A model generated the notes under the pieces. It was not told where the DNA came from. It saw only the letters and a list, made by a program, of their open reading frames with translations, and did no database searches. Positions 1-64,000 of a DNA stretch of 64,000 nucleotides are shown here, piece after piece. Source of the DNA: Liolophura sinensis (taxonomy: Eukaryota > Mollusca > Polyplacophora > Chitonida > Chitonidae); the NCBI RefSeq assembly GCF_032854445.1, contig NC_088302.1:41668191-41732190 (forward strand), in the 5' to 3' direction. The number at the start of each line of letters is the position of its first letter. The first letter of the stretch is position 1. Position numbers and translations under genes: made by a program.

Positions 1-595
1 ATAACACAATTTTTTTGACGCCATGCATAAAATAGTGCTACCTCACTTGACTACTATACCAAGAACACGGAACATAACACTGACTGCCAAGCAATAAAGT
101 ACAATCACAATAAACCAAAATTAGCACTAAACAAAGGCCTCCAGTGTGAACATGAGCGCACTGAATCATGTGGAAATGTGTCACTATGTTAACGCCCATT
201 TTCATTGCTTATATAAGACAATAAATCAATTACAATCTACACACAATGAAATAAATGGATGATCTTTCGTAATAAGCCGAATCAGTATTTCAGGAGTCTC
301 GCAAGCCGACACAGGTTTGGACGCAGCAAGGTGGAGTTCGCAAACGAATGCAGCTAAAAGGCACGCTAAATATACATCTCTTTTAGTGACATTTGTCGGC
401 TCAATGGCATGGTTAGCAGGTACCATAAAATCGCAGAAGCGTTAGTTTGTAAGAGCCCCCTATTTACCTCGCCAAAACCTGAGAAAAATAGTCCTGAAAG
501 GCTGAATCAGCTCATTCAATGACCAGTTATTACATTCCAGAAAGATCAATGATATTAAAAAAAATTCGAACAGAAAAGCAATAAAAAGTAGTGAC

Positions 596-3499
596 CTGAT
601 GCTTCAAATTCTCCTGGAGTGTTAGCAGAATGAGTTTCAACCCACCCAGATCCATCACCTCCTTACAGAACTCATCTCTGACAGCAAGTTTACTCAGGGT
701 TGAGAACAGTTCACCTAACACTCCCACATCGTGAGTGTAATCTGGGGAAGACAACATAACGTGAAGGTTTATTTATTTATTTATTTATTTATTTACTGGA
801 GGTTTTACGCCCTACTCAAGAATATTTCATTTATACAACAGCGGCCAACATTATGGTGGGTGGACACCAGGCAGAGTTCAGGGAAAATCCACAACCATTT
901 GCAGGTTGCCAACAGACATTCCCATGTACAGCTGGAGAGGAAGACTTGAATTCACAGTAAGTTTATGAGTGAGAGGCTCCTGGGTCACTGCGCTGCGCTG
1001 GCATGTTAACCACCTCTGCCACTGAGGCCCCCTTATGTCTTGTTAGGAGAACCATCTAGCAATTAATGACTATATATGTAATTAAATTTAATCAGCAAGA
1101 GTTTTTGTTGTCCTATATTGACTGTTGTTTCACTCCCTATGATGTCACTGGCATGGCAGACAACAAGCCCTTCACCACTGAGAAACACGTTCACTTCCAC
1201 TGAAAAATTCTTCGCGCTGCCTCATTTGCATGTTATCTCATCTGGCCAACAGTTTAGACCAGTGATGGATTTACCTTCACAATTTTCTTAATTAACATTT
1301 TGCAGAAAATATAGGACCAGAAGGTTTAGCTAGGAGTCAAATGCAACTCAGTTTTGTTTTTAGCTGAACCAAATAAAAAATCCTGAATTTCTTTCAACAG
1401 TATTTCCCTTTAAGAATCAGATGTCTTTATAGGAGAAAAAAAGTAGTTCTGCTGAATGTAACTGCATGACAGACTGACAAATACTTGTGTAATACTTGTA
1501 CCATACTGTGTCAGATTAAAGGACATCTGTAATATGAAATTCAACAGAGATACGATAAGTTATACCAGCATGTTGCATGGGTACAACGCCTGATATTTCA
1601 TTGAGGTGATCATTATTTTCAGGAGCCCAAAGGGAGAGTGGAAATATTGATATTCGAGCGTGTGGGGAAACCCAGAACAATCCTCAGGTTGCTGCAGACC
1701 TTCCCAAGTACGATTGTCGAACGGAGAGGATGCGAGCATGGGCTGGACTTGAACTCACAGCCCTGGATATCACATTCCATTACTACAACTTACCGTTACA
1801 TATATTTAAGATGGTCTTCAGGGCATTTCCTTCTGCCACTATCATTTTTGCATGTTCATGTCCCTTTCCAAATGGAACGCGAATATCATCATCAAATGTC
1901 AGCACCCTTAAAGCAAAACAGATTTCCTTCACCAAAGTGCCTGCTGCTTTGAATTCATCAATCAAACAAACCAATTTTGTAATCAACTTTTCCGTCACAA
2001 ACCCTTGTCTGTTGTTCTCATGTTTGATGCAAAAGAGACGAATAAGTTTCACAGTTGGTTCCAGAGTCTCCACATCATTACGGTATTCGTCCAGAAGTTG
2101 TGTGAAGAGAACTGTACCTCTGATATCCAACACATCTGGCTGTCCATTACATAATGCACAAAGTGCACTTAAACACCGTCTTAACATAACTGGCTCTGAG
2201 CGATACTTTTCACAAGCCTTAAACAAAACTGGGTAAGCCCCGTTGGTCCCTGCTAGACATCTCCTGGACAAGTCAACATCACATTCTGATTCAAATGTTT
2301 TCAGACATGCACAAACATCAGCATTATCTGCCTTTCCACCTTCAAGTAACTTTGACAGTTTTTTTAAAGTAACAATGACAGGATGTTCCACTGGCTGTCC
2401 GTTTAATGTTCCACCTACATACAAGCTTGCATCCTTCACTATATTACTCAGATTTACACCCTGAAATAAAATAATAAAATGTAATTAAGGGGTGACAAAC
2501 AGTACAGACTCTACTTCCTAATGAGTATCGTACGAAACTGGGAATTATAAAATAAATTATAATATGGTAAGATAGCCTCTCTCTACATTCTGTTCTAGAG
2601 TTGGTTTAATTTCTTTATGTGATTGGCCTGTAGTTACATACAAGTACATGTACTGAGCAACCTCTGGGTACAATAAAACAGAGCATCATCAGTGCTATAA
2701 TTGTACACTGAAGTTTGAAAAAAACAGAAAGAAATAACAAAGAAAGAAAAACAAAGAAAGAAAGACAAAGAAACATGTAACAAGTAGCATATCACAATAT
2801 ATTTCTTTTATATCTGATTGGTAATTTATGCCTTACTAAAGAAAGAGAAGAATATTTCACTCATATGGCAGCAGCCAGCATTATGGTGGTAAGAATTTAA
2901 ACAGAGTCTGGGATAAACCCATGACTGACTATTTGCAGGTTACTGGCAGACCTTCCCATGTATGATAGGGAATACAATGGAACACAGTATAACTTATGAA
3001 TAGTTATATGTAGTATGATTTATTTATTTATTTCATTGGTGTCTTACACGCACTCCAAATTATTTCACTAATACAATGGGCGGCCAGCATTATGGTGGGA
3101 GGAACTGGGCAGACCATGGGGGAAATCCATGACCTTCCATAAGGTTGCTGACAGACCTTCCCAACTACAGAGGAGGCCAGCATGAGGTGAACTTGAAATC
3201 ATATCGACAGCTTTGGTGGAAGGTTAACATGAAAACTCCCTCGACCATGGAGACCCCATGTGTAGTATGAATTCCAATTTAATAAACATTAAAATCTGAC
3301 AGTTTAAACTTTCTGAGATCCTGGATTTGTTTAAAATGTGAAAAACTTAGGAAACAATAGGGTACCAATGGTTAGAATGTACCTGAGACTCAAACTGTTT
3401 GATGGCATCCTCTAAAGCCTCTCCTACTTCCATATCAAACTCCTTCATATTTTCTTTGACAACATCGTCAAAGGTTTGCTGAGAGATGTGCTTGGCCAT
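596..3499 (-). CDS. ARMC6: ARMC6 (armadillo repeat-containing protein 6), 3' end beyond window
   Basis: Armadillo-repeat protein of poorly known function. Three coding exons are seen on the minus strand: 3499-3383, 2460-1794 and 741-596, with introns in phase 0 then phase 1. Together they give 310 codons; the family is about 500 aa, so the C-terminal repeats lie to the left. The first exon (39 codons) starts MAKHISQQTFDDVVKENMKE, which matches the family N-terminus, and ends at FESQ, joining to GVNLSNIVKDA. The long exon carries the family signatures GQPDVLD and ALRVLTFDDDIRVPFG. The third carries LAVRDEFCKEVMDLGGL. Each junction has AG acceptors and GT donors. A splice acceptor at 3505-3506 shows an upstream untranslated exon. 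The ATG at 3499 is the first in frame; some relatives have a longer N-terminus. SINE fragments fill both introns. No convincing next exon was found in 1-590. Confidence 0.9.
767..1033 (-). mobile_element. tRNA-headed SINE, near full length
   Basis: This copy lies on the minus strand. Read on plus, a (TTTA)n tail comes first, then the conserved core (tactcaagaatatttca, cagcattatggtgggtgga, caggttgcca), and then the tRNA-like head (gaggccccc end). It is diverged from the younger copies at 12339 and 33150. It lies in an ARMC6 intron. Confidence 0.8.
1620..1775 (-). mobile_element. SINE fragment
   Basis: Shares caggttgctgcagaccttcc and tggacttgaactcacag with the full-length SINE at 12339-12595. 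The tail half is missing or strongly decayed. It abuts the ARMC6 exon donor at 1788-1793, so old SINE sequence comes within about 15 bp of the splice site. Confidence 0.65.
2818..2990 (-). mobile_element. SINE fragment, diverged
   Basis: Diverged copy of the window's main SINE: agaatatttcactcatatgg, cagcattatggtgg and caggttactggcagaccttc are all recognisable. The tRNA head is missing. It lies in ARMC6 intron 1. Confidence 0.65.
3019..3258 (-). mobile_element. tRNA-headed SINE, diverged
   Basis: Begins with (TTTA)n on the plus strand and continues with cattggtgtcttacacg, ggccagcattatggtgggag and ggttgctgacagaccttccc. It ends in a weak gaccatggagacccc head remnant. It lies about 125 bp before the first coding exon's donor, in ARMC6 intron 1. 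Confidence 0.7.
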
Positions 3500-3504
3500 T
3501 ATGT

Positions 3505-5271
3505 CTGAAATATAAGAATTGTCATAAATCTCATTAGAGTTGCATGATCCATCCTACATGTATCTAGGATATACAAGTAAGATCTTGATTTATTTCAGAC
3601 ATGAACAAAAGTTCAGGTGAGTCCAATATATGCTCAAACAAATATATCCATATGTGCATCCAAAAAAAAACAATAATTACACATGCAAAACAACTAAATG
3701 TAGAGTTTTCCTCCAAGACACTAAGTCACAGACCTATACAGTTATAGTGGACACTGAGAGAATCAAACCTGGTTACCATTCTAACAGTGGTAATGGATAA
3801 ATGTGATACAAATCACATCGCCACCTCTCTAAGTACATTTATGTAACCACCAAAAATTATAACACCATATCCAAGCTACTGGAGATATAGCCTGAAGATC
3901 AATACAGGAAGACATACGAACAGATCAACACTTATACGATTTCAACATGATGTACTGCTGTTTTAGATTGGATGTTGAGGCCAAACAAAAATATCAGATA
4001 ACTGAGTCAGACTGCATAACTATACTAATGAGGTTCTATCCGTAAAATCCTACTCTATCTTAGCACATCATCTATTGTTGTGATTGTCGTCTGCATCAGG
4101 GGTTACATGTACATATTGTTTGTGGGTAGGCCTAGTTGTCTTAGTTATCATAGTTGACTGTTACAACAGATTTAACCTTTGAAGGAATTACCAAAAAAGC
4201 AATGAGGTGGATTTTTTTTTTTAAATGATTTATAATTCCTAAAATATTTCAGCATATTTCAGCAAGAGTTTTACATTACAGATGAGAATGTTACAATAAA
4301 TGTATACTTAGGTTCAGTCAGAGTGGTCTGAGAAGCCGATGGCATGAGATGGTAAGATTTTTTATGATGCTCAAAGTGACCCACTGTACTGACAATCTCA
4401 ACAAATTTGACAAAGGCAGGTAACTGCATCTGATTTGAATGAAGAGCACTCCGAAGTTAGTTTGAGTCATCCTTGGCCGCACAAAATTTTGGCCTAACCT
4501 GAAGACAGAGCAATCTCTGCTTTTCACCTGGTATGCTTAAATATGAGCCACTATTGAGATTAATGGAAAATGCCGTGAACTGCAATACAAAGCAAGACGT
4601 GATGATCACCAAGAGTGCTGCTTCAGTACGTGTTACTGTACTTCATAATTTCTAATGCTTTGCCAACTTGGCATCGTCACAGAGTTCCCTTAGATTTAGA
4701 GGGGAAAAGAAAAACATTTGTTACCGCCCGTAAAGATAAATCGATGCATAAAACAATAGAATACCAAAAGGGTACCGTTAAAACCACTTGTAAATCACCT
4801 GAGAGAATTTCTGAGACTCTATCTCAGTCACATCAATGATTCAGAAGTTCACGATCAAGCACGTTTCCAAGCTAAACATGTTTGAGCAAGCCGCACAACA
4901 TCTAAACCGGACATTACAACACCGTCATTTAGTTCTCTGCAAAGCTGATAAATTGTAATGCATTCATTGAAGTACAACTGTCTGATGGCAAAACTAGTTA
5001 CTTTTTCAGACGGGTTGTTCTCACATCATTGTTCATTTTGAAGCATTAACAAAAGTACATGTGAAAATGATTGCGGAGTGATATTGACATCCTTGTGATA
5101 CCTAATAAAATTTTACCCTAATCGTCTCAAGTTATGGCGCTTGAACATAGTTGGTAAAAGGGCAGACCAAATGCTTGATATAGGGTATTATTCACCTGAG
5201 AATTATTACACACGTTTTCATCGTTTTCATCAGCTGGCGTAATCTTGATATTTGCCAGCACAAGGAGGAGG
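3505..5271. promoter_or_regulatory. Head-to-head ARMC6/DDX1 intergenic region
   Basis: The start codons of ARMC6 (minus) and DDX1 (plus) are 1.77 kb apart. This stretch must hold both promoters and at least one untranslated ARMC6 exon, because an acceptor precedes the ARMC6 coding exon. I see no TATA box at a convincing position and cannot place either transcription start. No extra gene was recognised. Confidence 0.5.
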
Positions 5272-5311
5272 ATGACGGCCTTTGAAGAGATGGGAGTTAT
5301 GCCAGAAATTG
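5272..5311 (+). CDS. DDX1: DDX1 coding exon 1
   Basis: Forty bases encoding [13 protein letters not shown] plus the first base of a glycine codon. They are followed directly by the donor GTACAG. If unspliced, the frame closes at a TAG a few codons later. The context ggaggATGa and the match to the vertebrate DDX1 N-terminus fix this as the start. Confidence 0.92.
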
Positions 5312-7705
5312 GTACAGCAGTTTAGTCACCATTGACATGTAGTTCTGTTAGTTGGAATTTGGCTCAGTCGTTTTGTGATAGATAAAAGTGAATGTCGTGG
5401 AGGTTTAACGCAGAATTAAACATGACGACAATTGGGTATCCAATAAGTCCGTGGCTGTTATTAAATTTTGCAATCTGAGACGTATAAAGTATAAACATTA
5501 AATTTACATTTCTGAGTTCAAGGTTTCATGTTGGGTCTTGAAGCGAAATGAATTCTAAGAATCTGTTAACACTGCATATATATATTGGCCGCAACTGCTG
5601 CATTCTGCAACGTACGCACCGTAGTCACCCAGGTCTATCAGCATTTGACTATGTTCGTTTTTTGGATGTTTCACTGACGCTCGCATAGTCACGGGTTGCT
5701 GCCATTCACCCCTGAAGGATACTCAGTAAAACTGAGGAAAGCAGCCGATTACTAACTTTTACTCCTCAGCCTGTCCAGTTACTCCTTTACAATGTTTAGT
5801 GTCTTAGGCCCTTAGACTGTTAAAATCCTGAGTTGTCGAACACCCTAAAGGTAAATATTCATTCATACATCATCAATTTGATCTTCTTCACTCGCTTGAG
5901 TTTCAGTAAGATAGCGTCCTGTGTTCCTGGGTCATGTGTTCCTACCGTTTGCAGTCATGGGGTTGTGTAACAAGGATAATCATGTATCTAACATCATAAC
6001 AGACCAATGACAGAGGCCATTTTGGGAACTTGAAATCAGCGAAGAGGTTGAACATGATGAAATATGGATGGATACAGTCAAAACTGTTGTATGCGGCCAG
6101 TGATGGGACATGTAAAAAGTGGCCGCATATGACAGTTGGCCACATAAGACAGGTTGTGAAGACCAAGCCAAATCACGAACGAATTAAGTTTCGGGAAATC
6201 TACACATGTAGGCCTACATAATAATCTTATACATAATTGTTTAAGCACTAATCTGGTCAGCTACATCATAGAAATATAACAATTGTAGTAAAATAATAAC
6301 TCAATAATTTCAAGTTTTGTGGGGTAGACCAATGGATTTCACACATTTAACAGCCAATTACAGAAAGGGTTTCAGGTGAGGGCATGCATGACAGGAGAAC
6401 TTTCTTCCCGTCATTGTCAAGCCCCAAAAAACCATGTGCTAGTTTGGCCTACGTAGCTATAAATGACTATTCTAACAAAGTTTTGGACTGTAAATGGCAG
6501 ACTGCTGAGATGTTTAATCATATTTGCCATTACCGGTGAAACAACAACAACAACATGTACACGTGAAGGAAGATCAATTTCTCCATGTGTTCGGTACATG
6601 CAGTATTTGCAATGAAAACACATGCAATGAAAACACAGCACCATTTGCCTGCAAAGATAATGGCCAAGCAAGCCAGATAATTTGTCAAAGAGACCATTCA
6701 TGGGAGGAACCACAGGAGGTCAGATTATATCCGATTATATCCGAGTCTGCCCGCTGTTTATGACATTCATAGCGCAGACCTCAGCATGGAGCTAATCCAG
6801 TGCCACAGTGTAGGGGTGTCCGGACAATAGCCAGCTAGGCCTGATTGAAGAACAGTAGAGTTCACTGCTATTGACCAATAATGTTCACACTTCATTTCTC
6901 ATCACAAAGTGGCAGGTTGTAACTTTTAATCACTACAAAAACTATTGAAGTCGGATGGTCACCATTTTGAAATTTTTGAATGTCCGATGTGGCAGTTATC
7001 AAAAGGCTTACTGTTGAAAATCTCGGACGCCCAGGACAGGCTGATATGGAATTTGGTGGCAAAATATGTTGGCCACTGGACGTGTTGGACAGGTGCCTGC
7101 ATATTACAGGTCGTTTAACATGGAAAATTGTTTGGTCGCGGCAGAGAGTGGCCACTTACGGCAGGTGGATGCTGATTACAGGTAGCCGAAGGTACAGGTT
7201 TGACTGTATATACTTTTGGGATGATCGACAGGTTAGAATTTTAACAGTGTGGTGGTCTAAGATCATACGCTTTGTATTAAAGGAGTAACTTGAAAGGCTG
7301 AGAAGGTTGATACTAATCGCTTGTTTCCGAAATTTTACTGAGTGTCCTTCAGGGGTGAATGTCAGCAAGCCATTACTATGCGCTTGCAAGTGCATCCTAA
7401 AAAAAGGGAACGTAGTCAAAAGGCCAAAATGCTACAAAGTTCAATGCTGAATATTCGTTCCTGCACTTTTCAATTTAGCATGGGTATGCTTTAATCTGTG
7501 CTTCACATGAAGGAGATACACTGGGGAAGCCTGCTCCCTAATCATGACCATTGTAACTTGAAAGAAACTGAAATCTTACTCGCTCTGCTGACATAAACAC
7601 TTAAAGTAGTGTCGTCATTTGCACTAGGGAACTTCTGTTCATGGTAACAGGATGCACCAGTGGCAAAAAAAGCATTATAATCAAATGATTTATAAATCAT
7701 GATAT

Positions 7706-7761
<56 letters not shown>

Positions 7762-9951
7762 TCTGCTGACTGCATTTCCATTTATTTCACAGGCAAAGCT
7801 TTAGAAGAAATGGGCTGGTTGTTGCCAACAGATGTTCAGGCCGAGGCCATTCCTATGATCCTGGGTGGCGGAGATGTCTTAATGGCAGCAGAAACGGGAA
7901 GTGGCAAAACTGGTGCGTTCTGTGTTCCCATTCTCCAGATAGTCCATGAAACTCTGAGGGATATTAGAGAAGGTAAAGGTGGGAAGATATCCCAGAGAGC
8001 CACTACCAGTGCCAAGTGGAAGATGAGTGTGTATGATCGAGGAGATGCATTGGCCATTGATCCAGAAGGGCTTCTTTGTCAAGCTCGGGATGCAGGTGAC
8101 TGGCATGGAACAAGAAGCAACAAAGCGGTTGTCGGAGAGGGGAAGTATTTCTATGAAGCTACTGTCACAGACGAAGGACTGTGCAGGCTGGGATGGTCCA
8201 CTGATAAAGCTACTCTGAATCTAGGAATTGATAAATTTGGGTGGGGATTTGGTGGAACTGGTAAGAAGTCTCATGGAAAGCAGTTTGATTCTTATGGCGA
8301 ACCTTTTGGAATGAATGATGTAATGGGATGTTACCTTGACCTTGATAACGGCATGATCAAATGGTCCAAGAATGGAGTTGACCTGGGAAATGCGTACACA
8401 ATACCGGCGCAATTGAGAAATGAAAAGTTCTATGCCGCTGTGGTGCTTAAGAATGCTGAAATGAAGTTTAACTTTGGAGACAGTCCCTTCAAGTATCCAC
8501 CTACAGGGGGCTATATCGGATTGTCCAAGGCAAACCCCAGTTGCGTGGTGGATTCCAGAATCGTTGGTTCTGGATCCTCTGCTGCGAATTCTAAACCGGC
8601 ACCTAATGCCCCTCAGGCTATTATCATAGAACCTTCAAGAGAACTTGCCGAGCAAACCCTGACCCAGTTACAGAAGTTCAAAACACACGTCACAAACCCA
8701 ACAGTGAGTGAATTACTGATCATTGGAGGTGTGAGTTCCAGAGAGCAGACAGACGCCTTGATGAAAGGTGTGGACATCGTAGTGGGCACTCCAGGTCGTC
8801 TGGAAGATCTTATCTCTACAGGTCAGCTAGCGCTACATCAGGTCCGATTTTTCGTTCTGGACGAGGCTGATGGACTGTTACAGCAGGGCTACAGCCCGTT
8901 GATAGATCGCCTGCACAAACAGATCCCTAAAGTTACCAACGACGGTAAGAGGCTTCAGATGATTGTCTGCAGTGCCACGCTGCACTCCTTTGACGTGAAG
9001 AAGATGGCTGAGCGACTAATGTACTTCCCCACGTGGATTGACCTGAAAGGTCAGGATGCGGTGCCCGAGACGGTGCATCACGTTGTTTGCATGGTGGAAC
9101 CCAAAGAGGATACATCCTGGATGAATCTGAGGCAACACGTGACAACGGATGGAGTTCATCTGAAGGACAGGCTACAGCCAGGTTCTAACCATGCGGAAAC
9201 CCTGTCAGAAGCTGTGAAGATCCTCAAGGGAGAGTACACTCTGAAGGCCATAGATGAACACAAAATGGAGAAAGCCCTCATATTTTGCCGGACAAAGCTT
9301 GATTGTGACAACTTGGAGAAGTATATGGTGGAAAGGAACAAGAGTAACTATACCTGCGTTTGCCTCCACGGTGATCGCAAACCTCAGGAACGTAAAGCCA
9401 ATCTTCAAAAATTTAAGGACGGCAAAGTTCGTTTTTTGATTTGCACTGATGTGGCTGCCCGCGGCATCGATATTACAGGCCTCCCCAATGTAATCAACGT
9501 CACCCTGCCAGACGAAAAACAGAACTACATCCATCGCATTGGTCGCGTTGGCCGAGCTGAGAGGATGGGTTTGGCAATCTCACTGGTGGCCAGCGTGAAG
9601 GAAAAGGTTTGGTATCACTCCAACTGCAACAACCGAGGCAGAGGATGCTACAACACGGACTTGACAGATTACGGAGGATGTTGTATCTGGTACAACGAGC
9701 CACAGTTGCTCAATGAAATCCAAGACCATCTTGACATCACTATCGATAAGGTTGCACCAGATATGAAGGTTCCAGTCAATGAGTTTGACGGCAAGGTGGT
9801 GTACGGGGAGAAGCGGAAAGTAGGCGGCAGCTTGTATAAAGGTCACGTTGAGTTTTTGGCGCCAGCCGTTAGTGATTTGGCCCAACTGGAGAAGCGCGCA
9901 CAATCTTCCTTCATCAACCTGAAATACAGGAAGCCATTTGCTGCTCGTTGA
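5272..9951 (+). CDS. DDX1: DDX1, DEAD-box RNA helicase with SPRY insert
   Basis: ATP-dependent RNA helicase. In animals DDX1 acts in RNA 3'-end processing, with the tRNA ligase complex, and at double-strand breaks. There are two coding exons: 5272-5311 and 7793-9951. The junction is phase 1 (ATTG|GTACAG ... TTTCACAG|GCAAAG) and gives 732 aa, against about 740 in vertebrates. Exon 1 reads [14 protein letters not shown], the family N-terminus. Exon 2 continues [13 protein letters not shown]. Motifs in order: Walker [10 protein letters not shown] (residues 45-53), a SPRY domain (roughly 90-270) inserted between motifs I and Ia as is typical of DDX1, [19 protein letters not shown] (about 365), SAT, then in the C-terminal lobe [14 protein letters not shown] and [13 protein letters not shown]. 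An in-frame ATG at 7699 lies inside a CA/TA microsatellite and is not the start. It is odd that all but 13 codons sit in one exon; vertebrate DDX1 has many introns. Confidence 0.95.
5583..7440. mobile_element. Foldback (long inverted repeat) element in DDX1 intron 1
   Basis: The left arm (about 5630-5860) and right arm (about 7215-7440) are inverted copies of each other. For example gccattcacccctgaagga at about 5701 pairs with tccttcaggggtgaatgtca at about 7344. gactgttaaaatcctgag on the left pairs with the inverse of gaattttaacagtgtgg on the right. Arms are about 200 bp and roughly 75% similar by eye. The interior carries degenerate short repeats built on gacaggt and ggccgc (6100-6160 and 7030-7230). 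No transposase frame is visible, so it is a non-autonomous element. Outer ends are approximate. Confidence 0.65.
7706..7762. repeat. (CA)n(TA)n microsatellite next to the DDX1 acceptor
   Basis: A CA run of about 20 units with a few interruptions is followed by seven TA units. It ends about 28 bp before the 3' splice site at 7791-7792. The remaining ttctgctgactgcatttcc must supply branch point and pyrimidine tract. Confidence 0.9.
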
Positions 9952-11209
9952 TGAACTGATTTTCTTTTTGAATGAAACATTCGTAAGTTGACCGACTTCA
10001 CATGTGTTTCGTCATGTCAGAATTATGCTTTATATGCCACAGGGAAAAAGTCTTCTGCAATAATTTGGCCAGTAAATTAATGTTATGTAAGCTATTGTCA
10101 GTTGCGTTAAGACCTTTGAAAGGAACTGATTTACAGCTAGGGGCAAGTTGTAGTTTTTTTGGTTCGCATTTAAAGTCTGCAGAAGGAATAATTGGAATCC
10201 TTTCTAAGTATATGATTCACACAGCAGTGCTATTTTTTTGTTTGACATTTTATGAAATACAATTTATGCCTAACACGCGTTCAGAAAAAGTTCGGTTTGA
10301 CGTGTTGACTTGTAAGAAATTGTCTCTTGGCAGAAGCAAATCTGTGTCTGTTATGTAGTTGCTTGCTTGGTTGGGTTTTGTATATAAAGGCTGCTTTCAA
10401 CGTTAAAGTCATCTCAAGATGACGGTGTCTCCATGTAGAATGCCTGCCCCAATGCCGACACCAAGTATAACGCACCATGCATGCATTCAGTGAATGTCCC
10501 ATTATGCCTTTATATAAACTGCCAAACTAATATTTGGTAATGACGCGATCGAATATTAACTAATTTGATTATTTTTTTACCTTCGGAAAAGGCCTGGGTA
10601 CAGATTGCGCATGTAGTGATGTAAATTTAAATGTGGATTGAACTCAAAAATCCAACTTAAACTCTTAACAAAACACCAATGTGAGAATAATATGGAGGGA
10701 TGCCATTCAGCTTTAATCCGTCTGTGAGTTCTCTTCTGATATATACATGTGAACATGTTAAAATATATGTAAATCACACATCAGTGGGGTGGAGAGGCAA
10801 TTTCAAGGCAATGCAGCACAAGCAATTCAGGCCTAAGCTGTGTTGGATATATTGTTTATTCCTCTGTATGTCATGACGTTTTGTTACGGAAACTGGTCAT
10901 TTCAGCTTGAACCCGGGTCACCATGCATTAATCCACAAAATGCAACCCACTTTTCAGCTTAGACTTGGATCACCATAAATTCACAAAAGGCACCCTACTA
11001 TTCAGGCTGGAACCACGCAAATAAATGAATAAATCAATACGTAGCCTGTTCATGAGGGCGTACATATTAAAAATAGCTAAGAAGAGACGACTTTAACACA
11101 CAATGAAAGATGAAATCGTTTTTTAGCACAATGATAGAATATGTAGGTCTGAGTGATTTAGTGATGTTCACCTCATGCTGATATGCATGAGGGTTTACCA
11201 TGGTTCAGG
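9952..11209. other. DDX1 3' flank, no gene seen
   Basis: Probable DDX1 3' UTR followed by intergenic sequence. No clear AATAAA close to the stop was found. A short diverged tandem repeat of about 60 bp occurs at about 10900-11020 (cagcttgaacccgggtcacc / cagcttagacttggatcacc). Nothing else was recognised. Confidence 0.5.
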
Positions 11210-11398
11210 GATGCGTCCGTGGCCGAGGCGGTCAGCACGCCAGCACGGAGAAAGAATTGGTCGCTGTTCAAGTCCAGTTCTTGCTACCTTCCTCTACTTC
11301 CGGGCTCTGCATGGTTTTCCCCCATCATAATGCTGGCTGTTGTATAAGCGAAATATTCTTGAGTACGAGGTAAATAATGAAATACATAAATAAATACA
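11210..11398 (+). mobile_element. tRNA-headed SINE, plus orientation
   Basis: Head first: tccgtggccgaggcggtcag (A-box region) and tgttcaagtccagt (B-box like). Then come the core ataatgctggctgttgtata and agcgaaatattcttgagtac, and a tail with tacataaataaataca. The head and B box support polymerase III origin from a tRNA. Confidence 0.8.
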
Positions 11399-12338
11399 GT
11401 ACTTAAGAATTGTTTATTGTCTGGTAATAGTGGAAAGCGTGTGGTGGGAGTATGGCCTCTAAATAATTAAAGTGGAAGACGGGCCAAGGTATCTTTGCCT
11501 TCCACCCAATCAATGAACCTCGAACAATTAGAAAAAATAAGGGATGTAGCAAGGAGTCCTGCAGTAGGCAAAATGATTTCAGTTTTGGAAATCTCGTCTG
11601 TATATACGAGTACATTGTGGGATTAATGCATATGCGATTTCTTATTTTACTGAACGGATTAGAAGGTATCCTGGGCCACGAGGGATTAAAGATTAAACTT
11701 GGAACAGAGACGGTCACATGTGGCATCGGTACTTACAGCTCGTGTTTCGGAAACTATTCCCGTGTAAGCCTCAGTTACATGCGTTTACACGTCGATCAGT
11801 AAAGCTGACGTTTGATTCACATATAGCAAACTCGCATTCACTTATAACATCGGGAATTAGTAAGCGTCTGAACAAACACCTGCCGTTTTGTATTTACATA
11901 GATGAAAACGGTTGACAAAACCCAGCCGTTCTAACTTAGGCCACCAAAATTGACGGATTTGAGAAAGACGTTCTAAATGGAACCATCTTATGGATTAGGT
12001 CACCTTTTTATCTGTAAAAACGCAGAACGGAAACTGCCGATTTTTCATCAGTGTAACCACAGCTTTAAATGTATTATGACTTGCAATAGATAGGCCTATG
12101 CACTGTCATCATTTTACTCCACGGAGTGCCTCTCAGGCCATTTCGGGTTCCAGAGCTTCGGCGGCGTGGGATCCTCGCCCCTGGGGCCTTGAACAATTCC
12201 TAAAAAAAAAAACAAGGGATGCTCAGATAAAGATGAAACAAGTCATGCAGTGGGTCAATAATTTCGGCTTGGTAAAATCTTCATGTACTTGTGTATTGGG
12301 GGCCAGGTGCATATGCGATTTTTCATTTTACTGAACGA

Positions 12339-12595
12339 GTTTACTTACTTGATTGGTGTTTTACGCCGTACTCAAGAATATTTCACGTATACGGCGACGG
12401 CCAGCATAATGGCGGGGGGAAACCGGGCAGAGCCCGGGGGAAACCTGCGACCATCCGCAGGTTGCTGCAGACCTTCCCACGTACGGCCGGAGAGGAAGCC
12501 AGCATGAGCTGAACTCAGAGCGAGCGCATTGGTGAGAGACTCCCGGCTCATTACGCTGCGCTAACGCCCTAACCAACTGAGCCACGGAGGCCCGC
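12339..12595 (-). mobile_element. Full-length SINE with target-site duplication
   Basis: A 257-bp element flanked by the direct repeat actgaacga (12330-12338 and 12596-12604). Copy A of the local duplication has the unoccupied site actgaacgg at about 11650, so both ends are defined. On the minus strand it starts with a tRNA-like head (gcctccgtggctcagttggt, then a gagttcagctc B-box region). It continues through the conserved core and ends with a short acttgattgg-type tail. Confidence 0.92.
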
Positions 12596-12825
12596 ACTGA
12601 ACGACTTAGAATGCATCCTATGCCCCGAGGTGTTAAAGAGTATCCGTGGCTATAAACGACCTCTTGTCTCCCATCTTTTCTGCTGGGCTTCTCCCCCAAA
12701 ATGTAACATTTTTCGCCGCGCTTGAAACAGAGACGGCCATATGTTGTACCCGCACGTATAACTTTTCCCGTATTAGCCACAGTTCCACATTTGATTCACA
12801 TAAAGCAAAGCCGCATGCACCTGTA

Positions 12826-13038
12826 CTTATTTATTTATTTATTTGATTGGTGTTTTACACCGTACTCAAGAATATTTCACTTATACGACGGCGGCCAGCA
12901 TTATGGTGGGTGGAGACCGTTGCTGACAGACCTTCCCACGTACGGCCAGAGAAGAAGCCAGCGTGAACTGGACTTGAACTCACAGCGACCGCATTGGTGA
13001 CTCCTGGGTCATTACGCTGCGCTAGCGCGCAAACCAAT
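12826..13038 (-). mobile_element. 5'-truncated SINE with target-site duplication
   Basis: Flanked by cgcatgcacctgta (12812-12825) and cgcatgcatatgta (13039-13052). It lacks the first 20 or so bases of the tRNA head. It also has an internal deletion between ggtgggtggagacc and gttgctgacagacc, so the middle of the core is missing. The tail is (TTTA)4. Copy A of the duplication keeps the empty site near 11830. Confidence 0.88.
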
Positions 13039-13275
13039 CGCATGCATATGTAACATCGAGAATTAGTAAGCATCTGAACTGACACTTGCCGTTTTCTAAT
13101 TTATGCCCCCATCTTTTAGTTTAACCTTGTCTTTCAGTTTAGGTCCCCTTTTTTGTCCGTGTAAATGTAATATGACTTGTAAAAGATATGCATTGTCATC
13201 ATTTCTCATTTTACTCCATGGAAATGACATTTAAGTGTCTCTCAATTTCAAGAGCTTCGGTATGGACCACTCCTG

Positions 13276-15047
13276 GACGCTCGTTCTTTATGCTGGGACA
13301 CAGCCTCTCCAATACTCCGACATAATTAGACCACCTCCCTGGTTTCTCCTCCAGATCTAGCAAAAAACTAATTAGTAATGAACTGAAGTGGGCCGAAGAC
13401 ACTGAAAAGTGTATGAGTAAATTCAGTTAACAGTCTGTACATATGATATATGGCATTTCATTGAATAAGACTATCTTCAAAATGTTCTCTGGCGGTGTAT
13501 AGGCTAAATGAATTAAAATTTTACTTTCACAACACAAATTTTAGCATTAGCTGTGTTTTTATTAGTGACGAAAACAATTTTGATCGCAAGACTGAAGTAG
13601 TTTGTTGGGTCTTTTTGTTGGCAGATAACCTATTATTTCATGTTTGATTTAAGTCTCAAAGAACATTATTTTCTCTGGTATACTTTAGGTCCCACCGAGA
13701 CTGTTTGTGGGGCTCCATAATGTAGTCTAATCATGGTGTTTACTAGGCTCAGGATTCCTTATATACTATCAGCATATACTGATCTGCTTCTCGAACAGAT
13801 CAGAGTATTCGATATGTGTAAATTGCAGCACACTTTTAAGCTGCCGGGCTGTCAGCCTGTGCCAACTGCTGTCAGAGTAAGACTGATCACGTACAAAGTT
13901 CGAGTTGATAGAATCCCTTTCATCCTGTCTCATGAAAGGTATTATCGACGTTGGTAGAATATTTTCTTAGACAGTGATCATATCTAGAGGTAACTTAATT
14001 CAACCAGGGATAAAATAAAAAGCCAACAATTGTTTTTAAAATATACAACCAAAATGATCTAACATGTCCCCTTTTACAGCCACGTAGCAGATGGACCAAA
14101 ATTCTGGATATTTAACGGTCTCCCCACTCCCTCAAACGCCCTCCATCCGCATCATTAGTTCGAAGAATATGCCGTAACGTATCCACCTGTCCACGTACTA
14201 CCAGACTTGCACTCGAGAGTTATCTCCCATGCGTGTGAGAACTATCTGCAGATGTCGCCATAGTCTTTCCGGGATATCTGCAAACGAAAATTTGGGTTTG
14301 TTTTGATAGCTAAAATTTGTGCTTTGGGTTCAAAGAAATTTCATCAAAATTCCTGACCTTGAAGGATATGGTTTGTGTTTTCTGCTAGCAGTAATTCGAA
14401 ACAGGTGAACTTTGCTTTCATTTTATTTTCGCATCACGAAACCACGTGCAATATGTTGATTGACATGAAGATCTTGACAGCCACTTGACGTCAAGTTCAA
14501 CTGAACAGCTGAAAAGAGACGAAATCATTGGTACTTAGTATATTAAAAGGATTTTAAGGCTAAAAATCTCATCTCATCGAATCGACGAACTAATTTGCTT
14601 GCATTTGACAGTTTATAAAGCTTGGAAGTGACAGAAATCTGGTCGAATGAAATCGAATTCCGCGTTTGGGCCTTGACAGATGTCATACAAGATGTGGTCC
14701 ACTGTTAACCATAAAATTTGGAAAACCATTTTAACTTTAAAACCATTAAATTGCTGAAAGGGAGACTGCATAAACCTTTTTACGTCTGGTAATTAGTAGG
14801 AATTAGGCTCGTACCTCTGACTAAGTTGTGAAGAGAGGTGGTGTAAACTAAATTCATGTCATTAAACATCAAGAGGTGTCCATTGGGTGAATTCTCAATC
14901 ACATTTTTCATTGTTCTAACAGTCAAAGTACAATCTTGAACTGATGTATCTGGTGATTTTATACTCTAGATTATCTTCAAGGGGTTTTTTATATATATAT
15001 ATATATTGTAGTTTGTGTCTCAAGTAGATGTGTGGCATTGATCTTCT
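13276..15047. promoter_or_regulatory. FBXW5 upstream region
   Basis: About 1.8 kb before the FBXW5 start codon. It includes a perfect palindrome ttgacgtcaa near 14485, similar to a CRE, and a TA run at 14993-15006. No gene or dispersed repeat was recognised. The transcription start cannot be placed. Confidence 0.4.
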
Positions 15048-18000
15048 ATGGATACAGACAGCGAGTTGGGACATATTTGGCAAGAGCTTCCAGACAATTT
15101 GCTTCTGCAGATCTTCTCCTTCCTCAAAGCCTCTGATTTGGTGAGAGCATCACAAGCCTGTCATAGCTGGTACAGAGTTGTGTTTGATGAAAGCATATGG
15201 AAGGACCTGGTATGCCGTGAGTTCTGCATCCAGCGTCAGTGTAAAGTTGCACCGGGTAAAGTCTCCTGGCGAGAGGAGTACAAAAGACTGTATTACAACA
15301 GCCCTGTGGTAGAGAGTGAGATTCTTACCAACCATTTAGATGAGGTTCTCCATGTCAGCTTCTCTCATAATGGAGAGATGTTTGCTACCACTTCTAAAGA
15401 TGCCACCATAAAGGTATAGTACAAGTGAGGGACACTTTATGAGCTAAGCTTTGATTTCATGTTTTTATTGGCTGACAGATACTTACAGTAAAAGATCCTG
15501 CGAGAAATGATGTCTTTTGACAAGCCTAAATGTGTCGCTAAGATATGACCATGTAATCATAGAGACCCCTTAAAGAGCTACTACAATGATGTCACATCTA
15601 CCTTACCCATCGTCATGTAAGGAATATTATCACGTCACATCAGGAAAATTCTCTTAAGACTGAAGTAGCACTTTAAGGCAACTCACTTATTAATCCATCA
15701 GTCAGCAAAGGACACATAAAAAGCTCTCAGATGTAGATTCTGTCGAATGTTCACATACTATATCATGATTCATTTGAGTTCACCCATATGACAAAAACCA
15801 GGTTTCTGAATGGAAGAAATCACTCTGAAGAACAAAGCTCTTGACTTAGTGGCAATCCAAACTCCTTCCAAACTAGTGATAGATGGATTTGAAAATTTGA
15901 CCTCTTCAAGAAAGCCTTTTAGTCTTTCAGATCAATGTGTATCACAACAGGCAGGAAGATAGATGTACATGTACGTACAGATATGATTATAGCAGTAGTG
16001 CAGGGGGTCCTCAATGGCTTAGTTTGTTAAATCTCTGGCTCATTGCGACTTTCAGGACCTTGCCCAGTTAGGCGGCTGGTTTGAATCCAGCTTTGGCTAT
16101 TTTAGTTGCGGATTTAGTGAAGTGAGGAGGTTGGTCTGATACCTAGTGATTTGTGTTTGTATACTCCAGGTGCACCGGTTTACTTCACCAATAAACCTGA
16201 CCACAGTCCTATAAATGAAAATTTCTCGAGTACGGCATCCAATCAAACAAAGAAACCGAGACAGTCATTCTTAAAGAGGCATTACTACATGTACGATAAC
16301 AGGTTTAGAAGTGAACTAAATGTTATTCTAAGCTATCTTCCATGTACCTGTTACAGGTGTGGCAAGTGGGGGAACCGACAACCCTGAGGTACACAGCTGA
16401 CATGAAGAAAGAGATGTCATGGGACTTCACCCAGTTCTCCTGCTTTAACAAACTGGACAGCTTGCTGTTGGTCTCTGGGGTTGTCTATACCAACTTTGAC
16501 AGGAGAGGATTTTTAGCAGTTTTCTCAATCACAAACAGTAAGTTGGGGAAAGGGGAAATAGCAGTTAGAACACCATTTTTATCTTGTTTTCTTATTTTTA
16601 TCTTTTTTATTTCAAGGATGGAAATTACTGTATGGTGTCTATGATCTCAGTTTTTGAGGTGGTGTCAGTAAAATGAAATATTTTAGTCTCAGTTATATAA
16701 TATATTAGGATTTTTAGCTGGACTGTAAATGTGAGACCATTCCCTAGCATGGCTTGGTTTATCTAAAGCCCACATAGACATGAATTCCTTTCTGCGTGTT
16801 CTGCTTGTACCTTTAGTAGCTATGATCAAGGATTTCATGAAACTGGAGTCCAGATATTTGACACTTGTAACTACTGGTGGTAATGTGAAGGTGTAATAGC
16901 ATCACCAGTAAACGATACATTTGGAAAATGAAGTGAGAAATGGGCAAAGTTAATTTAGCACATTTTGTTTTCTGAAAAATGGTTACAGTACCTGATTTTG
17001 TTGAGTAGTTCAACTACATTGATCCCCTGTTTTCACGCAGACTTCAACATCATCAAAGTGACAACGATGGATCCTTCACAACTATTTGGGACTTGGCTGA
17101 GCCAGGGGACATTCTTAGGGGGAAGCCTGGAGATTAACCTAGATCGTTTCACAACCAGTGTGGAGATAGACATGTTTGATGTGAGTATTCAGTAACAGTG
17201 TCACAGGGAACTCTTCTAGGGTTTTATTTTAACTCTATAGAGTAGAGTCATCTCATATAAGTGAAATATTCTGAATATAGAGTAAAAAGTCCAATCAAAT
17301 AAATAAATGAATCACTTTCATTTGTGTCCAGTTTTTATGAAGATATTGACTTCACTCACTGGGTGAGTTATTAACGGTGAGCAGACCATCAATCTTTGTT
17401 GTTTGGAAGTTTCTTTATGTTTCAGATTTCTGACACAGAATGTGAGACAGAGGCTGGGGCAAGCTCTGAGAAGCGAGGACAGTCATTATTTACATTCTGC
17501 AGTGAGAATGCCAGTCTGATAAAGTTTTTGACTGTAGCTGAAGTTCCCCAGAGTGGACCTCTTCCAGCAGAGTTAGAGTGCATGGATACAGAAGAGTATG
17601 CAGAAGAGGATGCACCCAGGCTTAGCACCACCCCTTCACTTACACATACACTAGCCACACCCTCTCTAGCCACACCATGTGCAGCAGCCTCCTCCTTTGT
17701 GTCTGGCTCCTCCCATACCTCTAGCCTTCAGCCCTCCCTTCACATGTCAGCTGATCCAGGAAGAACGGTGAACCATGAGTTTGGCTGTAGTACTGAGGAC
17801 AGTCAGTCTGTGATTAGAGAGGCAAACAAACGGGCTGGTCAATGTCAGCCGTGTAACTCTGTATCCGTGGGCACAGTGGTTTTACCAGTCTCGGACCAGG
17901 AACAGACAAAAGTATCACATGTAACAGATTATCCAAACTGTGGTAAAATGCACCCGGCGGAACACGAGAACAAACATTCAGGGAACTTGCCGATGCTGAA

Positions 18001-21000
18001 TGCCTCATGTCCGCTGTCTGTGTCAGAGCCGGGGCCATGTAGCTCCTCCTCAACGAAGTCAGCTGACAGTAAACTGACGACCAAGTACCTCATCTTTGTG
18101 ACAGGAGAGTTTGCCGTGGCCCTGCATCAGATTGGGATCAAGGTGATGACTGTTAATGAGGCGGGACACTGCACAAATAGGGCTGGGCATGGAGCCGGCC
18201 ACTCCTGTCAGAACAGTCAGCCCGGCAACGGACATGGACATATTGTGGTCAATGTCCGGAACAATGATATTGAAATGCGGGACCGTCAGCCCGACAAAAC
18301 CGATTTCTTGTTGGATTTACATGGACATGTGACAGGAATGTGTTTATCTAGTGATAGTAGGTGAGTGCATCTAGCTATGAAAGCTTTTCTTTTCTTTTGG
18401 CAATCTTTATCTCTACATGTACTTAGAGACAGATTAGTGCATAATTGACACAAATGTGATTTTGAAACTGACAAATTACAATTAACAAAATTAAGAAGAA
18501 ACATGAAGGCAAAATGATTAATGCATGTTCAGCTTTGGCAATGTATGTATTTGGCAGCATTTCTTCCAGCTGTTTAATGTAAACCAAGATATATGTCATA
18601 CACGGAAACTAACCTAAATTTTCACCCTGGGACTCGGAAAGTGTATTTCAAGATTCATTGCATTGACTGCGGTTGTTACTGACTGAGCGCCTCGGGAGAG
18701 CAACAAGGGTGGTCAGGAGATTACACTGACAGTTCAAGAATGTAGTAAACAAGCTCATGCTTCACTGAGCAGTCATTCTACGCTCCTGCCAACAACAGTT
18801 CATGTTTTCCTCAGTTTTAATGATAATGATTTTAGTACATGCACTTTGCAACAGGTTGATTGTTTTATTATCGTTATTTGTGATAAATGGGAATTTGGGA
18901 GAAAACTGTGGAGATAAAGCATGGCTACCCAGTACCTTTACGCATAGTATACAAAGCTGTAGCAAAATTGAGCATACCACGAATCAATACTTTCTTGCAA
19001 ATTGGGTCTACCAGCAGACAAGATGATGTGAAATTGTGACCAAAGCAACACCTACATGGTGCGTTTGCACCACTGCACAGGACTTTAATCACAGAAATTG
19101 AAATTTCTATGTGAACTTTTTGTTATATTTTTACTGGTGAAAGGAAAAACAATAATCTTATCTATCAATGGCAAAACTTGAATCAGGTCTGGGCAAAACT
19201 GTATACAGGAAATCATAAAACATTTTGTGTATAAAGCCAGTGATGGTGTTGTGCGAACTTCTTATGTGATAACAACTCCAACAAATCCTATCTCCTGATA
19301 TGCCGGGCTCATACACAGTACTACTGAAAAGCTGTAAAAGTAAATCATCATAGTTTCTGGAAACCTTGAGTGGAGTATGTTTTTTGTTCTCAAATAAAAT
19401 CGCAGGAAAAGGAACTCTTCTATAATAGGAAGACAGTTCCGACTGTAAAGAAACAAAATGTGCATGTAGACTGACATACTAAATTGAAATTACATTGACA
19501 AAGAATAACAGATATTTCTCATTAAAATTCGTTTTTATCTGAAATACAGTTTTATACATATTCGTTGAATAATGAGGACTCTTAGCGGACAAGCGTTCAC
19601 CAGGTAACGGTGTGAGGTGACTTCCATGTAGGCCTGATCTGAATAATCAGTTAGTCTGCAGTGTACATTGTGCATGTACATTCCTGTACAGAAAGCATGG
19701 CATGGGCATGCTTTCTGACAGTGTGTGGAATTTAAAGGTTGGTAATAGACATGGCTTGTCTCAATACTTTCTTTGATTTCATTCACGGGTATATATAAAG
19801 ATGTACATGTAGGCTTACTAGTTGGGAGACCTGCACACCTCACTGTCAGTGACTGTAAGTGCCATGCAGGGTAATGAAACAGGAGGGGGCTAATCGCTCT
19901 CTTCTGTCATCTTGCTGCCAACTCAGATCATGCAAAAGTTAACGGCAGTAACTCACGTGCAAAACTTTAGGTCATTTGCCGTAAATATGATATATATAAA
20001 TTATTTATAGCAAAATGAACGGAAAAATGTTACAAAATTTAGTTGTGATAGTGCAAACAAGATGTTTGGCAGTTGCATCGTATCAGAGGGATGCATTTGG
20101 AAATCTGGTAAAAGCACTGTGTCAGTTGTCAGTTGTCACACAATATCATCAGTGGATGAGTTTGCAAGGCAGAAATACAAAAAAAATGAGATTGATGAGT
20201 CAAATGCTGATAATGTTGTTGTGCAAAGAGTTAGATGTAGCACTTGTAGATATTCTTGATTTTTAGTACGTGTACATGTCGTGTTTGTTAGTGTCACAGT
20301 TAGACAGTCATAAGATGTGGAATTTGAAATTTGTATGTTTATCAGTTTAGTTTGTATTATTTTCACCTGATTATATGTATTGAGAAATAGTTCTTTATTG
20401 TGTACCTGTGTGATTTCTGCAGGTACCTGTTTGTGAACTGTCGCCCCTGGGTAGGGAGGGATGTGGACCGCACTGACCCCTGGGCAACCCCTGACCTCTC
20501 CACCCACATCCAAATCCGTGTGATTGATCTGTACACCTTACAGGACCTGGGTGTTTATTACAGCGGTCACCTGGGCTGGTCTCCTGCCTTCAGGTGCTGC
20601 TTTGTCTTCTTGGATGTCAGTGAGGACTACGTAGCCAGGTATGTACACCTTACAGGACCTAGGTGTTTATTACAGCGGTCACCTGGGCTGGTCTCCTGCC
20701 TTCAGGTGCTGCTACTGTATGTCTTCTTGGATGTCAGTGAGGACTACGTAGCCAGATATGTACACCTTACAGGACCTGGGTGTTTATTACAGCGGTCACC
20801 TGGGCTGGTCTCCTGCCTTCAGGTGCTGCTTTGTCTTCTTGGATGTCAGTGAGGACTATGTAGCCAGGTATGTACACCTTACAGGACCTAGGTGTTTATT
20901 ACAGCGGTCACCTGGGCTGGTCTCCTGCCTTCAGGTGCTGCTACTGTATGTCTTCTTGGATGTCAGTGAGGACTACACGGCCAGGTATGTACACCTTACA

Positions 21001-23913
21001 GGGGATGGGTGTTTATTACAGCGGTCACCTGGGCTGGTCTCCTGCCTTCAGGTGCTGCTTTGTCTTCTTGGATGTCAGTGAGGACTATGTAGCCAGGTAT
21101 GTACACCTTACAGGACCTAGGTGTTTATTACAGCGGTCACCTGGGCTGGTCTCCTGCCTTCAGGTGCTGCTACTGTATGTCTTCTTGGATGTCAGTGAGG
21201 ACTACACGGCCAGGTATGTACACCTTACAGGGGATGGGTGTTTATTACAGCGGTCACCTGGGCTGGTCTCCTGCCTTCAGGTGCTGCTACTGTATGTCTT
21301 CTTGGATGTCAGTGAGGACTACATGGGCAGGTATGTACACCTTACAGGACCTAGGTGGTTATTACAGCGGTCACCTGGGCTGGTCTCCTGCCTTCAGGTG
21401 CTGCTTTGTCTTCTTGGATGTCAGTGAGGACTACGTAGCCAGGCATGTACACCTTACAGGGGATGGGTGTTTATTACAGCGGTCACCTGGGCTGGTCTCC
21501 TGCCTTCAGGTGCTGCTTTGTCTTCTTGGATGTCAGTGAGGACTACGTAGCCAGATATGTACACCTTACAGGACCTAGGCGTTTATTACAGCGGTCACCT
21601 GGGCTGGTCTCCTGCCTTCAGGTGCTGCTTTGTCTTCTTGGATGTCAGTGAGGACTACGTAGCCAGGTATGTACACCTTACAGGGGATGGGTGTTTATTA
21701 CAGCGGTCACCTGGGCTGGTCTCCTGCCTTCAGGTGCTGCTTTGTCTTCTTGGATGTCAGTGAGGACTACGTAGCCAGGTATGTACACCTTACAGGGGAT
21801 GGGTGTTTATTACAGCGGTCACCTGGGCTGGTCTCCTGCCTTCAGGTGCTGCTTTGTCTTCATAGATGTCAATGAGAACCATGTAGCCAGGTATAGAACT
21901 CGCGAAAGCCAGCTAGACTGGTAGAGGGACAAGAATGTGTAGCCTAGTTAGGGTTCGAAATTACCATTGATTTGTCAGATGTGTCTGGCAAAAAAATGAT
22001 CTTGTCTGTCTAAATTTATGTGCAGCACGGACAAGTGTCCGCTTGAATTTTATTTGTGAAAAAATGTCAAATTACTTCAAATCATCGCTTCATCAGAAAA
22101 TCGCATTTCTATAAAATGTACCAGACTTCGTGTACAAGACTTTCCTTGTTGCGGAAATAGATTACCCTGTTCCTGTGACTTTTTATTGAGTAAAAAGATG
22201 CAAGGCGCATATTGCGACGTGAAGTTCATGGGGACAGGAGTGCAACTCTAGGAATATGGTAGTTGTGGGCAGCGAAATGAAAAATATTGATCGCTCAAAA
22301 CAACCAGCCTCTTTAAATTTAGGTTTACCAAGCAATCGACTAATGAACCGACCCAAGAGACGAAGCTAATCCAACAACATCAGCCACTCGACAATATTTC
22401 AAGGAAGATTGGAAGCGATCTGTTGCACCACGTGTGAAAATTACTGTGACCACAAATAACTGCTCTGGTCAGTTATCAAAACAGACACATGTAAAAACTA
22501 AATACACAGTGCATTTAATCATATATCGGCCAACAGTTCTGTGCAGATAAATTTTGTCCTGTGCTCAAGAGGACAATTATCCTGCTGGCTTTACTTCTAA
22601 TTTCTATCCCTTCTAATTTCTAGTCATGCTTTAGTTTCCAATTTAGCGTACAAGTGCCACAGCTGAGACAGTGTATCTTATTTATATATACATATATATT
22701 GTTGAAGTATATTCAACCAAATCCAGTCCCCAGTTTCCTCCCACCATTATCAATATAGTATGAGTGAAAAATTCTTGAGTATGGCATAATTGAGTAAACA
22801 ACAATTAGACAAATAAATATATCCAAATCCAGCCTATTGTATCATATAAGACATTGAGAAATCCATTGTGTGGTTAACCTATAGTACCACATTAGGACAT
22901 TGTTAAGTCCACTACTGGTTCAAATTACTAAAAGTGTTGTTATCACTGGAGCTGATCAGTTCTTGACCAATCCTTGAAATCAAAAGGTTTGTCAGGCACT
23001 AAACAGAGGGCAGTATTTTTCTCCAGGCTCTCTGTTTTACAAGCCAGAATACGCTGTACAGGTGAAACATACTGTAATTCTTCAACCTTTTTGCATATTT
23101 GCAAGGTGTGTTTACAAGTATATTCTGAAGGTATTATTCTGTGAACACTGTTAAAAAGTCAAGTTAAAGACTGTCCAGTTAAAAATGTGTATAAATTGCC
23201 TAGAAAGCTCATCTTTCATATGCGAAAAGGTTGAGGAATTAGGGTTCTTGAGAATGTTACATCACTCAATTCCAGTCAAATAAATAAGTAGGATATTGCT
23301 TTATCAGCAGTGAAGTCGCCAGAGTTGTGTGAACTAAATACTTAAAATACTAAATTTATGTTGAGTGTTACATGAAATTAACACCAGGGCAGGCATACTG
23401 TACATGTGCATGCAACAGTTTGTCACACCTGTACATTTGTACCTTCCACATCCCAGGTCATTTATCATGACTTCCCAGCCACCATAGGTTTACACACCAG
23501 CACTTTCTCACCATCATTTAGACTGACATTTTATTTTGACGAAATTATCAATTGATGAAAGAGAAAAAGTACATTTAAAAATGAGACAGGCTGGATACAA
23601 AATCTATATGTGTATGCCCTTGACTGATACCTGTGTTACTGTTTCATGTGTCTCTTGTCCCTACAGTGGTAGCGAGGACACACGAGGGTACCTGTGGGAC
23701 CGTCATTACAGAGTCAACCTCATGCGCTTCCCCCACGGCCCGGGGGTTGTCAACTCTGTCGGCTTCAACCCCAAGGACCAGGAGTACCTTGTAACGGTCA
23801 GTGATGACCATACCATCAAAATCTGGCGCTCCAGACAAAAACAACGCAGCTTCCTAGAAAAGGTGCCGGCTGCTTCCAATCATACGGGTGCTAGCTGTGC
23901 TACAAGTAGTTGA
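15048..23913 (+). CDS. FBXW5: FBXW5, F-box/WD-repeat ubiquitin-ligase adaptor
   Basis: Substrate receptor for cullin-RING ubiquitin ligases (SCF; also DDB1-CUL4 in vertebrates). Six coding exons in consistent phase: 15048-15413, 16357-16537, 17041-17180, 17426-18360, 20423-20638 and 23667-23913. The predicted protein is 694 aa, against about 566 in vertebrates. The F-box is at residues 9-50 (WQELPDNLLLQIFSFLKASD). The first WD repeat follows (LHVSFSHNGEMFATTSKDAT). Exon 4 (about 311 codons) is mostly a Ser/Thr-rich linker and accounts for the extra length; it ends with KYLIFVTGE and DLHGHVTGMCLSSDSRY. Exon 5 ends FVFLDVSEDYVAS, and exon 6 carries DTRGYLWDRHY and SDDHTIKIWRS. The donor used after exon 5 is ambiguous, because the exon's 3' half and donor are repeated about 12 times; the first copy gives the correct frame. 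Confidence 0.93.
15414..16356 (+). other. FBXW5 intron 1
   Basis: GTATAG..ACAG intron of 943 bp. It holds one SINE-like element (about 16001-16255). No other features were seen. Confidence 0.8.
16001..16255 (+). mobile_element. SINE-like element of a second subfamily
   Basis: The tRNA-like head differs from the main SINE (tcctcaatggcttagtttgt; ggtttgaatccagc as B box). The 3' end is related to the main SINE (cctataaatgaaaatttctc, gagtacggcatccaatcaaa). It lies about 100 bp before the exon 2 acceptor of FBXW5. Confidence 0.6.
17245..17315 (+). mobile_element. SINE 3' fragment
   Basis: The tail end only of the main SINE (atataagtgaaatattctga ... ccaatcaaataaataaat), in FBXW5 intron 3. Confidence 0.6.
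18361..20422 (+). other. FBXW5 intron 4, no feature seen
   Basis: 2062-bp GTGAGT..GCAG intron. Short frames on both strands look random. No repeat of the window's families was recognised. Confidence 0.75.
20530..21893 (+). repeat. FBXW5 exon-edge minisatellite carrying splice donors (about 12 copies)
   Basis: Unit of 112 bp, or 117 bp where tactgtatgtc replaces ttgtc. It starts at tgtacaccttacagg inside exon 5, runs through the exon end and includes the donor CCAG|GTATGT. About 12 copies follow head to tail; 11 have nearly the same sequence, and sub-variants (cctgggtg, cctaggtg, ggatgggtg) are interspersed. The last copy is diverged at its 3' end (catagatgtcaatgagaacc) but keeps CCAG|GTAT. 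Read without splicing, each 112-bp unit shifts frame by one base and meets a stop (LLGCQ*), so the extra copies should be intronic. Confidence 0.95.
22725..22818 (+). mobile_element. SINE 3' fragment
   Basis: Recognisable tail half: cagtttcctcccaccattat, gtgaaaaattcttgagtatg, ending in aaataaatat. It lies in FBXW5 intron 5. Confidence 0.6.
23070..23245 (+). mobile_element. Small terminal-inverted-repeat element (MITE), variant core
   Basis: The ends tactgtaattcttcaacctt and aaggttgaggaattagggt are inverted copies over about 28 bp. They match the ends of the elements at 25367, 37057, 43302 and 63017. The middle differs from the other copies. Confidence 0.65.
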
Positions 23914-24722
23914 CAACTGGGAGCTTAGGCAGGCTACACAGTTGAACTTTAAAGACGCTCAAGATGAAATCTCACTTCTGATTTGTGCTCTTGCAAGCAA
24001 CTGATGTTTGTGTACGTTTAAACACAAATCTAAGGTATAAAAGGGGCTGCCAACAGCACTGTTAGACAAGAATCGCTGTGTTGTTGTCATTACTGGTAAA
24101 GTGGTATAATAGGCATAAAGCACAATGCTGAACCGTACATACGTATATATTGTGTACCTTATTTCAGTGCTAAGAATGAAACATTTCCCATGTATCAAGT
24201 GCTATTTGACATGCATAGATAGTAGAAATTGGTATGTACATGTGTAGGAGGCTGCAACTGTCTATCATGTGTTACTCTGATGATAGAGCAGATACCAGAG
24301 ACATTGTCTTGTAGGAATGCACATTTTTCACAAAGGATATACTTGTAAATGTTTATGTAGTTCGTAGACATAAAGTTTAGGCAATTTTTTTGTTAAAGAT
24401 ACACAAATACCTACAAAAGATCTGTATTCCACTTCACCTTTTATGAATTAGTGAATCAAACTCTGAATGGCAATTCTAATTTAAATGCATGTAGAGATGG
24501 TCAACCCACCGAAGAGAGAAGGAAACTTATGTTATTAAGGAAATGTCAAGAAACATATACATGTACATATGTATACTCTTCACAGGAGTTATGTTATCTC
24601 CAGGAATAAGTCCAAAGTGTAAATTACATTGTTGTATACTAGGGTATAACCTATATCTGGCTTTTTGCCCACTAGAAAATCTTAAAGTACTGTGTGTTTA
24701 AAAGTAAAATTGTGCTTTTTGT

Positions 24723-24728
24723 AATAAA
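24723..24728 (+). terminator. Candidate poly(A) signal for FBXW5
   Basis: AATAAA about 810 bp after the FBXW5 stop codon. A second AATAAA lies at 27356-27361. Which one is used cannot be told from sequence. Confidence 0.4.
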
Positions 24729-25366
24729 CTGTGGCCACTTTCACAAAGCAGCGTACCACATTTATTTACCGTACATTTGTCGTACGATATTTTGTACGTC
24801 ACTATTAACATACCTATACAGTATGTGTGATATTGTATAAGTAATACAAAACATCTTTGTGAAAGTGGCCCCTGAAGCTAAAGTGCTGGAACGTCCTTTG
24901 TTTTAGGTGTAATAGTAGCCTGTAATGCAAAAGCCGGATTTCCCACTCCCGTAAATATGTTTTTCTGGCCATGCTGGCAATTTATCCTTTCAATATCTTT
25001 CCTTGTTCAGGTATGTATGTCTGGAAGGTTTTGTGAAAATGTCTTGAAAATCGTCAGACACATAATGTGCCATGTGGAAGTATGTACAGGTAATTAGTGG
25101 TATGAAAAATTTACAGATGTTGACACTTTATCCTGTTGATAGAGAGGTGGTTAAGGTCACATATGGGGAGTAGTTAGCATTTTATGTCCACAACATGACA
25201 CTTTCTCCAGTGTTTCTATAGGCCTTGAAGATTATTTTCAGACGTGGAGGCACTTCAGATTTTACCTCTGGGGCTAAGTAGAGTTCAGTAATATTCAGCC
25301 TGTTCAACTATTTTTATCCTTCTGTATAGGTGATTGTAAGTCAGTTGCAGTGTTGGTATATACATA

Positions 25367-25522
25367 TACTGTAAATCTGCAAACTTTTCAAGTAAAAAAA
25401 GCACTTTCCCTCTGCGGAATTTTTGCCTACAGTTATTGTGAAAATGACTCTAAAATTATTTGTTTTTTTGTGTGATTAAAGATGCAAGCATTATAAAACC
25501 ACTAATTATTTGAATTAGGGTA
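25367..25522 (+). mobile_element. MITE copy
   Basis: Begins tactgtaaatctgcaaac and ends gaattagggta. The core contains gtgaaaatgactctaaaatt and gatgcaagc, shared with the copies at 43302-43525 and 37057-37270. It is probably shortened near its right end. Confidence 0.65.
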
Positions 25523-27445
25523 TGCACAAGGTTTCTCAGAACTGATTGTGTGTCTGCACCCATCCTCCAGTCTGTCCAGATCCAGTCCAGCTGGTATTTG
25601 ATCAACTTCCTGAAACTTGTGGCTTTGTTGACCTAATACAGCTTTACAAAGCTTCTCGTTTTTCTATTTGGCTGAGAGCACAGTTTCCAATTAGTGCAGC
25701 AAGATGGCTTGGGAAGGATCAATCAGTATATGTTGTTTTAACATGATGACAGTAGGGAAGCAAACACCAGAAACAGAAGAAATAACAAACTTGCAATTCA
25801 GTCAGAGGTACCTTATTACAATGAAAAACAATGGGGCAAATACTGAAAAAGTGAGATGACGAGGTCATTGACCTCTACAAGTCACCACAAGTTAGATACA
25901 GAATTCCTCCAGGTGTTAAATATAACCTTGTGATACGGAGATTATTTGTTGAAACATTTATGCCTTAGTTATTTAATGAACAATTGGTTGGCTTATCAGC
26001 CCCCAACATCACGGGTGTGTGTGTGTAGTTTATGACTTTGGAGAAACATCACTTTGAATCCATCTGTTGACTAGAATTTTTTGAAACCTGCCAAAGCACT
26101 TAGTCTTGGGTTGTGGCATTTATGTTCAACGTGTTATCAAGATTTCTCTGAATGATAGGGCTGAAGTATGGGTACTTGCATAGTTACATACATGTCATTG
26201 TAAAAGACTACACTGACTAATGAGGACAGTTTTTTGTTAACTTTTACAAGAGTCTGAGTCGGAAATTTGAAGGTTTACATGTCACCAGGTTGAGCAGAGG
26301 TTTCAAAACAATATGGCATAAGCCTACATGCTTGTATTTACATGTGTACATCCATGTATTAAAACTTCATCAATTTTAGGCATTTCTGTTGTGAAGGATT
26401 TTAATATTGAACACACTCTCAGGCATTTTGTGTAAACACTGTTTTCTCAGGTATCTGTTTTTGAATCATTAAACAAAAGTTTAGAATTCAAATATTGGGG
26501 GGATACATGTAAACTTACGTGCATGATTGAATTTCTTGTGCATTCATGGTTAATAATCTTGAGACAAATGAAAGTTTTAAGCTTTAGTTTGAGGACACAG
26601 ATGGCAAGCCTTGGTACCAGTACTATAATTCTCCCAACCCCCCAACCCCAACCCCCCCACCACAATACCCAAGCTAAAATAATGCCACACTTAGTGTTCA
26701 GATCATAAGATGGTCTAAACATTAATCCAGTCTGAGCAATGATTGAAAACTAGGTAGTGAAATGGTGAGGGCACTTGGTAAGAAGGAGTTTGTTAAAGGT
26801 TATGATGCTGTTGTTTTTGTGATGGTTATACAGTGCTTTCATATTGACCATGGCTCTGAGAACCTGTATGTTTGTACATAAACCGCTTTTTGTTTTCCAA
26901 TGTCTTTACTTTGTAAGCTGTGTCAAGCACACATGTATGGTGTATATATGGTCCCGTTGTTAGCTTATTGCAGTATTTATTTTACAGTTAGTGACCAGTT
27001 CATTCCTTTGTACACTGGAAGTCATACCTTGTGTTTGTGAGTATAGTATTGTGTGGGCATTGGAACCGGGTGTTCCACCACAGGCAGTTATCAAACTTTT
27101 GTAGCACTAGTGAAGGGAGCGCTGTCTACCAGTCATACCAGTAAGCTAATGTTCCCTTTCTGTGTGTATCACTCTAAGACAAGGCCATTCTTACATAAAT
27201 TCAGAAATCAGTAATTTTCTCCTTTGCTCTTTTCCTTCAAGTTGCTGTTTATGATGTATGGTAACCAAAATTGCTTGTGGTAAATAAGATTGAGCAGAAC
27301 AGTTTGTTATGCTACATGTAGTGTTTTTTTCTTGTGACTTTACAAGTCATCGTGCAATAAAATATCCCAGTTTCTGTTATCCTGTCTTGTAACCTACATG
27401 TAGCGTAAATTGTTATGAATTTTAGAGGCTGACAGTAGCTTTTTG

Positions 27446-27448
<3 letters not shown>

Positions 27449-27477
<29 letters not shown>

Positions 27478-27765
27478 CTAAGGCTTTAAAAGAGGAAGTT
27501 ATAACTTCCTCGCTTGGCGTTCAGCATGAAGAGGATAGTGCAACGACTGGTTGACCCGTATCAGTATAATGGCTCGGGCGGGGCGGCGTACTTACCTTGG
27601 TAAGTCATCTCAGTGAAGCAGCACTAAATAAAAGATCGGTGGAAATCCGTCCTCCAACAAGGAGGCACATTACATGTACGCCCTAAGGATTCCTTCATCG
27701 TCATATGACTGAAAAAGTGTTGAGTACGACGTTAAGCTCAAAGCACTCGTCCCTTTCCTGGGAGC
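27449..27765. mobile_element. Second dispersed repeat, SINE-like, with poly(T) run
   Basis: A run of about 24 T is followed by a GC-richer block (cttggcgttcagcatgaaga, gtgcaacgactggttgaccc, gtatcagtataatggctcgg). The 3' part reads gtcatatgactgaaaaagtg and gtacgacgttaagctcaaag. From memory this resembles a common mollusc repeat; only one copy is in this window, so the family call is tentative. No target-site duplication was found. Confidence 0.45.
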
Positions 27766-30004
27766 CCAGGACTCATCCATATAGGACCATGCAATCCAAT
27801 AACCTATAATTACTGGCGATGTAGTTTTTTTTTTCTTTTGTGCATGTATTTTGGACTTGTGTGTTTGTAATTAGGCTCAAGTTCTAAAATGCTGACACAT
27901 TTGCTTAAGCAACAAAATTTAGAAAGTTCGGAAACCAAACTCTGAACAAGAAAGAAAATGGCTCATGCTCAGAACCAATGAATGCCCTCATATGGTTAGG
28001 TCTTCCTCCAAGACCTCTTTTCAGGTTTAGTTTTGCATGTCTTTATTAGGTTGGCGTTCAATGCTAAGGAACATTTCACTATATATATGTCAGACCTATT
28101 GATGGAAAACAAGAGAGGAAAACGCTGCCAAGCAGCAAGTTTAACAAACCCACTCACAAATCCTCAGTGGATCCAAAGCCATTTACTTGAGTGGTATTAA
28201 CACATGACAGATAGTGAAGTGGAGATCTGAAAGACTGTAAAAACTATCAAGAATTCTTCTGCTGATTTTTTCTGGAGTGGAGGTAAATGTTCAAAATGTA
28301 CATGTAAGATGGGCTCAGCGAGCCATATTTCTGTATGATGGTGTGCAGGCAGCAGTTAAGCGACATCTGTTACATCCCGCTACTATAACGTCAACCATGC
28401 ACTGGGCTTTGTGTGGTCTAGAAGGTGAATCGGCTATGTCCAAAACTAAACTCCAGGGTGTCGGGAGAAACTGATACTAGTAAAACCATTAATTATAAAT
28501 CACTATATGTAAGGGTTTAACTGTGGTATTTGTTGTGTAACCAGATACCGCTGAACCTTGTTTCGCACCGAGTCAAATCCCGAGAATGCCCAGCATTCAA
28601 GTGGATTTGACAAATACCAATGTTAGGAATATGAAATGGTACGTGTAGGAAAAGTATAAAGAAATGGTAGAAAAGTATAAAGAAATGGCAATAAAGAAAT
28701 GGTCGGAAAGTATAAAAAAAGACTAAAGGAAAAATAAAGCCAAAATATGACTTTTTTTTTTTTGGTAGTTTCCCTCATAAACTACGTACATATTATCCCA
28801 CATCAGAGATGCATATTATTGTGCTGCTTCTACTTATTGGGACATGTGGTATGCACCTTTAGCCGATATACATGTAATTGTCACAGATACACTCTTTTAA
28901 TCACATGGTCAGTCCACCTAATGAACATAACAAATCTTTAATTTTTGAAAAGCCTGAGGGAAATGTAATTTTGGCTTTCTGTACTACTAGCTAAATATTT
29001 GCCCAAAAAATTAGATGAATGACAGCACTTAGAACCATTCTCATGAACACAGTGTATTTATGAATGTAAATAATTGTTCTGAGTTAGCAGAATGCATCAA
29101 AGGTTTAGTTTTGAAGTACACAGTTTCAACTCTGTCAGGAAATGCCAACTTCATTCACATAACCTATTCCATTGTTTCTGCATAATGATAATGCATTTAA
29201 CACTTTTCTCATTTGATCAAAACTTTTATTTTGGAATCAGAAGATTAAGTCGTAGCATGGTACCTGTAAAGCAATGCTCTAATGACCATACCATGAACAA
29301 GGTTTCTACACCTGGCAGGTTGAGTGACATGATGTGCACACAAAACCGTCTCTACCTGGCCATCAATGGTTATATCCAACTAAAACTAAGTTGTGCTCGG
29401 TTGACCATAGGTATATCATCAACATCTGCAGACAATACCGTGTAAATGGGGATATTTTTGTATAACAAATTCATCTCGTTTTGGACACAATGCTTGCAAG
29501 AACATACCTACAACAAAAATCCATAATACAATGAGGTGGTCAGACATGCCAACATAATTTCCTCTGAAATTAATTTTGAGCTGGAGTTAAAAAAAATTCT
29601 AAAAACAAAACATGCAGTAGATATGCAGTATTAAGAAGATGCCAAAATATGTTATAATAGTGGCAATAACAGTGTAAAAAAATGGGACAAAAGTCCAACA
29701 ACAAAAAAAGATGACAGAAATTAATCAATTGAATACAAATATAAACATTAAGTATCACAGCTGGAGACAAATAACTTTGGTAGGAGCATACAGAAACCAG
29801 CACTATTAATGACGTGTAAATCCTCTGGTACACACCATTCAGCCATTCAGTCAAATGTACTGCACATAAATAAGTTACCACGTGTAAATACCTCATATAA
29901 GGAAACAGTGCAGTATACAGTATTTTGAGTACAGTATTTTGCCTAAGGTTTGGTATGTAAAAATTACAAAAGAACATAAAGGCTTCAAAATGATAGTCCT
30001 ATTT

Positions 30005-30895
30005 AATCTTGTCAATGTGATAAGCCCTTCAGACCTGTGTCATACTGTCCTTTTTGATCATGTCAAGGTAACAAAGACTTCAGGCCTGTGCCACACAGTC
30101 CTTTTTGATCATGTCATGAGACAAGGCCTTCGGACCTGTGCCACACAGTCCTATTTAATAATGTCAATGTAACAAGGCCTTCAGACCTGTGCCATGCAGT
30201 CCTATTTAATCATGCCAATGTAACAAGGCTTTCACACCTGTGCCATGCAGTCCTATTTAATCATGCCAATGTAACAAGGCCTTCAGACCTGTGCCATGCA
30301 GTCCTATTTAATCATGCCAATGTAACAAGGCCTTCACACCTGTGCCATGCAGTCCTATTTAATCATGCCAATGTAACAAGGCCTTCAGACCTGTGCCACA
30401 CTGTCCTATTTAATCATGTAAATGTGATAAGACCTTCAGACCTGTGCCATACAGTCCTATTTAATCATGTCAATGTAACAAGGCCTTCAGACCTGTGCCA
30501 TACAGTCCTATTTAATCATGTCAATGTGGTAAGGCCTTCAGACCTGTGCCATACAGGGCTATTTCATCATGCCAATGTAACAAGGCCTTCAGACCTGTGC
30601 CACAGTCCTATTTAATAATGTCAATGTAACAAGGTCTTCAGACCTGTGCCACACTGTCCTATTTAATCATGTCAATGTGATAAGACCTTCAGACCTGTGC
30701 CATACAGTCCTATTTAATCATGCCATAATGTCAATGTAACAAGGTCTTCAGACCTGTGCCACACTGTCCTATTTAATCATGCCAACGTGGTAAGGCCTTC
30801 AGACCTGTGCCACACAGTCCTATTCAATGTAACAAGACCTTCAGATCTGTTCCATACAGTCCTATTCAATGTGACCAGGCCTTCTGATCTGTTGA
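30005..30895. repeat. Minisatellite, ~60-bp unit, about 15 copies
   Basis: The unit runs caatgtaacaaggccttcag, acctgtgccatgcagtccta, tttaatcatgc. It is downstream of the KIAA0825 stop codon. On that gene's strand every unit reads ATTAAA, a known variant poly(A) hexamer. Units near the right end lose the tttaatcatg segment. Confidence 0.9.
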
Positions 30896-31329
30896 GATCT
30901 TATTCCTATGCCTTCATGTCATTATCTTGCAGAGACATTAAGCAAATGTTCACACTGGCAAAGCTCCCACAACAAAGTCTAATAACTAAAAAGCTTGCAT
31001 CTCACAAGATCTATATGCCAAGGCTAAATACCTTGAAAATATAAAAAAAAATCCAACACTTGTACAGGTCACTCTCATGACACAAATAATTTAACTTTCA
31101 CAACAAATGTGAGCATATAAATCCTTACACTCATCTGACAGCAGATGGCTGTGATCCAGGGTTCCAAATTAAGTACCATACATTTCTTTACCTCAAGTGT
31201 GAGTGACAAAATAAATATCCGTATAAACAGTATAAAATCACAATAAAAACGCATATTAATGATGCTGATGTATGCATCAGTTACAGTTAGTAAATGCTCT
31301 GCAACTGCACTGTCATGAATATCCTGGGG

Positions 31330-31730
31330 TCTCTGTGACAGGACAGTGGTGGGAACAGGGAACTTGGTGGGGCCAGGGAACATGGTGACAACAGAGGGAT
31401 GGTGGGAACAGGAAACCTGGTGGAAACAGGGAGGTGGTGGGAACAGGGAACATGGTGGGGATAGCGAACACGCTGGGATCAGGAAGGGGGTGAGAACATG
31501 GAACATGGTGACAACAGAGGGATGGTGGGAACAGGAAACCTGGTGGAAACAGGGAGGTGGTGGGAACAGGGAACATGGTGGGGATAGCGAACACGCTGGG
31601 ATCAGGAAGGGGGTGAGAACATGGAACATGGTGACAACAGAGGGATGGTGGGAACAGGAAACCTGGTGGAAACAGGGAGGTGGTGGGAACAAGGCGGTGG
31701 AACAGGAAGCAAAGGAGGTGAGAACCATGA
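31330..31730. repeat. GA-rich minisatellite, ~123-bp higher-order unit, about 3 copies
   Basis: The higher-order unit contains ggaaacctggtggaaacagg, gaggtggtgggaacagggaa and catggtggggatagcgaaca. It is itself built from 15-20-bp steps of ggtgggaacagggaa type. The long minus-strand frame over it (His/Pro/Cys-rich repeats) is a by-product of the repeat. It lies 240-640 bp after the KIAA0825 stop codon, probably in its 3' UTR or just beyond. Confidence 0.85.
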
Positions 31731-31969
31731 GATTATGGGAATATGGAGCGTGGTGCGGAACACACAGGTAGGGGGAACAGGAACAAGGAGGAAACAAGGT
31801 TGGAAAAGGGAGGTGGTGGGAATGTGGTAGGAACATTGGGGTGTTATATCAACTTGCTGTACCACATCAACCATTTTCCTCCTGAAGAAAATCTTAACTT
31901 TGACCTCTATTTCTCCTTCATATCTTCATTTCATCCTTGTAAAACTTTCTCCTCCCCATAACAACACAT

Positions 31970-34900
31970 CTATCTCATCTCCATGTCATCCTTGCCAAAC
32001 TTCCTCCTGAGTGCCATCACAGCCTTCTGCTCATTCCCCTCCACGTATGCTCCCTCCTGCATCTCATGACGACTGAAGAGGAGAGTGTGGAAGCCTACCT
32101 CACTAAGTCCAAGATCAGTTTGCAGGAGCTTGTGCCAGTCAAATGGGAAATCCATGATGGCCGACTGCGAGGAATGTAAGAAGCATACAGAGAATACATA
32201 CCTGTGCATGTTCTATCTCATGGTGAAAATAGCCTTTTACACAAAATATTATGTCTGGTATGAGATCTTAAAACATACATGAAACGACTAGCTTTTACTT
32301 CTTAATCTGCTGTATGGGATGTGTCCTAAAAGAAAAAACAAAAAAGTTTCTTATCTTTCTTCTTGGTGCGTAAAAATAGTTTTAGAGTACAGTTCTAAAG
32401 GGTCAATGAAGAAATTAAATAGCCAGTAGTTTTGACGTCAACGGTAATAGCTGACCTAGGAATTATGTGGTGAGAACAACCTGCATTAAGGAGGAAGAGG
32501 GAGTAGGGGTGAGCCAAACTGTTCAATGTTGATGTCATTCCCACTTATGGAATCCAAAAACATGCATGAAACAGACTAGTAATTAAAGGTTAAAATATAG
32601 CTCACAAATGAAACTACCTTTGACAACAACTCTGGCACAGGTATGAAACTAGAGCCATACAAGATGAAGTATGAAATTTTACCCCATGAAGACAGATGGA
32701 ACTAAACAAATATCAAAATGTGCCCAAAACATGAAGTATGAAACTGTACATAAACAAAAAGAAGCATGAATCTGTACACAAACCTGAAGAAGTACATGTA
32801 TGAAACTGTACCCAAATGTGAAGTATGAAACTGTACACATACACAAAGAAGGATAAAACTATACACAAACATGAAAAAGGATAAAACTGTACACAAACAT
32901 GAAGTATAAAATCACATCCAAACATGAAGATGTATGAAACTGTGCACAAATATGAAGATATATGAAACTGTTCACAAACGTGAATATGTATGAAACTGTG
33001 CACAAACATGAAGAATTATGAAACTGTACACAACCATGAAGAAGTATGAAACTGTACACAACCATGAAGAAATATGAAACTGTACCCAAACAGGAAGACA
33101 TGAAACTGTACACATACATGAAGCTGTATGTGAAGAAGTACATATATGATTTTTTTTTTTTTTTTTTTTTGATTGGTGTTTTACGCCGTACTCAAGAATA
33201 TTTCACTTATACGACGGCGGCCAGCATTATGGTGGGTGGAAACCGGGTACAGCCCGGGGAAAACCCACGACCATCCGCAGGTTGCTGGCAGATCTACATA
33301 TATGAAACTCACATGGTTGATCTGCCAATTACCAATCCTGTTGAAGCTGTGTATTGGGTTGAAGCCGGCCTGGGTTTTAGGCTCAGTACAGGGGCTGAAG
33401 GCAGGGGTGGGGATGCTGTTTGCTTGAGGGAAGGGAGGCTGGATGTCCAGTTGTCTGTCCAGCCACTCACGATTGTTAACCAGCAGGCTGTGGATTTTTT
33501 CCATGTGTTCCTGACCTTTAATTAAAAGTGGGTGAGAATTTAGATAAGGTACATGTAAGTAACAAACAAACAGGTCACATGGTACAAAATGTAGCATAGC
33601 ATGCAGTACAAATTACAATACATGTAGCTATGAACATGCAAAGTAACAGTTACATGTGAATGAACATGTAGCTTTGAAATCAGTCAAATTTTGAGTGGAG
33701 CTGGAAAAGTCTGGCAACAGAGGGATCGGAACACATGGTGTTTCTTCCTGGGATTTAGGTCACAGAGTAACTGTATACACAACCTGATATGGGGATAATT
33801 CATGCTGACTGCCAGTGTGTGCTTACCAGGAGTTGTGGTGAGGATTTATGGTGACTGAATGCTTACCATGAGGTGTGGTGAGGATTTATGGTGACTGAAT
33901 GCTTACCATGAGGTGTGGTGAGGATTTATGGTGACTGAATGCTTACCATGAGGTGTGGTGAGGATTTATGGTGACTGTGTGCTTACCATGAGGTGTAGTA
34001 GGATTTATGGTGGCTGTATGCTTACCATGAGGTGTGGTGAGGATTTATGGTGACTGAATGCTTACCATGAGGTGTGGTGAGGATTTATGGTGACTGTGTG
34101 CTTACCATGAGGTGTGGTGAGGATTCATGATGGCTGTGTGCTTACCATGAGGTGTGGTGAGGATTTATGGTGACAGAATGCTTACCATGAGGTGTGGTGA
34201 GGATTTATCATGACTGTATGCTTACCATGAGGTCTGGTGAGGATTTATAGTGGCTGTACATGTATGCTTACAATGAGATGTGGTGAGGATTTATGGTGAC
34301 TGTATGCTTACCATGAGGTCTGGTGAGGATTTATGGTGACTGTATGCTTACCATGAGGTCTGGTGAGGATTTATAGTGGCTGTGTGCTTACAATGATATG
34401 TGGTGAGGATTTATGGTGGCTGTATGCTTACCATGAGGTCTGGTGAGGATTTATGGTGACTGTATGCTTACCATGAGGTCTGGTGAGGATTTATAGTGGC
34501 TGTGTGCTTACAATGATATGTGGTGAGGATTTATGGTGACTGTATGCTTACCATGAGGTCTGGTGAGGATTTATGGTGACTGTATGCTTACCATGAGGTC
34601 TGGTGAGGATTTATAGTGGCTGTGTGCTTACAATGATATGTGGTGAGGATTTATGGTGGCTGTATGCTTACCATGAGGCCTGGTGAGGATTTATGGTGGC
34701 TGTGTGCTTACCATGGAGTGTGGTGAGTATTTACGGTGACTGTATGCTTACCACGAGGTGTGGTGAGGATTTATGGTGGCTGTGTGCTTACCATGAGGTG
34801 TGGTGAGGATTTATCATGACTGTATGCTTACCATGGCGTCTGGTGAGAATTTATGGTGGCTGTACATGTATGCTTACAACGAGATGTGGTGAGGATTTAT

Positions 34901-37900
34901 GGTGACTGTATGCTTACCATGAGGTCTGGTGAGGATTTATGGTGGCTGTGTGCTTACCATGAGGTGTGGTGAGGATTTATGGTGACTGTATGCTTACCAT
35001 GAGACCTGGTGAGGAGTCATGATGACTGCATGCTTACCATGAGGTCTGGTGAGGATTTATGGTGGCTGTATGCTTACCATGAGGTCTGGTGAGGATTTAT
35101 GGTGGCTGTACACTTACCATGAGGTCTGGTGAGGATTTATGGTGACTGTATGATTACCATGAGGTCAGGTAAGGATTTATGGTGACTGTATGTTTACCAT
35201 GAGGTGTGGTAGGATTTATGGTGGTTGTATGCTTACCATGAGGTGTGGTGAGGATTTATGGTGGCTTGTGCTTACCATGAGGTGTGGTGAGGATTTATGG
35301 TGGCTGTGTGCTTACCATGAGGTGTGGTGAGGATTTATGGTGACTGTATGCTTACCATGAGGCCTGGTGAGGAGTCATGATGACTGTATGCTTACCTTGA
35401 GGTGTGGTGAGGATTCATAATGGCTGTATGCTTACCATGAGGTGTGGTGAGGATTTATGGTGGCTGTGTGCTTACCATGAGGCGTGGTGAGAATATCTGT
35501 GGCTGAGGACAGGAACACCTGGTCAGCAAACTCCTGAGCAGAGCCATCCAGCATTGTGCCTTCTGATGGCTCAAACATTCTGAAACATGTACATAATGGT
35601 CACATTGCCAGTACAGATCATATGGTAAGCTATGCATCAAATTGATGTACCCCGGTTCATTGCTATTGGACAAACTTTCAGAAATTCAATTCTTCTGTAA
35701 AAATTACACACTACAATTGACCAATTACCATGAAAAACAAGGAAAATTTCAAATGCTTTTCATAGAAATTCCAATAGCCTCAACAAATATGACTCTGATA
35801 TAGTGCATGTTTTTGACCAACAGATAGGACTCTTATATAGTGCATGTTTCTGACCAACAAATAGGACTCTTATATAGTGCATGTTTTTGACAAACAAATA
35901 GGACTCTGATATAATGCATGTTTTTGACAAACAAATAGGACTCTGATATAGTGCATGTTTTTGACCAACTAAAGTTACGCTTTGGTTAAAAAGGAAAGTT
36001 ACCTCATCTGCACAGGTTATTAATGATTCCTGTGAAGTTCATAATCATCTCTACCTCAAAAAAACAATTTAGTCTTCAAAGTTTGTTGAATTATGTTTCC
36101 AAGCTGCACCTAAAGTTCTCATTTACGTTGGCACACGAAAAATTTCAGAGACTCACTCGCTGTGTAAGAAATTAACCATGGTTTCTATTCTGGTGCTCAG
36201 CCACTCCTTGTTGTGTTTCTTGAATGCCCCTGCAGGGCGTGGGGTGCCCATGGAGCTCTTGGTGGAGGTTGAGGTAAGAGTGTTGTACACACTATCAGCC
36301 ACGGCTATCAGAGTGTCCTGGGTGGCGGGCCGGAGTGACACCCCTGTCACAGACTCCACATACCCTGGGTTACTCAGTCTGTGACGCAGACACCCGGCAA
36401 TCACCTGTCACAAGTATCAATGAATATACACGTGCGTACTCAGTATTAAGGACATCTCAGTATTATGATTCACAATATTTATTTTATTAATATAATGTTA
36501 GTTGCTTTGCATGGATTCATGATCATTTAACCAGTTAGGTTCATGCCAAAGAAGGTAGAATGCAGGAATTGTACTGAAATGCGCAGCCAGAATTTAGTCA
36601 ATGTTACATGCACATTTCATTTAATATCATACATGTATTTAGTCTATAAATATTCCCAATTTCTGCTATTATTTAAATATACACGTATGTCATCAAACCT
36701 CCACATGTGCTGCCTGAAGACAGGAAAGGTGATAAGCATGTGATACATGTGTCACAAATACATACCAAATTACATGTACATGACTTGTTAGTTATATTTT
36801 TCTTTCAAGAAAAGATTCCTCAGCAAATAATAAATGGGCCCAGTTGTTCAAAACTGGTTTAAGACTTAGGGTACCAGATTTAACTATAAGCCAAGTCTTT
36901 AGTTTTGTACTGAGCCTCAAAAAAATTGTGTACCAATATATTAAATATGCACTAAAACTGCTGCTGTTGTACTTTGGAGAACTGCATTTTCTGCTGAGTT
37001 TAATCTCCTGTGATCAAACAGCTATAAAAACAGGTCACTTTCAGGACAAACCACATTCCCTAATACCCTTTTCAACCACCACTGGGACAAATTTTTGGGA
37101 ACATTCTGAGAGAACTATGGGGTGTAGAGAAATAATCTGCAGATTTTTATGAAGCCTGCATATTTAGTGACACAAATAAATCATTTTTGGAGTTATTTTC
37201 ATAATAATTGTATGCATAAATTCTAATGCAAAAAGTGCTTAGAGCTCAAAAAGGTTAAAGATTTACAGTACTCATACTCACCTGTAGCCCCATGCTGTCA
37301 TGTGACAGTTTGATCTTCTTGTGATTGGCCGATTCCTGGAGCATTCTGAAGAGAACGTAGACAGGGTAGGGCAGAAGCTCAATACAGCTACAGAGCTGGC
37401 TCACTAGTTCACGCAGCGCCCACTCCAACAGCTCTTTGTCACCTACATCAAGGGGAAAAAAACACAGAAAACTCTCCTTATTGATGAGAGACTGGCAATT
37501 TATTTATCTCGTTTATCTGACTGAGATTTACATGTAAATGGTGAACAAGTGGTGTACATTGTATGTGTGAAGCAAACCTAACAAATCCTGGAGGAAATAC
37601 CTAGCTGGACTTTGTCAGCTTTCCGACAACCTATTTGTTTTATAGAAGAAGAAAATTTAAATATCAAACAAATACCATTGAAAAGAGTATGCACTTCCTG
37701 GCAGGTGCATGCCATAAAAAAAATTCTAATATGTACCTGTAATATGTAATATAATTTAGCTGATAAATTATAAATAAAGTCAGCGCCAAAATCCGCTGTG
37801 GGCAACTCCATTTTGCCTAAGAACTAATCCTGAAGTCTTCTGTGTTAGGAGGAGAATTGCCGTCGGACACCGCCAAAGTGAAGTTCGTACATTTCCAGTA

Positions 37901-40900
37901 GAACTCTTCTTCCCAGAAGGTAGCGAACAGTACAGTTCGTCCTCCGCTTGACGATCAGGAAATCGGAATGTTGGACGTAGGTTCCAAGTTTACACGAACA
38001 AGCCGGCAGCTTTAACTACTCTCATTGGCTGCGAGGTAACACCCCCCCAGCATAAATTACAGGGTGTTAAAGACGGAGGACACGATGGACTCAGCGATTT
38101 ATGCTGGCTTTGCCGTTTTCAGACTTAACGTGTATGGTGAGGAAAAATTGCACAATTATGTAGCAGGCACCACCAGATAGAAAAAAATGTGCTCTTTTCA
38201 GCCTATAGTGTCATTGCTTTAAGTTTTCTTCTCCTTTAAAGTTTCAGCCTATAAAACTGCAGGAGGGCATTATCTAGTGTTTATATCCAGACTCAGAAAT
38301 ATTACAGAACTAATATGGCAGGTATCAATTCTCTCTTGCTAGCTTTGAATTATGATGTAATGTCATTGCTATAAAGGTATGTAGCATAGCTGGGAAACAA
38401 AAACAGGTACATCCTCAGCTGTCACTGTATTAGATGGTCTACATGGCTGAACAAACCATGTATTTTCTGAGCAAACTGGCTTGACAGAATGTTTGCTAAG
38501 CATTCTATACATATGATGTTTTTAGGGCTCACAAAATCATGATACAGTGTAGCTTTTTTTATATCGCGCCGCTCTGGGGAAAGGTTCCCGAGCGCATTAT
38601 GGGCTACCTCGCGTCATAATGAAATGGTCTTAGGATCCACTATGTAAGGCTACAGTACATAAGGCTACAGTCTTCTCTTACTGATCATGATTCTGACAGT
38701 CAATGAAGTTTTATTAATGCAACATGTGTTTTGTCAAATGCTTTCTTATTGTTAGTTTACTATTAACACATGAGATTTTTTGTTACCTAAGGATTCAAGC
38801 ATTTAAGCACCGTCCTACGAGTCAAATCCCACGAAGCTAGCCTCGTATCTCATAATCACAGGCATGAGCTGATCTACAGAACTCAACATCTCCACCAGCT
38901 AAAATCAAGTAACGTAGTTTCGTCCTTTTTTTTTTCAACAAAGGAAAAAAACTACTACGCATTTGGTATCAAATTTGTCCGTGTCTGCTCATATCAGAAG
39001 TAATTCCTTGAACTTGCAGGCCACAACCCGATCACATGACCGCGTTATAGCTACTGAACAAAAAAAAAAAAAAAAAAAAATATTGTTCACCGTTTAAATG
39101 TAAATGATGCTAAATCAATGTATTAAATGAAGGAAACAGGAAAAAATTAAGATCCCATTGTCAAACATTTGAGTGAATTCATCTCAACTCGCACATGTCA
39201 GCATGCTGGGAAGCCAAATCTCACTCCCTGCAGTTTCACACCTCTCTTTATAGCCATTCAATAATCTGATTTTAGTTATGAGCATTTACTGAAAGTGTAC
39301 AAATATTAATCCCCTTATGAGGTATGCCTGTCACACTGAGCAAAATGTGTTCTGCATTGCTGACGAAGCCACACACATGCGGAAGTAATTTTGCAACCAC
39401 GTCACACGGGTGTATGGAATCAAACTCGCTGGCAAAGAAAATGTAACTAATTACAACCTCTTCAATTATTCATAGAAAAATCCATTTCTTTTTGCTTATA
39501 CTCATGTAATATTAAAAACACCAACACAAGGAAATGAAGCAAATGCTGGCGCATTATTTACATATATTTCTAGGTGAAAAAGCTTTATTATTTTTCAGTT
39601 TTAACAATTCTCACGAGAAAAATACACCACACATTTTTGGGGGATAACATTCAGGTCGCATTACATCCGATTGCCCGCTATATCAAGGCATATTAAAGCA
39701 AGTCCATACTGTATTACATATTACCACCGGACAGATGTCATATGACAAAAATAAAATGTCACAGTGTCAACAGTAAATGATGTTGCCGCATCTGTTAACC
39801 CTATCAAACAGGTTAGGTACCTCAACACGTAAAATATGCAGCAAAAAATGACATACCTGACAGCAATACTAATCAAACATCTAATCATGCTTACATCTGT
39901 GACTTTAGAGATTACCATTAATATAGCTCATCTTTTCATATTAGATCACAAATTGTACAACATTTGAGAAACATAAACGTCTCCTCACCTGTTGTGCCTG
40001 CACTTCTTGTACCTGGCTGCTTGGGTAATGGGCAGCCACAGGGCAGCTCCTGGAGGACTGACATGATTGGTGGGATATCTGGTACATACTCCTGTGTCTC
40101 TATCACCTCCACCACCACAGGCTTAATCACCCTGAAAACTCACAAATTTGTATCATACCTGGATACAGTGCCAAAACATTGAATAAACAGATACTCAAGG
40201 CTCGATCCCAAATTGGCGAAGTATCGTTAGATGTTCTTTGAAGTAGCACTACTTAATGCTACGTTTAACTTCTCAGTGTGTCTACAGAACGGATATCTCA
40301 ATTCTTTACGTGTCTAGCAATCCACATTCTTCAAAGCTTTTTAATTTCCTCACTTAAATGTTTACACCTTCCCATGTACACAAGTCTGCAGGATATGGAT
40401 GGTACAGCCGCATGGTTTTCAATGCCTTAAAATAAAGATGTGTTCACTGGTTTTAATGTATCACTAGATCAACTGTATTGTAATCTGCTCCTCCCAATAT
40501 TAATCTTAATGGAACTGTACAATTTCAGACTTCATCAGCAATTACAGTTTAATTTCTAGACACAATGGACGCTTTCGTCCTGTGCATATCTCTGACAGAA
40601 GAATGCTATGTTCCTCCATACGTGCTCAGCAGGGGTCAAAATGTTTGATATTTTGAGCTCTTCAGAGTGATGTCTTCACCCAAAAATGTAGGTCATCCAA
40701 AATGATTTAAAGGAGTGAAATGTAATGGATTACATTTAGAAACATTATAACACAAAATAGAACTGGATAAATTAAAATAAAGTATCATTTATGTTTTTAA
40801 ATTATGAATATTTACATGATTTAAAGTGATCTTTGAGATGACATAGATTTTGCACTCTTACAAACACATGAATGGGCAAACATTCTCATCTCTGTGCTGA

Positions 40901-43900
40901 CCATTAGCCTGGTGGTATGTATATTTAATTTCATTTACCTGTTTATAAATGGTGTCATCAGATCATAAACACTCTCCAGCCAGACAGGTGTCTACAAGAA
41001 AAGAGAAACAATTGTACCAGCAAGGGCAACAATCAGCATGTTGTGATCAACTACACATGTAGTTCTGTAGCTGCATCAACCAGTTAACAGCAACACTCTA
41101 TCTTACCTTCGTACCTTTGGGAAATGTTGTAGTGGACAGCTGCTCCCATTCATTTGACCTACAGAACACAGAATGGCAAAAGAGGTTTTGATTAAATGTC
41201 TTAAAGACACATCTAGTACAGCCTTAAAATTAACAGATAGCATATAAGCAGATTCCTTTATAACTCCATATTAACTTCTTCAAACAATATAGCTGAAATA
41301 TTACCGATGTGTGGTTAAACCATAATCATTCATTCACAATTCATTTTCACAGTGACCAAATCATTAACAAACCCTAAAAACCTCATGATGAAATTCTTAC
41401 CAAATAAAAACATAATCAGATTATATGAAAAAATTGTGAATATTTGTAGATAACAGGAGACTGTTTCAGCAAAGTTACCTGTTGATCACAGGCAGCACAA
41501 CCCTTCCAATGCCATCTGGAAAATGTGTACAGTGAAGCATTACATAAAAAAAGCTATCAAACAGAGCTTTGATATCACAGTTGCTGTTATCCTTAGAGTT
41601 GTTCCCCTTATTCTGCATCTCAGGTGTGAAGTTATCTCCCCTGGCTTGGAGGCTGTCAATAGCTGAGGTCAGTATGAGTATAGATAGAGTGAAGTCTTTC
41701 ATTACCATTGCCTGTAAAACACAAACCATGGTGTTATTTACTACAGACTCAACCATCACTTGTCACAGCATTAAGACATTATCAGAACATGTTCAAACTT
41801 AAAAACTATCCTTTATAAGGATAGACCCAATCCTCAAACATCACAGCACTAAGGCACTATCAGACCATGTTCTAAACTTGAAAAATACAGGACAGACATT
41901 ATGATATTTTGTGGGTCATTTTTTAAAAGCACTTGGAACAGTATACAATATCCACTATTTGTTGATCTTTTACTTCAAGGTAAACATATATCTTACCTGT
42001 ACAATCATAGGCCAGTGATAAGTGGGCTGACAGGTGATCAGTTTCACCTGCAGATGGACTGCACATGTTGTCTGAATATCCTCATAACTATAAACATCAA
42101 CAGGTAAAGTACACCAGTATATGTTCACTGAGAGTGTTTTTAGATGTACTCACAAAAGAAAAAGCATTTTTGATATTGTTATGTCAAGTTAACATTGTCA
42201 TTTACAAGAAAAACAACAATAGCTCATTTCAAAATTAAAGAAGTGCTATAAACCTTATTCCAGGTTGTTTATATCACTTTAATATGCAAATTATTCAGTC
42301 CCAACAGATATATTGAAAAACATTTCTTATCACCTCCCATAAGAAATAAATAAACAAGATAGTAAAGCAAAGATGATCTTTAATATAGGGCATACATACT
42401 GTCTTTGACCCAATCCCACTAGATGAGGGCGTATCCATGACAACCAGTGTGTGGGGTAACCCTTAGTGTCCGAGTCTGTTAGGGAGTCCATGTCACACCA
42501 GCTGGTTTTCTTCCCGGTAAAACCCTTCTTAAAAATCCTGGTAAAAAGTTACACAAATACTAATTTATTTTATTTATTTTATTTATATGACTGAGGCTAG
42601 CATTATGGTGAGACGAAATTGGGCAGAGGTCAGAGGAAATGTCTTACTTCTATTCTAGCGAGAATTGAAGACAAAGGTTACCCAAAATTCCCCCTTAAGT
42701 GTAGAACATACTACTGAAACAAACTGTTGCTATGGATACAGAATATCAAAAGAAAACATTTTTGATCTCAGGCAGAAACTATTTGGATGCATAATTTAAG
42801 TGAAAATTCAGTTTTCAGGAGGCCAAAAACAATAGCTATACGACTCACTTGTACAGGACTTCCAATGGGGAGGTAACTATTGCCAGGGCTGACAACAGAT
42901 GGCAGCACTGATTGTGGATGAGGTAGTGGGTTGTCTGAGACTTGTTGACATCGAGGTATTTAGAGACAGCATTACAGCTGAAGGGGAGAAGTTCACTGAC
43001 ACACAGCAGGATCGTAATGATGTCCGCTCTACAATAACAACAAGAAAGATTAGACAAAGCTTTGACCCTACTTCACACCTCAATGAAATGGATTACAAAA
43101 TATGGTTTGTCTGATTTCTGAATTCAACGAGCTGGGATGAACAGATGGACCACTTACTGTACCAGAATCGACAAATTTACCAGCGTCATGAACTGACACT
43201 AATGTGACCAATCAGTGAACTGAGATGGAGCTACTGACCACTACTTTACTAAACTGAGGTGAACACAATGATCACTAGCCTAAACACAATGACCATTGAC
43301 CTATTGCAAATCTTCACCCATATTCAACTTTTAAATAGCTTTCTCTAGTGGAATTTATGCACACAATTATCATTACGAAAATGACGCTAAAATGATTCTA
43401 CTGTGTCACGAAAAATGCAAGCTCAATAAAACTGTGCAAATTATTTCTCTATACCCCACAGTTCTTTCAGAAAGTTTCAAAACATTAGTGCCAAAGGTGA
43501 TTAAAAAGGTTGTTGACTTTGGGTAAACTGAAGAAGACAGACTGATCACTGACCTGTACTGAGGTGTCCTTCTGTAACTGGGGTGGACCCGTACATAGCT
43601 TCTGGTCAGTATGTCCAGAGACTCTTGTAACACAGAGGTAAACACCTGCTGACCAAGGCGAGGAGGACAGACTGACCATAGGTCAGCTCTCAAGCCCTGC
43701 AGGTGAAGGTTCCACATCTGGACAGGGAAAGCACAACGTTCATTCTGAAATTAGAACAACAAAGCATATTTATCCAAATGTACATAAAAGTCTGATCCAC
43801 AAATGATTAATCAAGCTACCAAAAATGGCTATATGGAATCTTTGTCTGATCACTGGTAATGGCATTCTGTGGGGCAACCAAATTACATCAATTAAAGTAT

Positions 43901-46900
43901 GGAGATGTGACTAGATCTACCCTAAATGACCTAAAATTTCGCCAAGAAAAGTTAATTTTAAAGAGAAATAAATGTCATAAAATATTATTTTTAATGCTTA
44001 AACTTACATGTTTCCAGTAGGATATCACTCTAACTTCTAAACAAGCCTGAAAGCATCTTTCTACAACCCATAAAACCCTGAGAAATACATGCAGGAAAAC
44101 TGAGCACATTAGTCACGGTCGAAATTTGAGGTCATTTAGGGTACTTGTATTTGAGTGAAGTATGGTCATGAAAACAGCTGTTCCATACATCAGAGAGGAT
44201 CCAACAAAATTGCTGAAGTTAAGAGTTTTCAGGGTTTCAAATCTACAAACCCAAATTCATACAGAAAATATAAAATAAGAGTACCTCATAGAACTCTTTG
44301 GAGTCATCCCAGTGGTAGCTCTCCGCATCAAACAGTAGGTGGTCACTGAGAAGCTGAATGTGGACTCGGCTCATGGAGCTGGTCACTGTCTCCACAAACT
44401 CTGCGTACTGCTTGGACAGAGACGGGAAATACTTCTTCCTGTCAAACATACAAATTTTACAAATTTCAACAATTAGGACAACGGCAGTTATTGTTATTAG
44501 ATAGATTAATTAATAGAATACTTATCAACATTCAAAAGAGAAAATATACTTGCCATTTGATTTTAATTTTATTATCTGACTTTGTTTTAGCAGTCTTGTT
44601 TAATTCCTTGATAGCAAGATAAAGCAGAGACTGTGACCTTTTGGAAATAGTCAGTTTAAATAAATGAATCTGATTGAGCATCAGGTAATACAACATTTGT
44701 TGAGGCTTAAAATGAGAACATTACCTCACATCTTACTCAGGCTTTGCATTGAACAGTATACTTTAACATCCCATCCAGTCTATGCACATGTACACTGACA
44801 ACACACTGGCTGAGATGCTCTGTCACTGATGAGTGAATGTAATCAGTCAGATCCTACCACATGACCGTCCTGTACTTGGAGCGATATTGGATCCTAGGGA
44901 ACCATATTTTTTCCATATTGTACAGTAGCAAAAGAAGGTAACTTTATATGCTAAAAGCATTGTTTGAGGGGACACTGCTGTTTTTATCATTTGCTCTCCA
45001 CCTTTCTGCAGGCTAAACACTGACGAGGGAATAAATTTCTTTATTTGTTGATTTCCAAATTCAGCAAAATACTGAAGTGAAGACCAGAAGCGACCTAGGA
45101 ACATACAAGCGCTGGATACAGAGTGCACTGCCCCCAAGATCAGGGAAATTAAAAGAGCTTCCTTCAGGCCAGCTGAATCTGTATGTGTATCTTCGATCGT
45201 TATTTTTCATGAGGTTTAAGTCCTCAGACAGGTTCAGCTATGTGATAAATATGTCCATAGGTCCATGTTGTGTTGGAAATCCGCATTGGACTCGACAACT
45301 GCCACATCTCGTCCAGTACAGGTTTTCAACACAACACTGGACTCGTACAATATCATTCCATAATGCACAAAACACTTCACAATAACCTAACAGTACAACC
45401 GCTGCCAGCATTATGGTAATACGAAACCGGGTAGAGCCTGGGGGAAACCCAAGACCATACACATGTTGCTGACAGATGTTCCCACATTTTCCACATACTG
45501 TCTGAGAGGAAACCAGCATGTGCTGCACTTGACTGAACACCAATCAAATAGGTGAACAATTTAGTGATTTATAACAACTAGACAACATATGGTTTTAATA
45601 TTTAAATGTATGACATGTTACTACCTCTTTCTATTCTTTGTTAATGTTTCAGACAAATATCAGATAAATTTCAAAAGTTTCTTGATTTTAGCACAATACA
45701 AAGGAACCCAAAGGACACTCAAATTTAAGCTGTGCTTGCCCTTGATTCATCATTCAATGCTGTGACTGGTTTGAGAAAAAGTCCACCAGTGTTCAGATAG
45801 GTGCAAGCTTCATCACATTACCGATACCATGGATATGTCTGATTGCAAAAAAAAAAAACAGTTGCAAGGACCGAAATGACCTGAAATATGTCAAAGGCCA
45901 TGTTAATCCCATGGAAGCTAAGTAGCTTCAAGCTAAATATTGACTATGTGTACGTTTTAAACTCTTGTTCAGTCAGAGTATTACATGTACTTCACATGTA
46001 CATACACAGATGTGTCTCCACTCAGCATATTCTCATAATAGATAATATGGTTCCTGATGAAAACTCCGCTGGATAGCGTTACATACAGCATTCTGGGAGG
46101 TGTTGTCTTGGGTACATCCGCACTGAGCTGTCAACAAAAGAACTACATTTAGCACTAATACACCATAGTATCTTCACAGAACAAAAGTATGCACTAAGTC
46201 TGAGATACTTGCCCCAATACTACAAATCTGTATTGCCACTAAAAAAAATACATAGAGAAAACAAAATTAACTTTTCATTTCTATACAGTAACATTAGCTT
46301 AGTAGACAACATGCACTGTTTCTACTCTGGGGGGGGGGGGGCATTTTCTGGGGTACAGCTTCACTAATTTGTGAAAACAACAACCAAACATGTCATGAAG
46401 CACTCTGCTCATGAAATGGTGTTAATGTATCAACAATATCCATATATATATATAGTACAAAGATATTATTTTCAATAATACAACAATCTGTTAATATTAA
46501 ACAAACTTTAATAAATTTTAAAAAGGTTTCTTTTATATTGTATAGTCATCTTGGCTTAATAGACAACATGCACCACAAGTACAAGTTAATAAACAAATGT
46601 GATATAACAAAAGAAAAAGACAATCATAAAAATCTTTTATTGTGTGTGGAGGACACGGATAAAGTACAAAACCGATTTGAAGGAAGTGGTTATTATTGCT
46701 TTGCCTGATAGCAATATTGCTTTAGCAAGCAGTTAAATTATATCCGATATCATATTGGTTAAATTACTTTGGCAAGATATCATATTGGTTTAGCAAGTGG
46801 TCATATTGGTTTAGCAAGTGATCATATTGGTTTGGCAAGTGGTCATATTGCTTTGACAAGTAGTCATATTGCTTTGGCATGTGGTCATATTGCTTTGGCA

Positions 46901-49900
46901 AGTGGTCATATTGCTTTGACAAGTAGTCATATTGCTTTTACAAATCGTCAACAGGCATAAGACAATGAAGTACATGTAGTTACCTTCACTAGGAACATGT
47001 GGTAATCTTTTAGTACCAGGGAGGCTGCGTCAACAAAGGTTGTTCTAGTGGCATGAAAGACACTGTCAGAGCCAGCTATAGCCAGAGGAAGCAGTGAGTC
47101 CAATGTAGCTGTCAGAATGCTGCAAGACTGTACACACACAAACACAACCATTAAATGACATGTAAGAGCAAATGCAAGGACAGAGTATTCTGTTCAAGAG
47201 AACATGTCCCTCTGTGTAGGAAAAACAAAAACAAGAAAAATTTATCCTGAAATTTATCCTTACAAGTATAAGGCATCAGCTGACATGATACAGTTCTACA
47301 GTTTAAGGGTCAATCACCACCTTAAAAAGGTAAGATAAATGTCAAAACTGATCTGTAGGAGAGAAGATCAGGAATACGGGTGTTAAGCTGGTCCTGTGGT
47401 GCCAGTGAGTTCATCAATTATGTCATTTCCAAAAATTCCCTGACCACTGACGGAAAATATGCATAAATAGAGGGCCTATTAAGAGATGTAAAATATGCCT
47501 AAAAAATGATACTTTTTCTTCCTTATACCTGTACATGCATCTCTATTTTCCTTAAAACCATAATTTTCATTTTTAGGCCTTTTATGCATCCTTTAAGTGT
47601 TGGCATCAAAAGTATCATTTTAAGACCTTTATGTTCTGTTGCATTTTTTTTAGGCCAAACCTTACGCCAATTCAGTACAAGTATATACATTCTACTAGTT
47701 TAAATTTTCTTGAGATGATGTTCTTTGGTATTCTAAAATCCATACCACACTGTGGCCTTTTAACAATGACACTGTTATGTGCACACCTTGAGGATGATCC
47801 TTGGGTAATCAAGCCGGCCTCCTACTAGCTCCGGGGGCACATTGACCGTCTCAAGCTCTTCCCCTTCTGTCAGCGCTCCCTGGTGGCCTGCCAAACTTGT
47901 CTGACGAGCTTGCTGAATCAGGTGATCCACACACTGGGACAGCTCTGGCGAAAGTTTCTTGAACATGTGGGTCCAATCCCAGCGAGGACGGTCTTCTGCT
48001 TGAGTTTTCTCCACCACTACAGAGAGAAAGGCAACAAATCTTCAACACTGATAGAGAACAAGAATCATTCTTCTCCACAACACAAATAGTAGGCTCTCCT
48101 TCAAGAATAGTGGAGAGAAACATTCAGATATACAGAAACTGATATACACAAACCTTTAACTTGAAACACTATCAAACCTTTAAAGGAGAAGAAAACATAA
48201 AAATGATACCAAAATAAGACGAAAAACTTATTTGCAAATATGATCTTTAATATTTTTTTGGATTTTTTCTTTCAGGAGAAAATGTATGGTGGGTATTTGG
48301 GGCCATTTATCGTATTTATAGTTGTTGCATAATATTGTTCGAAACAAAGGATGTGATGCTGGTCTAATAAATTTATTCGAATGTAAATTTCTTGTTTATA
48401 ACAAAACATATGCATTTAACCTACATTATGATAATATTTAGGAACATATTAAAAATATAAATATGATCCAAATTGAGGTTTTATACATTTGTTAGCTGAA
48501 AAGAACAAATTCTAGCAAAACCTACTTATTAAAGCTGTGCTACATCCGCATTTACGACATTATTAAACGAAGACTATAAATACCAAAAAGGTGGTCCCAA
48601 ATACCCACCATACAAAAATTATTTTCAAGTGTCTTTTTCTCCTTAAGGAAAAATCAGAAAAAATATTGAAGACCACGTTTAGGGATAACTTTTCACACTC
48701 TTTCATACGAACTTTGTGTCATTTTTATGTTTTCTCCACCAAAACAAAATTACAAACACACCTTCATCACATATACAAACAGAAGTTCATTACAAATACA
48801 TCAAATACAAACAAACCTTCATCACAAATACATGCGTACAGACGCTCAGCATGAACACAAACAGACCTTCCTCACAAATACACATATACCGACGTTCTGC
48901 ACGAACACAGACGCTCATCACAAATATACATAGACTTTATCACAAATACATACAGACCTCCATCACAATTACAAACAAACCCTTGTCACGAATAAAAATC
49001 TCCTGTAATACCAATACAAACAGGCCTTCAACAAAATAACCCAAATACATTCATAACGAATATAAACAGGCATTCAACACCAATACAGACAGACATTCAA
49101 CATCAATATGAACAGACCTCCAACACCAATACAAACAGTCTTTTAACACCAATACAAACAGGTCTTGAAAACCAATACAGATCCTCAACACCAATACAGA
49201 CAGACCTTCAACACAAATAAAAACAGACATCCATCACAAATACAAACAGACCTTCATCACAAATACATGAGTACAGACGTTCATCACAAATACAAACAGA
49301 CTTGTATCATGAATACATACAGACCTTCATTACAATTACAAACAAACTTTCACCACGAATAAAAAATCTCCCTTAATACCAATACAAACAGACCTTCAAC
49401 ACCAATACAAACAGACCTTCAACACCAATACAAAGAGGCCTTCAACAACAATACAAACAGGCCTTCAACACCAATACAGACTTTTTAACACCAATACAAA
49501 CAGACTTTTCAACACCAATACAAACACACCATCAACACCAAGATAAACAGACCTTCAACACAAATACAAACAGACTTTTCAACACCAATTCAAACAGGCC
49601 TTCAACACCAATACAAACAGACCTTCAACACCAATACCAATTGACCTTTAACATGTTCAACACCATCACTTATATGACAGTGGCAAACATTATGGTCGAT
49701 GGAAACCCAAGACCATGTGCAGGTTGCTGGACGACCTTAGTACATGTATCTACGACTGGAAAGGAGGCTATTAAAGAGAGGCTTACCTTTGGGTGTCTTG
49801 AAACTGGCAGAGATAGAACTGGAGAAGGAAGTGTCAACAGAGGGTGTGGAGGTGTCTGAGAAGGCAGACTCGTGTGACATGGCTGACATGGGGCGCCTCA

Positions 49901-52900
49901 TCATGTCAGGGCTGGGACTGGCCTTCAGCACACCTGTATAAGGTGTTAAACAGCAACAATAATCAGCTTTGTTGTACAAAGAGAAATCCTTACACATCAG
50001 GTAAACCAGCTATACATAAACCTCATATTTTTATGAAGACAATGGACAATGAGTCAGACTTTTTAAGAGCATTTCAGTATTTGTCTAATAAGACTTTAAT
50101 GCAGTACTCAAGATTTTCCATTAGTGTTGCAGGTATCAGGTTATCTGCACAGATACTGCAGTGGGCAGAGTTAACCACCACCCTGGGCAAGATACTCAAC
50201 AAAACTCCCAACTTAAAGCCACAGCTGAGCCAGCAAAAAGTTGGATTTAAGTTATTAATCACTTGTTGATTTCAAATATAAAAAAGTCAGTCACACATTC
50301 TATTGGATGGTGAGATGCAAAGATAAATAGAGAAAGAATCTTTCAATGTAAAAGACCTTCCTTAAAAAAATACACAACCTAGGATACATGTTCTACTTAA
50401 TGGTAAAATTTTCTTGATGCAAACCAATAGATTATACAGATTCTGTTAAATGGCTGGATAGAAAGACTAATAAAGGCATGTTTGCCTTCCAATGTAGGTA
50501 CATGTAGGAAAAATCCTCACCCCTGATGCTGCCTCTGGACCTAGATTTCTTGCTGTTGACCCCACCCACTTCCCAGCTCATGGTGCCATGCAGCGTCTCC
50601 ATGTGACGATCAATGTGCAGAAAGGCCTCCACAACCTTGATGAGGACTCGCAGGAGGTGAAGGGGCAGGGTGGGTTTCGGGGTCCCCCGGTGGGGTAGCT
50701 GCTCCACAGAGAGGATGGACATGCTGTCCAGGCTCTTTGTCTTGCCCCGGACTACCAAGTGGGTCGGAGATCCCTGCAGGCCCAGCTCACTCTGCGACTG
50801 CGGCATCCATTTACTTCCCTTTTTGGCACTACAAGCCATCTCATCCTGGATCTCATCGATCAAGGCGGACATTTCATCGCCAAATTTGTCTAGGTATATG
50901 TCGTGGAGGGCATGGAGCGTGGTGACTGCCCTGCGGAACACGCCCGTGATGAACAGGGTGTAGTCCTGGTTCATCAGTGTAATGATCATGTCTGTCAGTT
51001 CCTCACAGTTATTACCGGCCTCTACGATGTCAACATCATCGCCTCCTCCCTCGCTCAACAGAGTCGCAAAACACACCCCAAGCTGCTGGGCACGGACCAA
51101 CCGGTATTTCTGCCAGACGTCCTCAGCAGGGAAAAGCGAACACAAAGCCTGAACATACTCCAACCGTTTCTTCGCACTGATGTCTATTGCGGGATAGTCC
51201 TTGTTGTATGACAGCTTAGACAAGCGGTCTTGGAAGTACTTTCTGAGGCGGAGGGTGATTTTGTCCCAGAGTTGTGAGACTGCCAGCTCCCCTGTATCTG
51301 TCACAGTGTGTAAGGATACCATTGAATCCTCAATGTTTTGTCTGGTTGAGGAGCGTGACGGCAGAGATACACCTGTGTGCTCTGAGAAGGAGAGAAGTTC
51401 TTGGAGCACAATTTCTTCACACCCAGGGCTCTCTTCCATTGCATGCAGCTAAACAGAGAAGTTAAACACCCCCTAATAATATAATTCCGTAAGACATAAG
51501 TAGTGTTGAAAACACTGTACATGCAATTTTATTTATACTGCATGTTATTACTGGCAAATAGTGTAGTTTCACACACTAAAAAGTCAATTTACTGTCAAAT
51601 TAATCAAACACTGCTACTTTTGAAAAGAAAATAATATACTGTCTTCAGCAGTATCTTAGTAAGGCTTTTGGTTGTGGCAACAGTGGCATTTTATCTAAAA
51701 GAGCTAGCAAGAGCCTTGTCTTTTATTGTTGTCGTATCTGTAATCTTAATGCACAAAATATGACATTATTCTATTCTCTCTAGCGCCTCTCCAGTGCTGT
51801 ATCTGTAATCTCAATGCACAAAATATGACATTATTCTATTCTCTCTAGCGCCTTTCCAGTGCTGTATCTGTAATCTTAATGCACAAAATATGACATTATT
51901 CTATTCTCTCTAGCGCCTTGGTGACAATAAGCTGTTGACAGCACTCTGTTTGTGCAGTCTTACGTTCACTGAAGGTCACTTCCACCTAAATGATGCAACA
52001 CTTAAAGTCAGCACGCCTCAGTGATATGCGGGGAAAATCATCAGTAGCTTGCCAAAAGTGCTTCATATAAAAACTAGTTTCCTCTCTAGTTTCCTCCACC
52101 CAGATAATTACTGACCATCACTGTATAAGTAGCAGACTCATGTATATGGCATTAAGCAATAAAGTAAAATAAAATAAAATAAAATCATATAATAAATATA
52201 ATATAATATAATAATATAATATAATAATAAACATAAATAAAAGTATAGCATGTACCACATGCACTATTATCTGTAACAAAAATTCTCCTTACAACATGGC
52301 TGAGAAATTTCATCACATCATCCAAGTCTGGGTCATAGCAGGTTGTCTTCTCCAAGGTATGGTGATCTGCCAAGTACTGTAAAGCATCCCTGGGCGTGGA
52401 GAATGACTTCCCTCCGCTCAGTCTGTTTGACTGCTTCATAATGTCCGACAGACAGCTATCCAGCCTGAAATAACCAGAATATCAATTTTACCTGTAGTCA
52501 ATATACACATGAAACCAACGTGCACAAAGTATACTGTATACATTGTAAATGTTTTAAATCAGTAATCAGTATTATACCAGGTAACACTTTGGCGGCATGG
52601 AAGACATGTATGTATGTACACGAACCTAATGATTTCTTGATAACATGGTCTTGTTACAGTATTTGTAGCTACACGCAGATGTACAGTATTTGAGTTACGT
52701 CATTAGGACAACACAGTGATGTCCCAGTTCAAAATGACACTGCCACTTTATGGCAAAGTAGGGTTACTTGCCTATCTGATAAAATCAAATAAGATCAAAG
52801 TACTGGTAGACCATCATTATTTTTGCAATACTGGGAAACCATGTACATTATTTATATGATCGGTCTAATCCTTTTTCGTTACTTTTATGTATGCTTCACA

Positions 52901-53356
52901 TGTTGTCACTTCTACACAGATGAGTTGCTAAGGTTGTTAGGCCACTCAGTATAGTTATGCATTAAGCAGTTAACATTAAATTTACATCAATTACTTTGAA
53001 GTATGAAGAATGAAATGAAACAATACACAAAAGGCAGTTATTTATAACACATCAGACTTTTCTTCATGGCCTTGAATAAGCTCATATCCATCCCCCCATA
53101 ATTCCACCACTTACAGCGTACATACAAGTCTTGGACCTGCGGACTCGAATTGCTCACCTAGATCTAAATATGCAACACTTGAAAAAAGTCTGAGCCACTA
53201 TTGCTATAATACATTGCAAAGGATAATCACAAAAAAAAAAACTCACTGGTTAGCATTATCAGCCAATCTACCATCAACATCAGCCAGGATGGACTCCAGT
53301 ATGTTGATATTAGGGAGCCCTGACCCCAGGAGGGTCACAATGGGGGGAATGCTCAT
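31970..53356 (-). CDS. KIAA0825: KIAA0825 homologue (DUF4495 protein)
   Basis: Large protein of unknown biochemical role; loss of human KIAA0825 is linked to postaxial polydactyly. Coding exons in order: 53356-53247, 52464-52293, 51448-50521, 49933-49787, 48016-47787, 47127-46984, 46127-46087, 44438-44285, 43744-43554, 43028-42849, 42537-42400, 42087-41997, 41711-41479, 41158-41107, 40991-40939, 40131-39989, 37442-37282, 36404-36157, 35579-35476, 33515-33313, 32164-31970. All 20 junctions are GT..AG with matching phase. The sum is 3918 nt, 1305 aa plus stop; human is about 1275 aa. Family-like stretches include LWDKITLRLRKYFQDRL (exon 3), HWDDSKEFYE + NERCAFPVQMWNLHLQGLRA (exons 8-9), ADIITILLCVSELL (exon 10) and FSRHEMQEGAY (last exon). 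The ATG at 53356 follows a spliced 5' UTR with two tiny upstream frames. No signal peptide or catalytic motif was seen. Confidence 0.9.
32660..33138. repeat. Minisatellite, 25-28-bp unit, about 17 copies
   Basis: The unit is catgaagtatgaaactgtac acaaa, with length variation. On the KIAA0825 strand each unit reads ttcatgtttgtgtacag then tttcata. The first intron bases after exon 20 (gtgagtttcatatatgta) look like a diverged edge of the same repeat, interrupted by the SINE. Chance open frames run across it. Confidence 0.85.
33150..33294 (-). mobile_element. Young truncated SINE at a splice donor
   Basis: Flanked by a target-site duplication tacatatatga (33139-33149 and 33295-33305). It starts with a T20+ run instead of (TTTA)n and keeps the most conserved core in the window (gccgtactcaagaatatttc, cggcggccagcattatggtg). 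It stops at ggttgctggcag, so the tRNA head is absent. The donor GTGAGT of KIAA0825 exon 20 occupies 33307-33312, directly beside the duplication. Confidence 0.9.
33516..35475 (-). other. KIAA0825 intron 19
   Basis: 1960-bp intron, of which about 1.65 kb is the exon-edge minisatellite. The remaining 300 bp near the acceptor is ordinary AT-rich sequence. Confidence 0.85.
33828..35491 (-). repeat. KIAA0825 exon-edge minisatellite carrying splice donors (about 40 copies)
   Basis: The unit is about 41 bp. On the gene strand it reads ctcaccacacctcatg, then GTAAGC, then atacagtcaccataaatc. Exon 19 ends ATTCTCACCACGCCTCATG|GTAAGC, so its last 16 bases and its donor are the first unit. About 40 copies follow into the intron. 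Most keep CATG|GTAAGC; a few carry ccatggagtg or ccagga changes. Higher-order groups of three units recur near 34260-34680. The 41-bp period is not a multiple of three. The copy number is a length estimate. Confidence 0.95.
35785..35965. repeat. Minisatellite, ~42-bp unit, about 4 copies
   Basis: The unit aggactcttatatagtgca tgtttttgaccaacaaat repeats in the KIAA0825 intron between exons 18 and 19. Confidence 0.85.
37057..37270 (-). mobile_element. MITE copy beside a KIAA0825 splice donor
   Basis: Inverted relative to the other copies: the plus strand ends aaggttaaagatttacagta. The core shares gaatttatgcatacaattat (minus strand) with 43302-43525 and 63017-63162. Its end at 37270 is 5 bp from the donor GTGAGT (37276-37281) of the exon at 37282-37442. 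Confidence 0.75.
37443..39988 (-). other. KIAA0825 intron 16
   Basis: The longest intron of this gene (2546 bp). It contains an 11-bp stem hairpin (ccagcataaat at 38047, atttatgctgg at 38097), a poly(A) run at about 39059-39080 and a GC-richer patch at 38560-38620. No gene or known repeat was identified. Confidence 0.6.
42565..42660 (-). mobile_element. SINE fragment
   Basis: A (TTTA)-like tail then gctagcattatggtgagacg and gggcagaggtcagagg. Strongly diverged, in a KIAA0825 intron about 30 bp from the exon at 42400-42537. Confidence 0.55.
43302..43525 (+). mobile_element. MITE copy near a KIAA0825 splice donor
   Basis: Ends are attgcaaatcttcacccat and aaggttgttgactttgggta. The core tggaatttatgcacacaatt, gaaaatgacgctaaaatgat and ttatttctctataccccaca is shared with the copy at 37057. 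The right end lies 22 bp from the donor (43548-43553) of the exon at 43554-43744. Confidence 0.75.
45395..45545 (-). mobile_element. SINE fragment
   Basis: Core cgctgccagcattatggtaa, gaaaccgggtagagcctggg and cacatgttgctgacagatgt. The tail is missing on the left. It ends at caccaatcaaatagg, the reverse of the usual tail joint, which suggests a rearranged or composite copy. Confidence 0.6.
46745..46950. repeat. Minisatellite, ~19-21-bp unit, about 10 copies
   Basis: The unit is tcatattgctttggcaagtgg with variants. It begins 30-40 bp inside the intron, after the donor of the KIAA0825 exon at 46984-47127. Confidence 0.85.
48241..48677. mobile_element. Foldback element in KIAA0825 intron
   Basis: The left arm (tgtatggtgggtatttgggg at 48284) is inverted on the right (cccaaatacccaccatacaa at 48596). 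Similarity extends outward (tttaatattttttt / aaaaaatattgaag) and inward (gtatttatagtt / gactataaatac). Arms are about 90-100 bp around a roughly 240-bp loop. No coding capacity. Confidence 0.75.
48760..49660. repeat. Minisatellite, ~20-bp unit, about 45 copies
   Basis: The unit is caacaccaatacaaacagac ctt, with a left section using catcacaaatacaaacagac. It occupies most of the intron between the KIAA0825 exons at 49787 and 48016. Lys/Thr/His/Asn-rich frames across it are artefacts of the repeat. Confidence 0.9.
49664..49740 (-). mobile_element. SINE fragment
   Basis: tatgacagtggcaaacatta tggtcgatgg and gcaggttgctgg identify it as the main SINE. It lies between the 20-bp minisatellite and the exon at 49787. 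Confidence 0.55.
51715..51925. repeat. Tandem repeat, ~69-bp unit, 3 copies
   Basis: gtatctgtaatcttaatgca, caaaatatgacattattcta and ttctctctagcgcc recur three times almost unchanged, in a KIAA0825 intron. Confidence 0.9.
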
Positions 53357-53949
53357 CACAGCAGTCTCTCGTGGTTACATGTACTTCATCCTACAGAAGC
53401 CATCTGAAACAGAAATGGTGACTTACACTGTGATCATCAAGCGGAAGAAAGTTTGCCAATACATGTATGTGGCATGACGAAAGCCTAATGCAATGCTGAC
53501 AAGCAGACTTTACATTTCTTTCCTGCATGGCCTTTCACCATGTTGATGATAAAAGGTACTGTCTGGGAGTGCTGACACTGGTATAGACCATACCAACTGA
53601 GCTGGTAAACTGATCTCTTTCCTATACCGTTCAAACATACAAGTTATCCCTGGCATGCTTGGGTTCCCTTTCATCAAAGGCAGTGAACCATGTAAATCAT
53701 GTGAAAAGGTACATGAAGGTCACCTCTTAATTGTGTCTTAATTCAACAAGAGGATGCTTTACTTTATTGCTCTCCGTTGTTACCTTCTCTGGGTTGATCT
53801 ACAACATATTTAAGCCTTATTTTCTACCAACTCCCCAACTCAACCTTTTTAAATGCAAAGCACTCTGATCACATCATCCATGCCATTAGGTGGTACACAA
53901 ATTAGTAAGGCAGTTCTAGGTAGAGAAGGATACTATGACTACTAGCGAG

Positions 53950-54190
53950 TAGTGAACGCCTTATTCAAGAATATTTCACTTATATGATGACTGTCAGCAA
54001 TATGGTGGGAGGGAACCGGGCAGAGTCTGCAGGAAACCCACAACTATCTGCAGGCTGCTGAAAGGCCTTCCCATATACTGCTGGAGAGGAAGCCAGCATG
54101 AGCTGGACTTGAACTCACAGCTACCGCATTCCTGAGAGGCTCCCGGGTCATTGCGCTGTGCTGGCACGTTAACCAACTCAACCCCCCCCC
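53950..54190 (-). mobile_element. tRNA-headed SINE
   Basis: Nearly full length without the (TTTA)n tail: ttcaagaatatttcacttat, gaggaagccagcatgagctg and gacttgaactcacagctacc. It ends in a head remnant replaced by a C run (54182-54196). Confidence 0.8.
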
Positions 54191-54280
54191 CCCCGCCCGA
54201 CTACAAGCAAAGGTGGCATTGATAGTAACTTAAACTTTACTTGTCCCACAATGTAAATAAACAGCTGTTGCACGTTCATT

Positions 54281-54363
54281 TAAATGGACTCTGACATTCA
54301 TCGTACACTAGTGTCCGTCGCAGTGAATGTCAGAATTTTAAAATACCATACTGAGTCCATTTA
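54281..54363. repeat. Nested inverted repeat (hairpin)
   Basis: The outer stem taaatggactc (54281-54291) pairs with gagtccattta (54353-54363). The inner stem ctgacattca (54291-54300) pairs with tgaatgtcag (54324-54333). It lies in the KIAA0825/MSH3 intergenic region. It could be a tiny transposon or a cruciform-forming site. Confidence 0.75.
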
Positions 54364-56061
54364 GATGGACTAAGGTACGTGTTGCATATTACGTATTAGT
54401 CAGTCAGTCAGTGACGTCATTTCACTGAAGAATCTGCTTTTCACAAAAAGTAATGATCATTAGAAGCTGTTCAACGATAAACACAAACAGCGCCCTAGTC
54501 AACTGAACTGTCAAACCGTAAAATGATAGATGTAGATTCAACACAATGATTATGAAAGGCTTATTTCCTTTCGACGATTACCAGTTTTCAGTCATCATCA
54601 AGGGGCGACCCCTATATAAATGTCAACCCTGTAAAAAAAAATAATGAAATGGTGGTAAATCACAACTATTAGTTACACGTAATCGTCTAAATTGCAAACA
54701 AATTTCACACAGCACTCACGAAGCTGTCACCGGAAGCAGTTTTAACTATGCCGTGTTCTCCATCATGTGGTGTTATTCGGGTTTACTTATATTTCTAACC
54801 TGGGAGTGGTAGCGGAAAGAAAATTTTATTTTCCCAGAGAGTTCTATCCAGCAACATAAAAGCAAACATTGGAATACAATTTGGAAAATATAACTTTGTA
54901 AGTAACGGACAAAATCAATGATATTTTAAAAAGATTCTTTTATATTTTGTTTTTCTTTCTGAAGTTCAATTGCCAGCCTTCGTTTCCGGCGTTTTAAAAG
55001 ACTGGCCAACATAATCTCAAGTCGCGGAGAATACAATATGCGAACTTTCGAAATTTGCGGTAAAGTTTTAACGTGAAAATCAATCAAACGTCTAAGTGAC
55101 ATCTACGTATATACAGATCACACTTAAGACAGAAATATGAAGTGTAAAAATGGACACCCAGAGGCTCGTAAGTCGATTGTTATAATTTTTTGTGCCAAGA
55201 CTAACTTGAGCCGCATGTTGTAAACTGCACGAACAACAACACCAGTGCTAGGTTGCGCAAATATTGAAGTGGCCTACTTGCACTCAACATCAACCTCAAT
55301 GTGTTGAAGAGTCATTTTCAGTTATAGAATAAACAATGTGTATCATGACCCGTCGTCACTCTGATGTCAATTTTCTCCTCAAATAAGCTTTATCAGCTCA
55401 CTCAATGATTGCATACCATCCTCAACTTGAGGCTCAAGAGCCATATATGGGGCTGTGTTTATTTAGAAAACATTGACATACATTGAACTCCTAGGTTCTC
55501 AGTGTTCTGTCCTCAACATAGTGAAATTCTCCACTGTATGACATGGCTGTTTGTAATCCTTATCCATTTCTGCATCTGACATCCGTTTAGAGAGAGACCT
55601 CGCCAACTAGATGGCACAGTAGGTATGCTTCTCTGCTTCCAGCATTACCCGGAACTTTAAAGCCAAGTAAATAGATGTCAAACATAACTGATCTGTTTTA
55701 GTACCTTATCCAACCTACGTGATCTAGCCCCACCTGCATCTGAGCCAAAGGCTCTATCTGTACCCGACCACATGATCTATTTCTTTGTTGTTGCTGGTTA
55801 TGTAATACCTTTCAGCCAGGTAAACACTCTCGAACCCATTCCAAATTATAGTTTATTTCTCTCATAAAACATGGCTATTATTATTCAGAATAGAATTATC
55901 TTGGGTAATGTGCTGCAACAACATCAGTCTGATCTGATCTTTTTGTACGATTTAATCTGAAACCACTTCTAGGTTGTGACATACAGGCCCTATCAGGGTA
56001 AGAAATATAATTTTCTATATCGTTAGCCACTTTCTCAGAAGGTTGCTTACTTCAGAAAAGG

Positions 56062-56063
<2 letters not shown>

Positions 56064-56095
<32 letters not shown>
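56064..56095. repeat. Poly(G) run of 32
   Basis: An uninterrupted G32 tract upstream of the MSH3 coding exon. It would form G-quadruplexes and is hard to sequence, so the true length is uncertain. Confidence 0.85.
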
Positions 56096-56098
<3 letters not shown>

Positions 56099-56504
56099 TG
56101 TGGTTAGATCCGACATAGAGGTACTCGTGTTCTGTAAAATACAAAACATTTTTTTTTCATTGGAGCCAAATACAGAGGCACGGTACAAGGGTCTCACTTA
56201 TGTATCATTGACTTCCAAACTATGACAGGAGGCCAGTGCACCAAAAAGAGGAGATTTGACAAAGTTTAACCCAAATTTCTGGTTACAGAATATGAAACTA
56301 AAGTGAAATGAACCAATAAATATTTACCAATATTGTTCCAGTTTTGCTCTTAGATACCGGTATTGTTCTTTCTTCCCCCAGGAATGCTGTGAAAAGACCT
56401 GTCATCTTACAAGGTAGAAATGTGAAAAGATGTCCATCATATCATGGTGCTATGAGTATTTTCACAAAAACAACTATGAAGGATTTGGAAACAAGACAAC
56501 CTGA

Positions 56505-59500
56505 ATGAAGATGAAAAAACAGATAAGAATATCAAAGTTCTTTGCTTCCAAACAAGGTAAATTTTCCAAGCATGCCAAAGTAGAAAGCAAGGAATCTGAT
56601 GTGATTATCGTGGATGAAGGTGATGAGGACAGACAGCCAGTCTGTGCACAGAAGGAGGTATATATCTTTTGTGTCTCTGATTTTTAGTGCAGTACAACAT
56701 GAAATTTTTGACTTGGTAATCATCGGTTTAAAAACTGTTTTCAGACTTTCAGTTTGTTTTCCTAAAAACATATTCATTACCCCCAATTGTCTATGAGTCA
56801 TCGTCATGGAATGAATAAAAAATTTAAATAAAATTATTTCAAGACAAATAGAGATCATCAGAACCCACAGAAATTACCTGACTGAAGCTATGGTTTGGTG
56901 TAAGGCTTCTCACCACCATTACTTTTGGCAAGCGGGCGTGACATGTCAGGCCATCTGTAGTAGGACTTGCATAAAATGTAAATACAAGTGTATACTACTG
57001 GCAAACTCACGGTAATATTTATTTATTTATTTGATTGGTGGTTTACGCTGTACTCAAGAATAGTTTACTTATACGATGGCGGCCAGCATTATGGTCAGAG
57101 GAGGAAGCCGGGCAGAACACGGTGGAAACCCACGTCCATCTGCAGGTTGCTGAGAGACCTTCCCACCTACAGCCGATGAGCTCACAGTCACATGTGGGTC
57201 AGTGATGATAATGAGGAAGTCAAATCCACCCCAGGTAAATACATACAAATAATTAAGTGCAGCCTAAAACACAAATCAGATAAATAAATATAACAGTTAC
57301 TCTGTGTTATTATCTATTTGTAGGATTTCCAAGCAAAGAAGAGACGTCTGGGGACTAAACAGAATGACGAAGTGGAATCACAGGTCAGGAAACGTGTGAA
57401 GTGTGAAGAAGGAGAAGGGGTGGAGCATAATGGAAGTTCAGAACCTCAGAGGTCAAACACTGTTCACCTATCTGAGAAGACAAAGCTCAAACTGTCAACA
57501 TTCTTACTGGACTCGGGGAAGATCGACACGAGCTGAAACCATCAAGTATAACTGTGGATGACCTGAAAAGGTCAAGGTCTGAGCTCTCACAAATGGGGAC
57601 ATTGATGATGTGACAGGAGGAAAATCTCAGGATGAGGAGGAGGAGCCAGTGAGAAGCTCCGATGAAGAACCAGGCCAAGTTGCAGTGAATCGGCTGTCAT
57701 GTCATCACAATTTAGCAAACTATAACCAAAACACAGTCTGATGTTTTGGGAAAGTTCACTGCTGTCAGGACTAAGTCAGAGGATGCGTATGGTAATACAG
57801 GGAAGGCAAACAGAAAATCAAAGTGTAAATACACTCCGCTGGAACAGCAGTTTGTGGCCATCAAGGATAAATGCCCTGATGCTGTGTTGTTTGTTGAGTG
57901 TGGGTACAAATATCGCTTCTTTTGGAGAGGGATGCTGAGGTTAGTATGGAGGCAAAAGTGTTTTGAACGTACTTGTTTTGAGATACAGATTAGAAATTAG
58001 AAGTTAGAAATTTAGTTTGTAATTGGAACAATGCATTATTGCTTTGTTCTGAACACACACCTAATTGATGTGTGAATGATTCTTACATGTGTTGTTTGTC
58101 TCTGGTGTGAAGCTAGATTAGGGGATGAAATCTGATCTGGTGGGAGAAAGTGATGTAATGAAGCCATACAAACCGACAAATAGATGAGTTGACAGAACAA
58201 GCGAAGGTGACAAAGTCGGATGAGGTAAACAAAATGGATGACATGAGTGGATGAAGCTACAAGTTTGTTAAGTTGTATATTGCGTGTGTAGATAATTCTA
58301 GGGATAATATAAAATGGTTGTTACATGTATTGAACTATTTTTTGATATTCATTTGTATTTCAGATTGCCGCAAAGGTGTTAAAGATATTTTGTGTCACCC
58401 TGATCACAATTTCATGAGCGGCCAGTATTCCCACTCATCGTCTGTTTGTTCATGTCAGGAGACTGGTGGCTGCAGGCTACAAGGTAACATCATAAAGACC
58501 AGGAAGATTGGCATCATCAGGGTACACGGTGTACTCTATCAGTAGACAAGAACAGTGCCAATGCTTTCATCAGTGCACCAATATTTACATGAGAAAGCTT
58601 TATTATCTTTTGGAGGTGAAAACTACCCTGAAAAAAGTAGCCAGCCACCTGGAATTAAAGGAAATAAAATAAGAGCATTGGTCAAAGTAGTTGGCTAACT
58701 GCTCCTTATTCAACAGATGTAGCAGACTGTGCAGGTAGCTCATAACCACCTTCTAATAATCCCCCTGTGTAGTGGCTGAGAATGCCTTGTTGAATTGTCA
58801 CATTAAAGTGAACATCAGGCCTCAAAAATTCAAAAATTTATCAATGATACAGTTGAAATCGCACATGGGAACAGGGTGAATTATTGCCTTGTTTAGAACT
58901 CTTCTGGCAGTGGGATTTGGGCGAAGTAGCCTGTTGACATCATTATGTTTTTAAGGTTATGGTAATTTTTTCGCGCGAATGAAAAAAAGTTGAGGCGATT
59001 TTAATCTTGCATAACCTTTGAACAAATGAAACGATCGTTCAGGCGAAATTTCGAGGACTGAACATCATCAGCTGATCAATAAAGCAGTATTCCAGAAATG
59101 TTTTAAAAATATTTTAAAAATTCTACATCGCTTATCAACAAAATAAATAGCAAACAATCAACAGTACCTAGCCGCTCATTTGTTGATGCCATTTTGTCAT
59201 GTCATCGAGATTGACGTCACAAACCCGGGAGCTCTCCCCGTACCATTGGTATTAAACAATATGACAATGAGAAAATGCAAACAAAGACGCCTGGTACCCA
59301 ACGAAAGAGTATCAGATCTGGTTCGTGTTCAAAGTGCCGATGTTTCTTTTAGATTGGCGCTGGCTCAGGGCGATGTTTGTGGACAAGCGTCATGTTTTAG
59401 CTGTCTTGTTCGTCCTCGTACTACATGGGTGTAAGTGTTTGCCCTATCTGGCTCTACCCGACTTCAGGGAATTTACCGAAAATAGCGAGACAATCTGATT

Positions 59501-62500
59501 GACCCTTTCATTCAGATTTTGGGAAGATACATTCATAATAAATCTGACTTTGCTAAGGAAAAATGATGCAAAGTCACAATATTTTTCTTCAAACTATGAC
59601 TTTCCCAAGGCGGTTTTCTTGCCAGCTGACCCTGTCAAGTTACTGCAGTATCCTGCCCAACATGTACATTGTGACATAGGTAGCCGTTCTCAGTTCTTTA
59701 CTCATAAATGTGTGCTTCAAAATGAATCAGTTTAACACTTAAACCCGCAAAGTCCAATTCATTGCATCGATATCTGTCTATCCACTGTAAGAACCACACT
59801 GACAATCGAGATCTAATAGGTTTTTTGACATGATAGCTAATTATCACGTGACACTTTCAGCGCTAGTGATTGGCCAAGATCACAAGGGCTTCTACAACAT
59901 GGCTACTCGGAGTGAATTGTCCGTCAGTGCCATATCCCCAATGCTAAATTTCATCTTGTTGGCTTTCAAAACTTTACAGAACTTTTTACATATTTTTCTG
60001 TGGTAATTGTGTCCTGTATCATTTTTTCGGTGTATATATAGTGCCAGACATTATGTTCACCTTAATTAAACTGTTGTAAACCAGTCCAGTGTTCTATCAT
60101 TGGTGGAGAGGTGATAGGCTTTCCGAATCTGAACATTCTGGTGCCAGTACAGAATAAAAATCTGTTTGAGCTCATTGAGAGTTGCACGTGTTACAGATAA
60201 GAAGCTTTGTTCTAAATACTTAATAGCACTCAAGTTATCACTAGTTGCTTTGAGGCTCATTGTCGTCTTACACATGCATTTATAAATGTACAAGTATGGC
60301 AGGCCTTGGTTCATATGTTTGTCAAAGTAGGGGATTGATCTTCATCTTTCATCTACAGCCGTGTAATATCCCTATAATTATGTCACATATTGTGGGTTTG
60401 TTTTGTAGTATTTGTGTTCTACATTACTGAGTTGAGATACATCTATTCTTTCTAGTTTTGACACCTTAATTACCTTAGTGATGGTGTTGTGTTTCTCTGT
60501 AGGTAGGCGTGGTAAAGCAGACGGAGACAGCTGCACTAAAGGCAGCTGGGGAAAACAGGGGAGCGCCCTTCACAAGGGAGCTAACTGCCCTCTACACAAA
60601 ATCAACATTGATTGGTGAAGATATCCTTTTGACATGTTCAGAGAGAACAGCATGCTTTCTTTCATTTTATGTGGTTGTAGAAAATATTCACTTAATATTC
60701 ATAAAGGTTTTTAGTTTCTTATTAAAAGTACGCCTTACACATACAGTTTAGAGACAGTATATAAATTTACCTACATATATTTCATAGTGCTCAGCTTATC
60801 AATTCATAAATGTGAGACCATGAAGGAGAAAAAATGGAAGACAATAAATTATTGAAAATAGAAGTTGTTTGTACATGTAAAGTTCTGTCCTCAGATCTTC
60901 AAAATGTGTAACATGTACATGTAGTGGTTGAGCCTCAGCCTGGACTATATAAAGCCCCATTAGTCTTGTATTATGACAAGACTGGTGTAAATGGCTTCTG
61001 ACACTTCTAATACACTTTTGAACAACTGGCCTGTTGTTAATCACTGAACTTTAACTGTGTCACATGTGGACCCGTTGTCTGGACAAACTGTAGGAACTTG
61101 CCTTGGTGATGGGGCTAGCAGCAGACCAAATGCTCATTTGATGTGTGTATTTGAGAACCTCCCAACCACATCTTTATGTAGTCCGTCCAAACCACAAACC
61201 ATTGCTATCATGGTAAGTTTTATTCATGTACAGAGATATCAATATACAGGTAATCCTGTAAAGGAAAAAATAGCGCTCTTCAGATTTTCAGACAAGAAAA
61301 ACTGGGATTGATCAAATTTTTTTGTGTTTAGCAAGTTTATTTTCCATAAGACACATATTTCAATTGTTCTGTCAATTTGTTTATTTGATTGGTGTTTTAC
61401 ACCGTACTCAAGAATATTTCGCTTATCCGACAATGACCAGCATTATGGGGTTTGTCTGTTAAAGCATTACACACATCTGTGTGAATTTCTGTTTAATATT
61501 ATAATTAATCTAACTTTATTGTGTGTTAAAAAGATGTCTTTAGGTGCTATTTTATGATCGGAAATATTTGAAGTTATTTTAATCCTGTAATGAATTTCAA
61601 GCAAATATCATAAACTTGGGAATACTTTTCACCCAGTATGTCATAGTATGTGTATACTGTCTCTTTGATATGCTGCAATATTACTGAAGTGACCTTGAGA
61701 CGTAATCATTCATTCAAAGTATACTGCATAACAGCGTGTTCACAGAAATATTGAAGAAATTTTATGACCTGAAACATTTATTTGTGAATCCCTTGGATAG
61801 TTTTGCACACGTCATGCGATGGTGTAATCTGCTCTATAACTTCCCTCCATCAGTCCGTACAGCCGAGTACTGGTGAGTTGGTGTACGACTGTTTTGAGGA
61901 CGGGGTGACGCGCAGCCAGCTGGAGACACGTATCCTCCATCTGGAGCCTGTGGAGCTGTTGTTACCTCAGACCCTAACAGAGAGGACAGAGTCCCTCATC
62001 ACAGACATCGTGTCTCTCAGGTACGCTCAATCTCTCTGATCACCCCCAGACCCTGACACAGACGTGTCTCCCAAGTACATTCAATTTCTCTGATCACCCT
62101 CAGACCCTGACACAGAGGACAGTCGCTCATCACAGACGTGTCTTTCAGGTACACTCAATCTGTCTGATCACCCCCAGATCCAAACAGAGAGGACAGAATC
62201 CCTAATCACAGAGATCGTGTCTCTCAGGTACACTGAATCTGTCTGATCACCCTCAGAACCTGACACAGAGGACAGAATCCCTCATCACAGACATTGTGTC
62301 TCTCAGGTACACTCAATCTGTCTGATCACCCTCAGATCCTGACACAGAGGACAGAGTCCCTCATCACAGACGTGTCTCTCAGGTACACTGAATCTGTCTG
62401 ATCACCCTCAGAACCTGACACAGAGGACAGAGTCCCTCATCACATACATCAGGTCTCTCAGGTACACTGAATCTGTCTGATCACCCTCAGACCCTGACGC

Positions 62501-63704
62501 AGAGGACAAGAGTCCCTCATCACAGACGTGTCTCTCAGGTACACTGAATCTGTCTGATCACCCCCAGACCCTGACACAGAAGACAGAATCCCTCTTGACT
62601 GACATCGTGACTCTGTTAGGTACACTAAGAACACCCTCAGACCCTGACCCAGAGGACAGTCATCACATATATCGTGTCTCTCAGGTACACTCAATCTGTC
62701 CAATCACCCCCAGACCCTGACACAGAGGACAGAATCCCTCACCTGAGACATCCTGTTTCTCAGGTACACTCAATCTGTCTGTCTTACATTTATAAGCCAT
62801 ACTCTGACTAGAACAGAGTTCATCTTTATGGAGATCATTCCTCTCAAGCACCTGAAATCTGATTCTGATCATGTGTTATCTCCCAGTTGCTGAGAACAGA
62901 AATAGATTTTTCAATTGCTCTTCATTGTTGGAGAGGCTTAATGCTTGAAAACTCAGTGCAATGTAAATTTTAATCTTGTGACATGTACGAGATGGTGCTT
63001 ATCCAATGGTAGCATTACCATAAATCTTCAACAAAGAGTCTACAGCACTTTTTTGAGTGGAATTTATGCATTTAATTATTAAAATGAGGCTAAAAATGAA
63101 TCATTTTTGTCAGTAAAGATAGTTCTCTGAGAATGTTTCAAAAAGGTTGAAGAATTAGGGTATGTCCAAAGCACAAGTCTTTCTGCTGACAGCAATACAG
63201 ATGATGATCGCATAAGAATGGAGAGATTAGAGGACTCTGTGTTTGAACATGGCAAAGCTTTTGAAACAATAATGGACTTCTACTCCGAGAATGAAAAAGG
63301 TTTGTGGAATATACTTGGATGTTGGATAGTATGTACTCAATTTCCTTTTCGCTGTGAATGATGAAAATCTCTTGGTGCATTGTATATGTATAAATGATAA
63401 GACATGTGTAAATGCCAGCTCTTGTAAATTGTAAAGTTCATTTCAATATCAGTCCAGAGTTTGGAATTAACCTCTATGGGTTTCAGAATAATATAGTATT
63501 CTTAAATGCCTGCTGCGAAGGCTTGATGGTTTTCTCAGCTGTTTTTATCTATTTCTGATGTCACTGTGATGTTATCTGTTCTGTGTAGGCAGTGAGGTCC
63601 TTCAGGGTGTGATAACTGTACCCTGACAAACCCTCAGCTGTCTTGCTGCCCTCTGACATCACATACCTGGGGGAATTTGAGTTCTGTATCTTCTGTTGAT
63701 GAAG
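56505..63704 (+). CDS. MSH3: MSH3 mismatch-repair protein, N-terminal part, frame-disrupted; 3' end beyond window
   Basis: MutS homologue; with MSH2 it forms MutS-beta, which binds insertion/deletion loops. Exons seen: 56505-56657 (N-terminal PIP-box-like QIRISKFF), 57324-57939 (linker then [21 protein letters not shown]), 58364-58483, 60503-60620 ([30 protein letters not shown]), 61064-61212, 61854-62020 ([25 protein letters not shown]), 63193-63299 ([16 protein letters not shown]) and 63589-63704. Four middle exons are intact with matching phases. The exon at 57324 has an in-frame stop at 57534 and several frame changes. Near its end an extra T (57920-57923) and an extra G (57929-57931) break the conserved FFGEDAE. 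The exon at 58364 has extra bases at 58394-58395 and about 58420, giving TGA at 58415. The exon at 63589 hits TGA at 63624. So the gene is identifiable, but the sequence as given does not encode an intact protein. The ATPase domain lies off the right edge. Confidence 0.88.
57017..57192 (-). mobile_element. SINE, 5'-truncated
   Basis: (TTTA)n tail, gattggtggtttacgctgta, cgatggcggccagcattatg and tgcaggttgctgagagacct. It ends before the tRNA head. It lies in MSH3 intron 1, about 130 bp before the next exon. Confidence 0.8.
58484..60502 (+). other. MSH3 intron between exons at 58364 and 60503
   Basis: GTAACA..GTAG intron of 2019 bp. It includes a CpG-richer block (about 58820-59460) with an 84-codon frame at 59180-59434. 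Otherwise nothing was recognised. Confidence 0.7.
59180..59434 (+). other. Unassigned 84-codon frame inside an MSH3 intron
   Basis: Open from ATG to stop, and richer in CpG than its surroundings. It contains a Cys cluster ([10 protein letters not shown]) and basic residues (MRKCKQRRL). A CRE-like tgacgtca sits at 59213, inside the frame near its 5' end. I do not recognise the product. It may be an exon of an inserted element or a chance frame. There is no splice evidence linking it to MSH3. Confidence 0.25.
60621..61063 (+). other. U12-type AT-AC intron of MSH3
   Basis: The donor is GAAG|ATATCCTTTT, a perfect U12-type 5' site. The acceptor is CTTTAACTGTGTCAC|ATGTGG, with a U12-like branch sequence ctttaact about 9 bases before the AC end. 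Joining gives GED|VDPL in frame, matching the MSH3 family at this point. Mouse Rep-3 (MSH3) has a classic AT-AC intron, and this appears to be the same one. Confidence 0.93.
61377..61450 (-). mobile_element. SINE 3' fragment
   Basis: ttatttgattggtgttttac, accgtactcaagaatatttc and gaccagcattatggg: the tail half only. It lies in the MSH3 intron after the exon at 61064. Confidence 0.75.
61959..62790 (+). repeat. MSH3 exon-edge minisatellite carrying both splice sites (about 11 copies)
   Basis: The unit is about 75-80 bp (some shorter). It has an exon-derived part (accctgacacagaggacaga, gtccctcatcacagacatcg, tgtctctcag), then gtacactcaatctgtctgat caccctcag. The first copy is the real 3' end of the exon at 61854-62020, with donor CTCAG|GTACGC. 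Most later copies keep CTCAG|GTACAC. Because the intronic part of each unit ends in cctcag, every unit also offers an acceptor-like AG. Confidence 0.95.
63017..63162 (+). mobile_element. MITE copy beside an MSH3 splice acceptor
   Basis: Ends are taccataaatcttcaaca and aaggttgaagaattagggta. The core gtggaatttatgcatttaat and aaatgaggctaaaaatgaat matches the other copies. It stops 30 bp before the exon that begins at 63193. Confidence 0.7.
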
Positions 63705-64000
63705 GTAGAAAATGTCTAACTGTATCATGTGACCTGTCAAAAATGTTAGGCAACTATTTTTGATCACATTCATTATAACATGAAAATCTGAAAAAAAGTG
63801 TTGTACAAAGTCATTTAGAATAGACAAATGATGGATTAAATTGAGAATCCCAACGTTTGAAAACTTGAGAAGGAAAGAAGTGTCATTTGTGCCTCTCAAA
63901 AAAAGGGTAAGACAGGTGATCAGTAAATTAATGTTAACAAAGGTTGCCAAACATTTTTCACAACACACAAGACACAGTAGGACTGTTTTGATTTTTACCA
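63705..64000. other. MSH3 intron sequence to window end
   Basis: Begins with a possible donor GTAGAA. It is AT-rich, with no feature recognised. Confidence 0.5.

Follow-up and report, generated by a model that had tools for sequence, protein, structure and literature searches.

The window, by which we mean the whole 64,000-nucleotide stretch of Liolophura sinensis DNA that was analysed, contains three genes in which a tandem array sits on the 3′ edge of an exon. As the initial annotation had claimed, and as TRF and the sequence bear out for all three arrays, the first unit in each case consists of the terminal (3′) part of an open exon plus its donor. All three arrays lie at donors and none at acceptors. 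The first of them belongs to an FBXW5-like gene with the following features.

15042-15416, upstream of the array exon: F-box-like exon (Pfam match)
20423..20638, plus strand: FBXW5-like exon whose last ~109 nt are array unit 1 (putative start from TTTCTGCAG|G)
20638/20639, plus strand: FBXW5 donor CCAG|GTATGT (sequence)
20530..21894, plus strand: exon-donor array, 12 units of 112/117 bp (TRF and sequence)
23667..23910, ends approximate, plus strand: next FBXW5-like exon, WD40, (S)GSEDTRGYLWDRHY... (putative start from CCCTACAG|T)

The FBXW5 identity is well supported by the F-box exon upstream and by WD40 residues that continue past the intron, the array exon reading ...CCFVFLDVSEDYVA|S and the WD40 exon GSEDTRGYLWDRHY after the intron (Pfam match and frame). 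We take the gene to resemble human FBXW5 itself. The unit junction (20638-20650) yields the donor GTATGT, and the last copy (21885-21900) continues into GTATAG; in this single case a weak donor may have been improved by duplication.

The second gene lies on the opposite strand.

35476..35579, minus strand: exon with open frame MFEPSEGTMLDGSAQEFADQVFLSSATDILTTPH
35476/35475, minus strand: donor CATG|GTAAGC (sequence)
33816..35491, minus strand: exon-donor array, 41.7 units of 40 bp (TRF and sequence)

This gene had been called KIAA0825. Its frame does run across the intron (TTPH|GQEHMEK), but a profile search found no Pfam match for it, and the name, unconfirmed, thus stays that of the initial annotation. 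The array covers ~85% of its 1.96-kb intron (35475-33516). In both the FBXW5 and the second-gene arrays, copy junctions read by eye gave 1-2 bp of shared sequence at the breakpoint. More large minisatellites (51, 88-123, 28 and 23 bp) were seen at 29995-33130 and 48802-49653, in or near the same gene, so that the region is array-rich generally, beyond exon ends. Two other arrays in the window are a 65-bp repeat of 2.9 copies at 51734-51919, whose unit contains an acceptor-like CTCTCTAG|CG, and a 21-bp repeat of 8.7 copies at 46756-46938, whose period is a multiple of 3 and which is open on the minus strand (repeats such as KQYDHLP).

The third array lies in an MSH3 gene.

61854..62020, plus strand: MSH3 exon, part of MutS_II (PF05188, E 4.6e-8; putative start from CCATCAG|T)
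62020/62021, plus strand: MSH3 donor CTCAG|GTACGC (sequence)
61965..62781, plus strand: exon-donor array, about 10 units of 75-80 bp (sequence and TRF)
63131..63358, plus strand: open frame with the next MSH3 exon (29-residue stretch), exact start not fixed

The gene has MutS_I and MutS_II matches in Pfam, and an alignment with human MSH3 (3thw, E 4e-19) runs through the end of the array exon into the next exon, for which a start had to be assumed. On these matches the MSH3 identity can be regarded as secure. According to the same alignment, the exon copy of the unit still codes conserved protein. TRF reported 9.5 units of ~79 bp at 62009-62781, and homology of the first unit extends back to ~61965. 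The donor had earlier been given as CTCAG|GTACAC, which is the form of the intronic copies, whereas unit 1 has CTCAG|GTACGC.

Homology thus confirms the exons bearing unit 1 in MSH3 and FBXW5, whereas for the second gene the reading frame alone does so. The arrays measure 0.8-1.7 kb each and take up much of their host introns, and in each gene the copies are confined to a single intron whose flanking exons continue into one another. The claim that most copies keep a usable donor has to be corrected for FBXW5, where 3 of the 11 intronic copies are without GT; it is retained in the other 8/11, in 41/41 for the second gene and in 8/8 of those aligned for MSH3.

A dispersed element or satellite as the source of the FBXW5 and MSH3 units was considered and rejected. 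Searches covering the whole assembly (609,464,459 bases in 632 contigs) gave 12 matches for the FBXW5 unit and 11 for the MSH3 unit, all within their own arrays. The presence of the unit elsewhere, as expected of a dispersed family, was therefore not found for either; each unit was copied locally from the gene in which it lies and belongs to no mobile family. The mitochondrial contig of the same assembly is open under the invertebrate code (AAA = Lys, AGR = Ser) and has the gene order nad2-cox1-cox2-atp6. On a 108.7-kb scaffold (contig C99) cox1 is found seven times, mostly at ~15.5-kb steps, which looks like a head-to-tail concatemer of the mitochondrial genome and probably came about in assembly.

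The frequency of such arrays was estimated from 139 exons of three gene families, chosen by Pfam matches alone (kinesin, ABC_membrane, kinase), whatever their repeats, and taken with their flanks (230 bp for the ABC exons). The kinase loci, having mainly long exons, contributed few usable edges. Exon ends were scored for similarity to the intron next to them, and the introns of other exons served as the null. The maximum null score in 1660 comparisons was 16. It was exceeded on the donor side in nine comparisons and on the acceptor side in four, and accepted screen cases scored 17.5-67.5, which is above what chance gives. Final counts consist of the screen cases after each had been read, plus additions found by TRF.

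Donor-spanning arrays (screen and TRF): loci L135, L053, L066, L101, L082, L153, L132, L084, L118
Acceptor-spanning arrays (screen and TRF): loci L163, L040, L075, L090, L164, of which L090 and L164 are the weakest

Of about 133 sampled donors, 9 (6.8%, CI 3.1-12.5%) had an array spanning them, as did 5 of 133 acceptors (3.8%, CI 1.2-8.6%), with no significant difference between the two (Fisher p 0.41). Both edges are therefore affected, genome-wide, and in the sample approximately one exon edge in twenty is spanned by an array. The recurrence in unrelated genes is real and does not depend on unit sequence, as the initial annotation had proposed. Extrapolated from these three gene families, ~4-7% of junctions would mean thousands of exon-edge arrays in the genome. 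Five candidates were rejected as donor arrays: L064, which passed the automatic screen although its array is intron-only and begins ~55 nt beyond the real donor; three further intron-only arrays close to a donor (L076, L036 and L129); and L092, in which part of the exon interior has been copied.

The sampled introns also carry arrays of their own, with starts at 2.2e-4 per bp on the donor side and 2.6e-4 on the acceptor side, or about one intron-only array per 4 kb. For units of about 60 bp and under a TRF-only rule, this density gave an expectation of 1.8 donor-spanning arrays, compared to 7 observed (Poisson p 0.0025, or 0.0066 with background uncertainty). Arrays favour regions of higher GC content, which exon edges also have; the GC-corrected expectation was 2.4 (p 0.012). 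Acceptors showed no significant excess under the same rule (4 seen, 2.1 expected). In the whole genome, CAGGTAAG forms 1454 triplets spaced by gaps of 30-60 bp, compared to 377 for its reversal; single occurrences number 30,216 and 14,643, respectively, so that per site the triplets are 1.87 times commoner than those of the reversed control. The corresponding ratio for TTTTCAGG was 1.53. Since the matches counted overlap, these octamer counts serve as support only. Together, the density test and the octamer counts favour a modest excess of tandem arrays at donors, not a strong effect. Additionally, donor units are mostly exonic: in 11 of 12 arrays, and in 8 of the 9 from the unbiased set, intron sequence makes up less than half of the unit. 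They end 3 to about 43 nt past the donor, with breakpoints read by eye and the pattern noticed post hoc.

The proposal that repeat birth is focused on donors is therefore upheld as to the excess, and has to be qualified in that acceptors are also affected. Donor junctions might be mutational hotspots, at which replication, transcription or R-loop effects start tandem duplications more often. The donor excess, the spaced CAGGTAAG triplets and the short, minor intron part of the units all speak for this, but the numbers are small and come from three gene families, acceptors are struck at a frequency not significantly different, the octamer counts are dominated by large arrays, and composition effects may be left over after correction. 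We regard the hotspot explanation as a possibility on the unlikely side. Slightly more doubtful is its extension, in which 5′ splice-site junctions would be birth hotspots for tandem repeats in animals as distant as chitons and amphioxus, with founders ending a few to ~40 nt past the donor.

Selection for donor redundancy, also proposed initially, predicts arrays kept because of their spare donors, and the GT retained in every second-gene and every aligned MSH3 intronic copy would agree with it. When the intronic copies of eight arrays were pooled and donor columns compared with randomly shifted columns, divergence was 3.5% at -1 to +5 and 2.2% at GT, compared to 5.8% for shifted columns in both cases, with 18% and 19% of shifts as low, respectively. 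Copy edges add noise to this count where units end near GT. Conservation of the donor columns thus does not significantly exceed that of other positions in the unit (eight arrays, p 0.18-0.19), so that redundancy is unsupported, although a weak effect is possible. GT has moreover been lost from 3 of the 11 FBXW5 copies, and use of an inner donor would make the coding exon longer or put it out of frame, leaving this explanation very improbable. Little better can be said of the suggestion that the arrays show intron birth in progress, through tandem duplication of exon segments that contain AGGT, which we judge improbable. Gain of introns by tandem genomic duplication is an accepted process (PMC3443670) and mirages have already been proposed as such a route (PMC3087553), but every copy here lies within one existing intron whose two exons read on from one to the other, and none was seen to serve as both donor and acceptor. 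That the arrays are artefacts of assembly is most improbable of all. Tandem repeats commonly misassemble and coverage was only 14x, but HiFi reads of the chiton assembly average 8,347 bp (Liolophura japonica, PMC11068029), and arrays shorter than typical HiFi reads make a gross artefact unlikely. Copies within an array also differ from each other and the same anatomy occurs at many independent loci, although exact copy numbers could still be off.

Setting these alternatives against what was observed of the arrays (their anatomy, the local origin of their units, the background density in introns and the recurrence at either exon edge across the genome), we consider the arrays to be mirage-type minisatellites, in which a local duplication across the junction was tolerated and then amplified, with a modest excess at donors (probability roughly 0.8). 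The founder would be a tandem duplication of some 30-110 bp, short and local, that spanned an exon edge by chance; slippage during replication, or template switching, involving little microhomology, is its probable origin. The 5′-most donor, or the 3′-most acceptor, would be the original site and still give normal mRNA, the extra copies leaving with the intron; such a duplication would be tolerated because the original splice site remains. The array would then expand inside the intron like ordinary minisatellites, presumably growing by unequal exchange. Array formation is very frequent in this genome, so that many junctions are struck. The copies do behave like unselected repeats, as expected of mirage-type minisatellites, whereas the donor excess (7 versus 2.4) and the mostly exonic units (11/12) are not accounted for by a purely random founder position.

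Exon-edge arrays are natural experiments in splice-site choice, in which many near-identical sites compete. Up to 12 FBXW5 donors have nearly the same exon/intron context, so motif strength alone cannot explain the choice among them. The chiton arrays also allow the mirage route to intron gain to be tested across chiton species.

The initial annotation was aware of no description of such arrays recurring in neighbouring genes, but exon-boundary arrays are already known from amphioxus, with an intron-gain model attached (PMC3087553). Ebner et al. 2010 reported tandemly duplicated exon-intron boundaries in the globins BflGb6 and BflGb9 under the name "mirages", with both boundary types affected and normal mRNA obtained by RT-PCR from arrays of the same anatomy; that paper also cites further amphioxus genes with mirages, among them Adh3 (Canestro et al. 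2002, doi 10.1093/nar/gkf386, as cited in PMC3087553). No earlier report of exon-boundary arrays in molluscs was found in a literature search that covered mainly papers outside subscription. A 27-bp array in intron 3 of an abalone TSSK1-like gene (PMC6905558) is likewise a local intronic tandem array, but inclusion of the exon edge is not reported for it. Intron gain by tandem genomic duplication (PMC3443670) also involves a splice-site motif inside a duplicated gene segment; there, the duplicated exonic AGGT becomes donor and acceptor of a new intron, whereas the chiton duplications span a pre-existing donor and their copies lie inside that intron. Amphioxus mirages are much closer, being minisatellite-like duplications across either exon-intron boundary, of many units with AG/GT signals, with units of tens to about 160 bp that are unrelated in sequence between unrelated genes. 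Units spanning the boundary were found in both the window and the sample, 5′ and 3′ boundaries are both affected in the sample (9 donors, 5 acceptors), and many but not all copies carry AG/GT, as in the GT counts given above. Because these structural features agree, the window arrays can be filed, on their sequence, as probable mirages. The chiton arrays differ in occurring in a mollusc, in having more copies (up to about 42) and in having a frequency sampled genome-wide. Boundary arrays are a class known from amphioxus, and their occurrence in a chiton suggests that mirages are not peculiar to that animal.
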